Shown here: one piece after another, positions 1-64,000 of the stretch
Layout of the letters: every line of letters starts with the position of its first letter
How positions within the stretch are numbered: the stretch's first letter is position 1
NCBI GenBank assembly: GCA_937868765.1
Contig: CALMNL010000005.1
Span: 310,001-374,000, forward strand
Length of the DNA stretch: 64,000 nt
Source: an uncultured Desulfatitalea sp.
GTDB taxonomy: Bacteria; Desulfobacterota; Desulfobacteria; Desulfobacterales; Desulfosarcinaceae
Direction: 5' to 3'
The notes under the pieces: model-generated
Seen by the model: the letters and a program-made list of their open reading frames with translations, nothing else
Database searches by the model: none
Told to the model about the DNA's origin: nothing
Position numbers and translations under genes: made by a program

Positions 1-1
1 C

Positions 2-1207
2 CAGGCCTTCGGGCCGGAGATCATCGGCCTTTCGCTGCGCAACGTGGACAATACCGACAGCCGCGACCCCAAGGGCTTCATGGGCGATTACCGCCGGTTG
101 GTCCAGCGCCTGCGCCGGTGCAGCCACGCACCCATCGTGCTGGGGGGCAGCGGCTTCACCCTCTTCCCAGACGAGACCCTGGCACTGCTGGGGGCGGATT
201 ACGGTATCGTGGGCGAAGGCGAGCGCCTGGCCGCGTTGCTCGAGGCCCTGGCCGCCGGCCAGGACCCCGGCGGCCTGCCGGGGGTGGCGACGCGAAACGG
301 CCGCAAGGGCGCCTGGCTTTCCGTTGCGCCGGAACCGTGGCCCCTGCAGGTCCACCGCCGCTTCGACCCCGGGGCCGACCACCTGGGTTTTTACCTGCAA
401 AACGGCGGCATGCTCAACCTGCAGACCAAGCGCGGCTGCCCCTTCCGCTGCGTCTATTGCAGCTACCCCCACATCGAGGGGCGGGCCATGCGCCGCGTGC
501 CGGCCGGGGAGGTGGCCGCCATGGCCCTGCGGCTCCAGGCGGCCGGTGCGCGCTATCTTTTCATCACCGACTCGGCCTTCAACGCCGACATCGCGCACAG
601 CCTGGCCGTGGCCCATGCCTTCAAGGCGCAGGGGCTCGCCATTCCCTGGGGCGCCTTTTTCGCGCCCATCGCGCTGCCCGACGATTATTTCCAGGCCATG
701 GCGGCCTGCGGCCTCAAACACGTGGAGTTCGGCACCGAGTCCCTGAACGATGCGGTTCTGGAGGCCTACGGCAAGCCTTTCCGGCGCCGGGAGGTCGAGG
801 CGGCCCATGCGGCGGCGGTGGCGGCCGGACTGCACGTGGCCCACTATTTTCTGTTCGGCGGGCCGGGGGAGACGGAGGAGACGCTGGCAGACGCCCTGGC
901 ACATATTGACAAGCTCGAAAGAACCGTTCTATTCCTCTTTTGCGGCATGCGGATCTATCCCCACACCGGCCTGTACGAGATCGCCTTGCGGCAAGGGCAG
1001 ATTACGGCCTTCCAAAGCATCATGGATCCTGTATTCTACCACTCCCCCGGCATCAGCCTGTCGACCATCTCCCGGCGCCTGGATGAACACGCCCGGGGAC
1101 GGGAGAACTGGGTGCACGCGGCCGGCGGAGAAGCGGCGGTGCGGATCATGCGCCGCATGTACCGGCGGGGCCGCAGCGGTCCCTTGTGGGAATACCTGGT
1201 GCGTTGA
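2..1207 (+). CDS. B12-binding-type radical SAM enzyme, 5' end cut by window edge
   Basis: The frame is open from base 2 with no start codon, so the N-terminus lies outside the window. The first residues (PEIIGLSLRNVDN) resemble the end of a cobalamin-binding Rossmann domain. The radical SAM cysteine motif CX3CX2C (CPFRCVYC) lies at about 437-460 and binds the 4Fe-4S cluster that cleaves S-adenosylmethionine. Further hallmarks are GTESLND (about 733-753) and the FGGPGET strand near 855-875. This architecture is typical of B12-dependent radical SAM enzymes that methylate or rearrange unactivated carbons. It is the first visible gene of a plus-strand acyl/lipid assembly cluster and ends 31 bp before the dehydratase gene. 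The specific substrate cannot be read from the sequence. Confidence 0.85.
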   Translation, partial: QAFGPEIIGLSLRNVDNTDSRDPKGFMGDYRRLVQRLRRCSHAPIVLGGSGFTLFPDETLALLGADYGIVGEGERLAALLEALAAGQDPGGLPGVATRNGRKGAWLSVAPEPWPLQVHRRFDPGADHLGFYLQNGGMLNLQTKRGCPFRCVYCSYPHIEGRAMRRVPAGEVAAMALRLQAAGARYLFITDSAFNADIAHSLAVAHAFKAQGLAIPWGAFFAPIALPDDYFQAMAACGLKHVEFGTESLNDAVLEAYGKPFRRREVEAAHAAAVAAGLHVAHYFLFGGPGETEETLADALAHIDKLERTVLFLFCGMRIYPHTGLYEIALRQGQITAFQSIMDPVFYHSPGISLSTISRRLDEHARGRENWVHAAGGEAAVRIMRRMYRRGRSGPLWEYLVR

Positions 1208-1238
1208 GACGGCCGGAAGTATTGAAAGGCAACGGCCC

Positions 1239-1589
1239 ATGTGGCACGACCTGGAAAATAGAAGCCAAAGCGATGGCGCCCTGGCCGCCGAGGTGCGGGT
1301 GCCGGCGTCATCCCGCTGGTTCGACGGCCACTTTCCCGGTTATCCGGTGCTGCCGGGCATCGCGCAACTGGCCATGGTCTTCGACCTGATCCAGGGCGCT
1401 CTGGGCGTTCCGGCCCGGGTCCTGGAAGTGAGCCGGGTGCGGTTCAAGCAGATGATTGTGCCCGCAGACCGCCTGCAGCTCGTAGCCGAGCCGCGGCCCG
1501 GCCGCGAGGGGGCCTACGCCTTCCGGGTCATGAAGAATGGAGAGGTGGTCTGCAGCGGGACGATGATGGTCAAGAAGTTGGCGATGTGA
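1239..1589 (+). CDS. FabZ/ApeI-like hotdog 3-hydroxyacyl-ACP dehydratase
   Basis: This 116-residue protein has a single hotdog fold. The segment WFDGHFPGYPVLPGI (residues about 27-41) matches the FabA/FabZ active-site loop, including the catalytic His of HFPG. At 116 residues it is shorter than FabZ (about 145) and closer to the small dehydratases of aryl-polyene and related type II clusters. The ATG at 1239 is chosen because a GAAAGG ribosome-binding site lies about 9 nt upstream and because the fold begins soon after. It sits between the radical SAM gene and the acyl carrier protein gene. It likely dehydrates a beta-hydroxyacyl-ACP intermediate or tunes chain selection. Confidence 0.8.
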   Translation: MWHDLENRSQSDGALAAEVRVPASSRWFDGHFPGYPVLPGIAQLAMVFDLIQGALGVPARVLEVSRVRFKQMIVPADRLQLVAEPRPGREGAYAFRVMKNGEVVCSGTMMVKKLAM

Positions 1590-1646
1590 TCGTTACAGGT
1601 TTCAAGTGAAGGAAGTCAGTCGAACCAGATAAGGAGAAGAACGAAT

Positions 1647-1919
1647 ATGACGGTGGCAATGGAACTGGACCAGATGATTCTCAATATCGCGGCGATCATG
1701 ATCGAAGAACTCAAGCTGGAAGATGTGACGCCGGAGAGCTTCGATCCCGATATCGATCTGGTGGACGAGGTGGGCATCGACAGCATGGATCTGGCCACCG
1801 TGGCCCTGGTGCTGCGAGATAAATACGCCGTACGCATCGATGAAGACGACTATCCCAAGCTGACTACCCTGCGGCTGATCTCCGCGTACATTCACCGCAA
1901 GCTGGCGGCCAGAGGATGA
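1647..1919 (+). CDS. Acyl carrier protein
   Basis: This 90-residue protein carries the phosphopantetheine attachment motif GIDSMDL. The serine to be modified is residue 46. The predicted four-helix size and the acidic surface are typical of stand-alone type II ACPs. An AAGGAG ribosome-binding site at 1631-1636 supports the ATG at 1647. Its stop overlaps the start of the next radical SAM gene (ATGA, 1916-1919), which indicates translational coupling. It is presumably the carrier for the acyl chain handled by the two ketosynthases and dehydratases downstream, and it would be activated by the phosphopantetheinyl transferase domain encoded at 7136-8638. Confidence 0.9.
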   Translation: MTVAMELDQMILNIAAIMIEELKLEDVTPESFDPDIDLVDEVGIDSMDLATVALVLRDKYAVRIDEDDYPKLTTLRLISAYIHRKLAARG

Positions 1920-2977
1920 TGGCCAAGATGAAAGAGTGGAAGTTTGCCGAGCTGATCGCCGATCCGCACGTCAAGGCGCGTTGGGAGCGCGTGCGGCGCT
2001 ACTTCTTCCTGCGCGAGTCCACCTATGACATGACCCGCCGCTGCAACATCCGCTGCGAAGGGTGTTATTACTTCGAAGGCGACAAGCAGCATGCGGCCGA
2101 ACCGGGCGATCCCGAGGCCTGGCGCGCCCTGATGCGCGCCGAGCGCGAACGCGGCATCACTTACGTGGTGCTGGCCGGCGCCGAGCCTTCGCTGGTGCCC
2201 GACCTGCTCCAGGTCTGCTACGACGAGATGAACCTGGGCGCCATCGCCACCAACGGCATCCAGCGCATCCCGGAGACGGTGGGCTACAAGATCCACATCT
2301 CCGTCTGGGGCAACGACGATACCAGTTTGCGCATCAGAAAGGCCAAGCACATGCTGGCCCGTCAGATCGACAACTACCAGGGCGATCCCCGGGCGGTGTT
2401 CGTCTATACCTTCACGCCCCACAACATCGCCGAAGCCGCCGAAGTGGCCGAGACGCTGGCCGGCAAGGATTGCCGCCTGACCTTCAACGTCTTCTCCGCG
2501 CCCGTGGGCTACAACGGTCACCTGCGCCACACCCCCGACTCCCTGGCCCGGACCCGCCGGGCCATGCGCGAATTGCTGGCGCATTATCCGGGGAACGTGC
2601 TTTTCTCCACTTACAACGCCGTGGCCCACACCCACCGGCTGGGGCTGCACGATCTGTTCGGCTGCGCCTACCCCCGGCGCAATCCCTCCACCGATCTGGG
2701 CCTGGGGCGTTCGTTCCGCCAGTACCGCACCGATCTGAACTGGGACCGGGAGGCGGCCTGCTGTGTGCCCGACACCGATTGCGCCGACTGCCGCCACTAC
2801 GCTTCGGGCAGCGCGGTGGTCACCGCGCGCCTCTTCCGGCACGCCGTGGACCCCGATACCTTCAACTCCTGGCTGGATTACGTGGATACCTACCTGGCCG
2901 TCTGGGTGAAGGATTACGAAAAGGGACGCAACCTGTGCGACCGGCCGGTGGCGCCGCCGGGGTTCGGCATCGATTGA
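1916..2977 (+). CDS. Radical SAM enzyme (first of a related tandem pair)
   Basis: This 353-residue protein has the radical SAM motif CNIRCEGC with cysteines at residues 43, 47 and 50, preceded by YDMTRR. Near the C-terminus there is a second cysteine group (CCVPDTDCADC), which suggests auxiliary Fe-S binding as in SPASM/twitch enzymes, although the spacing is not canonical. It overlaps the ACP gene by 4 bp and is followed 42 bp later by a related gene with the same motif layout (YDVTNRCNLRCKGC). The pairing with ACP and ketosynthases suggests that it acts on an ACP-bound or lipid chain. Such enzymes are candidates for C-C bond formation or reduction in ladderane-type proposals, but the reaction is not known. 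Confidence 0.85.
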   Translation: MMAKMKEWKFAELIADPHVKARWERVRRYFFLRESTYDMTRRCNIRCEGCYYFEGDKQHAAEPGDPEAWRALMRAERERGITYVVLAGAEPSLVPDLLQVCYDEMNLGAIATNGIQRIPETVGYKIHISVWGNDDTSLRIRKAKHMLARQIDNYQGDPRAVFVYTFTPHNIAEAAEVAETLAGKDCRLTFNVFSAPVGYNGHLRHTPDSLARTRRAMRELLAHYPGNVLFSTYNAVAHTHRLGLHDLFGCAYPRRNPSTDLGLGRSFRQYRTDLNWDREAACCVPDTDCADCRHYASGSAVVTARLFRHAVDPDTFNSWLDYVDTYLAVWVKDYEKGRNLCDRPVAPPGFGID

Positions 2978-3019
2978 GCCCGCAGAACGCAGTATATTGA
3001 AAGAAGTCAGGAGTTCCGG

Positions 3020-4018
3020 ATGAAGACCGTCAGTTCACTGCTGGATGACCACTGGTACGAGCGCTACAAGAAGATCTCCAAACTCAACATCCGCAGTTCC
3101 ATCTACGATGTGACCAATCGCTGCAACCTGCGCTGCAAGGGCTGTTTCTTCTTCTCCTCGGACGAGCACAAGGCCGCCCCCGAGGAGAACGACCTCGCCC
3201 GATGGGAAGCTTTCATCGACAAGGAGATGGAAAGGGGGGTGAACCTGGCCATCCTCATCGGCGGCGAGCCCACCCTGTGCTTCGACCGGGTGGAGGCCTT
3301 CTACAAGCGGCTGCCCACCTTCTGCGCCACCAACGGGCTGATCAAGGTGCCCCGGGACCGCTTCCCCACCATGATGATCGGCATCTCGTTGTGGGGCGAC
3401 GAAGAGGACGAGCGCGTGCTGCGGGGCAGGGACACCTTCTCGATTTCGAGCAAGCACTACGCCGGCGACCCTTACACCTACTATCTCTACACCATCACCC
3501 CCAAGCAGATCGGCAAGACCGAGCGCATCATCCGCAAGATCCACGAGGCCGGCCTCAAGGTGCACATGCAGCTGCTTTCCAACGACGAAGGCGTTTCGGG
3601 CTTCAGCTGGAAGCCCGAGGAGCTGGTCGCCATCCGGGCCGAGATGGACGCCATGCTCGACGCCTACCCCGAGACGGTGATCAGCTCCAAATACTACCAC
3701 GAGATCATCACCACCGGGAAGATGATGGGCCGGCCCTTCGGTTGGATGGAGTGCCCCTCGGTAACCCAGCCCCTGGACCAGCGCGACCCGGCGCCCAAGC
3801 GGCTCACCAACTTCATCCGCTGGGCCTCGGACCTTACGACCATGCATCGTTGCTGTACCTCGGAGACCCGCGACTGCGCCACCTGCAAGGACGGCGCGGC
3901 CCACATGAGCTGGGTGATGGTCAACAAACGCGCCCACATGGCCTCGACCCGGGATTTGCAGAACTGGATCGAAGTGTACGAGATGTTCGCCAAGCTCTAT
4001 CAATTCTTGCCGTGGTAG
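3020..4018 (+). CDS. Radical SAM enzyme (second of tandem pair)
   Basis: This 332-residue protein has its radical SAM cysteines at residues 35, 39 and 42 (CNLRCKGC). The glycine-rich SAM-binding segment LIGGEPTLC comes later. Near the C-terminus CCTSETRDCATC mirrors the cysteine group of the preceding gene, so the two are diverged paralogues that probably act in the same pathway. An AGGAG ribosome-binding site at 3010-3014 supports the ATG at 3020. The stop lies 3 bp before the ketosynthase start. The substrate is unknown. The location inside an ACP/ketosynthase operon argues for a modification of the growing or finished acyl chain. Confidence 0.85.
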   Translation: MKTVSSLLDDHWYERYKKISKLNIRSSIYDVTNRCNLRCKGCFFFSSDEHKAAPEENDLARWEAFIDKEMERGVNLAILIGGEPTLCFDRVEAFYKRLPTFCATNGLIKVPRDRFPTMMIGISLWGDEEDERVLRGRDTFSISSKHYAGDPYTYYLYTITPKQIGKTERIIRKIHEAGLKVHMQLLSNDEGVSGFSWKPEELVAIRAEMDAMLDAYPETVISSKYYHEIITTGKMMGRPFGWMECPSVTQPLDQRDPAPKRLTNFIRWASDLTTMHRCCTSETRDCATCKDGAAHMSWVMVNKRAHMASTRDLQNWIEVYEMFAKLYQFLPW

Positions 4019-4021
4019 GAG

Positions 4022-5278
4022 ATGGCCGTGAACCCCAAACGTCCCGTCATCATCGGCTACGACGCCATTTCGCCCCTCGGTCTCGACCTGGCGACCCAGT
4101 GGCGGCGCGCCCTGGCGGGCGAAAGCGGGGTCGGCCGCCTGACGCGGTTTGCGGGCGGGGCAGCTTTCCCGGTGAAGATCGCCGGGCAGGCGCCCGACAT
4201 CGATCACCTGCCCTATGCCTTCCTCAAGCCCAGGGAGCAGGCGCGCTGGCCCTCGCCGATCTTCAAGTATGCCCTGCTCACCGTGGAGCGCGCCCTGGCC
4301 CATGCGGGGCTGACCATCACACCCGAGCTGGCGCCGCGGGTGGCCGTTACCTACAGCTCGGCCGTGGGCGGCCAGGATGCCGTGCTGGCCGCCGACCGCA
4401 AGCTGCAGGCCGAGGGATCGCTGCCGCTGCCGTGCACCAATCCCAACTCGTGCATCAACATGGTGGGCGGTAAAATCTCCATGCACACCGGCGCCACCGG
4501 CCCCATCGTGAGCACCATCACGGCCTGCGCCACGGGGGTCACCGCTTTGACCATGGGGGCCCTGCTGCTGGCCCAGGGCCGGGCCGACGTGGTGCTGTGC
4601 GGCGCCGTGGATTTCGCCCTGGTCGAACCCATCGTGGCCGGTTTCGCCACCATGGGGGGCGCCTTCGTGCCCAAGGAGAATCAACCCGACGAATCGCCGG
4701 AGCAGGCCAGCCGGCCCTTTTCCATCGACCGCCGCGGGTTCGTGGTGGCCGAGGGCGCCGGGTGCATCCTCCTCGCCAGCGAAGCCTTCGCCCGGGACCG
4801 CGGGCTTGCCTATAACGTCGCCATCGCCGGCTGGAGCATGACCTCGGACGCCCACCATTTCGTGGCCCCCCATCTTCCCACGGTGCGGCGCTGCATCGGC
4901 GAGAGCATCGCCCAGGCGGGCATCACCCCGGGCGACGTGAGTGCGGTCAATGCCCATGCCGCCGCCACGCGGGTGGGCGACAAGGTGGAGGTCGACGCCC
5001 TGCGGGAGGTCTTCGGCGACCGGCTGCCGCCGGTGACCGCCAACAAGTCGCTCATGGGCCATGCCATGGGCGCCTCCAGCGCCATCGAGGCGATCTTCGC
5101 CTGCGAGGGCCTGCGGACGGGCATGCTGCCGCCCACCATCAATTACCGGCCCGACCCGGAGCTTCCCATCGACTGCGTGGCCGAGGGCAGCCGAAAAGTA
5201 GACCAGACCTTCGTGCTCAAGAATGCCTTCGGGTTCGGCGGGTGTAATACGTGTGTCGTTTTTGAAAGATTGAGATAA
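4022..5278 (+). CDS. FabF-type beta-ketoacyl-ACP synthase 1 (complete Cys-His-His)
   Basis: This 418-residue protein has the thiolase fold of KAS II enzymes. All three catalytic residues are visible: Cys169 in TACATG, His312 in NAHAAAT and His347 in NKSLMGH. The normal NAHGTST loop is changed to NAHAAAT, which is unusual. Because the active-site cysteine is kept, this is a condensing enzyme and not a chain length factor. It would extend the ACP-bound chain by decarboxylative condensation with malonyl-ACP. It is part of the same tight plus-strand operon as the ACP and the radical SAM genes. A second ketosynthase follows after a 126 bp AT-rich spacer. Confidence 0.9.
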   Translation: MAVNPKRPVIIGYDAISPLGLDLATQWRRALAGESGVGRLTRFAGGAAFPVKIAGQAPDIDHLPYAFLKPREQARWPSPIFKYALLTVERALAHAGLTITPELAPRVAVTYSSAVGGQDAVLAADRKLQAEGSLPLPCTNPNSCINMVGGKISMHTGATGPIVSTITACATGVTALTMGALLLAQGRADVVLCGAVDFALVEPIVAGFATMGGAFVPKENQPDESPEQASRPFSIDRRGFVVAEGAGCILLASEAFARDRGLAYNVAIAGWSMTSDAHHFVAPHLPTVRRCIGESIAQAGITPGDVSAVNAHAAATRVGDKVEVDALREVFGDRLPPVTANKSLMGHAMGASSAIEAIFACEGLRTGMLPPTINYRPDPELPIDCVAEGSRKVDQTFVLKNAFGFGGCNTCVVFERLR

Positions 5279-5282
5279 AGAT

Positions 5283-5390
5283 GGTTTTAGGTTTTATGTT
5301 TTGAGTCTTAGGTGAGTGGATGCTGTCGATTGAGAAGCATAAAATGACCGAAGTCCTAAACTTGAAACTTAAAACTTGAAACTTAAAACC
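5283..5390. repeat. AT-rich imperfect inverted repeat with 14-bp tandem units
   Basis: The spacer between the two ketosynthase genes is strikingly AT-rich in a GC-rich operon. The right half holds two exact copies of ACTTGAAACTTAAA (5360-5373 and 5374-5387). The left half (GGTTTTAGGTTTTATG and following, 5283-5312) is roughly its inverse complement, so the segment could fold into a long imperfect hairpin. It looks like a dispersed intergenic repeat element and not a conventional terminator. Whether it attenuates the operon between the two ketosynthases is not known. Confidence 0.6.
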
Positions 5391-5404
5391 CGAAACGAAG
5401 AGTG

Positions 5405-6670
5405 ATGAAAGCGCCGCTCAATAGAAAAGTATATGTCGTCGGCTACGACGTGGCCACGGCGTTAGGTCCGACCCTGGAAAGCACCTGGCAGCGCGCGGTG
5501 CGCGGCGAGGCCGGCTTCCGCCGGGTGACGCGCTGCGCCACCACCTCCCGCAGCAATGTGGTCGGAGAGATTCCCGACTGGCAGCCCCGTTCGCTGGAAT
5601 TCGTGGAGCGCAAGGACGCCTACAACTGGAACGCCGATTTTGTCTTCCTCACCATGGCCCTGTGCCGCCGCGCCCTGGACCATGCCGGCCTGGCCATGGA
5701 CGCCCGCACGGCGCCGCGCACCGCCTGCCTGGTGGGCTCGGCCCTCAACGGCAGCGACGCCATGCGCATCGCTGTGGAGAATCTCGCCCAGAAGGGGCCC
5801 ACCAAGGTGAGTCCCTATCTGCTGCCCAACCTGTGCGCCAACCTGCCGGCGGGCAAGGCCGGCATGCTCATCGGCTTCACCGGGCCGATCTTCTCCCCCC
5901 AGGGAGCCTGCGCCTCGGGCAACCACGCCATCGCCATCGGCAGCCGCATGATCCGCGACGGCGATTGCGACTTCGTCATCGCCGGCGGCGTGGAGACCTG
6001 CATCCTGCCCGAGATCATCCAGGGGTTCGCCAACATGTGGGCCACCATCAAGGTCGAGCAGGGGGACCGGGCCTATGCCGACCCCACCCAGGCCTCGCGG
6101 CCCTTCAGCATCGACCGCAAGGGCTTCGTCCTGGCCGAGGGCGGCGGCGTGGTGGTGCTGGCCGCCGACGAGATGGTGGCCGACCTGGGGCTCAAGCCCC
6201 GGGCCGAGGTGCTGGGGGTCGGCTGGACCTCGGATGCCCATCACTTTACATTGCCCCACGAACCGACCATCGTGCGGGCCATCCATGCGGCCATCGACGA
6301 CGCCGGCCTTGCGCCGGAAGATATCGAGGCGATCAACGCCCACGGCACCTCCACCCCCAAGGGCGACGCCGTGGAGGTGGCCTGCCTGCGCACGGTCTTC
6401 GGCCCGGCCCTGGGCCGGATCCCCATCTCGGCCAACAAGTCCCAGGTGGGTCACACCCTGGGGGCCGCGGCCGGCATCGAGGCCGTGCTGGGCATCGAGG
6501 CCATGCAGCAGGGCCTGCTGCTGCCCACGGTCAACCACCGGCCCGACCCGGCCTTCGACGACATCGACGTGGTGCCCAACCAGGCCCGGCGCCAGGCCCA
6601 CGAATTCCTGATCTCCAACGCCTTCGGATTCGGCGGCACCAACTGCTGCATCGTCTTCAGAGGAGTGTAG
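5405..6670 (+). CDS. FabF-type beta-ketoacyl-ACP synthase 2 (complete Cys-His-His)
   Basis: This 421-residue protein is a second KAS II-like condensing enzyme. The catalytic residues are Cys169 (GACASG), His313 (NAHGTST) and His350 (NKSQVGH). It is clearly homologous to the preceding ketosynthase but keeps the canonical GTST loop. Both are therefore predicted to be active, unlike the KS plus chain-length-factor pairs of many type II clusters. An in-frame GTG at 5402 precedes the ATG at 5405 by one codon. I prefer the ATG. The stop lies one base before the GTG of the thioesterase gene, so the two are translationally linked. Confidence 0.9.
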   Translation: MKAPLNRKVYVVGYDVATALGPTLESTWQRAVRGEAGFRRVTRCATTSRSNVVGEIPDWQPRSLEFVERKDAYNWNADFVFLTMALCRRALDHAGLAMDARTAPRTACLVGSALNGSDAMRIAVENLAQKGPTKVSPYLLPNLCANLPAGKAGMLIGFTGPIFSPQGACASGNHAIAIGSRMIRDGDCDFVIAGGVETCILPEIIQGFANMWATIKVEQGDRAYADPTQASRPFSIDRKGFVLAEGGGVVVLAADEMVADLGLKPRAEVLGVGWTSDAHHFTLPHEPTIVRAIHAAIDDAGLAPEDIEAINAHGTSTPKGDAVEVACLRTVFGPALGRIPISANKSQVGHTLGAAAGIEAVLGIEAMQQGLLLPTVNHRPDPAFDDIDVVPNQARRQAHEFLISNAFGFGGTNCCIVFRGV

Positions 6671-6671
6671 C

Positions 6672-7157
6672 GTGCGACCCAAGCCCTTTCGGCCCCAACC
6701 TCTCGATGGAAACGACGATGGCGCCTATGTGCGCGACCAGACCAGCGGCCTGGTGTGGCACCGCTGTTCGCTGCGCACCCTTTACGCCGACACCGACCGC
6801 TCCCAGGTGGTCTACCATTCCAACTACCTGCGCTACTTCGAGTTCGGCCGGGCCTCGCTGATGCGCGACGCGGCCTACGCCTACAAGGAGATCGAAGCCA
6901 GCGGCTTCGTCTACCCCATCATCGCCACGGCCCTGGAGTACTTCCGGCCCCTGCACTACGACGACGCCATGCACATCCACACCCGGCCCGGCCCCCTGGA
7001 ACGGGTCAAGCTGCAGTTCGACTACGTGATCACCCACGTGCCCAGCGGCGACCTGGTCTGCACCGGCTTTACCCGGCACTGCGCGGTGAACGCCAAGGGC
7101 ACGCCCGTGGGCATCGACGAGAAGACATTGCACCTATGGGCGATCTTCCCCCAATAG
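6672..7157 (+). CDS. 4HBT/YbgC-like acyl thioesterase
   Basis: This 161-residue hotdog protein has the segment YADTDRSQVVYHSNYLRYFE near residues 37-56. This matches the 4-hydroxybenzoyl-CoA thioesterase signature, including the catalytic Asp of the Y-x-D-T-D motif. The GTG start at 6672 is supported by AGGAG at 6661-6665. Thioesterases of this type release acyl chains from ACP or CoA and are regular members of aryl-polyene and related clusters. The gene overlaps the next one by 22 bp. Substrate chain type is not evident from sequence. Confidence 0.85.
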   Translation: MRPKPFRPQPLDGNDDGAYVRDQTSGLVWHRCSLRTLYADTDRSQVVYHSNYLRYFEFGRASLMRDAAYAYKEIEASGFVYPIIATALEYFRPLHYDDAMHIHTRPGPLERVKLQFDYVITHVPSGDLVCTGFTRHCAVNAKGTPVGIDEKTLHLWAIFPQ

Positions 7158-8638
7158 ACGCCGACGGCCGGACGGCCGTGCCCATTGCCGTGGCGCCCCT
7201 GTGGGCCGACCACTGCTTCCAGGGCCGGGCCGTGCTGCCGGCCGTGGCGGCCCTGGAATTGCTGGCCACCTGGGCGCGGCGCGCCCGGCCCGATCTTCAT
7301 GTGCATGACCTGCGTCACGCGACCTTCGACAAATTTTTGGAGCTGCCGCCGGATGGCGCACCGATCCCGGCCTGGTGCGAGCTGCGCGAACTGCCCGGCG
7401 GCGCCCTGCGCGCGGCCCTGATCACCAAGACCCAGGCCAGGTCGGCCAAGATGACCCGCGCCAAGGTGCATGCCCGGGTCGATTTCCATCCCCCCGAAGC
7501 GGTGGCGCCTCCGGCAGCCCTGGATCTGGCCGCGGCCCTGGCCGGGTGCTGCTTCACCGTGGACCCGGAGCCCCTGTACCGCGAGCTGGTGCCCTTCGGT
7601 CCGGCCTTTCAGACCATCCGCCGACCCCTGTGGGTCACGGCCGAAGGGGCCCTTTCGGTCATCGGCGCGCCGGCGGACGATCCGGCCGACGCGCTCCTGG
7701 GCGCCTCCCGGGTGCTGGACGCCGCCCTGCATGCCGCCTGCGTCTGGAGCCAGCGCCATGCGGGCATCGTGGCCTTTCCCGTGGGATTCGAACGGCGGGT
7801 GGTCGTGCGGCCCACCCGGCCGGGCGACACCTATGTGAGCCGGATTTTTCCCGTGGGGGCCGAGGGCGGCGCGCTGACCTTCGACATCTGGATTCTGGAC
7901 CTGGACGGTCGGGCCTGCGAGCTGCTCCAGGGGGTGGCCATGCGCGATGTCAGCGGCGGCACCCTGCGGCCGCCGGCATGGGTCCGGTCCGGGACGGAGG
8001 ATCGCCTCGCCCCCATCGACCCCTTCTGCGCGGCCCGGGTGCTCATCGAACGGGCCACGGTGATGCCCTTCGCCGAACGGTGCCTCTCGGCAGCCGAGCG
8101 GCAGCGCACCGTCAAGATGAGCCCCAAGCGGCGGACCGACTACTGCTCGTCGCGCCTGGCCCTGAAGCGGCTCTTTCGCCGGTTGGCCGGGGAGGACCAT
8201 CGCACCCCGGCCACCCAGATCCACACCCTGGCCGCCGACGGCGTCCGGCCTGCGCTCGGCCTTTCGGGTCTGCATGGCAGCGTGGCCCACGACCGGCGCT
8301 TCACCGTCGCCCTGGCCGCCCGGACACCCATCGGCGTAGATGTGGAGCAGGTGGCGGATCGGGTCTTGAAAAGCCTGCCCATCTTCGCCCGCGAGACGGA
8401 ACAGACCCTGGTGGCCGTGTCACCATTGGGACAGGCGGGAGCCGCCATACGGGTGTGGACCATCAAGGAGGCGGCAGCCAAGCTGCTGGGCATCCCCCTG
8501 GCCGATGCCTGGGGCCGGGCGCGGGTGGTGGAAATAGGCCCGGACCGGAGCCGGGTCGCCATCGCGGCCGGGCCGGCGGTGGCGGCGTGCCACGCCGAGC
8601 TGGAAGGGCATTTGATCACGCTCCTGGTTCCGTTATAG
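7136..8638 (+). CDS. PKS-type dehydratase domain fused to 4'-phosphopantetheinyl transferase
   Basis: This 500-residue protein has two parts. Residues about 1-270 resemble a polyketide synthase double-hotdog dehydratase. The HX3GX4P motif is seen as H26..G30..P35, and the second catalytic group is seen as D195xxxH199. Residues about 290-500 resemble a Sfp/HetI-type phosphopantetheinyl transferase, with the magnesium-binding GVDVE (D402, E404) and WTIKEAAAK (K444, E445). The protein would both dehydrate intermediates and activate the cluster's ACP. The ATG at 7136 overlaps the thioesterase gene by 22 bp. It is chosen because the HX3GX4P motif starts soon after. The fusion makes the cluster self-sufficient for carrier-protein activation. 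Confidence 0.85.
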   Translation: MGDLPPIDADGRTAVPIAVAPLWADHCFQGRAVLPAVAALELLATWARRARPDLHVHDLRHATFDKFLELPPDGAPIPAWCELRELPGGALRAALITKTQARSAKMTRAKVHARVDFHPPEAVAPPAALDLAAALAGCCFTVDPEPLYRELVPFGPAFQTIRRPLWVTAEGALSVIGAPADDPADALLGASRVLDAALHAACVWSQRHAGIVAFPVGFERRVVVRPTRPGDTYVSRIFPVGAEGGALTFDIWILDLDGRACELLQGVAMRDVSGGTLRPPAWVRSGTEDRLAPIDPFCAARVLIERATVMPFAERCLSAAERQRTVKMSPKRRTDYCSSRLALKRLFRRLAGEDHRTPATQIHTLAADGVRPALGLSGLHGSVAHDRRFTVALAARTPIGVDVEQVADRVLKSLPIFARETEQTLVAVSPLGQAGAAIRVWTIKEAAAKLLGIPLADAWGRARVVEIGPDRSRVAIAAGPAVAACHAELEGHLITLLVPL

Positions 8639-8644
8639 GATCAC

Positions 8645-9286
8645 ATGTTTCAAGGAATGCATGGAATGAGGATGATGCTCACGTTTATCCTGGGGTTGCC
8701 GGTCGCCTATCTGGCGGGGTCGATCAATTTCTCGATCCTGGTCTTTCGCCTGCTGGGCAGGGAAGACCCCCGCACCCGGTTCAGCGGTAATCCGGGCGTG
8801 ACCAATGTCTTTCGCCAGGCCGGCTGGCCCCTGGCCCTGCTGGTGCTGCTGCTGGATGCCGGCCGGGCCATGGGCGTGGCCCTGCTGGCCAGCCGCCTGT
8901 GGTCGTTCGATCTGGTGCCGTGGGCCGGCCTGGCATTGATCCTGGGCAACCATTTCCCCTGCTTCCACGGTTTCCGGGGCGGCAAGGGGGTGGCCAACTT
9001 CATCGGCTTTTACCTGCCCCTGTTGCCCCTGGGCACGGTGCTGTCCGGGGCGGCCTTCGGGCTCCTGCTGGCCCTGACCCGCGCCCCGTTTTTCGGCTCG
9101 TTCGGGATCCTGGCCACCCTGACCGGGTTCGGCCTGAGCCACTGGCGCGGGGCGCCCGGGGCCCAGGCCGGTCTGCTGATCACGGTGGCGGCCATCGTCT
9201 GGTTTCACCGGGGCAATATCGCGGCCTGGCGGCGCGCGCGGCGGAATCGGCGGGAGGCGGTCAAGGGGCGGGGACCGGCCGAATGA
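8645..9286 (+). CDS. plsY: PlsY-like glycerol-3-phosphate acyltransferase
   Basis: This 213-residue multi-spanning membrane protein has the conserved PlsY features. These are an N-terminal YLAGSINFS loop, SGNPGVTNVFR (family form SGNxGxTN), LLLDAGRAM, and the GNHFPCFHGFRGGKGVA segment that binds acyl phosphate. PlsY transfers acyl groups from acyl-phosphate to the sn-1 position of glycerol 3-phosphate at the cytoplasmic membrane. It begins 6 bp after the dehydratase-PPTase gene and so is part of the cluster. This hints that the specialised acyl chain is placed on a glycerolipid. A general housekeeping role cannot be excluded. Confidence 0.85.
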   Translation: MFQGMHGMRMMLTFILGLPVAYLAGSINFSILVFRLLGREDPRTRFSGNPGVTNVFRQAGWPLALLVLLLDAGRAMGVALLASRLWSFDLVPWAGLALILGNHFPCFHGFRGGKGVANFIGFYLPLLPLGTVLSGAAFGLLLALTRAPFFGSFGILATLTGFGLSHWRGAPGAQAGLLITVAAIVWFHRGNIAAWRRARRNRREAVKGRGPAE

Positions 9287-9314
9287 GGCCGTCCCGGGGG
9301 CTTTCGGAGAGGGG

Positions 9315-9722
9315 TTATTTCATGGGCGGCGCCGCGCAGGGATAGCGCTTGAGCAGTTTGAGCATGGTCACCCGGGTCAGCCAGCGCACAAAAATCCAGG
9401 AGTACTGCGCGCCGGCCAGGTACATGCCCAGCAGGAAGACCAGGTGGGAGAAGCCGTAGATCAGCGGGCCGCCCACCACCACGATGGCCGCGCGCCCGTA
9501 GCAGGCGGCCAGGAAGCCCAGCAGGGCCACGGCCGGCCAGCCCAGGACATAGCTGATGGCGATGGCCGCAACGCCCAGAATCACCCTGGGGGTGGGTTTC
9601 TCCTTGAAGGCGCTCAAATCGGCCCGGTCGGCCAGGGCCTGGCGCACGAAACCGGTGGCGGCGACCCGGGCGACGATCCATTGGATGGGGGCATATGAAC
9701 ATGTCGGGTTGCGAATGGCCAT
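9315..9722 (-). CDS. Small membrane protein of unknown function
   Basis: This 135-residue protein has about three hydrophobic segments in its second half, including GVAAIAISYVLGWPAVALLG and GPLIYGFSHLVFLLGMYLAG, and a basic C-terminus (TMLKLLKRYPC). It is the only minus-strand gene inside the left lipid cluster. The ATG at 9722 is preferred because the upstream in-frame extension is proline/arginine-rich and looks non-coding. I do not recognise a family. Its position between plsY and a glycosyltransferase suggests an envelope role, but this is inference. Confidence 0.55.
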   Translation of the reverse strand: MAIRNPTCSYAPIQWIVARVAATGFVRQALADRADLSAFKEKPTPRVILGVAAIAISYVLGWPAVALLGFLAACYGRAAIVVVGGPLIYGFSHLVFLLGMYLAGAQYSWIFVRWLTRVTMLKLLKRYPCAAPPMK

Positions 9723-9768
9723 GGGTTCAAACCTTAGCCGACCGGCCGGGGACAATCAAGGCTTATAA

Positions 9769-10509
9769 ATGACCAATAATTATATCGATCCGAAACCGGC
9801 GCGCGCCGCCGATCCCTGGGCGCACTTCGACCGGATCTTCTGCATCACCCTCAAGGAGCGGCCCGACCGCCGGGCCCAGGCCGAGGCGCAATTCGAACGG
9901 GTGGGATTGGCCGGTCGCGTTGTGTTCCACGTGGCCGAGCGCCATCCCACCGATTGCGAACAAGGGATCTACGAGTCCCACATCGGCTGCATGCAGCGCG
10001 GGCTTGCCGAGGGCGGCCAACGCCTGCTGATCTTCGAGGACGACGTGATGTTCGAGCGCTTCGATCCCCGCCGCCTTGCCGCGGCCCTGGCGTTTTTGGA
10101 AGGTCAGCCCGATTGGCACCTGCTCTTCCTGGGCTGCCTGGTCAAGGGCAGCCGGCCCACCGCCTCGCCGGCGGTGAGAACGATATCATATGGGTGTCTG
10201 ACCCACGGCTATGCATTGAACCGCCCGTGCGCCGAACTGCTCTCCAGGAGTCCATGGCACGGCGTGCCCATCGATGCCGTGATGGGCCGCCTGGACTATG
10301 GGCTCTATGTTTGTTATCCATCGTTTGCGTTCCAGAGCAACGCCGCCTCGGACAACTATCGCCTGCGGCGTCTGGACCGCTTCCGGCGCTGGTGCGGCGG
10401 GCTGCGGCGCATCCAGAAATTCAACGAATTCTGGCATTGCCACCGGACACCGCTCGTGATCCTGCACGTCCTGGGTCTGGCGGCGCTGCTGTGGCTGATC
10501 TTGCCCTGA
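9769..10509 (+). CDS. Glycosyltransferase family 25 (LPS-type)
   Basis: This 246-residue protein begins with a family-25 signature: FDRIFCITLKERPDRR near residue 20, then a SHIGCMQRG helix and the metal/sugar-nucleotide motif FEDDV near residues 91-95. A C-terminal hydrophobic stretch (VILHVLGLAALLWLILP) could anchor it in the inner membrane. Family-25 enzymes usually transfer galactose or related sugars to lipopolysaccharide core. Here the neighbour genes suggest glycosylation of the lipid product or of an associated envelope glycan. The stop lies 15 bp before the preferred start of the MMPL gene. Confidence 0.8.
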   Translation: MTNNYIDPKPARAADPWAHFDRIFCITLKERPDRRAQAEAQFERVGLAGRVVFHVAERHPTDCEQGIYESHIGCMQRGLAEGGQRLLIFEDDVMFERFDPRRLAAALAFLEGQPDWHLLFLGCLVKGSRPTASPAVRTISYGCLTHGYALNRPCAELLSRSPWHGVPIDAVMGRLDYGLYVCYPSFAFQSNAASDNYRLRRLDRFRRWCGGLRRIQKFNEFWHCHRTPLVILHVLGLAALLWLILP

Positions 10510-10524
10510 TTGAAACGGACGCCG

Positions 10525-13500
10525 ATGAAACCACACCGCATCCATCTGCCGCTGCTGTTTTTCGTCCTCCTGGCCGCGGCCGGCCTGTTCGCCGCGGGCT
10601 GGCACCTGATCCGCATCGATACCGACATCGTCTCTTCGCTGCCCCAGGACGATCCGGTGATTCGGGATGCCCTGTACATCTTCAAGCACCACCCCTTCCA
10701 GGACCAGCTCACCATCGACATCGCGCTGGCCGCGGCCGATTCGGACCAGCTGGTGGCCTGCGCCCTGGCCGTGGAGAAGGAATTGCGCGCCAGCGGCCTT
10801 TTCAGGCAGGTGGGCATGGAAGACGCGGCCAAGGTGTTGCCCGAACTGGCGCGCAGCGTGGCCGAGCGCCTGCCGGTGCTGTTTACACCCCAGGAGCTGG
10901 CGGAGCGGGTCGGCCCGCTGCTGACACCCGAGCGGATCACCCGGCGGGTGGCGGCGCTGCAACAGGAGCTGCTGCAGATGGAGGGCATCGGCCAGGCCGA
11001 CCTGATGGCCCTGGACCCCCTGGGGCTCAAGGACCTGGTCCTGGCCCGGATGATCCACCTGGCCCCCACCCAGTCGGCCCGGATCTACAAAGGGCATCTG
11101 ATTTCCGGCGACGACCGCCACCTGCTGCTCACCGCCGTGCCCCGCACCGCTGGCACCGACGGTGCCACCGCCCGGCGCCTGTCCGATTATCTGGATCGAC
11201 TGGCCGCGGCGATGCAGGACCGTTTCGCCGGCCAGGGGCTGAAGGTCCGACTGACCCCCGTGGGCGCCTACCGGGCCGCCCTGGACAACGAAGTCATGGT
11301 GCGGGCCGATGTGCAGCGGGCCGTTTTCTTCTCGACCCTGGGCATTGCGCTCCTGCTGCTGCTGGCTTTTCCCCGGCCCTGGCTCGGCCTGCTCTCGCTG
11401 GTGCCGGCCCTGGTGGGCACCATGGCCGCCTTCTTCGTCTTCGCCCTGCTGCGGCCCTCCATTTCGATCCTGGTGCTGGGCTTCGGCGGCGCCATCATCT
11501 CCATCGCCGTGGATCAGGGCATCGCCTACCTGCTTTTCCTGGATCGGCCCCAGGAGACCTTCGGCAAGGAGGCGGCCCATGAGATCTGGTCCGTGGGGCT
11601 GCTGGCCGAGCTGACCACCGTGGGCGCGCTGACGGCCCTGATGCTCAGCGACTTTCCCATTTTCCGGCAGTTGGGGCTGTTTTCCGCCCTGGGCAGCTGT
11701 TTCGCCTTTCTCTTCGTGCACTCGGTCTTTCCCCTGATCTTTCCCTCGCTGCCCGGCTCCAGGGAGCGGCGCCTGCCGCTGCCCCGGGTGGCCGACCGGC
11801 TCTTCTCGTTCGGCACCGCCGGCGCGGTGCTTGCCGCGCTGCTCTGCGGCGGGTTGATCTTCTTCGCCAAACCCGAGTTCGACGTCAATCTCAGCGCCAT
11901 GAACACCGTCAGCCAGGCCACCCGGGAGGCGGAGGCCCGGCTGACCGCCACCTGGGGCGCGATCTTCAGCAAGATTTACCTGCTGACCGAGGCCGATTCC
12001 CTGACGGCGCTGCAGGACACCGACGACCGTCTGCTGGCCCGGCTGGAGGCCGATCCTGAATCGGATCTGCTGGCCAAAGCCTTTCTGCCGGCCATGATCT
12101 TTCCCGGAAGCCGCCGCAGCAGCGCCAACCTGGCGGCCTGGAAAGCGTTCTGGACGCCGCAGCGCGTGGCAGATCTGAAACAGACCTTGCCTTCGGCGGG
12201 CATCGAAGCCGGCTTTACCCCCGATGCCTTCGCGCCGTTTTTCGCACGCCTGACCCATCCCGAAGCGCACCTGCCTGCGCCCGGCATTCCCGAAGCGTTC
12301 CGGCCGCTCATGGGCGTGGCCCAGGCGCAGGAGGACGGCCCCTGGCGGCAGTTCGCCAGCCTGATTCCGCCCCGGGGGTACGCAGACCGCGGCTTTTACG
12401 AACGTTACCGGGATGCGGCCCGGATCTTCGATCCCAACCTGTTTTCCAGACGGCTGGGCCATTTGATGTTCGATACCTTCGTCAAGCTGCTGGCCATCAT
12501 CGGTTCGGCCGTGGCCGTGCTGCTGTTCGTCTTCTTCCTGGATGCGGGGCTGACCCTGCTGGCCCTGCTGCCGGTGGCCTTCGCCATGGTCTGTTCCCTG
12601 GGGACCCTTTCCCTGCTGGGCCGGCCCCTGGACATTCCTTCCCTGATCCTGGCGGTGATCGTGTTGGGCACCGGCATCGACTACTCCCTGTTCGTGGTGC
12701 GCTCCTACCAGCGTTACGGTACGGCCAGCCACCCGGCCTTCACCCTGATCCGTTCGGCCGTGGTGATGTCGGCCTTTTCCACCCTGGTGGGCTTCGGCGT
12801 CATGGCCGTGGCCCGGCACGCGGTGCTGCAAAGCGCCGGCATTGCCGGGGCCCTGGGAATCGGCTACTCGCTGCTGGGCGCCTTCCTGATCCTGCCGCCC
12901 CTGCTCAAGCGGCGCTTCGAAACCCCGTTGCGGCTGCCTCCGTCGGCCGGGCTGGCGGAACGCATCCGTGCGCGCTACAGCCGCATGGAACCCAAGGACC
13001 GCATGTTCGCCCGCTTCAAGTTGAAGCTGGATCCCATGTTCGGCGAGCTGCCGCACCGCGTAGCCTGCTTTGACGAGCCGCCCCGAACCTTGATCGACCT
13101 GGGCACCGGTTTCGGCGTGCCGGCCTGCTGGCTGGCCGAGACGTTCCCCGGTGTGCATATTCACGGCATCGAACCTTCGGCCGACCGGGTGCGGGTGGCC
13201 TCCCAGGCCCTGGGGACCAACGGCACCGTGGTGCGCGGCGCGGCCCCGGATCTGCCGCCGGCGCCGCCGGAGGCCGACGGCGCCTTCATGCTGGACATGA
13301 TGCACTACCTGGATGACGCTGGATTCGCTTCGACCCTTTCGCACCTGCATTCGCGCCTCAAGGCCGGCGCCCCGCTGATCATCCGCTCGGTCATGCGGCC
13401 CACCCGACCCCGGCCCTGGTCCTTCTGGGTGGATCAGTTGAAGAACCAGTGCAACGGCCTGCCTACCTGGTTCCGTTCGGTGGCAGAGATACAGGCCCTG

Positions 13501-13587
13501 CTGGCGGCCAACGGCTTTGAGCTTGAAAAGACGGCTCCTTCGGGGACCAAGGGGGAGTTGCTTTGGATCTGCTCACGACGGCGATAA
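10525..13587 (+). CDS. MMPL/RND-type lipid exporter fused to a class I SAM methyltransferase
   Basis: This protein of about 1020 residues has two modules. Residues 1 to about 805 form an MMPL-like exporter. There is one N-terminal membrane helix, a large periplasmic loop, a block of helices (about 270-430), a second loop and a second helix block (about 650-800) with GTGIDYSLFVVRSY, typical of RND/MMPL proteins. Residues from about 820 form a Rossmann methyltransferase with SAM motif I LIDLGTGFG near residue 857 and a DMMHYL motif IV. The ATG at 10525 is preferred over an upstream TTG. In aryl-polyene clusters exporter and methyltransferase are separate proteins, so the fusion is notable. It probably exports or flips the cluster's lipid. 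Confidence 0.85.
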   Translation: MKPHRIHLPLLFFVLLAAAGLFAAGWHLIRIDTDIVSSLPQDDPVIRDALYIFKHHPFQDQLTIDIALAAADSDQLVACALAVEKELRASGLFRQVGMEDAAKVLPELARSVAERLPVLFTPQELAERVGPLLTPERITRRVAALQQELLQMEGIGQADLMALDPLGLKDLVLARMIHLAPTQSARIYKGHLISGDDRHLLLTAVPRTAGTDGATARRLSDYLDRLAAAMQDRFAGQGLKVRLTPVGAYRAALDNEVMVRADVQRAVFFSTLGIALLLLLAFPRPWLGLLSLVPALVGTMAAFFVFALLRPSISILVLGFGGAIISIAVDQGIAYLLFLDRPQETFGKEAAHEIWSVGLLAELTTVGALTALMLSDFPIFRQLGLFSALGSCFAFLFVHSVFPLIFPSLPGSRERRLPLPRVADRLFSFGTAGAVLAALLCGGLIFFAKPEFDVNLSAMNTVSQATREAEARLTATWGAIFSKIYLLTEADSLTALQDTDDRLLARLEADPESDLLAKAFLPAMIFPGSRRSSANLAAWKAFWTPQRVADLKQTLPSAGIEAGFTPDAFAPFFARLTHPEAHLPAPGIPEAFRPLMGVAQAQEDGPWRQFASLIPPRGYADRGFYERYRDAARIFDPNLFSRRLGHLMFDTFVKLLAIIGSAVAVLLFVFFLDAGLTLLALLPVAFAMVCSLGTLSLLGRPLDIPSLILAVIVLGTGIDYSLFVVRSYQRYGTASHPAFTLIRSAVVMSAFSTLVGFGVMAVARHAVLQSAGIAGALGIGYSLLGAFLILPPLLKRRFETPLRLPPSAGLAERIRARYSRMEPKDRMFARFKLKLDPMFGELPHRVACFDEPPRTLIDLGTGFGVPACWLAETFPGVHIHGIEPSADRVRVASQALGTNGTVVRGAAPDLPPAPPEADGAFMLDMMHYLDDAGFASTLSHLHSRLKAGAPLIIRSVMRPTRPRPWSFWVDQLKNQCNGLPTWFRSVAEIQALLAANGFELEKTAPSGTKGELLWICSRRR

Positions 13588-13618
13588 TCAGGCAGGTTAT
13601 CTCGAGTAGCCCACCGGC

Positions 13619-13797
13619 ATACACGGCAGCCGGTCCCTCCGCGCCCCACGCCTTGAACCAAGGGATGCTAAAGCGTGCTGCGGACGCCCTGGAAACTCGC
13701 TGCGCTCAGACAGTCCAGGGCGTTTTTCCTCCGCTGCGCTTAAGCATCCCTAAGATTCTGCGGCTGACGGGGCGCAGCGGGACCGGCTGCCGTGTAT
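13619..13797. repeat. Nested inverted repeats (about 180 bp palindromic element)
   Basis: Three nested inverted repeats are read directly. The outer arms are 13619-13647 (ATACACGGCAGCCGGTCCC...) and 13769-13797, matching at 27 of 29 positions. The middle arms are 13661-13675 (AGGGATGCTAAAGCG) and 13737-13751, matching at 14 of 15. The inner arms are 13684-13693 (ACGCCCTGGA) and 13714-13723, a perfect match. The whole fills the gap between the exporter and the deacetylase genes. It resembles a REP/MITE-like mobile or structural repeat and could also block transcription. Confidence 0.75.
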
Positions 13798-13830
13798 CCC
13801 TGCGACCGTGCGAACTATGAGAGAAGGCGC

Positions 13831-14610
13831 ATGAGCAAAGGACATAAAATCGCTATCGGCATGCTGACGGTTGCGCTGCTGCTGGCCTGGGCCGACCCGG
13901 CGCTGGCCCTGGTGCCGCTGGTGCTCTCGCTGCTGCTCTACCTCGCCGCGCCCTTCATGTACCGCTTCGGCTTCTTTCTGCCCGTCATCAGCCGCGGCCG
14001 CTCCGGACTTCGGGCGGTGGCCCTGACCTTCGACGACGGCCCCGATCCGGTCACCACGCCGCTGCTGCTGGAGCGTCTGGCCGCCCACCAGGCACCGGCC
14101 ACTTTTTTCGTCACCGGACGCCGGGCTGCAGCTTATCCCGATTTGATCCAGGCCATCCTGGCCGCAGGCCACACCATCGGCAACCATTCGTTCAGCCACG
14201 ACAGCCTGGTGGCCTTCAAAGGCCGCCGGCAGATCTTCACCGAAATCGCTGAAACCCAGCGGATTCTGAGCGGGATGGGGGTGACGCCGATGCTTTTCAG
14301 GCCGCCGGTGGGCATCACCTATCCGGGGTTGCGCAAGGTGCTGCCCCGGCTGGGGCTGGCGTGCGTGACCTTCAGCTGTCTGGCCCGGGACGGGGGCAAT
14401 CGATCCATTGCGCGACTTTCGGAGCGCATTCTGCAGCGGGTAAGGCCGGACGACATCATCATGCTGCACGACAGCCGGCCGCAGCGCCGGAAGCATTTGA
14501 GTCACTGGCTGACTGAAATCGATCGGATTCTGGCGGGTCTTCCGCAAAAGGGGCTGGGTGTCCGGCCGTTGGCCGACCTCATCGGACGGCCGGTGGATCG
14601 GCGGAGTTAG
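13831..14610 (+). CDS. Polysaccharide deacetylase (NodB homology, CE4)
   Basis: This 259-residue protein has one or two N-terminal membrane segments (to about residue 40) and then a NodB domain. Motif 1 is TFDDGPDP (catalytic Asp pair), motif 2 is HSFSHDS (metal-binding His residues), motif 3 is RPPVG, and a late LHDS motif is present. All expected catalytic groups are present. Family members remove N-acetyl groups from envelope or glycolipid sugars, probably facing the periplasm here. The ATG at 13831 follows a GAGAAGG ribosome-binding site. The 3' end overlaps the convergent radical SAM gene by 32 bp. Confidence 0.85.
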   Translation: MSKGHKIAIGMLTVALLLAWADPALALVPLVLSLLLYLAAPFMYRFGFFLPVISRGRSGLRAVALTFDDGPDPVTTPLLLERLAAHQAPATFFVTGRRAAAYPDLIQAILAAGHTIGNHSFSHDSLVAFKGRRQIFTEIAETQRILSGMGVTPMLFRPPVGITYPGLRKVLPRLGLACVTFSCLARDGGNRSIARLSERILQRVRPDDIIMLHDSRPQRRKHLSHWLTEIDRILAGLPQKGLGVRPLADLIGRPVDRRS

Positions 14611-15655
14611 GCTTCTCCATACAATTCCGCCAGCAGAGCGGATCGGCGGCCAGATAGTCGCCGGTGATCTGGAAGGCGGCGCCCCGGCAGCCGTAGCAGA
14701 CCTCCGCCCGGTCGCAGGTGCGGCAGCCGCCCTTGATGGTGTGGCGGTGGTTTTTCAAGTCTTTGAGCACCTGGCTTTGGGCCAGGATTTCAGCCAGGGG
14801 CAGGTGCCGGAGGTTGCCCAGGGACAGGGTGACGCCCACGCAGGGCATGATGTCGCCCCGGGAGGTCACCAGACAGGAGAACTGGTGGCGCATGCACTGG
14901 CCGCCCACCAGGGGCGGCTGGATTTCCCAGGCGCGGCCGAAGCGGCGGCGGTCCAGGTCGGCGATGGCCTGGAAGAATTGCTTCAGTTCGGGCGGTGCCA
15001 CACACAGCCACTGATTGTCCAGGGCGTGGGCCTGGGGGGTGATGATCTCGAAGTAGGGCGCAATCCCCTGCGCCCGCGCCCACTGCCACAGGCGCGGCAA
15101 GTCCGCGATGTTCTGGCGGCAGATCACCGAGCTGACGGCCAGGAAGCGATCGGCGGAAGGATAGCCGACCGCCTTCAGACGGTCCAGGGCCGTGTGAATG
15201 ATGCGGTAGGCCTCTGCGTGACCCGACAGCCGGTTTTGCAGCTCCGGGTCGAAGGCGTTCATCTTGAGCACCACCCGTACCTGGTGGTCGGCCAGCATGG
15301 CGGCGAAGGCCTCGGTGATGCCCGAGCCGTTGGTGAACATTTCCACGGCCAGGCCGTGTCGCCGCATGAAGGCGATCAGTTCCGGCGTGTGGGGGTAGAG
15401 GGAGGGCTCGCCGCCCAGGATGATGATCTTGCCGGCGCCCAGGGCCTTGGCCTGCAGAATGGCCGATTGGATCTCTTCCAGCGAGAGCTCGTCCTGCAGT
15501 TGCTCCCGGGTGGGGACATAGCAGTAAGGGCAGCGGAAATTGCAGCGCAGGCTGAATTCGATCTCCATGGTGAGCAAGCGTCCCTGACGGACGGCTGCGG
15601 CGATGATTTCCGGGGAGAATTCGAAGCTGTTGGCAGGCGCAGGGTGTCGGTTCAC
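14579..15655 (-). CDS. Radical SAM/SPASM-domain protein
   Basis: This 358-residue protein has radical SAM cysteines at residues 38, 42 and 45 (CNFRCPYC) and the GGEPSLYP motif. The C-terminus is rich in cysteine (GQCMRHQFSC, MPCVG, GGCRTCDRAEVCYGCRG), as expected for a SPASM domain holding two auxiliary 4Fe-4S clusters. Relatives modify peptides or small molecules, for example in peptide maturation. No precursor peptide is obvious nearby. It lies on the minus strand between the deacetylase and the acyl ligase, so membership in the lipid cluster is possible but unproven. Confidence 0.85.
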   Translation of the reverse strand: MNRHPAPANSFEFSPEIIAAAVRQGRLLTMEIEFSLRCNFRCPYCYVPTREQLQDELSLEEIQSAILQAKALGAGKIIILGGEPSLYPHTPELIAFMRRHGLAVEMFTNGSGITEAFAAMLADHQVRVVLKMNAFDPELQNRLSGHAEAYRIIHTALDRLKAVGYPSADRFLAVSSVICRQNIADLPRLWQWARAQGIAPYFEIITPQAHALDNQWLCVAPPELKQFFQAIADLDRRRFGRAWEIQPPLVGGQCMRHQFSCLVTSRGDIMPCVGVTLSLGNLRHLPLAEILAQSQVLKDLKNHRHTIKGGCRTCDRAEVCYGCRGAAFQITGDYLAADPLCWRNCMEKPNSADPPAVR

Positions 15656-15820
15656 GAACTATCTTTCATCAGGTTGGAGCAATTTGAACGATGGCCCCAA
15701 CTTATGGAATTCGGCCCAGCGTGTCAAGCCGGTCGCCCACGGGGCAAGGATGGCGCTTGCTGCGTATTGACAGCCCTGCGGCTCGGGGCATAGAGTCCGG
15801 CTGACGAGAGGTCCTTTGCA

Positions 15821-17278
15821 ATGAACGACTACGATGCCCATAAGGATACGATCAGCGACGCCCTTTTGAAGGCGCGGCTGGGCCGACTGCTGGCCGGACC
15901 GGACGACCCCGCCAATCCGTTCGTGCCGGGCGCCAGTTCGTACAGAACGCTTTACGCCCTGGCGGCCGATGTGCGGGCGGCCTGCAGCGCCGAGACGGCG
16001 CCGGTCTGCCTTTGCGCCCAGGACAAAGCCGTGGTGGCCGGCGCCCTGCTGGCAGCCCTGGCCGGCGGGCCGACCTTGATCCTGCCCCATGCCTTCGATG
16101 CGCCGGTACTCGACGAACTGCAGCGTCTGACGGGTTTCGGCACCGTGGTCAGCGACATCCCCCGGCCGGTGCCGGTTGGCGTGCGCTGCTGCATCCCCGA
16201 CCCGGAACGGACGGCCTGGCCGTCCCCGGCGGCGCTGGTCCCTAAATCCGTGAACGATCCCTGGCTGCGGCTGTTCACCGGCGGCTCCACCGGCGCCCCC
16301 AGGATGTGGACCAAGACCGTGCGCAACCTGCTGGCCGAAACCTTGTCCATCATCGCCAACTACCATGTCAGCCCCGGGGATCGGATCCTGGCCACGGTGT
16401 CCGCCAATCACATCTACGGCCTGCTCTATGCCGTGCTCACGCCGCTGCTGGCCTCGGCCGCGGTGGCGGGCCCGACCCCCTCTTTCCCCGGCGAGATCGA
16501 GGCCGCCGGACGGCAGAGTGCGGCCACGATCCTGGTCAGCGTGCCGGCGCACTACCGGGCGCTGAACGGCCACCCGTTCCAGCTTCCGGCGCTGCGCCTG
16601 GCGTTCTCTTCGGCCGGCATGCTGGCCGAAGAAGATGCCATGGCCTTTTCCGGCCAGACCGGCGTACCGGTGGCGGAGATCTACGGTTCCACCGAAACCG
16701 GCGGCATCGCCTGCCGGCTGCGGGCCCAAGGCGAAACGGATTTCAAGCCTTATCCGGCGATTGCGGTCCGCATCGAAGGGGAACGGCTCAAGGTGCGCTC
16801 CGATTATCTTTCCCCGGAGCTGGCCCGCGACCGCCACGGCTATTTCACCATGGGAGATCGGGTCGAAGTTACGGCCGGCGGTCGCTTCGCACTGCTCGGC
16901 CGGGCCGACGGCATCGTCAAGGTGGGCGGCCGGCGGGTGGATCTGGAGTCGGTGCGCCAGCGCCTGAAAAATCATCCGGAGGTCCGGGACGCCGTGGCCA
17001 TTTCGCTGCCCGTAGGGCGCGGCCGGGAGAACCAGATCGTGGCGGTCGTCGAGGCCGATCCAGAAACGGTGGATGTGGGCCGTATGCTTGCGCACCTGTC
17101 GCCCTGGGACCGTCCCCGGGGCATCAAGGTGCTCCCGCGGATTCCCATGACCGCGGCGGGAAAATATGACCGCGGCCGTATCGCGGCGCTGTTTCAGGCC
17201 GGCGGCCTGCGGGCGGCATCTTCCTCAGCTTCCGCCGAACAAGGAGGAGAAGATGGAGAAGCAAAGGCACCGTATTAA
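15821..17278 (+). CDS. AMP-forming acyl-CoA/acyl-ACP ligase (aryl-polyene-cluster-like)
   Basis: This 485-residue protein belongs to the ANL adenylating family. The P-loop is FTGGSTGAPRMWTK (about residues 152-165), followed by IYGSTETGG, a GDRVEV segment and the catalytic C-terminal lysine motif MTAAGKYDR. It would activate a carboxylic acid with ATP and load it on CoA or ACP as starter or finished chain. At 485 residues it is shorter than typical fatty acyl-CoA ligases and similar to the AMP-ligases of aryl-polyene clusters. Its 3' end overlaps the following small gene by 26 bp. Confidence 0.8.
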   Translation: MNDYDAHKDTISDALLKARLGRLLAGPDDPANPFVPGASSYRTLYALAADVRAACSAETAPVCLCAQDKAVVAGALLAALAGGPTLILPHAFDAPVLDELQRLTGFGTVVSDIPRPVPVGVRCCIPDPERTAWPSPAALVPKSVNDPWLRLFTGGSTGAPRMWTKTVRNLLAETLSIIANYHVSPGDRILATVSANHIYGLLYAVLTPLLASAAVAGPTPSFPGEIEAAGRQSAATILVSVPAHYRALNGHPFQLPALRLAFSSAGMLAEEDAMAFSGQTGVPVAEIYGSTETGGIACRLRAQGETDFKPYPAIAVRIEGERLKVRSDYLSPELARDRHGYFTMGDRVEVTAGGRFALLGRADGIVKVGGRRVDLESVRQRLKNHPEVRDAVAISLPVGRGRENQIVAVVEADPETVDVGRMLAHLSPWDRPRGIKVLPRIPMTAAGKYDRGRIAALFQAGGLRAASSSASAEQGGEDGEAKAPY

Positions 17279-17633
17279 AAAGCGCTTGTCTTGGACGATC
17301 TTGGCCGCTGGCTGGGTGCTCCTGGCCCTGGTCGGCCCCGGTCTGGCCGAAGAAAAAAAAGAGATCAGCACTCCGGGCGAAGCCATCGGTGACGCGGTTC
17401 GGCGAATACGCGAAGATTCCAAGGCCGCGTATCATGACACCAAGGATGCCGTGGTCAAGACCTCCGATGAGGTGGTCGAGGGCGCCAAGAAGGCGTTTCA
17501 CGAAGCCAAGGAGGCCGGCGGCGATGTGGTGACGGATGTCAAAAAGGGGTTCACCAAGGAGCCCGGCGAAACAAAGTCGTCAACGACACCCCAGCCTGGG
17601 AAGAATCCGGGAGAAACCAAACCCAGAGAGTAA
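17253..17633 (+). CDS. Small secreted amphipathic-helix protein
   Basis: This 126-residue protein has a basic N-terminus and a hydrophobic signal segment (TILAAGWVLLALVGPGLAEE). A charged, alanine-rich helical region with repeated DAV/AKKAF patterns follows (about residues 40-100), then a proline/threonine-rich tail. It resembles apolipophorin-like or YtxH-like helical periplasmic proteins. A strong AAGGAGGAG site at 17241-17249 fixes the ATG at 17253, inside the end of the ligase gene. Function is unknown. Translational coupling to the ligase suggests a link with lipid handling. Confidence 0.65.
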   Translation: MEKQRHRIKKRLSWTILAAGWVLLALVGPGLAEEKKEISTPGEAIGDAVRRIREDSKAAYHDTKDAVVKTSDEVVEGAKKAFHEAKEAGGDVVTDVKKGFTKEPGETKSSTTPQPGKNPGETKPRE

Positions 17634-17675
17634 CCGGGCGCTGTGTCCGCCCAGGCCGGAAATCCTTCCGGCGCG

Positions 17676-18281
17676 CTACTTCTCCGCCGGCGCCACCGTG
17701 TAAATATACTCCCCGATGATGACGCCCATGTCCGAGGGCAGCGAGCGATCGCTGGCACCGAAGTTCCAGGAGGCGGCCATGGCGCTGTTGGTGCTGGAGA
17801 TGGTCTCCTTCCGGAGCGACTCGCCCGAAGCGGCATCCACCAGTTCCAGGTCGATGTTCATGTAGGAACTGCCGGCCAGCGGACCGCCCCAGAAGCGGGC
17901 ACCGGCACTGGGAATGCGCATATCGGTGATGGTCAGATTCACGAGCAAGGCGCTTTGCGCTGGGGCGGCTCCGGGATTGTGGACGACCCTGGCATAGGCC
18001 TTCTTGCTTCTCAGGTGGGCGATGAGGCTCGACTCCAGGTCGGACAGCGCCGCCGGGTAGTCGGTCTTGATGACATCGGTGGCCTTGATGTCGTTGACCA
18101 GGATATCGCTGAAGCGGGCGTCCAGGGGCTTGGCCTGCTGGACCGAGTGCACCGTGGCCGAAGCGGCCGGCTCCGGTTTTTGTTCGGTGGCGGCAGGGCC
18201 CTGGGTGCTGGCGCAGCCCCAAATTGCGACGATTATGGTGAGAAGGGTGATGCCTTTGAACAGAGTCGGTGTGATTCGCAT
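17676..18281 (-). CDS. DUF4410-like outer-membrane lipoprotein
   Basis: This 201-residue protein starts with a hydrophobic signal and a lipobox-like end (AIWGCAS) near residue 23. The mature part contains LIAHLRSKKAYARV and LLVNLTITDMRIPSAGARFWGG, which fit the DUF4410 lipoprotein pattern. The ATG at 18281 is chosen because the signal peptide starts there. A longer in-frame upstream extension overlaps the neighbouring gene and is not coding. Family function is not established. The family may belong to envelope or surface-assembly systems. Confidence 0.65.
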   Translation of the reverse strand: MRITPTLFKGITLLTIIVAIWGCASTQGPAATEQKPEPAASATVHSVQQAKPLDARFSDILVNDIKATDVIKTDYPAALSDLESSLIAHLRSKKAYARVVHNPGAAPAQSALLVNLTITDMRIPSAGARFWGGPLAGSSYMNIDLELVDAASGESLRKETISSTNSAMAASWNFGASDRSLPSDMGVIIGEYIYTVAPAEK

Positions 18282-18379
18282 GGTTCTCTCCAGATGGATG
18301 GTGTGATTAATAGACGTTGAACGAAGTTGGTTATAGAAAAGAGAGGTCGCTTTTTCAAGACTCCCTTCGGGATGGCGAA

Positions 18380-18937
18380 TCACTCGTCTCCGCCGGCGCA
18401 GCGCCGGGTCGCATCGACCTGGAGGCGCAAGGCGCGCGGCACCGGCCGATCCAGGGCCTGGATCAGTTGGTCCAGGTTGACGATGAAGGATAATGCCACA
18501 GCCCCGGCGGCCAGGTGGCGCCGGGCGCGCCGGGCCAGACCCCGAGCCGCATCGGCTTTGCCCCGCTCCCAATGCAGATAGGCGCCGGCGGCCTGAATCC
18601 AGCCTTTCAAGGCGGTGCGTTCGGGCTCGGCGGCTTCGTGCCAGATGGTTTCCAGCAGTTCGTGCAATTCGAAATAGAGGCCGGCATTCCACAAGGCCAC
18701 GGCCTGCAGCCGCACCTCGGTGATGCCGTTGGTGCGGACCTCGGCCATTACCTCCCGGTAGCGATGGGCTTTTCCTTCCACATAGCGCCGGTAGGCCTCG
18801 CCCAGGGGCCGGTTCAGCCATTCGCCGGCCACGGCAGCCACGTCATCGCCGCCGTCGGTCAGATCGCGCACCAGAGCCGTGGAGAGGTGGTTGCGGATGT
18901 CCCGGGCGGTGCGGTCGCTGAAAGGGTCGAAGGGCAT
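18380..18937 (-). CDS. DUF309 family protein
   Basis: This 185-residue helical protein carries the DUF309 signature WNAGLYFELHELLETIWHE near residues 90-110, with the conserved HE(L/V)LE pair. The ATG at 18937 is preferred over 18958 because GGGAG lies 8-12 nt upstream of it and nothing comparable precedes the longer start. DUF309 proteins are small cytoplasmic helical proteins of unknown function, possibly metal binding through the His-Glu residues. It is a single gene here, separated by about 100 bp from the lipoprotein gene. Confidence 0.75.
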   Translation of the reverse strand: MPFDPFSDRTARDIRNHLSTALVRDLTDGGDDVAAVAGEWLNRPLGEAYRRYVEGKAHRYREVMAEVRTNGITEVRLQAVALWNAGLYFELHELLETIWHEAAEPERTALKGWIQAAGAYLHWERGKADAARGLARRARRHLAAGAVALSFIVNLDQLIQALDRPVPRALRLQVDATRRCAGGDE

Positions 18938-19157
18938 ATGGGGCTCCCTGTCCTGCATTTCGGTGCTTGCCGTGCAGGGGGTGGCTATAGATCCCGCTGC
19001 CGTGGAAAGTCAATGCGCGATTTTTCGCTGCGTATTCACGGCTGGCGTCAAGCCGGTGCGACCGTCTGGTCTTGGTCTGCCTTACGTGTTACCATTCCTG
19101 GACACGAACTTGCAGGGGGGATACCCCCTTCCCGAAAATCACAAAGGAGGATCCACC

Positions 19158-19397
19158 ATGAAGTCAATATCATTACCTAAAAATGTGGTTTGGTTCGCGG
19201 CCGGGCTGCTGCTGGCCCTGGCCCTGGTGGCCCTGACCGGTGCCGGTGGCGAAGGGCCGGCCGTCGGCCGCTACCAGATGGAGCTCATTTCGCGCACCGG
19301 TTTCACCGACATCTTCGTGATGGATACCACCACCGGCGTGGTCAAGTACGTGGGCAAGGACGAAGGCAAGCCCTTCGACCAGATCCAGGGGAAATAG
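19158..19397 (+). CDS. Small membrane-anchored protein of unknown function
   Basis: This 79-residue protein has one N-terminal hydrophobic segment (VVWFAAGLLLALALVALTGAG). A short soluble domain follows with YQMELISRTGFTDIFVMDTTTG, a beta-hairpin-like pattern. An AAAGGAGG ribosome-binding site (19143-19150) makes the ATG at 19158 firm. Its stop is 12 bp from the end of the convergent large gene. I do not recognise a named family. Similar short anchored proteins with an FVMDT-like strand occur in sulfate reducers, but that is only an impression. Confidence 0.6.
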   Translation: MKSISLPKNVVWFAAGLLLALALVALTGAGGEGPAVGRYQMELISRTGFTDIFVMDTTTGVVKYVGKDEGKPFDQIQGK

Positions 19398-19409
19398 ACG
19401 GGTGCAGGC

Positions 19410-22400
19410 TCATTCCTTTATCGCGGCTTTCAGCCGGTCGACATTTTCCGCGATGATCCGGTCGATTTCGATTCGCGGCGGCAACTGGCGGCCGGATATC
19501 TCACCATCTTTCACGAGCATCAACTTCTGCATCAGATCCCGGTAGGCGGCCGTGGGTTTCACGCCGGCCTTCTCGGCCATGGGCAGGAAGGTGCGGTGGT
19601 TGGTCTTGGTCAACTCCCGGGCCAGGTCGCGCATGTCGGCTTCGCTGACCGCCCCTTTGGCGGTCGCGATTTCGTCCAGGTGAGCGGTTTTGGTCTTCAG
19701 CACTTCTCCCAGGGAGGCGGCGTTTTCGCGGGTCATGGCCGCCTCTGCGATGCGATCCTGGGGTGCGGTGAGCGCGGCTTCCCGTGGGGTCTCTTTCCAG
19801 TGGTCGCCGGTCTGAGCGTGCTCGTCGAACACCAGCTTGCCGTCTTCGAGCCGTCCATCCCTGGATTTGATGCCCAGGTCGTTGGGATCGGCCGAGAACT
19901 TTTCGGGGCTGTCGTTCATGATCTTGTGCCCCATCTGGTCGGCATCGGTGCCCAGCGGCTGGAGCACCTCATCGGAGGCTTTCTTCAGGGCATCGCTGGC
20001 GATCCCGCGCGTCTCGGCGTCGGAAAGCACCCGCCCGTCGGCGTCCCTGAGCGTCCAGTACCCATCGGTATCCGCGCCGCCGGCTTTGCCGGTGAGCCGG
20101 ACCCCTGGTTCATATCCCATATCTTTCAGAATCTGCGCCTGGCGTTCGACCACCTGGTCGCTCAGCGCCTTGTTGGTCTCCGTGACGGCCTGCACGGTGT
20201 CGCCGTGCAGTTGCTTCTGGACCACGTTGAAGGTGGAGGGATCGGAATTGCGCACGCGCACCAGCTCGGCCTGGCGCTGGACCGGATCGGAGATGTCGGC
20301 GACGCGGTTGAGCTCCTGCATCATCTTGATCTCGTTGTCCATGGAGCGGCGGGTCGCTTCGAACGACTCCCGCCGCAGAGTGCCCAATGATTTGTTTCCC
20401 CCCTCCGGCGGGGGTTCCGGCAGGCGGTCCGCCGCCGGTGCCTGCTCCGGCGTATCCGCTTTGGCGCCGGTGGCCCAATCCTTGGCCTTGCCGTAATCCT
20501 CTTTCAACGCGTCTTTGGCGTCCCAGGCATCCAGGGTGGAGTCCACCGCGGCGCCGTACTCGCCCTCCATCAGGTGGTTGGCCGCCTTGCCCGCATGATC
20601 CAGGGCATTGTACTTGTTGTTGGTGGTCTCCAGGTTGGCCTTGGCCAGGCGTTCGGCCAGGGTCTGATCGGAAAGGCCCTGCTCGGCATAGGCCTCTTTC
20701 AGGGCGTGGTAGTTGCCGCTGGCATACCCCTGGGTATAATTGTCGGCCACGGTGAGGGCGGCCGCTTCGGCCGCGCCGGTGATGCCTCCCTTTTCGTAGC
20801 CGTCGATGGCGCCGTAGACCCCCTGCTGGAGGCCCACGATCTTCTCGCCGGTGCCGGTGGGATCGAATTTGGCCAAGACCCGGTTGACCCGGTTGGCGTT
20901 GTCGCGGATCTGCGCCGCGATCTCGCCCTTCTTGGCCAGCTCGTCGGCCACCGCTGCCTGGTATTCGGCCTCGGCCTGGTGGGCGAGCTGGCCGGAGCTG
21001 GCCATCTGCTTCTTCAGGCCTTCGTACATCCGGCGGGCCGTCTCGGGATCGATCTCGTAACCGTTGGGGCCGGCCTTGGCATGGCGGTTGATGAAGTCGA
21101 GGCACCAGGCCTTTTCTTCGGTGCTGCCGAACCTTTCCGCCAGTTGGGTGCTCAAATCGACATAGTGCTGGGTTTCGCGCATCTCATCGAGCCGGCGGCG
21201 GGATTCCTCCGCGATGCGGCCCAGTTCCTGGGCCGCCGCGTCGGGACGGGCGTTGGATCCCGCGTTGACCCGATCGATCAGCCGCCGGGTGGCCACGTCG
21301 CGCGCATAGTCGGCCCGGCTGACCCAGCCGCTGTTTTCGCTCCACACCTCGCCGGCGGCATTGACATCGCCGTCGTTGTGGAGCTCCGGTGATGGAGGCG
21401 GCATGGACGCGGACGGCGGTGGGAGCGGCGCGGGTACCGGCCGGCCCGAAAGATGGAAAACCGTCTCCACGGCCTCTTTGACGCTGGCAAGGTCGACGCC
21501 CATGGTGCGGCTGAAGAGCAGGGAGCCGAGCACCGCGAGGACACTCGCCGCGGCGGTGGCCCCGGCCGCCTGGCCGGGCGTCACCGGCGCCGGAACGCCG
21601 GCAGCATCGTTTTCACCGGATGTTTCGGCCGAAGAACGCTCCTCGGCGCCGCCGCCGAAAAGGGAAAAGGAGAGCGGCGACTTCTTCCCGCCCTTCAAAC
21701 CGGATGCGGAAGAACCGCCGCCGCCGGCGCCGGGTTGCCGGGAAGTGACCCTGGCCACCATCAGGTCGGCCTCGTACGCCACATACAGGGACCCCTGGTG
21801 CATCCAGTAGGTATGGGTTCGCGAATTGTAATTGGACGTCACCGACTGGCCGGTCAGCAGATCAATGGGCCGGCCCTTGCCGTAGTTGGGGTCGCTGCTC
21901 AGCTTGGGGCTCCGGAACCGGGCCCCGCTCAGACCGGCACTGGCTTTCAACTCCAGGGTCGGCTCCGAGGCCACGGCGCCGAAGTAGTAATAGCCGGCGC
22001 CGTCGATGCCGTCGAAGCTGATGTAGTTGTTGGCCAACCCGCTGTGTTGCTTGATCAGGCGGCCGGTGGGAGAGAAGATCAACATCCCACTGGTGTTGTC
22101 CTTTTTACGTTCCCGGACATAGAGGTTGCCGCCGTAAGCGATCACCCCCGAGCCGGCCTGGATATCCCCCAGGATTTCGGCGCGGCCGTCCATGGTCAGG
22201 CAGACCAGCACATGGTGCTGGCCGCAGGCTTTGGCATCCTCGGCCTCGGCGATGAAGTATATCTTGTCTTCGATGACCGCGCGCTCGTTGTTCGACAGGC
22301 ACGGCCTCACCGTGCCCAGGACGTCTTTGCGCTCCCAATCGGAAGCCGGGTATTGCTTGTTGACCAGGTTTTCCCGGGTGATCTTGCTGCTGGCCTTGCC

Positions 22401-23219
22401 GAAGGCCGCGATGGAATCCACGAACTTGCCCCTGGCGTCGAATTTCACCAGGTTGCTCATCACTTCGGCGTAAAGGTTGCCCGCCTCGTCCACCGCCCAG
22501 GGCAGGGCACCGACATCGGGGTGGATCTCGTAGCGGGCCGCGATCCGGCCGCCCGGGTCGAAGCGCACCAGGGCATACTCCGATTTCGAGGCGTCGTAGT
22601 GCTTGCGCGCGCAGAGGTAGATGTTGCCGGCCGCATCGGTGATCGGGTACTCGAGAAAGTACGAACGCGCAGCGCCGGGCAAAGGATCCTCGAGTTGGAA
22701 GGCCGGCTGGACCTCGAAGACATAGGCGAAAATCTTGAACTTCTGGGTCAATTCTCCCAGATAGTCGGTGTTCTGGCCCGCGATTCGGTTCTTGAAGACT
22801 TTCACGCGAACCGTCACGTCGTTCCAGCCGGGTTTCACCGGCACTTTCCAATCCCGGGTTTTGGAATCGGCGTTCTCTTTTTTGCCGGCCCAGGTCGCGC
22901 CGTCCACCGCGATTTCCATGGCAAAGGCGCCGGGAAAGGCTTTCTGGGCGGTCTTCTTGTCATAGTAGCAATTGAAGACGGCGTAGGGGGTCTCGCCGGG
23001 CGCCACAAAGAGTGTGAGCGCCTTTTGCTTGCCTTTGTCGCTGCTGGTGGTGATCACGGTCGACATGCCGTCCCGGTGGCTCAGGGAAATGGTGCTGCCG
23101 GCCCCCATGAAATCGAGCTCGCGCAAGGGATAAATGCCCTCTTCGGCCCGGGCGGGCCGCCCGGCTAGCAGCCAGACGCACAACAGCCCGAAAACCGCCA
23201 ATTTCAGATTGCTTTTCAT
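19410..23219 (-). CDS. Very large secreted/membrane-anchored protein, unrecognised
   Basis: This 1269-residue protein has a signal peptide (to about residue 25, ending ARAEE). A long beta-rich region up to about residue 500 has propeller-like repeats (phrases such as VDEAGNLYAEV, DAAGNIYLCA and FDPGGRIAAR). Next comes a Gly/Ser/Pro linker, one membrane segment near residues 548-572 (AASVLAVLGSLLFSRT), a second proline-rich linker, and an alanine/glutamate-rich helical C-terminal half. The N-terminal half is probably periplasmic or surface exposed. It lies 7 bp downstream of a membrane protein gene and is likely its partner. No enzymatic motif was recognised. Confidence 0.7.
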   Translation of the reverse strand: MKSNLKLAVFGLLCVWLLAGRPARAEEGIYPLRELDFMGAGSTISLSHRDGMSTVITTSSDKGKQKALTLFVAPGETPYAVFNCYYDKKTAQKAFPGAFAMEIAVDGATWAGKKENADSKTRDWKVPVKPGWNDVTVRVKVFKNRIAGQNTDYLGELTQKFKIFAYVFEVQPAFQLEDPLPGAARSYFLEYPITDAAGNIYLCARKHYDASKSEYALVRFDPGGRIAARYEIHPDVGALPWAVDEAGNLYAEVMSNLVKFDARGKFVDSIAAFGKASSKITRENLVNKQYPASDWERKDVLGTVRPCLSNNERAVIEDKIYFIAEAEDAKACGQHHVLVCLTMDGRAEILGDIQAGSGVIAYGGNLYVRERKKDNTSGMLIFSPTGRLIKQHSGLANNYISFDGIDGAGYYYFGAVASEPTLELKASAGLSGARFRSPKLSSDPNYGKGRPIDLLTGQSVTSNYNSRTHTYWMHQGSLYVAYEADLMVARVTSRQPGAGGGGSSASGLKGGKKSPLSFSLFGGGAEERSSAETSGENDAAGVPAPVTPGQAAGATAAASVLAVLGSLLFSRTMGVDLASVKEAVETVFHLSGRPVPAPLPPPSASMPPPSPELHNDGDVNAAGEVWSENSGWVSRADYARDVATRRLIDRVNAGSNARPDAAAQELGRIAEESRRRLDEMRETQHYVDLSTQLAERFGSTEEKAWCLDFINRHAKAGPNGYEIDPETARRMYEGLKKQMASSGQLAHQAEAEYQAAVADELAKKGEIAAQIRDNANRVNRVLAKFDPTGTGEKIVGLQQGVYGAIDGYEKGGITGAAEAAALTVADNYTQGYASGNYHALKEAYAEQGLSDQTLAERLAKANLETTNNKYNALDHAGKAANHLMEGEYGAAVDSTLDAWDAKDALKEDYGKAKDWATGAKADTPEQAPAADRLPEPPPEGGNKSLGTLRRESFEATRRSMDNEIKMMQELNRVADISDPVQRQAELVRVRNSDPSTFNVVQKQLHGDTVQAVTETNKALSDQVVERQAQILKDMGYEPGVRLTGKAGGADTDGYWTLRDADGRVLSDAETRGIASDALKKASDEVLQPLGTDADQMGHKIMNDSPEKFSADPNDLGIKSRDGRLEDGKLVFDEHAQTGDHWKETPREAALTAPQDRIAEAAMTRENAASLGEVLKTKTAHLDEIATAKGAVSEADMRDLARELTKTNHRTFLPMAEKAGVKPTAAYRDLMQKLMLVKDGEISGRQLPPRIEIDRIIAENVDRLKAAIKE

Positions 23220-23226
23220 GCCGCGT

Positions 23227-23799
23227 TCAACCCTCAGCTTTCATCTTGTAGTATCCAACGACATACGCGCCGCTGTTGCCGATGACCAGGCCGGTGCCGA
23301 AGATCAACAGGATCATCGATACGGCCGGGCTGCGGCCCGTGACCAGGGTCAGACACTGGTTCAAAGCGAACAGGGCCCCCCAGACGGCGAGGTACCAGAT
23401 ATTGCCGGCGCGCTTGATGGCCGCACCCTCGCGGAACAGGGGGGTGACCCGCGACCAGCCCACCCCGATGCCGGCGCCGACCAGCAATCCTGCCAGCCAG
23501 ATCAATGCCCCAAAGCCGGCCTTGAGAAAAAGCGAATAGACCAGCAGGCAGGTGACGCTCATGCCCACCGAAACATACATGGCCATGGGCTTGATTTCGC
23601 GGCTCTTGCGGTAGGTGAGCAGCATGACGAGGATGGAGCCGATGGTCAGCGCGATGCCCAGCAAGGAAACCACCCTGAAGAACCAATCCATGCTGAGGTA
23701 CATGAGAATGGCGAACCCGGCAGCCAGCCCGGCGCCGATCAGGGCATAGCGCTTCCAGCCGGTGAATCGCCCCAATTTCACTTTGACCCTCCCACTCAT
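23227..23799 (-). CDS. Six-helix integral membrane protein, unrecognised
   Basis: This 190-residue protein has about six hydrophobic segments, including YALIGAGLAAGFAILMYLSM, VSLLGIALTIGSILVMLL and MILLIFGTGLVIGNSG, with short loops and a basic N-terminus. It is the first gene of a two-gene minus-strand unit with the 1269-residue secreted protein (7 bp gap). Such a small helical membrane protein could anchor or export the partner. I do not recognise a family. Confidence 0.65.
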   Translation of the reverse strand: MSGRVKVKLGRFTGWKRYALIGAGLAAGFAILMYLSMDWFFRVVSLLGIALTIGSILVMLLTYRKSREIKPMAMYVSVGMSVTCLLVYSLFLKAGFGALIWLAGLLVGAGIGVGWSRVTPLFREGAAIKRAGNIWYLAVWGALFALNQCLTLVTGRSPAVSMILLIFGTGLVIGNSGAYVVGYYKMKAEG

Positions 23800-23930
23800 A
23801 AACAGACTCCCGTTGCGCTCATCCTGATGATGTCGCGGTTTTTTCGATTATAGGGACCTTCCTTCAATATCGGCACGGCAGGTAATAAGATTAGGGACGG
23901 TTAAAGGGGGGGGCTGGGATTTTCGGGCGC

Positions 23931-24347
23931 TTATTCGGTGAATTTTGCCATCGCCCGCGGGGTCGTGAAAATGGCCATGCCGGTTTTCATCGATCTGAAC
24001 CCGAGCTTTTTATAGAAACCTTCCATGCCGGGAGTGGCGTAGAGAATCAGGTTGCAATTGGAAAGTCGCTCCAGAATGGTTTGAAGGATGCGTTTCCCGA
24101 TGCCCTTTCCCTGGTATTCCGGCAGGACGGCCACATCATAAATAGCGGCCTGATATTCGCCATCGGAGATCGCTCTGCCAAAGCCGATCAGCCGGGACGC
24201 TTCGAAAACAAACACGGTCGTATGACTGGCCGCGAAGGCCCTCCGGTGTACTTCCGGTTCATGATAGGCCATGCCGACCCGTTTCAATAAATCGGGTATG
24301 GTTTGCCAATCAATTCCGGAACAATCGGTCTTTATCGTTAGTTTCAT
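23931..24347 (-). CDS. GNAT family N-acetyltransferase
   Basis: This 138-residue protein has the GNAT acetyl-CoA binding motif in VLPEYQGKGIGKRIL (Q/RxxGxG/A form), followed by the typical LILYATPGMEGFYKKLGF segment in which the Tyr near the end is the usual general acid. It starts at the ATG at 24347, just downstream of a 14-bp perfect palindrome. The substrate is unknown. Length is normal for a minimal GNAT domain. Confidence 0.85.
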   Translation of the reverse strand: MKLTIKTDCSGIDWQTIPDLLKRVGMAYHEPEVHRRAFAASHTTVFVFEASRLIGFGRAISDGEYQAAIYDVAVLPEYQGKGIGKRILQTILERLSNCNLILYATPGMEGFYKKLGFRSMKTGMAIFTTPRAMAKFTE

Positions 24348-24359
24348 ATATGCTTTCGA

Positions 24360-24373
24360 GCGCCTCGAGGCGC
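24360..24373. promoter_or_regulatory. Perfect 14-bp palindrome upstream of GNAT gene
   Basis: GCGCCTCGAGGCGC is a perfect palindrome located 12 bp upstream of the GNAT start codon on the minus strand, with an AT-rich flank on the distal side. It could be an operator or a hairpin that affects the ribosome-binding region. There is no dedicated regulator gene next to it. Confidence 0.35.
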
Positions 24374-24423
24374 ATCAATTTTAAAAGGTTGTTGAATCAG
24401 CCGGAGAGGGCGCTTGGAACACG

Positions 24424-24900
24424 TTAGGGATCCTCGGTATCACGCCACTCCCGGTAGGGATGGGCTGCGAGGTTGGCGTTGAAGTAGCGCGGATCGTGGG
24501 TCACTTCGCGGCCCAGCCAGGCCGGGCGGTCGAAGGGCTGGTCTTCGGCCTGGAGTTCGATCTCGGCGACCACCAGGCCTTCGTTTTCTTCCAGGAACTC
24601 GTCCACTTCCCAGGTAAATCCCTGGTGTTCGAGGCTGTGGCGGATCTTGCGGACCACGGGGCCGTCGCACAGCGCCAGGAGCTGCTCGGCATCGGGTACG
24701 GGAATTTCATACTCGAACTCCGCGCGTGCGGCGCCCCGCGAAACGCCCTTGATGGTGAGCCAGGCCCGGGCGCCGGCGATGCGCACGCGAACGGTGCGTT
24801 GCTTGTCGCGGTTCAAATAGCCCTGGCAGAGCAGGCGTCCCGGCGCCTGTCGCCAGTCGGTTCCGATCACGAGAAATTTGCGTTCGATTTCGGTACCCAT
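24424..24900 (-). CDS. CYTH domain protein (triphosphate-tunnel phosphatase-like)
   Basis: This 158-residue protein starts with EIERKFLV, the ExExK signature of CYTH/triphosphate tunnel metalloenzymes. Paired basic residues (RVRI, LTIKG) and acidic residues (EFEYEI, EVDEF, AEIEL) follow in alternating strands, as in the eight-stranded tunnel. Close relatives are inorganic triphosphatases or class IV adenylate cyclase-like proteins. The ATG at 24900 is preferred because the motif sits at residues 4-8, as is usual. It lies 31 bp downstream of the phosphodiesterase-like gene. Confidence 0.85.
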   Translation of the reverse strand: MGTEIERKFLVIGTDWRQAPGRLLCQGYLNRDKQRTVRVRIAGARAWLTIKGVSRGAARAEFEYEIPVPDAEQLLALCDGPVVRKIRHSLEHQGFTWEVDEFLEENEGLVVAEIELQAEDQPFDRPAWLGREVTHDPRYFNANLAAHPYREWRDTEDP

Positions 24901-24931
24901 GTCGATTGCCGAAGTGTTTCTCCTGTGGTCG

Positions 24932-25822
24932 TCATGAATCCGTTCTCGTCGTCCAGCTTGCCAGCCTGTAGCGAACCATTCCCAAGAACGCCTTGAGCCA
25001 GGAATCCCCCCAGAGCCTGTCCGAGAGATCCTTGTGGACAATATACATGGTGTCGTCGAAATCCCAAAACACAATTGTGCGGCCCTTGGGCTTGAGCCGG
25101 AGCAAGGCGTCGATGTTGTGCAGGTTGGCGACGTGCAGCATGAGGTAATCGGCCTGGTTGGCGGCGGCTTCTGTATAGAGTTTCTGGGTCAGACCGTCGA
25201 AGGGCAGATAGGTCGAGGGCGTCAACCAGAAGACCTGACCGGTGGGGATACCGGGATATTTTTGCTTCACATAGCGGATGACCTCGCCGGAAATGGAACT
25301 GATCACCAGATCCTTCAAGCGCTTGCGGGCCGCGATGTCCGCAACGATGGCATCCACCAGCCGCTGGTCTTCCCCGGGGTCTCCCTGGGATTTGATTTCG
25401 ATGTTGATTTTTTTCTTCAGGCGACCGATGACTTCGTCGTAGGCCGCGATCTCTCCGTGGGAGATCTCTTCCAGCTCACGGAAGTCCGTGTTGGCGATGG
25501 CTTTGAGGCTGCCGAACAGCCGCAGCATGCGCTGGTCATGGTAGACGACGATCTTGCCATCCCGAGCGTACTGAACATCGAATTCGATGAAAGCATATCT
25601 TGGGTCGGCATCGGCGGTCTGGAGGGCCGCCCGGGTGTTTTCGCGATGTTCCACCGAGGCCCCGCGATGGGCGCCGGCCGTGCAGCGGTAGCCATATTGA
25701 CTTCCGGTGTAAACCGCCTCTTGGTCAAGAACGGTGTCCAGGCGCCGGGTATGCGCCGGCAAGGCACAGCCGACGGCCAGAAGCGCCACAAAAAGCGTTG
25801 CCAGCGCGATTCGTACCAGCAT
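24932..25822 (-). CDS. Glycerophosphodiester phosphodiesterase-like lipoprotein
   Basis: This 296-residue protein begins with a lipoprotein signal (ALATLFVALLAVGC, lipid attachment Cys near residue 20). The GDPD motifs are HRGASVEHRENT (catalytic His and Glu/Asn), EFDVQYARDGKIVVYHD (metal ligands and second His) and INIEIK. The rest of the TIM barrel is less conserved. It probably hydrolyses phosphodiester head groups in the periplasm. The ATG at 25822 is chosen because GAGG lies 7 nt upstream and the signal peptide starts there. A longer start would overlap the isochorismatase gene. Confidence 0.75.
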   Translation of the reverse strand: MLVRIALATLFVALLAVGCALPAHTRRLDTVLDQEAVYTGSQYGYRCTAGAHRGASVEHRENTRAALQTADADPRYAFIEFDVQYARDGKIVVYHDQRMLRLFGSLKAIANTDFRELEEISHGEIAAYDEVIGRLKKKINIEIKSQGDPGEDQRLVDAIVADIAARKRLKDLVISSISGEVIRYVKQKYPGIPTGQVFWLTPSTYLPFDGLTQKLYTEAAANQADYLMLHVANLHNIDALLRLKPKGRTIVFWDFDDTMYIVHKDLSDRLWGDSWLKAFLGMVRYRLASWTTRTDS

Positions 25823-25887
25823 CCGCCTCGGTTTCACCACCGGCGCCACGAAGTCTTTGCGTCCATCGCAGCCATGTTCCAGTGCGG

Positions 25888-26433
25888 CTATGGGATCGAC
25901 CGTTCCCATTGCTCGGCTTTCATGACCTTGCTGAAACGGCTCTGGGTGACCAGGATGGCGCGATGAAGTTCCTCGTCGGTCACGGCCCCGACGTCACTCT
26001 GAAACGCCAGGGTTCCCGTGGCATCGGAGAGAAACTCCACCGCATAGCCGAGGTGGAAGGCGCGCCGGGCGGTGGTGTCGCAGCACATCTGGGTCATGTA
26101 GCCGCAGATGGTGACGGTGTCGATGCCGTTGGTCTGGAGCCATTCCTGCAGTCCGGTATCGGTGAAGCTGTCCGGCCAGTTTTTCTCGATCAGGATGTCG
26201 CGCTGCCGGCGTTCGACCTCGGGATGCAGCGCCCATTCCGGCGAGCCCTTGCGGAAAACGGGAGATGACGTCGCTTTGGCTGCATGTTGGATCACCACCA
26301 CGGGAATGCGGTGGGCCGCCGCAACGTCCATGACCCTCAGAATGTTTTGCAAGCTTCCGGCCGGGTGCGTGACCGGCAGCTTGCCGGAGAAGTATTCATT
26401 CTGGACGTCGATCACGAGCAAGGCACGTTTCAT
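25888..26433 (-). CDS. Isochorismatase-family cysteine hydrolase
   Basis: This 181-residue protein has the family triad: Asp in LLVIDVQNEYF (residue 9), Lys in EKNWPDSF, and Cys in GYMTQMCCDTTAR. The cis-peptide region (CGYMTQ) is also typical. Relatives hydrolyse nicotinamide, N-carbamoyl compounds or isochorismate. The exact substrate cannot be assigned. It is followed after 65 bp by the GDPD-like lipoprotein gene in the same direction. Confidence 0.85.
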   Translation of the reverse strand: MKRALLVIDVQNEYFSGKLPVTHPAGSLQNILRVMDVAAAHRIPVVVIQHAAKATSSPVFRKGSPEWALHPEVERRQRDILIEKNWPDSFTDTGLQEWLQTNGIDTVTICGYMTQMCCDTTARRAFHLGYAVEFLSDATGTLAFQSDVGAVTDEELHRAILVTQSRFSKVMKAEQWERSIP

Positions 26434-26630
26434 GAGATGCTCCTTTCCGGTTCCGGGCTAGTGCATATCGATATGCCGGACCGCGGGTGATTAATGGGAA
26501 GGGCGAACCGACGCCCGACAATAGAGGGGACGATGCGCATTGGGGTCAAATTAGTCCGGCCAATGGACCGTGTCAACGTGATCGGATCTTTTCCGGTACA
26601 GGTTTGTGATTGGTGTGATTGGACTTGATT

Positions 26631-26690
26631 GGGGACGCCCTTTATAAAATTACATTATTATAAAAAGGTAAATATTTAAAGGGCGTCCCC
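26631..26690. repeat. AT-rich hairpin with 14-bp perfect arms
   Basis: GGGGACGCCCTTTA (26631-26644) is repeated as its exact reverse complement at 26677-26690, around an AT-only loop. It is preceded by three TGATTGG repeats (26608-26633) and followed by two copies of AAAGCGCTCC (from 26691). It lies directly beside a decayed REP-associated transposase, so it is probably the element's recognition hairpin. Confidence 0.7.
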
Positions 26691-26711
26691 AAAGCGCTCC
26701 CAAAGCGCTCC

Positions 26712-27075
26712 AAGCTGTTGGCTAGCTATGCCGCGGGCTACAACCGACGGCACCGACGGTACACTCATATTTTTCAGGATCGTTACAAATCCGTTGTTAT
26801 GGGTGAAGAGGCATATTTTAAAGAGCTGGTGAGGTATAATCACATGAATCCTCTCAAGTCCGGCCTGAAGCACTTGATCGCTATCCCTGGTCAGGGGCAG
26901 CGCCTTTATGGATAACTCTAGCCACGACTTGCGCAATGTGGCCTTTGTCTTAAAGTGGCTTGGAACTGGCGAGAAACGCGCAAGGCGGACCTACAGAAGG
27001 TTTGTAGAAAAGGGCATTGATTCAGGCCGGCAACCCGACTTGATTGGCGCCTTCTTCGGCCGGCAAAAGAAATGT
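26712..27075 (+). pseudogene. Decayed REP-associated tyrosine transposase (RAYT) remnant
   Basis: The first part, in the frame of 26718, reads YNRRHRRYTHIFQDRYKS and ELVRYNHMNPLKSGL, close to the conserved RAYT (Y1_Tnp, IS200-like) pattern YFNRRHxRxGHLFQxRYK and LVRYIHLNPLRA. It ends at a stop at 26915. The C-terminal family segment (RRTYRRFVEKGIDSGRQPDLIG) continues in another frame starting near 26908. The N-terminal HUH part is missing. The gene is therefore truncated and frameshifted. Low GC relative to the neighbours supports a mobile origin. Confidence 0.8.
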
Positions 27076-27089
27076 TGGCGCGACGACCA

Positions 27090-28010
27090 TCAGCAGCAGT
27101 TCAGCAGCTTGGCCGCATTCTCATAGAAGATCCTCCGTTCCAGGGAAGCATCGCCTTTGCAGGCGCGCCGCACGATCCGGAGGGCCGGCAGGTGATTGCC
27201 GTAAGGCCAATCCGAACCGTACATCACGCGGTCCGGCCCGAAGGCGCGGAGCAGTTCGCGCACGCTGCCCGCCGAGTGAAAGGAGGTGTCCACCAGGACG
27301 TTCTTGAAGGGGCTCAGCCGCGCGATGGCTTCGCGGTAGTCGAACAGCCCGGCATGCCCCGCGATGAAGGTCACCCGGGGGAAGGCCGCCACGAGCGCCG
27401 CGGCATCGGCAATCGCGCCGAAGGCGGGAGTTTCTCTGGTTTGCTGCTCGGGGCCCAGGTAATAGGAGGAAGTACCGCAATGAAACAGCACCGGTAACCG
27501 GTGGACGGCAAAGGCCTCCACGGCTGCGAACATCTGCGGGCCGTCCAGCGGCCTCCGCTGGATGATCGGATGCAGTTTCAAGCCCCTGGCGCCGTTGACC
27601 ACGTCTTTGCGCAGATCGGCCTCCCAGTCGCCGCGGCCGGAAAAGTCCACGCCGGTGAAGGGGATGATGCGGGGTTCTTTTTCCCGCGCCTTTTTCAAAT
27701 CGGCGAAGGTCAGGTATGGCGGGATCGGCATGCAGGCGCAGAAGGCAATCCCGGTCCGGTCCATGGAGCGGCGCATATTCTCCAGGGTGGCGGTGGCATT
27801 GCGGGCGCGGGAGGCTTTGGTGACCAGGGAATAGACGCTGTGATAGAACCAGTCGTCCCATGTCTTGGAAACCTTGGCGTGCCGCATGAATTCGGAATAA
27901 GAGATGATGTCGAAGAGAATCTGCTTGGTTACGCCGGCTTTCCAGATGAGGTCGCCGCCGTCGGGGTTCAGAATGTCTCCCAGATGAGTGTGGATGTCGA
28001 TGATTTGCAT
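27090..28010 (-). CDS. Amidohydrolase 2 (TIM-barrel metal hydrolase)
   Basis: This 306-residue protein starts with MQIIDIHTHLGD, the HxH metal-binding motif of amidohydrolases. It ends with RVMYGSDWPYGNHLPALR, the conserved catalytic Asp region (GSD(W/Y)P). HPIIQ and FIAGHAG supply further histidines. The family includes decarboxylases and lactonases as well as hydrolases. It follows the FAD oxidoreductase gene by 15 bp in the same direction, so the two likely form an operon for catabolism of an amine or ring compound. The substrate is unknown. Confidence 0.8.
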   Translation of the reverse strand: MQIIDIHTHLGDILNPDGGDLIWKAGVTKQILFDIISYSEFMRHAKVSKTWDDWFYHSVYSLVTKASRARNATATLENMRRSMDRTGIAFCACMPIPPYLTFADLKKAREKEPRIIPFTGVDFSGRGDWEADLRKDVVNGARGLKLHPIIQRRPLDGPQMFAAVEAFAVHRLPVLFHCGTSSYYLGPEQQTRETPAFGAIADAAALVAAFPRVTFIAGHAGLFDYREAIARLSPFKNVLVDTSFHSAGSVRELLRAFGPDRVMYGSDWPYGNHLPALRIVRRACKGDASLERRIFYENAAKLLNCC

Positions 28011-28025
28011 GGCGTCTGCCTTGGC

Positions 28026-29357
28026 TTACTTGTAGTACAGCGCGTCTTCCAGTTTCATGAACCCCCGCACGGCATGGACCAGGCCGTAGGTGAGCAGGCC
28101 GGGCGGCCAGGGGATCACCTTGCGGCCGACGAAGAACATCTCGGTGCGTTCGGTCTGCTGCCCGGTGATCAGTTCGGCGATGGTGCGGCCGTTGAGGGTG
28201 GTCATGGAGACACCGTGGCCGATGCAGCCCATGGCGAAGATGGCTTTCTTGTCCTCGCCCAGGTAGCCGATCACCGGGGCCATGTCCAGGGTGACCGAGA
28301 CGGGGCCGCCCCAGCGGTGGGTGAAGCGCAGGCCCTTGAGTTGCGGAAACACTTCTACGACGTGCTTTTCCAGGTGGTCGAAGATTTTGACGTTCAGATC
28401 CTTGGAAAGATCGGTCCGGTAGCCGATGGAGACATCCCCGCCGCCCATGGCGATGCGGTGATCGGCCGTGAGCCGGTAGTAATGGATCAGGTCGCGGGCG
28501 TCCTCGATGCCCATCCGGCCCTGCCAGCCGATGCTCGCGTACTGCCGGGGCGAGAGCGGCTCGCTCAGCACGATGTGCGTGAAGGCGGGGTACTGGAGTC
28601 TTCTCAACTCGGGAAACAGGACGGAGTAGGCATTGGTGGCCAATACGAGACGGTCGCTCTGGATTCGGCCCTGCTCGGTTTCGACCACGAACCCGCCCGA
28701 ACCGTCCCGGCCGAAGCGCACCACCGGCGATTGTTCATAAATGCGGACCCCCTGGTCTTCGGCCAGCTGCTTCAGGCCCCGGGCCAGCCGGGCCGGGTTG
28801 AGGATGCCGCAGCGCGGCTCGAACCATCCCAGCTGATACTTGTCGGTGTTGAACTCCGCCAGCAGCTGCGACCGGCCCCAGCGCTGCACGCCCCCCAAGC
28901 CCCACCGTTCCATGATGTGAAAGTCGTGTTCGATGCGCTTGACCTGGGCCGGGCTGGTTCCCACCAGCAGGTAGCCGCTGCGTTCGTAGTCGCAGGCGAT
29001 CCGGTTGCCGGTAATCACTTCGTGCAGGTAGTCCACGGCCTGTTCCATGTAGAGGTGGGCGGCCCGGGCCTTCTGGTCGTCGAAACGGAACTGGGTAATG
29101 CCCTTGGTCAGGCCGAACAGGGTCATGGAAAAACCGCCGTTGCGGCCCGAAGCGCCGTACCCGCACACCTCGGACTCGATCAGGCGCACCTCCAGATTGG
29201 GGTTGAGCCGCTTGAGGTGGTAGCCGGCGGAAAGGCCGGTGTAGCCGCCGCCGATGATGGTGACGTCGGCGGTCTGGTTCCCTTGCAGGCTCGGGGTAGG
29301 GGTGATGGTTTCAGGCAGGGTTTCGAGCCACCAGCTTTTCGAGCGATAATCGGTCAT
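28026..29357 (-). CDS. FAD-dependent amine oxidoreductase (DAO family, PuuB-like)
   Basis: This 443-residue protein has the dinucleotide-binding motif VTIIGGGYTGLSAGYHL near residues 30-46 and YGASGRNGGF, the FAD-linked active-site segment typical of gamma-glutamylputrescine oxidase-like and sarcosine/glycine oxidase enzymes. A late GHGVS segment completes FAD binding. It would oxidise an amine or amino acid. The ATG at 29357 has a GAGGA ribosome-binding site and gives the usual family length. It is divergent from a TetR gene, with a palindromic operator in between. Confidence 0.85.
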   Translation of the reverse strand: MTDYRSKSWWLETLPETITPTPSLQGNQTADVTIIGGGYTGLSAGYHLKRLNPNLEVRLIESEVCGYGASGRNGGFSMTLFGLTKGITQFRFDDQKARAAHLYMEQAVDYLHEVITGNRIACDYERSGYLLVGTSPAQVKRIEHDFHIMERWGLGGVQRWGRSQLLAEFNTDKYQLGWFEPRCGILNPARLARGLKQLAEDQGVRIYEQSPVVRFGRDGSGGFVVETEQGRIQSDRLVLATNAYSVLFPELRRLQYPAFTHIVLSEPLSPRQYASIGWQGRMGIEDARDLIHYYRLTADHRIAMGGGDVSIGYRTDLSKDLNVKIFDHLEKHVVEVFPQLKGLRFTHRWGGPVSVTLDMAPVIGYLGEDKKAIFAMGCIGHGVSMTTLNGRTIAELITGQQTERTEMFFVGRKVIPWPPGLLTYGLVHAVRGFMKLEDALYYK

Positions 29358-29408
29358 GACCGGTCTCCTCAAAAGAAATGATGGAACGGATGGGCGAATG
29401 GTGATAAT

Positions 29409-29424
29409 TTAGTCGAACGACTAA
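29409..29424. promoter_or_regulatory. Perfect TetR-type operator palindrome
   Basis: TTAGTCG-AA-CGACTAA is a perfect 7-2-7 palindrome, 52 bp upstream of the oxidoreductase start and 118 bp upstream of the TetR start. Its position in the divergent intergenic region and its form match operators of TetR-family repressors. It likely controls the oxidoreductase-amidohydrolase pair and perhaps the regulator itself. Confidence 0.7.
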
Positions 29425-29542
29425 CAATTAATCGGGTCGGGGGTCCTTTGTCAATGCTTTATTTTTGCAATTCATGCCGGAAATGATAAGAGAGGCGGAC
29501 TTTACCGGCGCATCCCGGTGCCGTAGCCACAGGTGCAAACGA

Positions 29543-30133
29543 ATGGGTCGCAAAAGCGTTCAGGAAGAAAAGCGGGTTCGCATCATGGAGGCCTTGAACC
29601 AGTGCCTCCAGGAGAAATCCTTCGACCAGACCTCGATCAAGGATATCGCCCGCGCCGCCCAGGTCAATCACGGCCTGCTGCACTATTATTTCAAGAGCAA
29701 GGAAGATATCCTGATCAATTACATCGATTTCGTCATCGACCACTACAAGTCGATGTTCGCGGTGCTGCTGGCCGAAAAAGAGAACAAGGGCCTGGATGAA
29801 AAGCAGTTGCTGGAATGGTTCTTCCAGGCCATGGGGGAGCGGATCACGCTGAACCGGCGCCTGTCCAAGGTGTTCATCGAGATTTGGGAGATCGCGGCCT
29901 ACAACCCGGTGGTGCGTGAAAAGGTGCGGCGGGCTTACCGGGAGTGGATGGCGACGGTGGCCGGCTATCTGCAGCGGGTGGTGCCGGACCCGGCCGCCGC
30001 CCGGCGCATCGGCACGGCGGTGGTGGCGTTCCTGGAAGGGATGTCGCTGTTTTCGATACTCCTGGATGCGCAGGAGTTGGAACTGAGCGAGGTGCTGACC
30101 GGCTTTCAGCGGAGGATCCTTCAAATGCTCTAG
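29543..30133 (+). CDS. TetR family transcriptional regulator
   Basis: This 196-residue protein has an N-terminal TetR helix-turn-helix: FDQTSIKDIARAAQVNHGLLHYYFKSKEDIL, where recognition helix and YYF(K/P)SKE anchor are typical. The C-terminal ligand-binding helices are diverse. The ATG at 29543 is preferred because the upstream extension does not look coding. It faces the FAD oxidoreductase gene across a perfect palindrome and is followed after 145 bp by mlaE, so it could regulate either side. The divergent catabolic pair is the more likely target. Confidence 0.85.
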   Translation: MGRKSVQEEKRVRIMEALNQCLQEKSFDQTSIKDIARAAQVNHGLLHYYFKSKEDILINYIDFVIDHYKSMFAVLLAEKENKGLDEKQLLEWFFQAMGERITLNRRLSKVFIEIWEIAAYNPVVREKVRRAYREWMATVAGYLQRVVPDPAAARRIGTAVVAFLEGMSLFSILLDAQELELSEVLTGFQRRILQML

Positions 30134-30278
30134 CCGGCAAATGCTTTAGCCCGCCGTTATCATACGGCGCATCGCCTTTGCCTGCCTGGCCAGCTTCGAC
30201 TTTGAGAAGCGCTGTTTTCATGATACAAGGGTTCAGGAGAATGTGCGTTATTCCAAGGATCCCATCAAAGGGGCCGAT

Positions 30279-31082
30279 ATGGAAAAAACCTCTATAGCCG
30301 GCAACGGCGTGGCTGCCCTGGGGCGCGCCGCCATCGATCTATCCCGGGAGCTGGGCCGCATCGGCCTCTTCTTTGTCCAGGGGGCCGGTTATCTCCTCAT
30401 CCGGCCATGGCAGTTCGATAAACTGCTTGAACAGATCTATTTCATCGGTTTCAAATCCATTTTCATCATTTGCCTCACCAGCGCCTTCACCGGGATGGTG
30501 CTGGGGCTGCAAGGCTACTATACCCTGGTCAAATTCGGATCCGAAGGGATGCTGGGCGCCGCCGTGGCCCTCACTCTGATTCGGGAGATGGGGCCGGTCC
30601 TCACGGCCATCATGGTGGTGGCCCGCGCCGGCTCGGCCATGGCGGCCGAAATCGGCATCATGCGGATCTCCGAGCAGATCGACGCGCTCGAGACCATGGA
30701 CATCCGGCCAGTGCGCTTTCTCTTCACGCCGCGTCTGGCGGCGGCCGTGATCAGTTTTCCGTTATTGACCGCGCTGTTCGATGTGATCGGCATCCTGGGG
30801 GGCTATGTGACCGGCTCCCTGCTGTTGGGGATCCATCCGGGCACCTACTTCGCACGCGTGGAATCGAGCGTGGTCATGCACGACATCACCGGCGGATTCA
30901 TCAAATCCTTTTGTTTCGCAGTGCTGATTACCACCATCTGCTGCTATCAAGGCTATTGGACCCATACCCGCAAAGAAGGGTTCGGCGCCAAAGGCGTCAG
31001 CCTCGCCACCACTTCAGCGGTGGTGATGTCCTGTGTGGTCGTTTTGGTGGCGGATTACGCATTGACCTCTTTTTTGCTTTGA
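30279..31082 (+). CDS. mlaE: MlaE-type permease of phospholipid ABC transporter
   Basis: This 267-residue integral membrane protein has the MlaE (DUF140) pattern, for example GMVLGLQGYYTLVKFG, REMGPVLTAIMVVARAGSAMAAEIG and EQIDALETM. MlaE forms the inner-membrane channel for lipid trafficking between inner and outer membranes. AAAGGGG precedes the ATG at 30279; a GTG at 30243 is the alternative start. It heads an mlaE-mlaF-mlaD operon with gaps of about 10 bp. No mlaB or mlaC follows, so the system is the minimal form. Confidence 0.9.
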   Translation: MEKTSIAGNGVAALGRAAIDLSRELGRIGLFFVQGAGYLLIRPWQFDKLLEQIYFIGFKSIFIICLTSAFTGMVLGLQGYYTLVKFGSEGMLGAAVALTLIREMGPVLTAIMVVARAGSAMAAEIGIMRISEQIDALETMDIRPVRFLFTPRLAAAVISFPLLTALFDVIGILGGYVTGSLLLGIHPGTYFARVESSVVMHDITGGFIKSFCFAVLITTICCYQGYWTHTRKEGFGAKGVSLATTSAVVMSCVVVLVADYALTSFLL

Positions 31083-31091
31083 AGGCCGGCC

Positions 31092-31856
31092 ATGAACACA
31101 CCGCTGATCGAATTCGAAGATGTCCACAAATCCTTTGGCGGTGAGGAGGTGCTCAGAGGGGTCCACTTGTGTATTTACGGTGGGCAGATCACCACCATCA
31201 TCGGCAAGAGCGGGACCGGCAAGAGCGTTCTGCTCAAACATATCATCGGGCTGTTGACCCCTGACAGCGGCCGGATTCTGTTTGAAGGCCGACCGTTGGG
31301 CAGCATGGACGCGGCCGGGCGCAAGCGGATGAAAAGCAGGTGCAGTTATATGTTCCAGGGGACGGCGCTCTTTGACGCCATGACCGTCTATGACAATATC
31401 GCGCTGCCCCTCAAAGAGCGCGGCCGGCTGAAACCGGCCGATATCCGGCAAAGGGTTCAGGAAAAACTGGCGCAGTTGGATATCGCCGGGATCGAGTCGG
31501 AATACCCTTCCCAGTTGTCCGGCGGTATGAAAAAACGGGTGGCCATGGCCCGGGCCCTGATCACCGAGCCGGAGATCGTGCTGTTCGACGAACCGACCAC
31601 CGGCCTGGACCCGATCCGCAAGCAGGCGGCGCACCAGATGATTGTCGAATATCAGTCGCGGTTCGGATTCACCGCCGTGATGGTCAGCCATGAAATCCCG
31701 GATGTATTTTTCATCTCCCAGCGCATCGCCATGCTCGATGAGGGGCGAATCATCTTCGAAGGCGGGTGCCCGGAGATTCAGGCCGCCACCCACCCGGCGG
31801 TGCGTGCCTTCATCGCTGCCGGCAGGGAAGCGGAAGACAATTGCAGAGAAACGTAA
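31092..31856 (+). CDS. mlaF: MlaF-type ATP-binding protein
   Basis: This 254-residue ABC ATPase has Walker A GKSGTGKS near residue 38, a Q-loop (MFQGTALFD), the signature LSGGMKKRVAMARAL and Walker B IVLFDEPTTGLDP, followed by a VSHEI H-loop. The sequence after the Q-loop is typical of MlaF. It powers MlaE and lies 9 bp after that gene and 10 bp before mlaD. Confidence 0.92.
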   Translation: MNTPLIEFEDVHKSFGGEEVLRGVHLCIYGGQITTIIGKSGTGKSVLLKHIIGLLTPDSGRILFEGRPLGSMDAAGRKRMKSRCSYMFQGTALFDAMTVYDNIALPLKERGRLKPADIRQRVQEKLAQLDIAGIESEYPSQLSGGMKKRVAMARALITEPEIVLFDEPTTGLDPIRKQAAHQMIVEYQSRFGFTAVMVSHEIPDVFFISQRIAMLDEGRIIFEGGCPEIQAATHPAVRAFIAAGREAEDNCRET

Positions 31857-31866
31857 CGGAGACCCC

Positions 31867-32313
31867 ATGCAAAGCAAACGTGTCGAAACGGCGGTGGGTA
31901 TTTTTATATTGATCGGCATCTTGTGTGTCTCTTACCTGGCCATTCGCCTGGGCCGAATGGAGTGGTTCGGCCAGGGCTATTATACCGTCAATGCCCTGTT
32001 CACCTCGGTTTCGGGGCTCAAGGCAGGTGCGGCCGTCGAGATTGCGGGGGTGGAGGTAGGTCAGGTCGAGGGGATCCGCCTGGACGAAAAAAGCATGATG
32101 GCCATGGTGCAGCTCAGGATCAAAAACGGGCTGGCGCTCGATGATGACGTGAATGCTTCGGTCAAGACCTCAGGCCTGATCGGCGACAAGTTCATCAAGC
32201 TGACCCCCGGCAGCTCAGGGAAGAAATTGGCGCCGGGCGATACCATCATGGACACCGAGGGGGCGCTGGATCTGGAGGATATCATCAGTAAGTATGCGTT
32301 CGGCAAAGTATAA
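31867..32313 (+). CDS. mlaD: MlaD-type MCE-domain lipid-binding protein
   Basis: This 148-residue protein has an N-terminal membrane anchor (ETAVGIFILIGILCVSYLAI). One MCE domain follows, with FTSVSGLKAGAAVEIAGVEVGQV and VKTSGLIGDKFIKL. MlaD forms the periplasmic hexameric ring that receives lipids from MlaE/F. Length is typical of the proteobacterial protein. It ends the operon. Confidence 0.9.
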   Translation: MQSKRVETAVGIFILIGILCVSYLAIRLGRMEWFGQGYYTVNALFTSVSGLKAGAAVEIAGVEVGQVEGIRLDEKSMMAMVQLRIKNGLALDDDVNASVKTSGLIGDKFIKLTPGSSGKKLAPGDTIMDTEGALDLEDIISKYAFGKV

Positions 32314-32346
32314 AGTTCGCTACCCGCTCGCTTTGGATGCCTGCAG

Positions 32347-32470
32347 CATTCGATGCCACACAACCTGAAGCGCAGGATCGGCTGGCCTTATTCCGAGCCG
32401 GCCGCATGAAATTCTACTCGCCGGCGGGCGCCGCCAGGACACATCGGGAGAAATTCTCTCGGATGGCTTT
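32347..32470 (-). pseudogene. Relic of the 3' end of the RluA-partner gene (copy of 35737-36483)
   Basis: By hand alignment without gaps, 32347-32433 matches 35741-35827 at about 71 of 87 bases. Read on the minus strand in the frame of the intact gene it gives GIE-, LGF- and PIL-like codons. It contains a premature TAA (32388-32390) and has lost a conserved Cys codon (TGC to GGC). Weaker similarity continues to about 32470, at the start of the next gene. It is a decayed duplicate or a deletion scar. Confidence 0.7.
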
Positions 32471-32473
32471 TGA

Positions 32474-34201
32474 ATGGAAACATCTCGTGTCTCCTCTTTG
32501 ACGCATCAAGATATTGCGGAACTGCTGCGCAAGGCAACCGTGCCTGAACATTCCGTGCGCTTCATGCGGGCGATGTCCGGCGGGGAACCGTTTCTCGAAG
32601 GCGGCTATCTTTTCTTCGGGGCCGCCGACTGGCTCCTGGCCGTCGGATATCCCTTCGAGGCGGCGTATTCGCCCGAGACCTTCGGCCGGGCGGTGGACGC
32701 AGCGGTCCGGCGCACCCGCGCCAAAGATTGCTGGGCCGTCTGCCCGGCGCTGCCCGAGCGGCTCAAGCCCTTTCGGTGCGAGGCGGACCACTACTATCAG
32801 CTGGCCCTGGACGGCGCCGTCCCCGGCCGCCTCGAGCGGCTGGCGCAACGGGCGGCGGCCTCGCTCACCGTCTCCCGCGGCCGGGCGTTCACGGCCGCCC
32901 ATCGCCGGCTGTGGGCCGAGTTTCTCGGCCGGGTGCCGCTTCCCCCCCGGGTGCGGGAGTTGTATGCCCGGACCGAGTCCGTGCTGCCACAGGTTACCGG
33001 CCTCACGCTGCTCGACGCCCGGGACGGCGAGGGAAACCTGGCCGCCTGCCTGCTCCTGGATACCGACCCGCAGCCGTTCAGCGTCTATCTGCTCGGCGCC
33101 CACTCCCGCCGGCACTATACGCCACACGCCTCGGATCTCCTTTTTCGCGAAATGATCCGCGATGCCCGGGCACAGGACAAGCGCTGGGTGCACCTGGGCC
33201 TCGGCGTCAACGAGGGGATCCGGCGCTTCAAGGAAAAATGGGGCGGCGTACCGGCGCTCTCCTACGAAATGGCCGAATGGCAGGAGAAAGCGCGGCCGAA
33301 CGGACTGGCGGGCGGCCTGGTGGGCGACCTGGTGGGGGCCCTGGCCACCTTGCCGCGTCCAACCATGTCCAAACGGGCGTATTTCGAGAGCCTGCCGCGC
33401 CAGCGAAAGTTCGCCATGCTCTGGGAGATCGAAAAAAGCGGGCGGCGGTCATGGATCGCCGGTGCGGCCCATTTCTTCTGCTACAGCTTCGAGTTTTCGC
33501 TGCGCGAACTGTTCGAGCGGGTCGATACCGTCCTCTTCGAGGGGCCGCTCGATGCCGACAGCCTGGACCAGGTGGCCGCCATCGGGCGCAGCCCCGAGGC
33601 TGGTTCGCCCCGGGTCATCGATGCCATGACCGAAGCGGAGATCCGCCGGCTGGCGCGGACGGTGTGTGGCGCTTCCGGATTCTGGGCCCGCTTGCTGGGG
33701 CCGGCCGAAAAGTCGCCGCCGGAGGTGCGCTGGTTCCTCTCAGAAACACGCCCCTGGATGGCTTTCTTTTCACTCTGGACCAGTTACCTGGGCCGCTGCG
33801 GCTGGACCCAGTCGGTGGATCTGGAGGCCTGGCAGATCGCCGGCGAGATGGGCAAACGGACCATTGCCATGGAGACCATCCCCGAGCAGATCGCGGTCCT
33901 GGAGAGTATTCCCATGACCCGTATCGTGAATTTCTTCCAACGCTCGCCGCAGTGGGCGAAGTACATCCGCCGCAACGTGCGGGCCTATCTCAAAGGAGAC
34001 CTGGAGGCGATGATGGGCACCAGCATCGAGTTTCCCTCGCGCATCGAGCAGGTGATCGGGCGCCGCGACGCGCTTTTCCTCGAGCGCATGCGCCCGATGA
34101 TCGAAGCGGGAGACTGCGCCGTCTTCGTCGGCTCGGCCCACATGCTCAACCTGCGCCGCATGCTGGCCGAAGCGGGCTTCAACCTGAGGCGGGCGCGATG
34201 A
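32474..34201 (+). CDS. GNAT/FemAB-like acyltransferase domain fused to TraB/GumN-like domain
   Basis: This 575-residue protein has an acyltransferase-like N-terminal half. Its hallmark VHLGLGVNEGIRRFKEKWGG (about residues 236-255) is shared with the next gene. The C-terminal half (from about residue 300) resembles TraB/PrgY/GumN proteins, with ERMRPMIEAGDCAVFVGSAHMLNLRRML at the end, including the GxxH pair of the putative metalloprotease-like fold. The fusion is uncommon. It overlaps the following paralogous gene by 4 bp. The acyltransferase half may act on a lipid or peptide, but the substrate is unknown. Confidence 0.65.
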   Translation: METSRVSSLTHQDIAELLRKATVPEHSVRFMRAMSGGEPFLEGGYLFFGAADWLLAVGYPFEAAYSPETFGRAVDAAVRRTRAKDCWAVCPALPERLKPFRCEADHYYQLALDGAVPGRLERLAQRAAASLTVSRGRAFTAAHRRLWAEFLGRVPLPPRVRELYARTESVLPQVTGLTLLDARDGEGNLAACLLLDTDPQPFSVYLLGAHSRRHYTPHASDLLFREMIRDARAQDKRWVHLGLGVNEGIRRFKEKWGGVPALSYEMAEWQEKARPNGLAGGLVGDLVGALATLPRPTMSKRAYFESLPRQRKFAMLWEIEKSGRRSWIAGAAHFFCYSFEFSLRELFERVDTVLFEGPLDADSLDQVAAIGRSPEAGSPRVIDAMTEAEIRRLARTVCGASGFWARLLGPAEKSPPEVRWFLSETRPWMAFFSLWTSYLGRCGWTQSVDLEAWQIAGEMGKRTIAMETIPEQIAVLESIPMTRIVNFFQRSPQWAKYIRRNVRAYLKGDLEAMMGTSIEFPSRIEQVIGRRDALFLERMRPMIEAGDCAVFVGSAHMLNLRRMLAEAGFNLRRAR

Positions 34202-35040
34202 CCGGGCCGGACCGTCTTGCCAGGATCACCGCGGAAGCGTCGGTGCCGGAGCAGGTGACCCAGTATGTCCAGGCCGCAAGCGGCGCGCGTCCCGAACTCT
34301 TCGGCGCGTGCGTCGGGTATCTGTCCGGAGAGAACCGGGTCCTCGTGGGCTATCCCTTGACCGGCCCCGCGGATCAAGCGGCCATGGCCGCGGCGGTGGC
34401 GCAGATGCTGCAGCGCCCCGGGCCCGGCCGGGTCATCGTGATCGGCCCGGCGCGGCCGCCCCAGGCCCCCGCGGATGTGGTATCGATCTCGGATCACTAC
34501 TACGGACTGCCGATTCCGCCGCCGGCGCCCGGTCAGAAGCTGCGCAACATGCTCCGCCGCGCGCAGCGCGAGCTGACCGTCGACAGCGGCGGAAATCTTG
34601 AAAAAGACCACCGGGCGCTGGTCGATCGCTACCTTCGCGAACGGCCCCTTCCGGCCGGAACCCGTCACATCTTCGGCCGGCTCGCCGCCTACCTGGAGGC
34701 TTCGGCAACGAGCCTGCTCGTTTCCGCGCGCCGCATGGACGGCCGCCTGGCGGCCTTTTCGGTGGGAGAGTTCGGCTCCCTGCACACTGCCTTTTTCATG
34801 TTCTCGTTCCGCGATCGGGAAGCGGCCGTGCCGGGCAGCGCCGACCTCCTGCTGGGGGCGCTCCTCGACGAAGGCCGGCGACGGGGTCAGGCCCGCATGA
34901 ATCTCGGGCTGGGGGTCAACGCCGGCATCCGCCGGTTCAAGGCGAAATGGGGCGCCGACGTCTTCCTGCCCTATGTGGAAACCAGCTGGGAGATACGCCC
35001 GGCGGGGCTGCTGGCGCGCCTTTTCCGGTCTGGAAGATGA
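34198..35040 (+). CDS. GNAT/FemAB-like acyltransferase (paralogue of preceding gene's N-terminal half)
   Basis: This 280-residue protein ends with LGLGVNAGIRRFKAKWG, nearly identical to the hallmark of the preceding gene's N-terminal half. It also shares the SDLLF/SADLLL-type helix before it, so the pair arose by duplication. It lacks the TraB/GumN part. An ATGA overlap with the upstream gene indicates co-translation, probably for a two-subunit or two-step enzyme. Function is not recognised beyond a GNAT-type fold. Confidence 0.65.
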   Translation: MTGPDRLARITAEASVPEQVTQYVQAASGARPELFGACVGYLSGENRVLVGYPLTGPADQAAMAAAVAQMLQRPGPGRVIVIGPARPPQAPADVVSISDHYYGLPIPPPAPGQKLRNMLRRAQRELTVDSGGNLEKDHRALVDRYLRERPLPAGTRHIFGRLAAYLEASATSLLVSARRMDGRLAAFSVGEFGSLHTAFFMFSFRDREAAVPGSADLLLGALLDEGRRRGQARMNLGLGVNAGIRRFKAKWGADVFLPYVETSWEIRPAGLLARLFRSGR

Positions 35041-35087
35041 ATTCCGCGGGGATCGGCGACGCACCCGCCGTCAGTTCGACCGCTCCG

Positions 35088-35735
35088 TCAAAACCACGCG
35101 GGCCTCTCGAAGCAGAGGGTTTCGGCCTTGCCCGGATGCTGAAAGCATAAGCGGGACGCATGCAGGTGCAAGCGATCACCGGGTTTGCCCCGGCCGTAGA
35201 GGCGGTCCCCCACGATAGGGCACCCCAGTCCCAGGGGATGTGCGGCGTGGGTGCGCAGTTGATGCGTCCGGCCCGTCAAAGGGGTGAAGCGCAGGCGGGT
35301 TCGATGACCGGTGACGGCGATCTTCTCCCAACGGGTGATCCCCCATTTGCCCTGCACGGGGTCGTACATCTGATACGGCCGGTTGGCGACATCCAGCCGG
35401 AAGGCAAGTTCGATTTCTCCCCGTTCTTCCGCGACGACGCCTTCCAGAATGGCAAGGTACTGTTTTTCTACCTTTCGATGTTGAAACTGGAAGGACAGGC
35501 GTTTGTGGGCCTCGGCGGTCAACGCCAGGACCATCAGCCCGGAGGTCTCCAAGTCGAGACGATGGACCGCCGGCTGGGAAATGCAAGCGGGGAACAAATT
35601 CCGAATCCGACGCACCACGCAATCCTGTCTGTCCGGCCCCCGCCCGGGCACCGACAGCAAACCGCCCGGCTTGTCGACCACTACGATGGCCGCATCCTGG
35701 TAGATAATCTCTACTTCAAACGGTGATGGACGCAT
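35088..35735 (-). CDS. RluA family pseudouridine synthase
   Basis: This 215-residue protein has the RluA catalytic motif HRLDLETSGLMVLA (Asp in HRLD is the nucleophile), GRTHQLRTHAAH, and the final GDRLYG. It isomerises uridine in rRNA or tRNA. The ATG at 35735 is preferred because upstream sequence belongs to the adjacent gene; one base separates the two. In several bacteria these two reading frames are one protein with the partner as N-terminal domain, so this looks like a split gene pair. Confidence 0.85.
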   Translation of the reverse strand: MRPSPFEVEIIYQDAAIVVVDKPGGLLSVPGRGPDRQDCVVRRIRNLFPACISQPAVHRLDLETSGLMVLALTAEAHKRLSFQFQHRKVEKQYLAILEGVVAEERGEIELAFRLDVANRPYQMYDPVQGKWGITRWEKIAVTGHRTRLRFTPLTGRTHQLRTHAAHPLGLGCPIVGDRLYGRGKPGDRLHLHASRLCFQHPGKAETLCFERPAWF

Positions 35736-35736
35736 T

Positions 35737-36483
35737 TTATCCTTCGATGCCGCACAACATGAAGCCCAGGATGGGCTGGCATTTTTCCCGGCAGGCCGTA
35801 TAAAATTCGCCTTGCCGGCGGGTGCCGGAGCGGTTGGTCCGGCCCCAGAAGATCTCGGCAAGGCGCTTCGGTCGCAATTTTAGCTGGACGGCTGCATTGA
35901 GCAGTTTGGGCGCACAGCAGTCTCCCGCACCGGTGGGAATCCCGTTCGCATAAAATTCAGAAAGGGATTTCACCTCGGACCGGAAGTTGGGGACCCGGTA
36001 GAGTGCGTGAATTGCTTTCATCAGCTGTTGCGACAGCCTTTTCCGCCGGCGGATCAGCTCCCGCCTTTGCGCCCCTTCGGGCAAGCCGTCGATCCGGCGT
36101 CCCAACGCCTTGATCTCTTTGTCCCCATCGAAAACCAGGGAATGAAACCTGCCCGTATCGAACAGCGGAGGCGCCCATCCCGGCACCTCCCAAATCCCAT
36201 TGTATTGTCCGGAAAACGCCTTCAGGATCACTGTGCGCCCATCCGCATCCAGACACTCCAGCACCCCGAACATCTGGCCCCTGGCCTCCCCCTGCAGATA
36301 ATCCAGGGTCAAGCGCGGGTCCGCGTCCTTTTCCGGAACATGCAGATCGATGCGCCCGTGCGCCTCCAGCGTTTCGATCAATTCGAGACAATATCGCCTG
36401 GCCACTCCCTGTTCCAGGGAGTGGGTTGTGCCGCAAGAGGGGCAATAGCCTGAAGTGGCCAAATCGGTGATCCTGTCGCGCAT
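35737..36483 (-). CDS. RluA-partner protein (separate N-terminal domain)
   Basis: This 248-residue protein has four conserved cysteine groups: CPSCG at the start, GAGDCCAPKLL in the middle, and the late CREKCQPILGFMLC. These phrases are typical of the long N-terminal region of RluA-like pseudouridine synthases in other phyla. The gene ends one base before the pseudouridine synthase start. A zinc or RNA-binding role is likely but unproven. A relic of the same 3' end lies at 32347. Confidence 0.7.
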   Translation of the reverse strand: MRDRITDLATSGYCPSCGTTHSLEQGVARRYCLELIETLEAHGRIDLHVPEKDADPRLTLDYLQGEARGQMFGVLECLDADGRTVILKAFSGQYNGIWEVPGWAPPLFDTGRFHSLVFDGDKEIKALGRRIDGLPEGAQRRELIRRRKRLSQQLMKAIHALYRVPNFRSEVKSLSEFYANGIPTGAGDCCAPKLLNAAVQLKLRPKRLAEIFWGRTNRSGTRRQGEFYTACREKCQPILGFMLCGIEG

Positions 36484-36524
36484 GATCTTTCAGGGTCGCC
36501 GCGAAGCGGGCTGCTGCTCGGCGC

Positions 36525-38123
36525 TCACTCCCGCAGCTTGCGCCGCAGGATTTTACCCACGGCGCTCTTGGGCAGGGCGTCCCGGAATTCGAAGGCCCTG
36601 GGGCGTTTGTAGCTGGGCAGGCGCTCTTTGCAAAAGGCCGCGAGTTCTTCGGCCGTGGCGCTGCCGTGGCGCTTGAGGGCGATGAAGGCCTTGACCGACT
36701 CGCCGTAGACCGGGTCCGGAACGCCCACCACGGCGGCTTCCAGCACCTGGGGATGCTGGTACAGCACGTTCTCCACCTCTTTGGGGTAGATATTCTCGCC
36801 GCCCCGGATGATCAGGTCTTTCTTCCGGTCGGTGATGAAGAGATAGCCCTCCTCGTCCTGGTAGCCCACATCGCCGGTGTGCAGCCAGCCGTCGCGCAGG
36901 GCCGCGGCGGTTTCGGCGGGCTTGTTCCAGTAGCCTTTCATCACGCCGGGGCCTTTGATGACGATCTCGCCCGCCGATCCCCGCGGCACCTCCCGGTCAT
37001 GCTCGTCGAAGATCTTGATGGTGTTGCACTTCTGGTAGCACGTCCCGATGGAGCCATACTTGGGGGGTTTGCGCTGGGCCACGTTGCCGCAGTTCACGGT
37101 GGTCGCCTCGCTCAGGCCGTAGCCTTCCCAGATGTGCAGCCCGAATCGCTCCTGCCACAGCCGGGCTATTTCCAGGGGCATGGGCGCGGCACCGCAGATG
37201 CAGGTTTTCAGGGAACTCAGATCGTAACGGCTCAGGTCGGGATGATTCAACAGCTGGATATACATGGTGGGCACGCCGCGGAACTCGGTGATCTTGAACT
37301 GGTCGATGCAGCGCATGGCCTCCTTGGCGTCCCAGCGGTCGAGCAGAACCAGTTTGCCGCCGGTGAGGAACTCGAGGTTGAGGGCGAAGACGCCGTAGCC
37401 GTGGAACAGGGGCAGGGTGATCAGGGAGATGCGGTTGCGGCTCACGCCGAAGACTTCGGTCCGGGCCTCCCTGCCGGCGCCGTCGGGGCCGGTGCGCTCC
37501 AGCACGACCCCCTGGGCGGCAACGCCCCAGCTGTCGAGCAATACCTGGTCGTAGTATCCGGTCACATGGGTGTACCAGTTGTAATGGGTGAGCATCACGC
37601 CCTTGGGGTTTCCGGTGGTGCCCGCCGTGTAGATCATCACCGCCGTGTCGTCGTTGTCGGTCTCTGCTGTGATCAGTTGGTCCGAGGCCTGGCGGCAAAT
37701 GGTCTCCAGGCAGAGGGCGTCGTCGGGAACGACGCCGCCGGTCAAGATCAGATGTTTCAGCTCGGGTGCGTTGCGGCGGGCGGTCCGGACGGTTTCCAGG
37801 TAATCGCTGTGGCTGATCAAGGCCACCAGGCCGGCGTCGGCATACAGGTAGGCCAGATCGTCGGCTCTCAGGGAGGGATTTACCGGCACCAGGATGGCGC
37901 CGATCTTGAACACCGCGAAGAAGGCCTGCATGAGCTGGGTGCTGTTCAATAATTGAACGCCGACGCGGTCGCCTTTTTCAACGCCGAGCCGCTTCAGGGC
38001 ATTGCCCAGCTGATTGGCGCGGCGATTCATCTCCACGTTGGTGTGCCACTGCCCCGCATGGTAGACAAACGGGTATTCTCCGTACCGTTGAATGTTGTCT
38101 TCCGCCAATCGGCCGATGTTCAT
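36525..38123 (-). CDS. AMP-binding long-chain acyl-CoA synthetase
   Basis: This 532-residue ANL enzyme has the P-loop MIYTAGTTGNPKGVMLTH, the YGLSEATTV motif, LHTGDVGYQDEEGYLFITDRKK and the C-terminal lysine motif PKSAVGKILRRKL. It activates a fatty or aromatic acid with ATP and CoA. At 532 residues it has the classical length, in contrast to the 485-residue cluster ligase at 15821. It is a single gene and its substrate is not evident. Confidence 0.88.
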   Translation of the reverse strand: MNIGRLAEDNIQRYGEYPFVYHAGQWHTNVEMNRRANQLGNALKRLGVEKGDRVGVQLLNSTQLMQAFFAVFKIGAILVPVNPSLRADDLAYLYADAGLVALISHSDYLETVRTARRNAPELKHLILTGGVVPDDALCLETICRQASDQLITAETDNDDTAVMIYTAGTTGNPKGVMLTHYNWYTHVTGYYDQVLLDSWGVAAQGVVLERTGPDGAGREARTEVFGVSRNRISLITLPLFHGYGVFALNLEFLTGGKLVLLDRWDAKEAMRCIDQFKITEFRGVPTMYIQLLNHPDLSRYDLSSLKTCICGAAPMPLEIARLWQERFGLHIWEGYGLSEATTVNCGNVAQRKPPKYGSIGTCYQKCNTIKIFDEHDREVPRGSAGEIVIKGPGVMKGYWNKPAETAAALRDGWLHTGDVGYQDEEGYLFITDRKKDLIIRGGENIYPKEVENVLYQHPQVLEAAVVGVPDPVYGESVKAFIALKRHGSATAEELAAFCKERLPSYKRPRAFEFRDALPKSAVGKILRRKLRE

Positions 38124-38252
38124 GGTGGTTTCCCCTTTCCGTCTAATCCGTTATCGTGGGTTCATTTATAAAACGCGATCCAATTTCGATCAAGCCCGGC
38201 TTCCGGTAAACCGCTGCAGATGTTGCCAGGCATGGCGTTTGGGAAACATTTC

Positions 38253-41200
38253 TCAGTCGGTCTGAAGCGCGGCGCGTACGGTGAGGCCGATCTTTTCGAG
38301 GGTGTAGGGCTTTTTGATCATGTGGGAGGCGCCCAGGCGCTTGACTTCCCTGATGCGCTCGGTTTCGGAAAAGCCGCTGGCCACAATCGCTTTTTGCCGG
38401 GGATGGCTGCGCAGGATTTCGCGGTAGGTGTCCAACCCGTCCATGCCGGGGTCCATGATCATGTCAAGGACCAGCAGGTCGACGGGGTGCATCTTCAAGT
38501 ACGCCACCGCTTGCTCGCCGCTCGCCACGGCGTCTACCGAATAGCCGAGCTCGGCTAGAATGGCGGTGGCGATCATGCGCTGCTCGGCCACATCGTCCAC
38601 TACCAGAATCGACTCGCCCCGGCCCCGGAAGAGATCCACGGGAAGGCTTTGGGTTCTCTCGAGTGCATCGCGGGTGACGGGGAAGTAGAGCGTAAACCGG
38701 CTGCCCCGGCCGACTTCGCTTTCGAAATCGATATAGCCGCGGTGATCCTTGACCACCCCCCAGACCACGGCCATGCCCAGTCCGGTGCCGCTGCGGCCCA
38801 TCTTCTTCTTGGTGTAGAACGGTTCGAAGATCCGGTTCATGTCTTCCGGCGAAATGCCGATGCCGTTGTCCGCAACGGTCAGGGCCGCATAATCGCCTTC
38901 GTTGACCACATCATAGCCTTTGACGGGTCGGTCGATGTATTGGTTTTGCGTGGATATGGTGATCTGCCCGGACGCCTTCATCGCCTCGGCGGCGTTGATC
39001 ACCAGGTTCATCAAGGTCTTGGCGAGATGGGCGGTCGATCCGCGGACATTCATCAGATCGGTGCTCAAGCGGGTCACGACCTTTATCCCGGGGTGGAGCG
39101 ACATGGTCGTTTCGTGTTCGGGGCTGGCCAGGTATTCCCTGACGATCTCGTTGAGATTGACGACTTCCGAACTCTCCACGCCCCTTCGAGCCAGGGTGAG
39201 CAGGTCCTGGACGATGGTGGCCGCCCGCTTGCCGGCCTGCATGATCGTCTCCACGGGTTTGCGCATGGCGTCATGGGGCGACATCCTGAAAAGCAGCAGT
39301 TCCGGATAGCTCACCAGGCCGGAGAGAATGTTGTTCAGGTCGTGGGCCACGCCGCCCGCCAGGGTGCCGATGGCCTCCATCTTTTCGACCCGGCGCAGCC
39401 GGATTTCCAACTGTTCTTTCTCTTTGGCCTCCTGCCGACGGTTGGCGGCACCGATGGCCAGGGCCACCATGTCGGCGATGGAGTGGGCGAAGTTCCGTTC
39501 GTCCATATGCCAATGGCGGATGGTGTTCACCTGCTCGAAACTGACCAGCCCCATCAGCACACCGTCGATGAGAATGCCGGCATTCAGCATGGCGCGGATA
39601 TCCAGCGGCCGCAGGTAGGTGTCGCGCAGATCGGCCAGCCGTTCGTCGGCCTGGGCATCCGCGGAGGCAATGGTGCGGCTCGTTTCGAGGGCCCGGGCAT
39701 AGCCCTCGACTTTGTCCATCTGGAACTCGCCGCCCCGGGTGTGGCGGTCGGCGCCGAGCAGGTAGATTTCATGACTACGGCCCTTGAGGCGGTCTTCGTT
39801 CAGGAGCCATACGCTGCTGCGCTCGGCCTGCAGGGTCTGGCCGGCCGCCGCCATGATCACCTGCAAGGCGGCGTTCAGGTCGCCGGTATAGAGCGCTTCC
39901 TCTCCGGCCAGCCGCAAAAGCGCCTGGTTTTGCAGGTGCAGCCGCTGCTGGCTTTCGGTTTGAAGCCGTTCCACCCGCTTGCGCTCGACGATCTCCTTTT
40001 CCAGCGCCTGGGTACGCTCCTGGACCAGTTCCTCCAGGTGGTCGCGGTGTCGGGCCAGCTCGATCCTGGAGACTTCCAGGTCCTCGATGTGGCGCTCCAC
40101 CGTATCGGCCATCTCGTTGTAAGCGCCGGCCAGTTGCCCCATTTCGTCCTTCGAGGCGGGGTTCAGGCGGTGGCCCCGCGCGCCTTGCTGAAAGCGCCGG
40201 ATGCCCTGGACGATACCGGTGATCCGTCGGGTCAGGAGGCCGGCCATGAAGACGGCGATGCCGATCACCAGCACAATCATGATGACGGTGTAGGTTGTCA
40301 GATCGCGCAGCGACTTCTGCCGCGTGGCGCCGAGCAGGCGCTGGTTCTCGCCCTTTTCGTTTTCCAGCCGGGCATTATGCCGTTCCCCGATCTCCCGGAT
40401 GGTTTTGGCGGTCTCGATGGCCGGGCGGTGGAATTCATCCACGTTGGCGCCGATGGTCACATACCCGAAGCCGCGCGGATGGTGGCCGTAGATACCGGTG
40501 TGGTAAGGGATGGCCGCTGCCGTGGTCAGCTTCCACAGGCCGCTCCAGAAGATCAGAAACGAGCCCGAGCCGCCATACTGGGTCAGCGTGTGCCAGCCCG
40601 TACATTGGGGCGCGAAATTGAGATAGCGCCCGTCCAGCCCCAGCAGGCCGGCATCGGTCAATGGCTGGGCCGCTTTCTTGGTCAGGCGCTGGTCCTTGAA
40701 CCGGGGGGCCGTCTGCTGGAAGGTCTTCATGGAGCCGTCGCCGATTTGCCACAGCGCATACATCTCCTCGTCCAGCCAGGGCACGGCCTCTTCGCCGGTC
40801 TGCGGATCGTAACCGACGATGAAATAGTCCCGGGGATGGGAGATGTTGCGCCCGAGATAATCCCACATGAATGCGTAATTACCGCTGCCGGCATCGGAAA
40901 TGGCGGAATAGCGCTCATCGGTGGGTACGATGTGATCGGTGAACTCCATCAGATGGGTGTGGTCCAGGGCCAGGGTGACATAGCCGCTGATCCGGCCCTT
41001 TTGCATCACTGGCATGGCCCAGCGCACCAATCCCTGGAAGCGGATTCCCACCGGATTCTCCTTGCCGGCATACCCCGATTTTTCAGGGGCGAAGGCGATA
41101 CCCATTTTTTCGACCCGCGTGCGGGAGTAGGTGCCGATCATCTGGCCCTTGACGTAGGGGCCGATGACCTCGGAGACATAGATCTCTCCGGGCTTCAGCT

Positions 41201-41891
41201 TGCCGAGTTCCTGGAAATAGTGTTCGGCCCGGCAGTAGGTGTTTCTGGGATCGGAAATGTTTTTGAGGCGATCGGGAAGCACGGCCGAGGTCGTCACCTT
41301 GACCCTTTCCCGGCCGGTCAGATCCACGAAGGTCATCTCCAGGTAGGTCGGCCGCTGCTCGACCAGCGCCGCCTTGTCCGGCGGCCGGTAGTTGAAATCG
41401 CGCCGGTTGTCTTCGATGGTGGCGGTGACCGTCTTTGGCTCGCCCGGGTCGGGCGACCGCAGGGGAATCCAGCTTTCGCCGGTGGGGTCCATCCCATAAG
41501 GGCCGTGCAGGATCACCGGTCGCCACCGGTTGCCTAAAAACCGTTCGTATTGCGTGCGATCCGGCGGCAGCTGCGCGGCCAGCTCGATGTCCCTGTCCCG
41601 CTCGTAAAGAAACGCGGCCACCGCCCGGGCCGTGTCCGTGGTCAGGCGCTCGATGGCTTCCCTGGACTTTTGATCCAGGGCCTGGATGGAGTTGGCCGTG
41701 GATAGATCGCTGACTCCCTTGACCACCTCGCTGGTACCCGAGATCATCGAGACATAGTTTTTCTCGACAGTGGCCCCCAGGCGGTAAATTTGCTCCCAGG
41801 CGAACCAGGCCAACACCACCAGGGGAACCACCTTGATAAGTATGAATATTGCGATGAGCTTGGCGCGGATGCCGGGCGAGTAAGAGGACAT
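38253..41891 (-). CDS. Hybrid sensor histidine kinase with response regulator
   Basis: This protein of about 1212 residues begins with one membrane helix (AIFILIKVVPLVVLAWFAW). A large periplasmic sensor follows (about 40-500), then a second helix, HAMP, and a coiled coil near 600-680. A GAF-like domain follows, then HisKA with the phosphorylated His in LAGGVAHDLNN. ATPase boxes are present (NLVINAAEA, DNGIGI, GTGLGMAVVWG), and the end is a receiver domain with VVDD and Asp in LLVLDMIMD. The ATG at 41891 is preferred because upstream sequence is not coding. No separate response regulator gene is adjacent. Confidence 0.9.
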   Translation of the reverse strand: MSSYSPGIRAKLIAIFILIKVVPLVVLAWFAWEQIYRLGATVEKNYVSMISGTSEVVKGVSDLSTANSIQALDQKSREAIERLTTDTARAVAAFLYERDRDIELAAQLPPDRTQYERFLGNRWRPVILHGPYGMDPTGESWIPLRSPDPGEPKTVTATIEDNRRDFNYRPPDKAALVEQRPTYLEMTFVDLTGRERVKVTTSAVLPDRLKNISDPRNTYCRAEHYFQELGKLKPGEIYVSEVIGPYVKGQMIGTYSRTRVEKMGIAFAPEKSGYAGKENPVGIRFQGLVRWAMPVMQKGRISGYVTLALDHTHLMEFTDHIVPTDERYSAISDAGSGNYAFMWDYLGRNISHPRDYFIVGYDPQTGEEAVPWLDEEMYALWQIGDGSMKTFQQTAPRFKDQRLTKKAAQPLTDAGLLGLDGRYLNFAPQCTGWHTLTQYGGSGSFLIFWSGLWKLTTAAAIPYHTGIYGHHPRGFGYVTIGANVDEFHRPAIETAKTIREIGERHNARLENEKGENQRLLGATRQKSLRDLTTYTVIMIVLVIGIAVFMAGLLTRRITGIVQGIRRFQQGARGHRLNPASKDEMGQLAGAYNEMADTVERHIEDLEVSRIELARHRDHLEELVQERTQALEKEIVERKRVERLQTESQQRLHLQNQALLRLAGEEALYTGDLNAALQVIMAAAGQTLQAERSSVWLLNEDRLKGRSHEIYLLGADRHTRGGEFQMDKVEGYARALETSRTIASADAQADERLADLRDTYLRPLDIRAMLNAGILIDGVLMGLVSFEQVNTIRHWHMDERNFAHSIADMVALAIGAANRRQEAKEKEQLEIRLRRVEKMEAIGTLAGGVAHDLNNILSGLVSYPELLLFRMSPHDAMRKPVETIMQAGKRAATIVQDLLTLARRGVESSEVVNLNEIVREYLASPEHETTMSLHPGIKVVTRLSTDLMNVRGSTAHLAKTLMNLVINAAEAMKASGQITISTQNQYIDRPVKGYDVVNEGDYAALTVADNGIGISPEDMNRIFEPFYTKKKMGRSGTGLGMAVVWGVVKDHRGYIDFESEVGRGSRFTLYFPVTRDALERTQSLPVDLFRGRGESILVVDDVAEQRMIATAILAELGYSVDAVASGEQAVAYLKMHPVDLLVLDMIMDPGMDGLDTYREILRSHPRQKAIVASGFSETERIREVKRLGASHMIKKPYTLEKIGLTVRAALQTD

Positions 41892-42233
41892 GAACGCTTT
41901 CAACTCCAATAAAGATATCCAGCTTTCAGGGAATATCGGCAAAAACGACCCGAATCTTAGCCAACATCCGGGCCATAATCAACCTGCATTCCCGGGGCTC
42001 TCTTTGCGCGAGGCATTACCCGTGAAAGTTGTCGGCGGTGTTCAGGCGTCAGGGGTGGAATCGGGCATCGTATGTCTTGCGCCGATGGTGGCAGCAGGAT
42101 GGCGAAAAGCGTCAAGGCGCAGGAACCGTCGGTCACTCGCCCACCCGGGGGGCCTCTTTTAGCGCACAATTGGGGCAGCCCGGGCAGGGAGGCTGTGATA
42201 TGGGGGCTCATGGGCAATTGAGCTGTCTGCCCG

Positions 42234-42263
42234 CAGCCTGGATACGATATCAGTTCCAGGCTG
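42234..42263. terminator. Possible weak hairpin after hmcF
   Basis: CAGCCTGG (42234-42241) pairs with CCAGGCTG (42256-42263) around a 14-nt loop, in the 423-bp gap between hmcF and the kinase gene. There is no clear U-run after it on the minus strand, so it is only a possible terminator or structured element. Nothing else is evident in this gap. Confidence 0.3.
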
Positions 42264-42314
42264 TCAGATGCCGTGGGTTTTCCGGTGGACTCCTGATCGA
42301 GAAGCGCGAGCCAA

Positions 42315-43697
42315 TCACTCCTCGGGCCGCAGGTGCTCCGGCACGATCACCATCTTGAGCAGCAGCGGCTTGAGGAAGCTCCAGCGGATGCCGATCTTGA
42401 AGTGCTCTTCGAGGTCGCGGATGGCGTCCCAGCAGTTGTGGCAGGGGGTCACCACCAGCTTGGCACCCGTGGCCAGGATCTGGTCGCGTTTAACTTTCAG
42501 GCCGACGTTGCGCTGGGGACGGTAGCGGCCGATGCCGTTCAAACCGCCACCGCCGCCGCAGCAGAAGTTGTGCTCGCCGCAGGGTTTCATTTCGCGAAAG
42601 TCTTCGGCAATGTAGCTCATGATCTCGCGGGCGCATTCGCGCAGGCCGCCATTGCGGATGTAGTTGCAGGAATCCTGGTAGGTCACCGGCTCCTTGATCT
42701 TCTTGGCCGGATCGATTTTGAGCTTGCCGGTGCGCAGGGCTTCGGCCACCCACTCGACGTAGTGAAAGGATTCAATGGGGGTCTTGCCGCTCTTGAGGCC
42801 GGCCCAGTAGGGGCCTTCGATCACCGTGGCCCGGTAGGCATGCCCGCACTCGGTGACCACCATGCGCTTGGGCTTCAGGCGATCCATGGCGGCGTAGACC
42901 TCTTCGACCTGTTGTTTGCAGCCGGCCCAGTCGCCGGCGAACATGGCCAGGCTGGTCTCTTCCCACCCTTTGCTGGGCACGGTCCAGTTCTCTCCGGCGA
43001 TATGAAAGAGCACGGCGGCGTCGGCCAGGTCTTCGGGGTAGTGTTTTACTTCGCGCGCATTGACCGTGTAGATGATGTCGGCATCGGGCTTGTCCACGGG
43101 GAATTCCAGCCCCGGCCACTCTTCTTCGGCCTCTTCGCACATCCAGCTGCAGGTCTCGACCCAGTCTTCGCTGGTCACATCCATCTGGGCGCGGTAGATG
43201 CGGTGCATGCCCGAGCCGATTTTCATCTCCCAGGGCACGAATCCCTGGGAGAAGCACAGGCCGCGCAGATAGCTGAACATCACGCCGGTGTCGATGCCGA
43301 AGGGGCAGTAGAGGCCGCACCGGTTGCAGCAGGTGCATTTGGACCAGGCCGTGTCCATGACGTCGCGCATGAAGGCGTTGTCCACCCGGCCCTTGCGGTG
43401 CACGATCTCGCCAAGCGTCGCCTGAATCTTGTACGAGGGAACCTGGGTGGGGTCGCGGTCATTGGCCAGGTAGAAAAAGCAGCTGTCGGCGCACATGCCG
43501 CAGTGGGAGCATATCTCCAGCCAGGTGCGCATCCGGGATTTGAAGGTCTTCTGGATGGTGGCCCACAGGGCCGGGGCGTCCACATCCAGCTGGGTCATCT
43601 CTTCATAATACTGCTTGCCGCTCTTGTCGGCGAGCAGGGCCTGGAGCTGTTCCACCGTATCGACGGGCGTCTTGTTGCAAAGCGTGCCTTCGGGCAT
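42315..43697 (-). CDS. hmcF: HmcF, iron-sulfur HdrD-like subunit of the Hmc complex
   Basis: This 460-residue cytoplasmic protein has two 4Fe-4S motifs in its first third: [11 protein letters not shown] and [13 protein letters not shown]. At the C-terminus there is a CCG domain with FCCGGGGG and [12 protein letters not shown], as in HdrD and HmcF. The length matches the D. vulgaris HmcF family. It would take electrons from the membrane subunits to a cytoplasmic acceptor. The ATG at 43697 is preferred over an in-frame TTG upstream because GGAAGG precedes it. It is the last gene of the hmc operon. Confidence 0.9.
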
Positions 43698-43710
43698 AGT
43701 CAATCCTTCC

Positions 43711-44388
43711 TTACCATTCCATCCCTTTGCTCTTCATGCCACCGCGCTTGATGCCGAAGTCCATTCCCAGTTGGGCCCTGGAGAGGAAGAAGAGCAGAAA
43801 GTGAGAGAGTTTGGTCAGGGGAATGGCCATCAGCAGGATTTCGCCGGCCAGGATGTGGGCGATCAACCAGAACTGGTACGGCCCCACCTGGTGATAGGCC
43901 AGAAAGCCGGTCCACAGAGGGGTGACCGCGATCAGAAGCAGCAGGATATCGTAGAATCTGGTGATGATACGTACTTCGGGCAAAGCGATGCGCCGCAGCA
44001 AAATCAACACGGCCGCCACTATGGCGGCCACGGTGAGGGTGTCGGCCATGGCATCGGACAGGGCCGGCAGGCGAACGCCCCAGCGCTCCGCGAGCAGCAG
44101 GTTGTGGGCCAGCAGGAAAATCGGTACCACCAGCAGCCCGATGTGGAAGATGAACACCAGGGCCGTATAGCCCGAGTAGTAACGCCAGCTGTGGGTGCCA
44201 TAGGGAATCAGCCAGCGCGCAATGGAGCGCACGGCGCCACGGATGCCGTACTTCACATTCTGGCCGTAGGTGACACGGTCCAGGCGCCAATCCAGGCCGC
44301 GCACGTACCAGATGCCGCGCCAGATCAGCCCGACGAAGAAGATCGTGAACGCGATCCAGGCCATGGGGCCGGTGAGGAATGCATACAT
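43711..44388 (-). CDS. hmcE: HmcE, membrane cytochrome b-like subunit
   Basis: This 225-residue protein has about five hydrophobic helices and resembles NarI/DsrM-type dihaem cytochrome b subunits. It has scattered membrane histidines, for example [12 protein letters not shown] and [15 protein letters not shown]. It lies 14 bp upstream of hmcF and just downstream of hmcD. The subunit carries electrons across the membrane in the Hmc complex. An AAGGAG site precedes the ATG at 44388. Confidence 0.87.
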
Positions 44389-44391
44389 CGA

Positions 44392-44520
44392 CTACTCCTT
44401 GTCCCTTCCATTTAAAAAGCGCCAGAAGACGGGGAAGGCCGTCAGCGCCAGCACGATCAGGACATAGATGATGTTTTTGGTGTGCAGCATGAATTCCTGC
44501 AGTGTCTTGATTGAGTCCAT
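44392..44520 (-). CDS. hmcD: HmcD, 42-residue membrane subunit
   Basis: The 42-residue frame reads MDSIKTLQEFMLHTKN, then one hydrophobic segment (IIYVLIVLALTAFPVFWRF), and ends with KE. It starts at 44520 and stops at 44392-44394. It sits exactly where hmcD lies in known hmc operons, between hmcC and hmcE, and its size and single helix match that family. It is short enough to be missed by ordinary gene calling. A GGAGG-like site precedes it. Confidence 0.85.
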   Translation of the reverse strand: MDSIKTLQEFMLHTKNIIYVLIVLALTAFPVFWRFLNGRDKE

Positions 44521-44529
44521 GGTCCCTCC

Positions 44530-45702
44530 TTAATGCGCATCGTAATCGGGATGGGCGTACAGAATCGGCATGCGGGTGACCACGAAGCGGAAGACGAGCA
44601 GGCCGATGGTGACGATGAACAGCGAGATGCCGATCTCCATCCAGTGGGGGAAATAGCGTTGATCGGCCGGCAGTTGCCAGTTGAAGGCCACCAGGCAGAC
44701 GTTGAAGCGGTTGACGATGATGCCCAGCACGGTCCAGGCCGCGGTGCCGCGGATGATCGTGACGTTCTTTTCGCGCACGCCGACGGCATACATGAAGGCG
44801 GGCAGCGCCACGAATCCCAGCAATTCCACCAAGTACCAGATTCCGTAACCGGTAGCCAGGTAGTGCCAGTTGTTGTCGGCGGCGATGCCGATGGTCTTGA
44901 TCACGAAGTAGCCTGCCAGCACCCAGGCCGCGGCTTTGCCGAAGCCCAGGGTCAAGTCCCGGTTGCCGTCCCGGTGCTCGGCGTCCATCCTGTCATGGAA
45001 ATAACGATGGGAGAGGGCGCTTTCGCAGATCACCATGGAGAGGCCGGCAATGGTGCTGGTGATGAAGAAGTAAATGGGCAGATAGGGGCTGTACCAGAGC
45101 GGGTGCAGCTTGGCCGGCACGATCAGGAACAGGGCCCCCAGCGAACTCTGGTGCAGGGTGGAAAGCACCACGCCCAGGATGGTCAGCAGCAGGGTCAGGC
45201 GGTGCACCAGGTTGCGCGCGCGCTTGAGCCCCAGCCACTCCAGGGCCGCCGGTGAAAACTCGATGAAGAGTACCGTGAGATAAAGCGCGACGCAGGCGGC
45301 GACTTCGAAGAGCAGGGAGGTGGTGCCCCGGGACATGATGAAAGGATAGGGCAGGCGCCAGGGCCGGCCCACATCGTAGTGCAGAGCCAGCACCACCAGG
45401 GCGTAGCCGAGAAATCCGGTGAGGATGGCCGGCCGCACGGCGGCATGAAAGCGTTTGAGCCCGAAGATGTAGACCGCGGACGAGGTGACGTACCCGCCGG
45501 CGGCCAGGGCGACGCCCACCAGCAGGTCGAAGCCGATCCACAAGCCCCAGGGGTTGTTGTCGGACAGATGGGTCACCGAGGCGAGCCCGCCGGTGAATCG
45601 CAGGATGGTGATGATTATGCCGAAAACCAAGATAATCGCGGCCACCACGTTGAAGGGGGTCAGGAGACGGCCGTTTCCGTTGGTTGCTTGGGGACTGGTC
45701 AT
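44530..45702 (-). CDS. hmcC: HmcC, NrfD-type integral membrane subunit
   Basis: This 390-residue protein has about ten hydrophobic helices and the NrfD/PsrC pattern, with [20 protein letters not shown] near the start and HHYFHDR-like histidines later. It anchors the cytochrome-HmcB module and exchanges quinone or electrons across the membrane. Its start overlaps the hmcB stop by 4 bp (ATGA). It lies 9 bp upstream of hmcD. Confidence 0.9.
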
Positions 45703-46769
45703 GACTTCTTCTCCGTATCGTGCTTGTCTTGCGCAGCGCTCTTGGCCGTATCCAGGGCTTTTTTGACTTCACGCGCCACGGTGGCGGCGTTCTCCTTGGC
45801 GGCTTTTTCCAGGGCGGCTTTCAAGCTCGCCGCCGCCTGGGCCTCGGTTTCGGCCCTGGCGGCGGCCACGGCTTCGGCCTGCTCCTGGGCGGCGATTTTC
45901 TCCTTGCGCTTGTTGATGGCCCAGATACCGGTGAGCAGAACCGGCCACAAGCCCACCACCATGGGCACCGCGCCCAGGGCGCCCGAGGTGAGCTGGCCGG
46001 CCGGGGCCGTGCCCAGGTCTTCGCGCAGGCCGACTTTCTCAAAGGGTTGGCCCGAGAGATAGAGCCAGCTGGTGCCGCCCATTTCGTGCTCGCCGTAGAT
46101 GTGTTCCTGATATCGGCCGGGATGGACGCGCATGCGTTCACGGGCCGCCTGGATCAACTCGTCGCGCCGGCCGAACACCAGGGCTTCGGTGGGGCACGCT
46201 TCCACGCAGCCGGGCAGCTTGCCCTCCATGATGCGCGGATAGCACATGGTGCATTTCGTGACCTTGGGGTCCAGCGCCTTGTCATATTCGTACGCCGGGA
46301 TTTCGAAGGGGCAGGCGATCATGCAGTAGCGGCACCCCACGCAGAGGCTGGCATTGTAGACCACCGGGCCCTCGGGGGTCTTGGTGAAGGCCTTGACGAA
46401 GCAGGCCGAGGCGCAGGCCGGCTCCAGGCAGTGGTTGCACTGCTTCTTGACGAAGGTCCGCGGCCCGGTGGCGCCTTCGATCGAAAACTGGTTGACGACG
46501 GTGTAGGCCGGGGCCGAGGTGCGGCGGTGGGTTTCCAACACCGTGAGGTCGTCGAAAGATTTTTCGGGCTTGGGTAGATCGTTGACCTGGTTGCAAGCCG
46601 CCTCGCAACGTCGGCACCCGATGCAGCGGGTGATGTCGTGGAGCACGGCCAAACTGCCGGCATAGCCCTCGAAGGTACGATTGGAAGCGGCCTGGGCCTT
46701 GCGGGCGCCCACGGCGGCCAGACTCGCACCGCCCATCCAGCCTAGAAATTTTCTTCTCGATAGAGTCAT
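45699..46769 (-). CDS. hmcB: HmcB, periplasmic ferredoxin-like subunit (four 4Fe-4S)
   Basis: This 356-residue protein has a twin-arginine signal (SRRKFLGW, about residues 4-11). Four cysteine groups follow: [35 protein letters not shown] and [20 protein letters not shown]. That is enough for four 4Fe-4S clusters. The C-terminal third contains one membrane helix ([12 protein letters not shown]) and an alanine/glutamate-rich tail. It links HmcA with HmcC. It is 30 bp downstream of hmcA. Confidence 0.92.
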
Positions 46770-46799
46770 GCTTGAATCACCTCTTGCTGCTTTTTTTCT

Positions 46800-48407
46800 T
46801 TACGAGTTCCGTTTGGCATGACAGGCCGTACAATCCCGACTGTCCGGTTTGGCCAGGCCCATGCGGGCGTGGCACTGCATGCACTGCTCATGGTAGGCCG
46901 CCATCTGGCCCGGCCGGTCCAGGTTCAAGGCATCCGACGTGCGCCCATGGCAGGAGCGGCACTGGGGCGGCTTGAGGCTGGCCGGCGTGTTGTGGTGGCA
47001 TCCCTGGCACAAGGTGAGCGGGGCGCCGTGGAACGTTGCGGCCAGACGGTCGTCGCGGATCTGATCGGCCAGCCGGCGTACGATTTGGCGATGGGGCATG
47101 GGCGCCGCCTCGAACTGATCCTTCAGATGGCTGATGGTTACAATTTCGGGAATCTCTTCCCAGGGCAGCGCCGCCTGGTCCGTCCGGCGCGCTGCGACCA
47201 GTTCGGCGGCCAGGGTTTTGGCTTCTTCGGCCGTCATTTGCGCCGGCATCGGCGATGGCGGCGTCTGGTGGCACACCGAACAGAATTTCTGGCTGTTCCA
47301 GGAGCGCTCCGCGGAGATGGCGCCATGGCATCCGATGCATTCCGGTTTGGTCTGTCGCCGGGTGTGGCATCCCACGCAGCTCATCTCGCTGTCGGGCTGG
47401 TGCATGGCCTGGGCCAGGGTGACCCCTTTGCCGTCGGCACGCCCCTGGAGGGTGTGACAGTCGGCACAGGGCGTCATGGCGGCATGATGGCAGGTGCGGC
47501 ACTGGTTCGTGTCGTTTTCGTGGGCCTTGTGGTTCAGCGCCACGCGGGGCAGGCTGCCGACGGGAGCGGGTTCAGTGCTCCCGGCCGGCTGGAGGCGCAC
47601 CAGGGCGGCATCGGGTTGATTACGCTGCATTCGCGGCACGTCGCTGACCCGCTCGATTCGGGCTTGCTCGCGAGGGTCGTGGCAACCGCCGCACTCCAGG
47701 GGGCCGGCCTTTTGCTTCTGCAGCAGCAGATCGCGGTGGCAGTTGATGCAGGCCTGGTGGCTGGCCAGCCGTATGGAGATACGGTTCTCCTCGGTCCGCT
47801 GCTTGTGACAGTAGAGGCAGGCGCCCTCGCGCCCCTTGGCGTAGAAGAGTTTCTTGGCCACCGGGTCGTATTCGTGGTGGCAGCGCTCGCATTTGCTGTC
47901 GCTGGCCTTGACGTGGCGATAATGCAAGGAGTGGTCGAGATCTATGGGCTGGTGGAGGTCGACGACCGACGGGTTATCCAGGTGGCACTCCCCGCAGCTC
48001 ACCGGACCGGCCGCCAGCTTGCGGATGCGCAGCTCCTGGTGGCACCCGATGCAGTTGTCATGGAAAAGGTCGGTGAATTTTGGACGGTCGAGCTCGCCCA
48101 GGTGTTTGAATTGCGGCGAAAGCACCTGCTTGTCCGGCTCCATCAGATGGCAGGCCAGGCAATCCTTGTTTTGCGCGGCCAGGGCCTCCGTGTGCAGGTC
48201 GTGGGGAAAGATCACCGGTGGTCGCTCGAGCGGGCCGAAGGCTTTGAGACAGTCGATGACGATGAGGTCGGCGCGGCCCTGGTCGACAGGCGGTGCCACG
48301 CCCGCGCTCCACGCAGCCGCGGCGGCGAGTAGGGAGATCAGAAGCAGGGCGGTGATCCAGGTTCGGGGAAACCGGCTAAAATGAAAGCTCTTCTTCAAGC
48401 GGTGCAT
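46800..48407 (-). CDS. hmcA: HmcA, 16-haem c-type cytochrome
   Basis: This 535-residue periplasmic protein has an N-terminal signal peptide (ITALLLISLLAAAAAWSAG). I count exactly sixteen CXXCH haem motifs (CLACH, CIGCH, CGECH, CERCH, CLYCH, CINCH, CGGCH, CRTCH, CADCH, CVGCH, CIGCH, CSVCH, CQGCH, CRSCH, CMQCH, CTACH). D. vulgaris HmcA has sixteen haems in 545 residues, so size and haem number agree. It receives electrons from periplasmic hydrogenase/cytochrome c3 and passes them to HmcB. The ATG at 48407 is preferred because the signal peptide starts there. Confidence 0.93.
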   Translation of the reverse strand: MHRLKKSFHFSRFPRTWITALLLISLLAAAAAWSAGVAPPVDQGRADLIVIDCLKAFGPLERPPVIFPHDLHTEALAAQNKDCLACHLMEPDKQVLSPQFKHLGELDRPKFTDLFHDNCIGCHQELRIRKLAAGPVSCGECHLDNPSVVDLHQPIDLDHSLHYRHVKASDSKCERCHHEYDPVAKKLFYAKGREGACLYCHKQRTEENRISIRLASHQACINCHRDLLLQKQKAGPLECGGCHDPREQARIERVSDVPRMQRNQPDAALVRLQPAGSTEPAPVGSLPRVALNHKAHENDTNQCRTCHHAAMTPCADCHTLQGRADGKGVTLAQAMHQPDSEMSCVGCHTRRQTKPECIGCHGAISAERSWNSQKFCSVCHQTPPSPMPAQMTAEEAKTLAAELVAARRTDQAALPWEEIPEIVTISHLKDQFEAAPMPHRQIVRRLADQIRDDRLAATFHGAPLTLCQGCHHNTPASLKPPQCRSCHGRTSDALNLDRPGQMAAYHEQCMQCHARMGLAKPDSRDCTACHAKRNS

Positions 48408-48432
48408 CCGTACTCCTTGCCCCTCAGACGCG

Positions 48433-48882
48433 TCAGGCCGCGCCCATGGTTTTGAGCGCCTCGACGGGCGCGTGGTCGTCGAGCAGATCCTGCAAGGTCG
48501 TGCTGTCGTAGATCTCATAAGCGGCGTTTTTCACCCGTTGCCACAGCAAGGAAAAGGCGCAGCGGCCCACGAAAGGGCAGCTTTGCTGTGAGCCGCAGGC
48601 GACGCATTGACCCGGCGGCGTCTCCCTCTGAAGATGGCGCAGGACGTCGCCTACGGTGATATCCGCGGGCGGCTTGGAGAGGGCATAGCCGCCATAGTAC
48701 CCCCTCTTGGCATCTACCAATCCGCTGCCTTTCAGCTGATGGAGGATCACTTCCAGAAAACGGTGAGGAATAGCCTGTGCCTCGGCAATGGCCGAGATCT
48801 TGATCGGTCCTTGTCCCCGGCGTTTTGCCAACTCGTAGACTGCGCGCAGGGCGTATTGACCCTTTTTGGGCGGAGTCAGCAT
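48433..48882 (-). CDS. rrf2: Rrf2 family transcriptional regulator
   Basis: This 149-residue winged-helix protein (KKGQYALRAVYELAKRRGQG and PHRFLEVILHQLKGSGLV, typical of Rrf2/IscR) has a cysteine group CVACGSQQSCPFVGRC near residues 92-107 that could bind an Fe-S cluster. In D. vulgaris, rrf1 and rrf2 lie downstream of hmcF and regulate hmc. Here rrf2 is the first gene, 25 bp upstream of hmcA, and no rrf1-like response regulator is adjacent. A palindromic operator lies just upstream, so it is likely autoregulated. Confidence 0.88.
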   Translation of the reverse strand: MLTPPKKGQYALRAVYELAKRRGQGPIKISAIAEAQAIPHRFLEVILHQLKGSGLVDAKRGYYGGYALSKPPADITVGDVLRHLQRETPPGQCVACGSQQSCPFVGRCAFSLLWQRVKNAAYEIYDSTTLQDLLDDHAPVEALKTMGAA

Positions 48883-48938
48883 TCAGGCCACCTTTTTGGA
48901 GCGGGTCGACATTAGAACTGGTCGGCGGAATTTATTTT

Positions 48939-48972
48939 CCCGACTGATATAGTCAGGATAGACGGCAGTCAA
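48939..48972 (-). promoter_or_regulatory. Rrf2/IscR-type operator overlapping the rrf2-hmc promoter
   Basis: The segment CCCGACTGATATAGTCAGGAT (48939-48959) contains GACT-N5-AGTC with near-symmetric flanks. It fits the IscR/Rrf2 type-1 site consensus (YYGACTNNNNYAGTCRR). On the minus strand a TTGACT -35 box is at 48967-48972, and TATATC-like -10 bases fall inside the palindrome, so repressor binding would block transcription. It precedes rrf2 by about 55 bp. Confidence 0.7.
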
Positions 48973-49192
48973 GCCTTTTTTCTGTTCATTTGCCGGCCTG
49001 GCCAAGCGGCCTGCGCTGCTGAATGGGATCGGGCTCTTAAAAAGTGAGTTCACCGACGAGCCGGCGATTGCATGGGCGGTCCGGACATGCTATGGACTGG
49101 CCCGACCAAACGCAATGAATAATGATGCCCGCCGACCCGCTGCCGGATTCGCATATGCCGGGAAGGCCATTACTGGATCAGGAGGTTTGAAA

Positions 49193-49651
49193 ATGGGCCG
49201 TTTTGCCCCGTTTGTCGTTCTCGTTGTCGTCTTCCTCGTGCTTCAGCCCGCGCTGGTGGTTCTGGATTGCCGTCAGACGCCTGCATCGGTGGCCAAGCAG
49301 TTCGTCGAAGATTATTATTATCTCGATCCGGATATGGCCCAGTGGCTTTGCAGCCAGGTGGTCCAAAGGGGATGGGTGGACGACTATCTGTACGGCAAGG
49401 CCGAAGAGGCGGCCCAGCGGGGTCTCAGTGTCAAGAACTTGCGGCGCATGTTCACGGAGATGCATGTGGAAACCTTGGCGGACGCGAATGATTCGGCCGT
49501 GGTCCAGATCGAGGGAACCCTGCGTACGGCCATCTACCCGGCTTTCATGGTAATCGGCAAAATGTTCGGCATCGGGCGGAATTACGAGGTGGACACCACC
49601 ATCAACCTGGTCCGGGAGAACGGGCGCTGGCGGGTGTGCAACCAGCTTTAG
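49193..49651 (+). CDS. Secreted protein of unknown function
   Basis: This 152-residue protein starts with a hydrophobic signal (FVVLVVVFLVLQPALVVLD). The mature part has the phrases VAKQFVEDYYYLDPDMAQWLC and NDSAVVQIEGTLRTA, and ends with VRENGRWRVCNQL. That ending is typical of NTF2-like or DUF-type secreted domains in which the last strand ends in W(R/K)V. An AGGAGG site at 49180-49185 fixes the ATG at 49193. I do not recognise a named family. It stands alone downstream of the rrf2 promoter region. Confidence 0.65.
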   Translation: MGRFAPFVVLVVVFLVLQPALVVLDCRQTPASVAKQFVEDYYYLDPDMAQWLCSQVVQRGWVDDYLYGKAEEAAQRGLSVKNLRRMFTEMHVETLADANDSAVVQIEGTLRTAIYPAFMVIGKMFGIGRNYEVDTTINLVRENGRWRVCNQL

Positions 49652-49721
49652 CCGGCCTTTTTGCCTGCTCATACCATAAAAGCCCTGCTGCGGCCCTTAT
49701 GCATAGGCCGCCTCGGAGTTC

Positions 49722-50054
49722 ATGACACTGCAAGAATATCAAGATCAGGTGGATCGCTGGGTCAAACAGTACGGCGTGCGCTATTTCAGCGAATTGACCA
49801 ACCTGGCGATCCTGATGGAAGAGGTGGGGGAGGTGGCCCGCCTCATGGCCCGCCGGTATGGCGAGCAGAGCTTCAAGGGGACCCCCGGCGACACCCGCGA
49901 CCTGGCCGACGAACTGGCCGATGTGATGTTCGTGCTGGTCTGCATCGCCAATCAGACCGGCGTGGACCTTCCCACCGCCCTCCAGCGCAACCTGGAGAAG
50001 AAAACCCGACGCGACCACCGCCGTCACTGGGACAATCCCAAGCTGGCCAAATAA
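49722..50054 (+). CDS. MazG-like nucleotide pyrophosphohydrolase
   Basis: This 110-residue all-helical protein has the MazG magnesium motifs: EEVGEVARLMAR (EExGE) and LADELADVMFVL (DExxDxxF). It would hydrolyse (d)NTPs to monophosphates. Length is typical of the small MazG-like (MazG superfamily) proteins. It is followed by a strong intrinsic terminator at 50056-50086. Confidence 0.88.
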   Translation: MTLQEYQDQVDRWVKQYGVRYFSELTNLAILMEEVGEVARLMARRYGEQSFKGTPGDTRDLADELADVMFVLVCIANQTGVDLPTALQRNLEKKTRRDHRRHWDNPKLAK

Positions 50055-50055
50055 C

Positions 50056-50086
50056 ACGCCGGGCGGGGAATCTCTCCGCCCGGCGT
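50056..50086 (+). terminator. Intrinsic terminator after the MazG-like gene
   Basis: ACGCCGGGCGG (50056-50066) pairs perfectly with CCGCCCGGCGT (50076-50086) around a 9-nt loop and is followed by TTCTTTTGC. It lies 2 bp after the MazG-like stop. Confidence 0.85.
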
Positions 50087-50109
50087 TCTTTTGCTTCCCT
50101 TTTGCTTTT

Positions 50110-52017
50110 TTACCCCCTCGCCCCGCGCAGCCGCAGCACCGCCGCTCGCAACGACTCCGCCGTGACCCGCCAGGGCTGGATCACTTCGCCCGCAGCCAGT
50201 TCGATGCGTGACCAGAAGCGCCTGGGCCAGTGGGTCAGGGCCGTGCCGCCCTTGTGGCTGAAGACGCTGCCCCACAGGCCGCGCAGGGCCAGGGGCACCA
50301 CCGGCACGGGATTGGCCTGGAGGATGCGCTCGATGCCCGGCCGGAAGTGGTCGACTTCGCCGTCGCGGGTCAGATGACCCTCGGGAAAGAGGCAGATCAG
50401 GTCGCCCCGGGCCAGGGCCGCGGAGATGGTTTCCAGGGATCGCTGCAGCAGGACGGGGTTGGCCCGGCCCGAGTCGATGGGAATCATGCCGGCGGCTTTG
50501 AAGAGCCGATGCAGCACGGGCATGTGGTAGTACGCGGCGTGCATCACGAAGCGCACCGGCCGGCGGCTGGCGGCATAGATGAAGAGGGCATCCACGTAGC
50601 TGACATGATTGCACACCAGCACGGCTGCGCCTTTTTCCGGAATATGAGTCATGCCTTCGCAACGCACCCGGTAGGCCAGGCGCGTGAGTGTCCAGATGAT
50701 GGCCCGCAGCAGGTGGAACGGTCGGCGGTGGTAGATGCCGAGGGCCACCAGCAGGTTGGCCAGGGCCAGCAGGCCGAAGAATCGGGGAATCGGCAGGTCC
50801 ATGACCCCCAGCAGCAGCACGCCCGCCCCGGCCGAGGCCACCATGAAGAGGGCGTTGAGCATGTTGTTGGCGGCGATGATGCGCGAGCGCACCGGCGCCG
50901 GCGTGCGGACCTGGACGAAGACAAAGAGCGGCACGATGTACAACCCGCCGAAGAGGCCGATCAGGGCCAGGTCCAGCAGCACGCGCCAGGCACCCGGCGC
51001 GGCGAGGAAGGCACCCAGGGAGAGCGGCGCGCCGGCGGCCGCGCCGGCATCGGCGTCCATCAGGTCGAAGCCGAACAGGCTCATGCCCAGGGCGCCCAGG
51101 GGAATCAGGCCCAGGTTGACCTGCCGGCCCGAGAGACGCTCGCACAGCAGCGACCCCGCCGCGATGCCCACCGAGAAGAGCGTCAGCAGCAAGGAGATGA
51201 TGCCGGCTTCGCAGTGCAGCACGTCCCGCGCAAAGAGCGGCAGTTGGGTCAGGTAGGCCGCGCCGGCGAACCAGAACCAGGAGATACCCACGATGGCCAG
51301 AAACACCGGGCGGTCGGCCCGGGCCGCGGCCAGGGTGAGGCGGGTCCCGCGGATCAGGTTCCAGTCGATGGCGAGGTCAGGGTCGGCGGCCGGTGCGGCC
51401 GGGATGCGGCGGCTGATCCGCCAGCCTGCCAGGGCGGCCGCGACCACCGCCGGGGCCACCAGCCAGCGGCTGCCGTCGAGGCTCATAAACAGGCCGCCGG
51501 TCATGGTCCCCAGCAGGATGGCCACGAAGGTGCCCATCTCCACCATGCCGTTGCCGCCCACGAGTTCCCCGGATTCCAGATGCTGGGGCAGCAGGCTGTA
51601 CTTCACCGGCCCGAAAAAAGCCGATTGGGCACCCATGGCGAAGAGCAGGGCCAGCAGCACGTACGGCCACCCCATGATCCAGGCCAGGGCCGCGGTGCCC
51701 ATGATGGACACCTCGGCCAGCTTGATGCGCCGGATCAGGGCCGACTTCTCATACTTGTCGGCGATCTGGCCGGCCAGGGGGGAGAAGAGGAAAAAGGGCG
51801 CGATGAACAGGCCGGCGGCCAGATTGACCAGCAGGGAGGCGTCGTCCCCGCCGCCGGTGGAGATCGCGTAGGTCAACAGGATCGCCAGGGCGGTCTTGAA
51901 GAGGTTGTCGTTGAACGCGCCGCTGAACTGGGTCCAGAAGAAGGGGGCGAAGCGCCGGGTCTTGAGCAGTGCCCATTGGCTCCCGGCGGGTTTTTCGCTG
52001 GCAACTTTTTCAGACAT
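50110..52017 (-). CDS. MFS transporter fused to 1-acyl-glycerol-3-phosphate acyltransferase
   Basis: This 635-residue protein has an MFS part (about 12 hydrophobic helices to about residue 420; FNDNLFKTALAILLTYA near the start is typical of lysophospholipid transporters of the LplT type). A PlsC/AGPAT part follows, with NHVSYVD (HX4D catalytic motif) and FPEGHLT. In other bacteria lplT and aas encode these as separate or fused proteins for lysophospholipid import and re-acylation. The ATG at 52017 has an AAGGAG site. It is a single gene. Confidence 0.85.
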   Translation of the reverse strand: MSEKVASEKPAGSQWALLKTRRFAPFFWTQFSGAFNDNLFKTALAILLTYAISTGGGDDASLLVNLAAGLFIAPFFLFSPLAGQIADKYEKSALIRRIKLAEVSIMGTAALAWIMGWPYVLLALLFAMGAQSAFFGPVKYSLLPQHLESGELVGGNGMVEMGTFVAILLGTMTGGLFMSLDGSRWLVAPAVVAAALAGWRISRRIPAAPAADPDLAIDWNLIRGTRLTLAAARADRPVFLAIVGISWFWFAGAAYLTQLPLFARDVLHCEAGIISLLLTLFSVGIAAGSLLCERLSGRQVNLGLIPLGALGMSLFGFDLMDADAGAAAGAPLSLGAFLAAPGAWRVLLDLALIGLFGGLYIVPLFVFVQVRTPAPVRSRIIAANNMLNALFMVASAGAGVLLLGVMDLPIPRFFGLLALANLLVALGIYHRRPFHLLRAIIWTLTRLAYRVRCEGMTHIPEKGAAVLVCNHVSYVDALFIYAASRRPVRFVMHAAYYHMPVLHRLFKAAGMIPIDSGRANPVLLQRSLETISAALARGDLICLFPEGHLTRDGEVDHFRPGIERILQANPVPVVPLALRGLWGSVFSHKGGTALTHWPRRFWSRIELAAGEVIQPWRVTAESLRAAVLRLRGARG

Positions 52018-52242
52018 GGTGGGTCTCCTTGATTTGGTCGGCTGCAACTTGAAACGCTGATTGGGGCTAACTCAACAGGTGTGCCAATGGGTGTGGAATT
52101 GGATAACTATTCTAAAAAAAAGATAATATTCTCTATGAGGGCCGAAGGGGCCAGCGATCGTCGGCATTGCCGTTGTGCATTCCATGATTATGGGCTATGC
52201 ATGAAATGGATGGTCACCACATTCATTCAGGAGCGACCGACC

Positions 52243-53739
52243 ATGCAGCGATTGACCACCGAAGAGCGTACCTTTTTCGATTTGATCAGCCGGGCGGTGC
52301 TGACCAACCCCTTCGGGGAACAGCGGGCCGAACTCGACGACCGCATCGCCGGCCTGTATGCCGAAGCCCGCGGGGCCGAGAGTGTGGACCGGGTGATCGC
52401 CGAACTGGAGCGCCGGGTGCGGCAGATGGAGGCGGAGCAGCGGGCCGAGGTGACCCGATACGCCGACAAGGATCGCCAACTGCTGACCTACGCCTTTTTG
52501 TTCGATATCTTTCATCACTTCGCGTCCCGGTTCGACGCGCTGATCGATGCCCAGATGGCGGCCGGCGAGCGCAGCCTGCCGGTGGCCTTCGCCGCCGAGA
52601 TGATCGCCATGCTCGAGCGGCGCGGGTTCGATCACCATGCGGCCGTGCGCTATTTCGAGCTGAACTTTCAGCTGCGGCGTGCTTTTTACTTCATCCGCCA
52701 GAACCTGGTGGGCCGCAGCCCGTGCATGCGGCTGCTGCGCGAGAAGCTGTGGAACAACGTCTTCACCCACAACATTGACTGGTACGACCGTTTCCTGTGG
52801 AATCGCATGGAGGATTTCTCCACTCTGATCCTGGGCCCCACGGGCGCCGGCAAGGGCACGGCCGCGGCCGCCATCGGCCGCTCGGCCTACATCCCCTTCG
52901 ACGAAAAGAAGCGCTGCTTCGCGGTGAGTTTCGCATCTTCCTTCATCTCCCTGAATCTTTCCCAGTTTTCGGAAACCCTGATCGAGTCCGAGCTCTTCGG
53001 CCACCGCAAAGGGGCCTTCACCGGCGCGGTGGAGGATCACAAAGGGGTCTTCCAGCGGTGCAGCCCCTACGGCGCCATCTTCCTGGACGAGATCGGCGAG
53101 GTGGGGCAGAACATCCAGATCAAACTGCTGCAGGTGCTCCAGGAGCGCAGCTTCACCCCCGTGGGCAGCCACCAGCCCCAGCGATTCTCCGGCCGCATCA
53201 TCGCCGCCACCAACCGGCCGCTCGAGACGCTGCGGGGCCGCAAACTGCTGCGTGACGACTTCTTCTACCGGCTGTGCTCGGACGTGATCTCCATCCCCAG
53301 CCTGGCCCAGCGCATCCAGGAGGAACCCCTGGAGCTGGACGACCTGTTGGCCCACACCGTGACGCGCATCCTGGGCAAGCCCTCCCCCGAGCTGACCGGA
53401 ATGCTCTGCGCCGCCGTGCGGGAGCAGGTGGGCCTGCATTACGACTGGCCCGGCAACGTGCGCGAGCTGGAGCAGTCGGTGCGGCGCATCCTGCTCAACC
53501 GCAGCTACGATCCTCACCCCATGCCGGTCCGGCTGGCCGTGGACCAGCGTCTGGCCCAGGGCTTGCGCGAGGGTCGCCTGGATGCCCAGGCCCTGCTCAC
53601 CGGCTATTGCTACAGCCTCTACCGCCGCATGGGGACCTACGAGGCCGTGGCCCGCCACGTGCGCCTGGACCGCCGCACGGTGAAAAAATACATCGCGGAG
53701 GGCCAACGCGCCTTCGAACCCGGCGACGGGCGGTCCTGA
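52243..53739 (+). CDS. Sigma-54-dependent transcriptional activator
   Basis: This 498-residue protein has an unrecognised helical N-terminal domain (about 1-185). The AAA+ sigma-54 activation domain follows, with Walker A GPTGAGKG near residue 198, GAFTGA at residues 257-262 and Walker B AIFLDEIGE near 280. A Fis-type helix-turn-helix (GTYEAVARHVRLDRRTVKKYI) ends the protein. It lacks a receiver domain, so it is not a standard two-component regulator. The ATG at 52243 is preferred because GGAG lies about 9 nt upstream and the domain starts there. Targets are unknown. Confidence 0.88.
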   Translation: MQRLTTEERTFFDLISRAVLTNPFGEQRAELDDRIAGLYAEARGAESVDRVIAELERRVRQMEAEQRAEVTRYADKDRQLLTYAFLFDIFHHFASRFDALIDAQMAAGERSLPVAFAAEMIAMLERRGFDHHAAVRYFELNFQLRRAFYFIRQNLVGRSPCMRLLREKLWNNVFTHNIDWYDRFLWNRMEDFSTLILGPTGAGKGTAAAAIGRSAYIPFDEKKRCFAVSFASSFISLNLSQFSETLIESELFGHRKGAFTGAVEDHKGVFQRCSPYGAIFLDEIGEVGQNIQIKLLQVLQERSFTPVGSHQPQRFSGRIIAATNRPLETLRGRKLLRDDFFYRLCSDVISIPSLAQRIQEEPLELDDLLAHTVTRILGKPSPELTGMLCAAVREQVGLHYDWPGNVRELEQSVRRILLNRSYDPHPMPVRLAVDQRLAQGLREGRLDAQALLTGYCYSLYRRMGTYEAVARHVRLDRRTVKKYIAEGQRAFEPGDGRS

Positions 53740-53811
53740 ACGCTTGCCATGGCGCCGATCGTGGTTAGTGTTGGCCCAGTTCGATTTGACGAACCATTCC
53801 GGAGGTGATCC

Positions 53812-53958
53812 ATGAGCAATGCATCCATCGAAAAAAACTTAGCGTGCCAGAGCCGCTGCGAAGATCAATTTGTCCTTTGCACCAAACATTTCGCCAGCGG
53901 TTGCGTGGAGGATCTGCGGCTTTGCCGCGAAAGCTGCGGCTTGCCGCCCAAGGTTTGA
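53812..53958 (+). CDS. 48-residue cysteine-rich small protein
   Basis: The frame from ATG 53812 to TGA 53956-53958 encodes 48 residues with six cysteines in a symmetric pattern CX3C-X6-C-X7-C-X6-CX3C (CQSRC near the start and CRESC near the end). The near-perfect ribosome-binding site GGAGGTGATC at 53801-53810 leaves little doubt that it is translated. The symmetric twin-CX3C layout suggests a metal site or disulfide-bonded helical hairpin. I do not recognise the family. It lies 72 bp downstream of a sigma-54 activator, possibly its target or accessory gene. Confidence 0.65.
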   Translation: MSNASIEKNLACQSRCEDQFVLCTKHFASGCVEDLRLCRESCGLPPKV

Positions 53959-53984
53959 TTCCGATCCGCCTGCCAAATAAAAGC

Positions 53985-54019
53985 AAGGGCCTGACCGGTG
54001 GTGAACGGTCAGGCCCTTT
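53985..54019. terminator. Intrinsic terminator with 13-bp perfect stem
   Basis: AAGGGCCTGACCG (53985-53997) pairs exactly with CGGTCAGGCCCTT (54006-54018) around an 8-nt loop and is followed by TCTCT. It lies between the cysteine-rich gene and the convergent chemoreceptor gene and probably serves both. Confidence 0.85.
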
Positions 54020-54040
54020 CTCTATGACGCTCTAATTAAA

Positions 54041-56155
54041 TCAGATCTTGAACCGCCCCACCATGGCCTTCAATTCGTCGGCCAGGGAGCTCATGCCGCC
54101 GGCGCAGGTGCGCACTTGGACAGTCTGGCCGGTCATGGTGTCGGTGGCCTTGGTGATGGCGGAAATGTCTTTGGAGATCTCCTGGGCCGTGTTGCTGCTG
54201 TTGGCCAGGTTGGTGTTGACCTCCTGGATGCCGCCGGCGGCCTGGCTGATGTTCTGGGCGATCTCCTTGGCGGTGGCCGATTGCTCTTCCACCGCCGCGG
54301 CGATGGTGCCGACCACCTCGTTGACATCCTGGATGGTCTTGAGGATGTCGCCGATGTCGGTCACCGTTTCGCGGCTGACCCCCTGGATGCCTTCGATGCG
54401 TTTTTTGATGTCCAGCGTGGCGCCGGCCGTCTGTTTGGCCAGTTCCTTGATCTCGTTGGCCACCACGGCGAAGCCTTTGCCGGCCTCACCGGCCCGGGCC
54501 GCCTCGATGGTGGCGTTGAGGGCCAGCAGGTTGGTCTGATCCGAGATGGTGGTGATCACTTCCGTGACCTCGTTGATGTCCTGGGCCGCCGTGCCCAGGT
54601 CCCCGACACGCTGGGAGCTGCGCTGGACCTTGCTGACGGCATCGTAAGTGATGCGCCGGGCTGTTTCCGAGTTCTTGGCGATTTCCTGGATGGTGCTGTT
54701 CATCTCTTCCACCGAGGCGGCCATGATGTTGACGTTGGTGGCGGTCTGCTCCATGGCGCCGGCCACGGAGGTGATGCTGGTGCTCATCTCTTCGGTGGCC
54801 GCCGCGATGCCGTTGATGTTGGTGGAGATTTGCGCGGCGCCGCCGGACATCTGCGCCGAGAGGTCGGAAAATTCGGTCGAGGAACCTTCGATGCGCCGGG
54901 CATTGTCCGAGATGCCGCCCATCATCTCCTGGAGCTTGGCGATGAAGGCATTGAACCAATGGGCCAGTTCGCCCATCTCGTCCCGGTTCTTGACCACCAG
55001 GCGCGAGGTCAGATCCCCTTCGCCCTGGGCGATATCCTTGAGGCGGGCCACCACCTGCCGGATCGGCTTGATCAGCGAGTTGGCCAGGACGGCGGTCATG
55101 GGCAGCACGGCCAGGATGCAGCCCAGGGACACCAGGCAAAGCAGCTTGATCAACTGCAAGGTGTTGGTTCGGATCAGGCTCTTGGATTCCAGGGCCGCCA
55201 GGGCGCCGACCTTGCGGCCGCCATCGTAAAGGGGCAAGATTCCCTGGAGCCAGCTCTCGCTGGCCACGTCCAACTCCCCCATTTCCACTGTGGCCGCGGT
55301 CAAGCTCCAGGCGGGATCCGTATCCGCGGCCCGGCTGCCGGTGGCGGTGGCGTAGGCGGAGAGGGTGCCGACGCTCAGCCCGGTGGGACCGAACAGATTG
55401 ATCTGCATGCCGGTCCAGCGGGAGATCCTCCCCACGAAGGCGCTGTCCAGGGAGCGGACCGCCACGGCCCAGCCGAACTGTCTCTTTTCGATCTCGCCGG
55501 TGTCCCGGTTGATCTGGTCGCTGACCACCGGCGTGGCGGCGGTCAAGCAGAGTTTGGCGGCAACGGCCTTGAAACCCGCCGTTGCGCCGCTGCCCGGCGC
55601 GGCGTCGTATTTGAGCTGCATGGGCAGCTCGCCGGCATCTGCGGTTTCCTTCCATTCCGGCTTCTCATCCTGTTTGCCGGCATTCACCGTCGCGTAGCGA
55701 AACGTGCCTTTGGCCCGGTCCGCCGCATAGGCGAAACGATACAGGCCCGCTTCGAGGCGGACGCATAAGGCGATGACGTCCCCTTGCACGTCATAAATCG
55801 CCGCCTGCCACAGATTGCTCATGGCGCAGATCTGAAACAGGTCGGTGGCGATTTCCCGGTAGACATTTTCGGTGCTGTCGTTGGGGGGAACGGACTTGTA
55901 CTTGGCCAGGAATTTGACCTTGGCGCCCATGGTGTTGATGGTGGCGATCTGATCGGTATCGGCCGAAAGTTTGGCCTGCAAGCCCAGCAGTTCATCCCGG
56001 GCGATGTCGATGGCCTGGGCGATGTCTCGCCCGGCCGCCCGCCGATACTGTTGGTTGACGACCACCGAGACCACCACGGCGGACACCAGCGCCACCAGCA
56101 CCACCATGGTCAGCGAACCGAAAATCATCTTGAATTTGAGTTTCAAATGCTGCAT
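54041..56155 (-). CDS. Methyl-accepting chemotaxis protein
   Basis: This 704-residue protein has an N-terminal membrane helix, a periplasmic cache-like sensor (about 40-345), a second helix and a HAMP domain. The signalling domain follows, with the hairpin motif [30 protein letters not shown](N/D)E(I/V). It would sense a periplasmic ligand and control the CheA kinase. The ATG at 56155 is preferred, as the first helix starts right after it. No chemotaxis genes are adjacent. Confidence 0.92.
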
Positions 56156-56365
56156 ATCGCCGTGCCCTTGCAAAGTTATTGAATTTGTGTCGATTTGGCC
56201 GACAGGGAATCGGGGCATGCCGCGCCAACACTGAATAGGCTATCGGCCGCCCCGCTGGTTTCTTTAGTTTGGTGTTCATCCTTGGACGGACATCAGCTTA
56301 CGGATGGACACCCGGTTGCGCTTCAGGCAGGCTTGTATAATTTTTTGTTAAATTGATTCAGAAGG

Positions 56366-56677
56366 TTATCCGGACAAGGCAGTCGCCTCGGAGCGGCCCT
56401 GCCGGAGGAAGGTCACGGCCATGCCATCCTTGCGCGACTGCAGCACCCTGCAGTTGACCAGCGCCACCCCCGGTCGTTTGCGAAAAGGGATGGTCAGCCG
56501 CAGCTCCTGGCCGATTCTGGGACTGAAGTAGTGGGGGGGCTCAACCAGCGCGCCGCCCAGACTCAGGTCGCGCAGATAGGCCATGTAGCTGCGCCGATCG
56601 TCCTCGATATGAATGGAAAAGGCGCAGGTCATGCGTTTGTGGAGTCTTCTTTCTCCGAATGGCGAATTTTGGATCAT
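56366..56677 (-). CDS. PilZ domain protein
   Basis: This 103-residue protein has RLHKR (RxxxR motif, about residues 11-15) and DLSLGGALV (D/NxSxxG motif). Together these bind cyclic di-GMP in PilZ domains. It has no other domain, so it is a stand-alone c-di-GMP receptor, and its partner is unknown. The ATG at 56677 gives a normal PilZ length. Confidence 0.82.
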   Translation of the reverse strand: MIQNSPFGERRLHKRMTCAFSIHIEDDRRSYMAYLRDLSLGGALVEPPHYFSPRIGQELRLTIPFRKRPGVALVNCRVLQSRKDGMAVTFLRQGRSEATALSG

Positions 56678-56945
56678 CGATATCCCGTCGCGTTCTGCAC
56701 GGTATGATGCTTCGGCGCGGTGACGGGCCGAAAAGCAGATAGGACATACCGTCCCGACGCCTTCGGGTCAAGCGGCTTTCGCCGGAAAAATCTTTGCACA
56801 CCGTTTCTGGGCCTTCGTATGCTATACAGGCCATGCAGGTCCGGTTGCGGGCCACGGGCCTGTTGCCGAGCCGTCGGTCGGGTTCCTGGAGATGAGGGGT
56901 GCGGCCGGGGCCCAGGAACGCCGGCCCGCCAGACAGGGAGGATTT

Positions 56946-57380
56946 ATGCGCATCTCAACCGTGGGGCTTTGTCTTTTGCTGGTTTTCTTGTGCGCCCCGG
57001 CCCGGGCCGCTTCGCTGGCCACCGAAGAAGATGCCCGGGCTCTGGCCCAGCGGGTGATGGGGGAAGTGGCTGCCGGACGGGTCATCGCGGGGCTGGAGCT
57101 CTTGCGGCCTTATAACGTTTATTCCAAGGAAGAGTTCGACGCCATGCTGACCAAGACCAAGGAACAGCTGCCGGCCATGCAGCAGCGATTCGGTCCGTCC
57201 ATCGGCTGGGACTTCGTGATCGTGGAGAAGGTGGGCGATAGCCTGCGCCAGTTTGTCTACCTGCAAAAATTCGAGCGCCTGCTCATGGTGTGGCGCTTCA
57301 TCTTCTACAAGCCGCGCGACCAGTGGATGCTCAACACCTTTTACTACGATGACCGCGTGCAGCTGCTGTTCGTCTATTAG
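56946..57380 (+). CDS. Secreted protein of unknown function
   Basis: This 144-residue protein has a signal peptide (GLCLLLVFLCAPARAAS). A mature domain follows with FGPSIGWDFVIVEKVGDSLRQF and ends in LLMVWRFIFYKPRDQWMLNTFYYDDRVQLLF. This layout is like a small NTF2-like or DUF-type periplasmic domain. The ATG at 56946 follows GGGAGG. I do not recognise a named family. Confidence 0.65.
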   Translation: MRISTVGLCLLLVFLCAPARAASLATEEDARALAQRVMGEVAAGRVIAGLELLRPYNVYSKEEFDAMLTKTKEQLPAMQQRFGPSIGWDFVIVEKVGDSLRQFVYLQKFERLLMVWRFIFYKPRDQWMLNTFYYDDRVQLLFVY

Positions 57381-57581
57381 CAGATGCAGCCCGGCGGCGG
57401 CAGGCAGGCGCCGGAAGCGACGCAAGGGTCGTTCCGGTTGATCGAGACCATATGGAAAACGGCTGCGGGAAGTCAAAACCTTAGGCCAAGCAATAGGTTC
57501 CTGTTAGTAATGAACGCGAGAAAGGCCACGGTGACGCGTCGATAACTGGTGTGGCCCCAAACCGGGAAAGGGAGGTGGCGC

Positions 57582-58085
57582 ATGCGAAGGTGGTTTGTTC
57601 CGCTGTTGTGTGTAATTCTATCGCTCGGCGTCGGAGGCGCCGTTGCGGATGACAGTCTGGTGCTGCAGCGCTTCGGCCTCGACGATACCGCGTCGCTGGC
57701 GCTGAAAATTGCCAGCGACACGGTGCAGAAGGTCGAAGGCAAGGCTTCGCTCAAGATCACCGCCGGGCGTCCGACCACGGTGGGCATCGGCGAGGTGGAC
57801 GGCCTTGACGTGGAAGCCGCCAAGCTGGTCTTCTCAGCCAGGGTCAAGACCGAGCTGGAAGGCGAGGCCTACCTGGAAATGTGGGTGCAGGTGGGGGGCG
57901 GGAATTACTTCTCCAAGGGGTTGAACAATGCTGCAAAAGGCAAGGGCGACTGGAAAACCATCCAGACCCCTTTTTTTCTTCAGAAAGGGCAGCGGGCCCA
58001 GAAGGCCGTTTTGAACCTCGTTATCAACGGCAAGGGCACGGTCTGGATCGACGATGCCGTGCTGGCCCGGGCGCCGTTAAAATAG
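57582..58085 (+). CDS. Secreted protein with carbohydrate-binding-like fold, unrecognised
   Basis: This 167-residue protein has a signal peptide (FVPLLCVILSLGVGGAVADD). The mature beta-rich domain has AKLVFSARVKTELEGEAYLEMW and ends with NLVINGKGTVWIDDAVL, a strand pattern like small jelly-roll carbohydrate-binding modules. The ATG at 57582 follows GGGAGG at about 9 nt. It is followed by a strong terminator. A binding role in the envelope is plausible. Confidence 0.65.
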   Translation: MRRWFVPLLCVILSLGVGGAVADDSLVLQRFGLDDTASLALKIASDTVQKVEGKASLKITAGRPTTVGIGEVDGLDVEAAKLVFSARVKTELEGEAYLEMWVQVGGGNYFSKGLNNAAKGKGDWKTIQTPFFLQKGQRAQKAVLNLVINGKGTVWIDDAVLARAPLK

Positions 58086-58126
58086 AACAAGCCGCCGACC
58101 GTTCGTTCTCCGGTCCGCGGCTTGTT
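58086..58126. terminator. Bidirectional intrinsic terminator
   Basis: AACAAGCCGCCGACCG (58086-58101) pairs with CGGTCCGCGGCTTGTT (58111-58126), 15 of 16 bases, around a 9-nt loop. It separates two convergent genes and has AT-rich flanks on both sides, so it can serve both. Confidence 0.8.
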
Positions 58127-58137
58127 TCGATGAGGGA

Positions 58138-59178
58138 TCAATAGCCTTCGTAGCAGAGCCCTTCCTGGTACGTGGGGTTATCCAGGCGCTCGGCGATGTC
58201 CACGCCGAAGAACGCCGCAATGGGTTGAAGGATTTCCGGGTTCTGGGTCCACACCTTGCGGGCCGTGGCCAGGACCGCGTCGAGTCCGGCGCGGGTCATC
58301 CTGCCCATGGGCGGCCGCAGCGGGCCCGCGGGCATGCCGAGCAGGCGCATCAGCGTTTTGATCGCCAGGGGGTTGCGCGCCCGGCAGACCACTTCGCCGT
58401 GGATGGTGCGCTCCCTGGTCTTGACCGTGACCAGGTCGAAGAGCGGGGCCACGGCTTTCAGCAGTTTTTCCGCGCCGGCACGGTCCCCGGCCGAAAGCGT
58501 GGTCACCAGCTGGGTCAGTGCCTTGGGCGCGATGTTGCTGGCCACCGAGATGACGCCGGCCGCGGCGATGGCCGGATCGGTCATCATGTCGAAGGTCATG
58601 CCGTCGTCGCCGGAGAGAATGGTATATTTCGATCCACAGCAGGTCCGGGTGCGCCGCATGTTGTTCAGGTCGGCCGTGGCCTCCTTGACCGTGCTCACGT
58701 TGGGATAGGCCTGGTAGAGCAGGGCCAGGTCCTCGGGCAGCAGCTGGGCGCCGGTGCGGCCGGGAATCACGTAGGGAATGATCGTCAGCTTCGGGAAGCG
58801 CGCGGCGATGGGCGCCACGTATTCCCGCCGGATCTCCAGGGAGCTGGGGCCGTTGTAATAGGGGTCCACCAGCAGCACGGCATCGACGTTCTGCTGGGCC
58901 GCGTGTTCGGTGGCATTCAAGGCTTCCTGAGTGTTGTTGCTGCCGGTGCCGGCAATGCACAGGCACCGGCCCTTGCTCGCGCGGGCCACGCTGTCGACGA
59001 CGGTGTTGTGCTCGTTCCAGGCCAGGGTCGGGCTTTCCCCGGTGGTGCCCACGGCCAGGATGCCGGTGATGCCGCCGGCGATCTGGAAGGCGGCCAGCTT
59101 TTCCAGCCCTTCGATATCCACTTGGGTGCCATCGTTGGTGAACGGTGTCACCAGTGCGGTATAACAACCGGGTTTCAT
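58138..59178 (-). CDS. DapA-family dihydrodipicolinate synthase-like aldolase, long form
   Basis: This 346-residue protein has the class I aldolase features: GTTGES (residues 44-49), YYNGPS (usually YYNKP), IPYVIPGRTG (catalytic Tyr and Arg) and the Schiff-base Lys in VKEATADL. DapA is usually about 290 residues. This one has an extra C-terminal helical region. No other lysine-pathway genes are adjacent, so a different aldol substrate (DHDPS/NAL superfamily) is possible. The ATG at 59178 is well placed. Confidence 0.8.
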   Translation of the reverse strand: MKPGCYTALVTPFTNDGTQVDIEGLEKLAAFQIAGGITGILAVGTTGESPTLAWNEHNTVVDSVARASKGRCLCIAGTGSNNTQEALNATEHAAQQNVDAVLLVDPYYNGPSSLEIRREYVAPIAARFPKLTIIPYVIPGRTGAQLLPEDLALLYQAYPNVSTVKEATADLNNMRRTRTCCGSKYTILSGDDGMTFDMMTDPAIAAAGVISVASNIAPKALTQLVTTLSAGDRAGAEKLLKAVAPLFDLVTVKTRERTIHGEVVCRARNPLAIKTLMRLLGMPAGPLRPPMGRMTRAGLDAVLATARKVWTQNPEILQPIAAFFGVDIAERLDNPTYQEGLCYEGY

Positions 59179-59532
59179 GTTTCCCCCTTCTTTTATAGTT
59201 CGTTATGCTTTGGAATTGGCGGCGGTTCGGATCAAGAGCGGCGCTTAGCATCCAGGTCCGGACGCTGCGAGCGCAGATGGCCGCAGTGCGCCGAAACCTG
59301 AACGCCTCCCGTTTGAGCGTAAGAGCCCGGCAACCGTTGGGTGGCCAGGGATGGTGATTGCAGTGGCAGCTTCATAACTCCTAAGTAGAGAAGGCGCCTT
59401 TGCGTGTCAAGCGGATTGTTGGCGGACGCCTGAAATGCCTTGACAAGCGACCGTGGGGCGGCATAACCATGGCCTTTCTTTATCAGGGATCAAATTATTC
59501 TGCGGCAGCCGGCCGCAACGGGAATCCATCAT

Positions 59533-60147
59533 ATGACCAACGCCAACAATATCGACGAGTACATCGCGCAGCAGCGCCGGGCCCTGGCGGGCAACCCCGA
59601 GTGCGGCACCACCCACTACAACCTGGGGGTGGCCTTGCTGGGCAAGCGCCAGGATGCCGAGGCCGAGCGCGCTTTCATGTCGGCCATCGATTGCAGCCCC
59701 GGACTGGCCGAAGCCTATGTGCAGCTGGGCGGTCTGTGTTTGAAACGCGGCGACCTGGATGGCTGCCTGGAGTGGAACAAGCGCGCGGTCAAGGCCCGTC
59801 CCGGTTTTTCCGAAGGGTATGGCAACATCGGTTTCGTGCACATGCAGCGGGGTGAAGCGGATCTGGCCATCGAAGCCCTCCGAAAGGCCACCGCCTTCAA
59901 CTTCCGCTTCGTTCAGGGATTCACCACCATGGCCACGGCCTACCTGATGTTGGGCGATGTGGACAACGCCATCGAGGCGTGCCTCAATGCTCTCAAAGTC
60001 CAGCCCAACTTCGCGGTGGCCCACAACAACCTGGGCATCGCCTATCTAGAAAAGGGCGACCGCGAGCTGGCCAGGAAACATATCCAACAGGCCCGGGAAC
60101 TGGGCTACGAAGTGGCCCCCGCCATCCTCAAGGCCCTTGAAGAGTAG
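59533..60147 (+). CDS. TPR-repeat protein upstream of dsrAB
   Basis: This 204-residue protein contains about four tetratricopeptide repeats, for example THYNLGVALLGKRQDAEAERAF, AYVQLGGLCLKRGDLDGCLEWN, GYGNIGFVHMQRGEADLAIEAL and AHNNLGIAYLEKGDRELA. TPRs mediate protein contacts. It lies just upstream of an unrecognised gene and the dsrAB promoter. Synteny suggests a link to sulfite reduction, but this is inference. The ATG at 59533 has no clear GGAGG site. Confidence 0.7.
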   Translation: MTNANNIDEYIAQQRRALAGNPECGTTHYNLGVALLGKRQDAEAERAFMSAIDCSPGLAEAYVQLGGLCLKRGDLDGCLEWNKRAVKARPGFSEGYGNIGFVHMQRGEADLAIEALRKATAFNFRFVQGFTTMATAYLMLGDVDNAIEACLNALKVQPNFAVAHNNLGIAYLEKGDRELARKHIQQARELGYEVAPAILKALEE

Positions 60148-60150
60148 TCC

Positions 60151-61326
60151 TTGTCCCAGGAGATCCCCTCGCTGCCGATCATCTTCCAGGTGGGAGAACC
60201 GCCCGTGCCCATCACGGCGGCCGATGCCCAGTGGCACCTGCCGCTGCCGGCGGATCGGCAGGCCGGCCCGTCCGCGCTCCCCAGCGTCCGCTATGGCGAC
60301 TATTTCACAGCGGCGGCCGACTACCTCCATGCGGAGGGGCGGTCGGCCCTGACCGAGGCGGTCCGCCATGGCTTGGGCCGCGACGCGGCATTGCGCGCCC
60401 TGACCGGCCTTCAGGTCCACCTGGTCAAACACGGCGCCTTTTACCATCCGGCCCGGGTGACGGTGGCCATCGGCGCGCGCAAGTTGGACCTGGTGCTCAA
60501 TGTGGCCGTCAGTCCGGCCGGGCGCGAGCGCCTGGCGGCCGAAGCCGGGCACCTTTCCCACCTTTCGTCCGAATTTTCCCTGCGCTTCACGCCCCGGGTC
60601 TATGGCTGGGGCTTCGGGCGTATCGCTGGACAGGAACCCCTGCCCATGTTCCTCGGCGAATGGCTGGACGGTTTTCACGAATTGCACCCCTGCGCCGCAC
60701 CGGGCGGGCAGCAGCCGTGGGTGGTGTGGGACCCGCAACAGGGCCGATGGCCCCTGAGCCCGCGCCAGATCGCCGATCTCTTCAGCCAGGCCGTCTTCAT
60801 CCTTACCTGCTATTTCGATCCCATCACCCTGGCGGCCGTCCAGGGCTGGCATCACGCGGCCGGGGATTTCGTGGTGCGCGCCCGGGGCCTGGGCCTGGAG
60901 GTGCGGTTGATCACCGTGCGGCGCTATGCCCCGCTGTTTCAACTGGAAACGGAAGAGGCCCCGACCCTCGAGCGTCTGCTGGAAGCGTTGACGCTCTTTT
61001 TCCTGCGCACCTCGCTCTGGATGCGGCTGGATCGCCTGGACGGCGTAGGGGACCTGACCTGGGCCGGCGACGCTACCCTGATGCCCATGTGGCATGGGTT
61101 CGTCCACGGCTTGAAGCACATGGCCCGGCACCACGATTTTCCGGAATCCATCGTCGCGGAGGTCGTCGCTTATTTGGCCGGTCACGGGCGGCAAGGGTGG
61201 CTCGATCTGGGCGAGATGCTCCTCACCCGTTTTCCGGCCGATCTTCCCGAAGCCGCCCTGCTGCGGCGGCACCTGGCATCGCACGCAGCGCATCTGACCG
61301 AGGTGATCGCGGCACACCGCTCTTGA
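60151..61326 (+). CDS. Unrecognised protein between TPR gene and dsrAB
   Basis: This protein of about 391 residues starts 3 bp after the TPR stop, probably from a TTG at 60151, because no ATG with a ribosome-binding site lies nearby. It has FLGEWLDGFHELHPC and WHHAAGDFVVRARGLGLEVRLI, reminiscent of aminoglycoside-phosphotransferase or kinase-like folds, and ends in a helical tail. The position just before the dsr promoter is conserved-looking. Function is unknown, and I would not assign an activity without comparison. Confidence 0.55.
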   Translation: MSQEIPSLPIIFQVGEPPVPITAADAQWHLPLPADRQAGPSALPSVRYGDYFTAAADYLHAEGRSALTEAVRHGLGRDAALRALTGLQVHLVKHGAFYHPARVTVAIGARKLDLVLNVAVSPAGRERLAAEAGHLSHLSSEFSLRFTPRVYGWGFGRIAGQEPLPMFLGEWLDGFHELHPCAAPGGQQPWVVWDPQQGRWPLSPRQIADLFSQAVFILTCYFDPITLAAVQGWHHAAGDFVVRARGLGLEVRLITVRRYAPLFQLETEEAPTLERLLEALTLFFLRTSLWMRLDRLDGVGDLTWAGDATLMPMWHGFVHGLKHMARHHDFPESIVAEVVAYLAGHGRQGWLDLGEMLLTRFPADLPEAALLRRHLASHAAHLTEVIAAHRS

Positions 61327-61429
61327 TCCCATCCAGCCCTATATAAAATGGATGCTCGGGAGGTGCCCCGAACCCCCTTCCCCGCGGCCGCAACGGGTCT
61401 TTCCGGCCTTGGAAAACAGGGCTTTTTTA

Positions 61430-61458
61430 TTGACAAGGCAGGTGAATCTCTCTATATG
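61430..61458 (+). promoter_or_regulatory. Likely sigma-70 promoter of dsrAB
   Basis: TTGACA at 61430-61435, a 17-nt spacer, and TATATG at 61453-61458 form a near-consensus promoter. Transcription would start near 61465, leaving a leader of about 170 nt before dsrA. A ribosome-binding-like GAGGAGGTGA at about 61555-61564 in the leader is not followed by an ORF. The true site before dsrA is TGGAGG (61625-61630). Confidence 0.6.
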
Positions 61459-61637
61459 ACCTTCCTTTGGTAAACGATATGTTCCGCTACCCTTAAATTC
61501 CACAGGTTCAAAAAACTGAAACTATAGATTGAAAAAGCGATCGACGCATAGCGAGAGGAGGTGAAAGCTTTCTAATTTCAACCGGTTTTGTTGTGGAGTG
61601 ATACGACTCGTTTCAATAACCTAGATGGAGGTAAAAG

Positions 61638-62954
61638 ATGGCAAAACACCAAACCCCGTTGTTGGACCAGCTTGAATCCGGACCGTGGCCGAGCTTTGTG
61701 TCCGACTTGAAACAGCAAGCCGAGAAGAGGGCGAAGAATGCGGAAGGCCTCGATTTTCAGGTTCCCGTGGATGTCGTGGACGACCTGATGGGACTGCTCG
61801 AGCTTTCCTTCAAACAGGGCCGGACTCACTGGAAACACGGCGGTATCGTCGGTGTTTTCGGATACGGCGGCGGCGTCATCGGCCGTTACTGCGACCAACC
61901 CCAGATGTTCCCCGGCGTGGCCCACTTTCACACCATGCGCGTGGCCCAGCCCGGCGGCAAATTCTACACCACCGAGTTCCTGCGCCAACTGTGCGACATT
62001 TGGGACCTGCGCGGCAGCGGCATCACCAACATGCACGGCTCCACCGGTGACATCGTTCTGCTGGGCACCACCACTCCCCAGTTGGAAGAGATTTTCTTCG
62101 AACTGACCCACAATATGAATCAGGACCTGGGCGGCTCCGGCTCCAACCTGCGCACCCCCTCCGACTGCATCGGCCAGGCGCGTTGCGAATACGCCTGCTA
62201 CGACACCCAGGATCTGTGCTACGACTTGACCCAGGAATACCAGGACGAGCTGCATCGTCCGGCCTTCCCCTACAAATTCAAGTTCAAGTTTGACGGCTGC
62301 CCCAACTGCTGCGTGGCCTCCATCGCCCGTTCGGACATGTCCTTCATCGGCACCTGGAAAGACGACATCAAGATCGACCAGAAAGCCGTGCAGGCCTACA
62401 TCGGCGGCGAGCTGGCCCCCAACGCCGGCGCCCACTCCGGCAAAAACTGGGGCAAGTTCGACATCCAGAAGGAAGTCATCGAGCGCTGCCCCACCGAGTG
62501 CATGGTGATGGACGGCAAGACCCTGAAGATCAACAACCGTGAGTGCACCCGCTGCATGCACTGCATCAACGTCATGCCGCGCGCCCTGCGCATCGGCGAC
62601 GAACGCGGCCTGTCGATCTTCGCCGGCGCCAAGGCCCCGATCCTCGACGGCGCCCAGATGGGCACCCTGATCGTGCCCTTCATCGAAGCCGAAGCCCCCT
62701 ACACCAAGATCAAAGAGACGGTCATCGAGCCGATCTGGGATTGGTGGATGGAAGAGGGCAAGAACCGCGAGCGCCTGGGTGAATTGATGAAACGCCAGGG
62801 CCTCCAGAAAGTGATCGAAGTGCTTGGTGTGGATCCCGATCCGCGCATGGTCCAGGAACCCCGCCATAACCCGTACATCTTCTGGAAAGAAGAAGAGGTC
62901 GAGGGCGGTTTCCAGCGCGACATCAACGAGTTCAGAAAACATCACCTGAGATAA
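61638..62954 (+). CDS. dsrA: Dissimilatory sulfite reductase alpha subunit
   Basis: This 438-residue protein is a full-length DsrA. Sirohaem/4Fe-4S cysteines are visible in [13 protein letters not shown] and FDGCPNCC, and ferredoxin-domain cysteines in RCPTECMVM and [13 protein letters not shown]. It also has the family-typical [19 protein letters not shown] region. With DsrB it reduces sulfite in the cytoplasm. A GGAGG site at 61626-61630 and family length fix the ATG at 61638. It lies 13 bp upstream of dsrB. Confidence 0.97.
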
Positions 62955-62967
62955 GGAGGGCGACACC

Positions 62968-64000
62968 ATGGCTTTTATTTCTTCCGGATACAATCCCGAA
63001 AAACCGATGGAGAACCGCATCACCGACATCGGTCCGCGCAAATACGATGAATTCTATCCGCCCGTGATCGCTGCCAATAAAGGCAAATGGCTGTATCATG
63101 AAATTCTGCAGCCGGGCGTGCTGGTGCATGTGGCCGAATCCGGCGATGAAGTGTACACCGTCCGCTGCGGCGGCGCCCGTATCATGAGCACCACCCACAT
63201 CCGCGAGATCTGCGAGATCGCCGACAAGCATTGCGGCGGTCATGTCCGCTGGACCACCCGCAACAACATCGAGTTCATGGTCGACAACAAGTCCAAGCTG
63301 CAACCCTTGCTGGACGACCTGGCCGGCCGCAAGTTCGCCGGCGGCTCGTTCAAGTTCCCGGTCGGCGGCACCGGCGCCGGCGTCTCCAACATCGTCCACA
63401 CCCAGGGCTGGATCCACTGCCACACCCCGGCCACCGATGCCTCCGGCCCGGTGAAGGCGGTCATGGATGAAGTCTTCGCCGATTTCCAGAACCATCGCAT
63501 GCCGGCCCCCGTGCGCGTCTCCCTGGCCTGCTGCCTGAACATGTGCGGCGCCGTGCACTGCTCCGACATCGCCATCCTCGGCTATCACCGCAAGCCGCCG
63601 ATGCTGGACCATGAGTACCTGGACAAGATGTGCGAAATTCCTCTGGCCATCGCGGCCTGCCCCACCGCCGCCATCAAGCCGGCCAAAGTCGAGATCAACG
63701 GTCAGAAGCTCAACTCGGTGGCCGTGAACGCCGACCGCTGCATGTTCTGCGGCAACTGCTACACCATGTGCCCGTCCATGCCCCTGGCCGATACCGAAGG
63801 CGACGGCATCGTCATCATGGCCGGTGGCAAGGTCTCCAACCGCATCAGCGCCCCGAAGTTCTCCAAGGTCGTCGTGGCCTTCATTCCCAATGAAGCCCCC
63901 CGTTGGCCCAAAACTTCCCAGGTCATCAAGAACATGATCGAAGTCTACGCCAATGACGCCCGCAAGTACGAGCGTCTGGGCGAATGGGCCGAGAGAATCG
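62968..64000 (+). CDS. dsrB: Dissimilatory sulfite reductase beta subunit, 3' end cut by window edge
   Basis: From the ATG at 62968 (AAGGAGG site just upstream) the frame stays open for 344 codons to the window end. DsrB is usually about 380 residues, so roughly 35-40 codons are missing. The N-terminus [10 protein letters not shown], and the motifs [13 protein letters not shown] (sirohaem-cluster cysteines) and [14 protein letters not shown] (4Fe-4S), identify the beta subunit. It forms the active heterotetramer with DsrA. dsrD would be expected downstream, outside the window. Confidence 0.96.

Follow-up and report, generated by a model that had tools for sequence, protein, structure and literature searches.

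The 64,000-nucleotide stretch analyzed here (the window) holds the right-hand part of a gene cluster of about 41 kb in a sulfate-reducing-type bacterium. The cluster probably encodes a highly reducing type II polyketide pathway of the aryl-polyene type to which radical SAM enzymes have been added; its likely product is a polyene lipid that is modified by radical SAM chemistry and destined for the outer membrane. It ends on the right with g44 and on the left at about -23.8 kb in window coordinates; the initial annotation was therefore right that it continues past the left edge, and every gene in its enzyme list was found where it had been placed. That list did not include the small membrane protein g39 and the polysaccharide deacetylase g42. 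Within the window, the cluster consists of the following genes:

g29, 1..1207 in the window (gene -157..1207), plus strand: B12-binding radical SAM enzyme, 454 aa in full, cut by the window edge; TIGR04072 rSAM_ladder_B12; homologue of kuste3342
g30, 1239..1589, plus strand: hotdog dehydratase, ApeI-like
g31, 1647..1919, plus strand: acyl carrier protein (ACP) with DSM serine motif
g32, 1919..2977, plus strand: radical SAM enzyme of the tandem pair; CX3CX2C and five invariant C-terminal Cys
g33, 3020..4018, plus strand: radical SAM enzyme of the tandem pair; SPASM/twitch-like fold
g34, 4022..5278, plus strand: beta-ketoacyl-ACP synthase of a cluster-specific, FabF-derived clade
g35, 5402..6670, plus strand: beta-ketoacyl-ACP synthase of the clade sister to g34
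g36, 6672..7157, plus strand: 4HBT thioesterase, ApeK-like
g37, 7136..8638, plus strand: PKS-type dehydratase fused to a phosphopantetheinyl transferase (PPTase); the fusion is lineage-specific
g38, 8645..9286, plus strand: PlsY-like glycerol-3-phosphate acyltransferase, in 9/35 full loci
g39, 9315..9755, minus strand: small membrane protein without a Pfam match, in 25/35 full loci
g40, 9769..10509, plus strand: family 25 glycosyltransferase-like protein
g41, 10525..13587, plus strand: MMPL transporter (ApeM-like) fused to a SAM methyltransferase
g42, 13831..14610, plus strand: polysaccharide deacetylase
g43, 14579..15655, minus strand: SPASM radical SAM enzyme, homologue of Kuenenia kuste3343 (44% identity)
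g44, 15821..17278, plus strand: AMP-forming acyl ligase, ApeH-like; last cluster gene on the right

About 24 kb more of the cluster, which is broken up by genes g15-g21, lies to the left of the window edge. Besides a second ACP and a ketosynthase (KS) fused to a chain-length factor (CLF), it includes these genes:

g25, -3900..-3160: FabG/ApeQ-type ketoreductase (KR) with SxYxxxK intact
g24, left of the window edge: LolA
g26, left of the window edge: second dehydratase, ApeP-type
g14 and g22, left of the window edge: two further B12 radical SAM genes

The absence of a ketoreductase, as initially annotated, thus holds inside the window but not for the cluster, since g25, only slightly closer to ApeQ than to FabG, sits 3.2 kb beyond the edge.

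As a reference for aryl polyene (APE) loci, we used the 18 slots of Escherichia coli CFT073 (c1186-c1204), with gene roles taken from PMC8253772 and PMC8358021. The cluster covers most of these slots, with counterparts of ApeC, D, E, F, H, I, J, K, L, M, O, P, Q, and R by sequence. Profile searches matched g12 to ApeR (6e-101; FabB, 1e-74), g28 to ApeO (2e-82) and ApeC (9e-12), g27 to ApeE (2e-24), g30 to ApeI (5e-17), g26 to ApeP (3e-17), g36 to ApeK (5e-24), g41 to ApeM (3e-26), g44 to ApeH (6e-33), g13 to ApeD (2e-21), and g24 to ApeL (8e-12); ApeJ was matched in two pieces, by g9 and g10. In contrast to E. coli, ApeO and ApeC are joined into one protein, g28, whose N-terminal half matches ApeO (hhalign 100%) and whose C-terminal half matches ApeC (hhalign 94.8%). 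The C-terminal half lacks the catalytic Cys, His, Lys, and His, and loss of KS catalytic residues is a trait of CLFs. Further hallmarks of APE loci are present: a second KS (g12, grouping with ApeR at 99/93), two dedicated ACPs (g27 for ApeE and g11 for ApeF, with g31 as a third), a KR with two dehydratases (g25, g26, and g30) and no enoyl reductase among the Pfam-scanned cluster genes, and a set for ligation, thioester cleavage, acyl transfer, LolA function, and MMPL export (g44, g7/g36, g9 plus g10, g13, g24, and g41).

The ApeA and ApeG slots are empty in the cluster, and ApeB found only a weak match, to the C-terminus of g41 (hhalign 93%). The ApeN slot is filled on fold alone by g23, a protein with a lipobox whose fold is of the LolA/LolB type; by sequence, g23 did not match ApeN (1.5%). 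Neither g40 as ApeJ nor g39 as ApeG gave a match when compared. UbiC (chorismate lyase, PF04345) and aromatic ammonia-lyase (PF00221) had no match in the organism's own genome, leaving the usual aryl starter without a known source. We therefore file the cluster as APE-like rather than as an APE cluster, and neither an aryl starter nor an aryl product is supported. It also differs from the E. coli locus in what it adds, namely up to seven radical SAM enzymes, the KS pair g34/g35, ACP g31, the dehydratase(-PPTase) g37, the PlsY-like g38, and the deacetylase g42.

Both g34 and g35 are complete, with Cys-His-Lys-His intact, and their best model scores are to FabF models. In a KS tree that took in the organism's own FabF (C8:95651, outside the cluster), the two form a 100/100 clade on a stem of 1.12 changes per site, outside housekeeping FabF, and the own FabF clusters with that of E. 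coli; the position of ApeO in this tree is weak (83/76). The initial annotation had named placement of both genes within ordinary FabF, together with conserved synteny with primary fatty acid synthesis, as the result that would speak against it. Because they form a clade of their own, that objection does not arise.

All seven radical SAM enzymes carry CX3CX2C. g29 scored 389.2 bits against TIGR04072 rSAM_ladder_B12, above the curated cut-off of 360, although this model names a single enzyme; no radical SAM model matched g14, g22, g32, g33, or g43 over its cut-off. The tandem genes g32 and g33 are paralogues in which C35/C39/C42 and C278/C279/C286/C289 are invariant. The fold of g33 resembles anSME, CteB, SuiB, and BlsE with low TM-scores (0.47-0.52), and g33 has the CX3CX2C motif, partial TIM barrel, and C-terminal auxiliary-cluster cysteines of SPASM/twitch proteins; a sequence search of solved structures returned weak generic matches only. 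Across the phylum, g33 sequences share 71-95% identity. The g32/g33 pair has no name yet and stands out among radical SAM enzymes for its conservation. Selenocysteine in g22 was considered and rejected: of the in-frame stops in three relatives, two are TGA serving as the ordinary C-terminal stop and one, from a metagenome-assembled genome, is a TAG at a position close to the N-terminus that otherwise encodes Trp.

Among 297 genomes of the phylum, 22 carry the cluster, a patchy distribution. All 35 relatives with complete flanks retain its specific block g30-g37, which rules out a chance grouping. Co-occurrence with g33 was 33/33 versus 3/30 for g22 and 24/33 versus 1/30 for g14. The dehydratase-PPTase fusion reported initially is present here but lineage-specific, as 44 of 58 relatives have a frame of ~275-365 aa without the PPTase part. 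Cultivated carriers are Desulfogranum mediterraneum, Desulfobulbus rhabdoformis, Desulfofustis glycolicus, and Desulfatitalea alkaliphila.

From this gene content we infer a possible order of reactions. The ligase g44 would load an acyl starter onto ACP g27 for elongation by the KS-CLF fusion g28 and the ApeR-like KS g12, with ACP g11 supplying the malonyl units. In each round, KR g25 and dehydratases g26/g30 would convert the beta-keto group to a double bond; with no enoyl reductase detected in the genes scanned, the chain would build up as a conjugated polyene. A second block, whose genes stay together (ACP g31, radical SAMs g32/g33, KSs g34/g35, thioesterase g36, and dehydratase g37) may make or rearrange part of the chain on its ACP by radical chemistry, and the B12 radical SAMs g14/g22/g29 and SPASM enzyme g43 could introduce C-methyl groups, C-C bonds, or rings. 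Attachment of the product to a lipid would fall to acyltransferases g10, g13, and g38, and its transport to the outer membrane to MMPL g41, LolA g24, and the LolB-like lipoprotein g23.

Two of the radical SAM genes, g29 and g43, are homologues of kuste3342 and kuste3343, published ladderane candidates in the kuste3335-kuste3349 locus of the anammox bacterium Kuenenia stuttgartiensis (Rattray 2009, PMC2649909). With genes of the anammox loci called as longest ORFs, features shared with that locus are the B12 and SPASM radical SAMs, KR, ACP, dehydratase, KS, a dead KS/CLF (kuste3348), a methyltransferase adjoining MMPL, and GT2. The comparison points to a CLF role for kuste3348, which had been described as a FabF whose active site differs radically, and to kuste3337 being an MMPL transporter. 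In Kuenenia, kuste3342 and kuste3343 lie side by side; g29 and g43 are 13 kb apart. The Kuenenia locus differs in containing a phytoene desaturase (kuste3336); no gene of this type turned up among those of g1-g47 that were scanned with Pfam. The Kuenenia KSs fall outside the g34/g35 clade, no g37 counterpart was seen in the stretch examined, and neither its genome nor the other anammox genomes searched hold a counterpart of the tandem pair. By published description, the FASII loci of Desulfotalea psychrophila (DP1853/DP1855 region) likewise place kuste3342/kuste3343 homologues in a deltaproteobacterial sulfate reducer, but one reported to carry phytoene dehydrogenase genes. The initial view of a hybrid of aryl-polyene and ladderane-type loci is well supported as anatomy by the APE mapping, TIGR04072, and the Kuenenia homologues; production of ladderanes or of an aryl compound is not supported. 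Calling the pathway new was partly overstated, because Rattray 2009 (PMC2649909) had already noted such loci in Desulfotalea, Geobacter, and Pelobacter.

That the radical SAMs polycyclise a polyene-ACP into ladderanes or other cyclobutane-type lipids, as proposed for anammox bacteria, is suggested by the TIGR04072 score and by the adjacency of the g29/g43 homologues within so similar a gene set. We consider it unlikely. Ladderanes were not detected in D. psychrophila despite both radical SAM homologues (PMC2649909). Ladderane production is not supported here because the cluster has no phytoene-desaturase-like gene among those scanned and g32/g33 lacks an anammox counterpart. An ordinary aryl polyene pigment, with radical SAMs only supplying the aromatic starter or decorating the head group, has somewhat better prospects but is still doubtful: the APE set is near-complete and the role of the absent UbiC/TAL starter enzymes could be taken over by radical SAMs, yet so many of them, together with an extra KS pair, ACP, and dehydratase, exceed head-group decoration, and the g34/g35 clade has no counterpart in the E. 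coli locus.

A fatty acid synthase with a specialised or accessory role, such as making anaerobic unsaturated or branched fatty acids for the bulk membrane, would fit parts that are all FAS-like, the FabF scores of g34/g35, and the PlsY-like g38; it is improbable in view of the patchy distribution, the own FabF elsewhere, the long KS stem, the CLF, the LolA/LolB/MMPL export set, and the lack of a detected enoyl reductase. We give equally little credence to two independent neighbors, an APE-like pathway (g9-g14 and g22-g29) and an unrelated radical SAM pathway (g30-g44). The g15-g21 interruption and relatives in which g30-g37 adjoin g10-g14 and g43 without g22-g29 favor such a split, but g22 and g14 track g33 across genomes, and right-half genes g30, g36, g41, and g44 occupy APE slots.

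Beyond the APE-type polyene lipid that we favor, we tentatively suggest that the g30-g37 block with its tandem pair could make a new class of Desulfobacterota envelope lipid, a polyene from an APE-type synthase cyclised or cross-linked by radical SAMs. In that reading, anammox ladderanes would be a sister branch built on the same polyene-then-radical logic. To our knowledge, ladderane biosynthesis is still unsolved, and we know of no anammox bacterium in pure culture. When most of the 34 ladderane candidate genes were expressed in a heterologous host, no ladderanes formed (PMC4790861). The two radical SAMs common to the cluster and the suspected anammox locus may therefore offer a cultivable route into this pathway. 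Both loci have an APE-type KS/CLF polyene-synthase base in addition to these two key candidates, and with cultivated carriers available, the idea of "polyene first, radical chemistry second" can be put to a direct test.

The window covers 310001-374000 of contig C5, and genes g1-g84 were called on it joined to 34 kb of its left flank (window position = C5 position minus 310000; source genome 5.36 Mb). All genes named in the initial annotation are present in the window, and its right end (the AMP ligase g44, 17278) was correctly placed, with g45-g48 almost never found among relatives. Its statement that the cluster runs on past the left edge is borne out by related genes there, g7-g14 and g22-g29. 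No ketoreductase had been seen in that annotation; one is present (g25, with an SxYxxxK motif), but it lies left of the window edge.

Genes of the left flank and across the window edge (negative positions lie left of the edge)
-26867..-25110 (L001:7133-8890 in the joined stretch), -, g5, alpha/beta-hydrolase-radical SAM-SPASM fusion
-23755..-23348, +, g7, 4HBT thioesterase
-21606..-20851, g9, GT2
-20655..-19747, g10, lipid-A-type acyltransferase
-19664..-19404, g11, ACP
-19377..-18139, g12, ketosynthase (KS)
-18142..-17315, g13, acyltransferase
-17318..-15828, g14, B12 radical SAM
between g14 and g22, g15-g21, unrelated-looking: sigma-54 activator, SDR, thiolase, CoA transferase, SRAP, DUF6982
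-6544..-5273, -, g22, B12 radical SAM
-5218..-4547, -, g23, lipoprotein
-4550..-3936, -, g24, LolA
-3900..-3160, -, g25, ketoreductase
-3163..-2747, -, g26, ApeP-like dehydratase
-2582..-2310, +, g27, ACP
-2313..-154, +, g28, KS-chain-length factor
-157..1207, +, g29, B12 radical SAM

The unusual 585-aa fusion g5 adjoins a family 28 glycosyltransferase (g6); it lies beyond g7, and its membership in the cluster is uncertain. Within the window, the minus strand at 19410-23219 encodes a 1269-aa protein without any Pfam match.

Family profiles from the window genes were searched against the aryl polyene (APE) proteins of E. coli CFT073 and E. coli FabB, FabF, FabG and AcpP. By sequence, 14 of the 18 APE slots were matched: ApeK (g7 and g36), ApeJ (g9 and g10), ApeF (g11), ApeR (g12), ApeD (g13), ApeL (g24), ApeQ (g25, also close to FabG), ApeP (g26), ApeE (g27), ApeO and ApeC (g28), ApeI (g30), ApeM (g41) and ApeH (g44). 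The methyltransferase end of g41 weakly matched ApeB. The lipobox-bearing g23 was modeled with confidence (pLDDT 93.5), and the best PDB matches of the model, LolA/LolB proteins, suggest the LolA/LolB-type role assigned to ApeN (PMC8253772). Only ApeA and ApeG lacked any match among these profiles. In APE pathways, ApeO-ApeC elongate the chain with assistance from ApeR, and the double bonds stay in it (PMC8253772, PMC8358021); as in those pathways, no enoyl reductase was found among the Pfam-scanned genes of the cluster.

In KS trees, g12 groups with ApeR (99/93), and the KS part of g28 (g28N) falls in one group with ApeO and KSs of the anammox cluster (98/95), its join to ApeO itself being weak (83/76). 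In 7/7 sequences compared, the other part, g28C, has Asp at the Cys position and lacks both His and Lys, which marks it as a chain-length factor (CLF) that is fused to its KS. The KAS pair g34 and g35 forms two sister clades (jointly 100/100, stem 1.12) outside E. coli FabF and the genome's own FabF (C8:95651). The result that the initial annotation had named as counting against a hybrid or new envelope-lipid pathway, namely both KAS genes inside housekeeping FabF with primary fatty acid synthesis synteny, was not obtained. Elsewhere in the genome, contig C3 carries a KS domain at 714640-715479, in an open frame of 2189 aa, and two at 747221-749467, in an open frame of 2408 aa; these would be type I PKS or PUFA-synthase-like proteins.

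Seven proteins (g5, g14, g22, g29, g32, g33 and g43) carry CX3CX2C, which is invariant among orthologues where checked. The tandem g32 and g33 are paralogues (29%) and have additional invariant cysteines in common in their C-terminal parts. The structure modelled for g33 (pLDDT 81.7, with low values at the cluster loops) resembles the SPASM/twitch enzymes anSME, CteB, SuiB and BlsE. g29 exceeds the TIGR04072 cut-off; g32, g33, g43, g14 and g22 reached the cut-off of no NCBIfam radical SAM model.

The marker gene has its closest named relatives in Desulfatitalea, Desulfosarcina and other Desulfobacterota. Within the phylum, g33 occurs in 22 of 297 sampled genomes, including its own, at 71-83% identity apart from one partial 39% match. 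Among ~85,000 species genomes, g33 was found in 320 stretches, and the best 80 of these were retained; the g33-bearing stretches include metagenome-assembled genomes under the labels Spirochaetes and Planctomycetota. In 72 of 73 assessable loci, g32 is the gene immediately upstream of g33. Where full flanks were available, g30-g37 were kept in 35/35 loci and g22-g29 in 21-27 of these. Median identities within one common locus set, which is biased to similar sequences, ranged from 36% (g23) to 83% (g33), placing g33 under unusual constraint.

Among 63 genomes, g22 was found in 33/33 with g33 versus 3/30 without it (Fisher p 8e-15, kinship ignored; the latter count omits a fourth, 37% identical), and g14 in 24/33 versus 1/30 (p 9e-9, likewise). 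The one g33-less carrier of g14, G010, belongs to the same genus and has a fragmented assembly. In some relatives (L076, L089, L099), g10-g14 and g43 directly precede g30. Together, co-occurrence and adjacency tie both halves to one system. In Desulfatitalea relatives, including L056 and L059, g43 directly follows g38 and g39-g42 are absent or moved, so the envelope portion of the locus has a modular make-up. In the g22 of one relative (L197:301-1548), codon 7 of the matched stretch is an in-frame TAG where a Trp is conserved, which is probably an error or early decay.

The weakest links of the proposed mechanism are the starter and radical steps; neither a chorismate lyase nor an aromatic ammonia-lyase was found in the genome as a starter source. 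Radical-SAM FASII loci in Deltaproteobacteria were already noted by Rattray 2009 (PMC2649909), and antiSMASH 'ladderane' labels have been reported in Desulfobacterota (PMC9902471). In a literature search covering few subscription journals, we found no paper that maps such loci onto the APE pathway, describes the g32/g33 pair or calls kuste3348 a chain-length factor.

For comparison with anammox bacteria, planctomycete genomes were picked by TIGR04072 matches, and anammox members were told by hydrazine synthase. L159 corresponds to kuste3335-3349 of Kuenenia, because its frame 3095-4156 has the six kuste3348 residues given in Rattray's Table 2 (Ser, Ser, Pro, Phe, Asp, Asn) and its gene order (KS, KS-like, radical SAM, radical SAM, FabG, DH, methyltransferase, membrane protein) agrees with the published tags. 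It shares with the window locus homologues of g29 (34%), g43 (44%), the ketoreductase (43%), DH and GT2, an MMPL protein with an adjacent methyltransferase matching g41 (hhalign 97.9), and a CLF-like KS (hhalign 95.7); the ACP was seen in sister locus L161. In the tested anammox genomes, the g33 profile gave generic ~50-bit matches at most, or none. Thus, a polyene-synthase-like base and two radical SAMs are common to both loci, which differ in their specific modules. Desulfotalea has published radical SAM homologues (DP1853/DP1855), yet ladderanes were not detected there (PMC2649909). Two large planctomycete genomes, G529 and G356, carry the HZS_alpha domain within frames of 1301-1347 aa, against ~820 aa in the others, and are possibly not anammox; in G529 (L163), close relatives of g22 (58%) and g29 (39%) adjoin KS, ACP and LolA genes.

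In the Kuenenia locus, kuste3348 (L159:3095-4156) resembles a chain-length factor, and kuste3337 (L159:13011-15518) resembles an MMPL transporter. If both assignments are true, the ladderane candidate locus would be an APE-like type II PKS.
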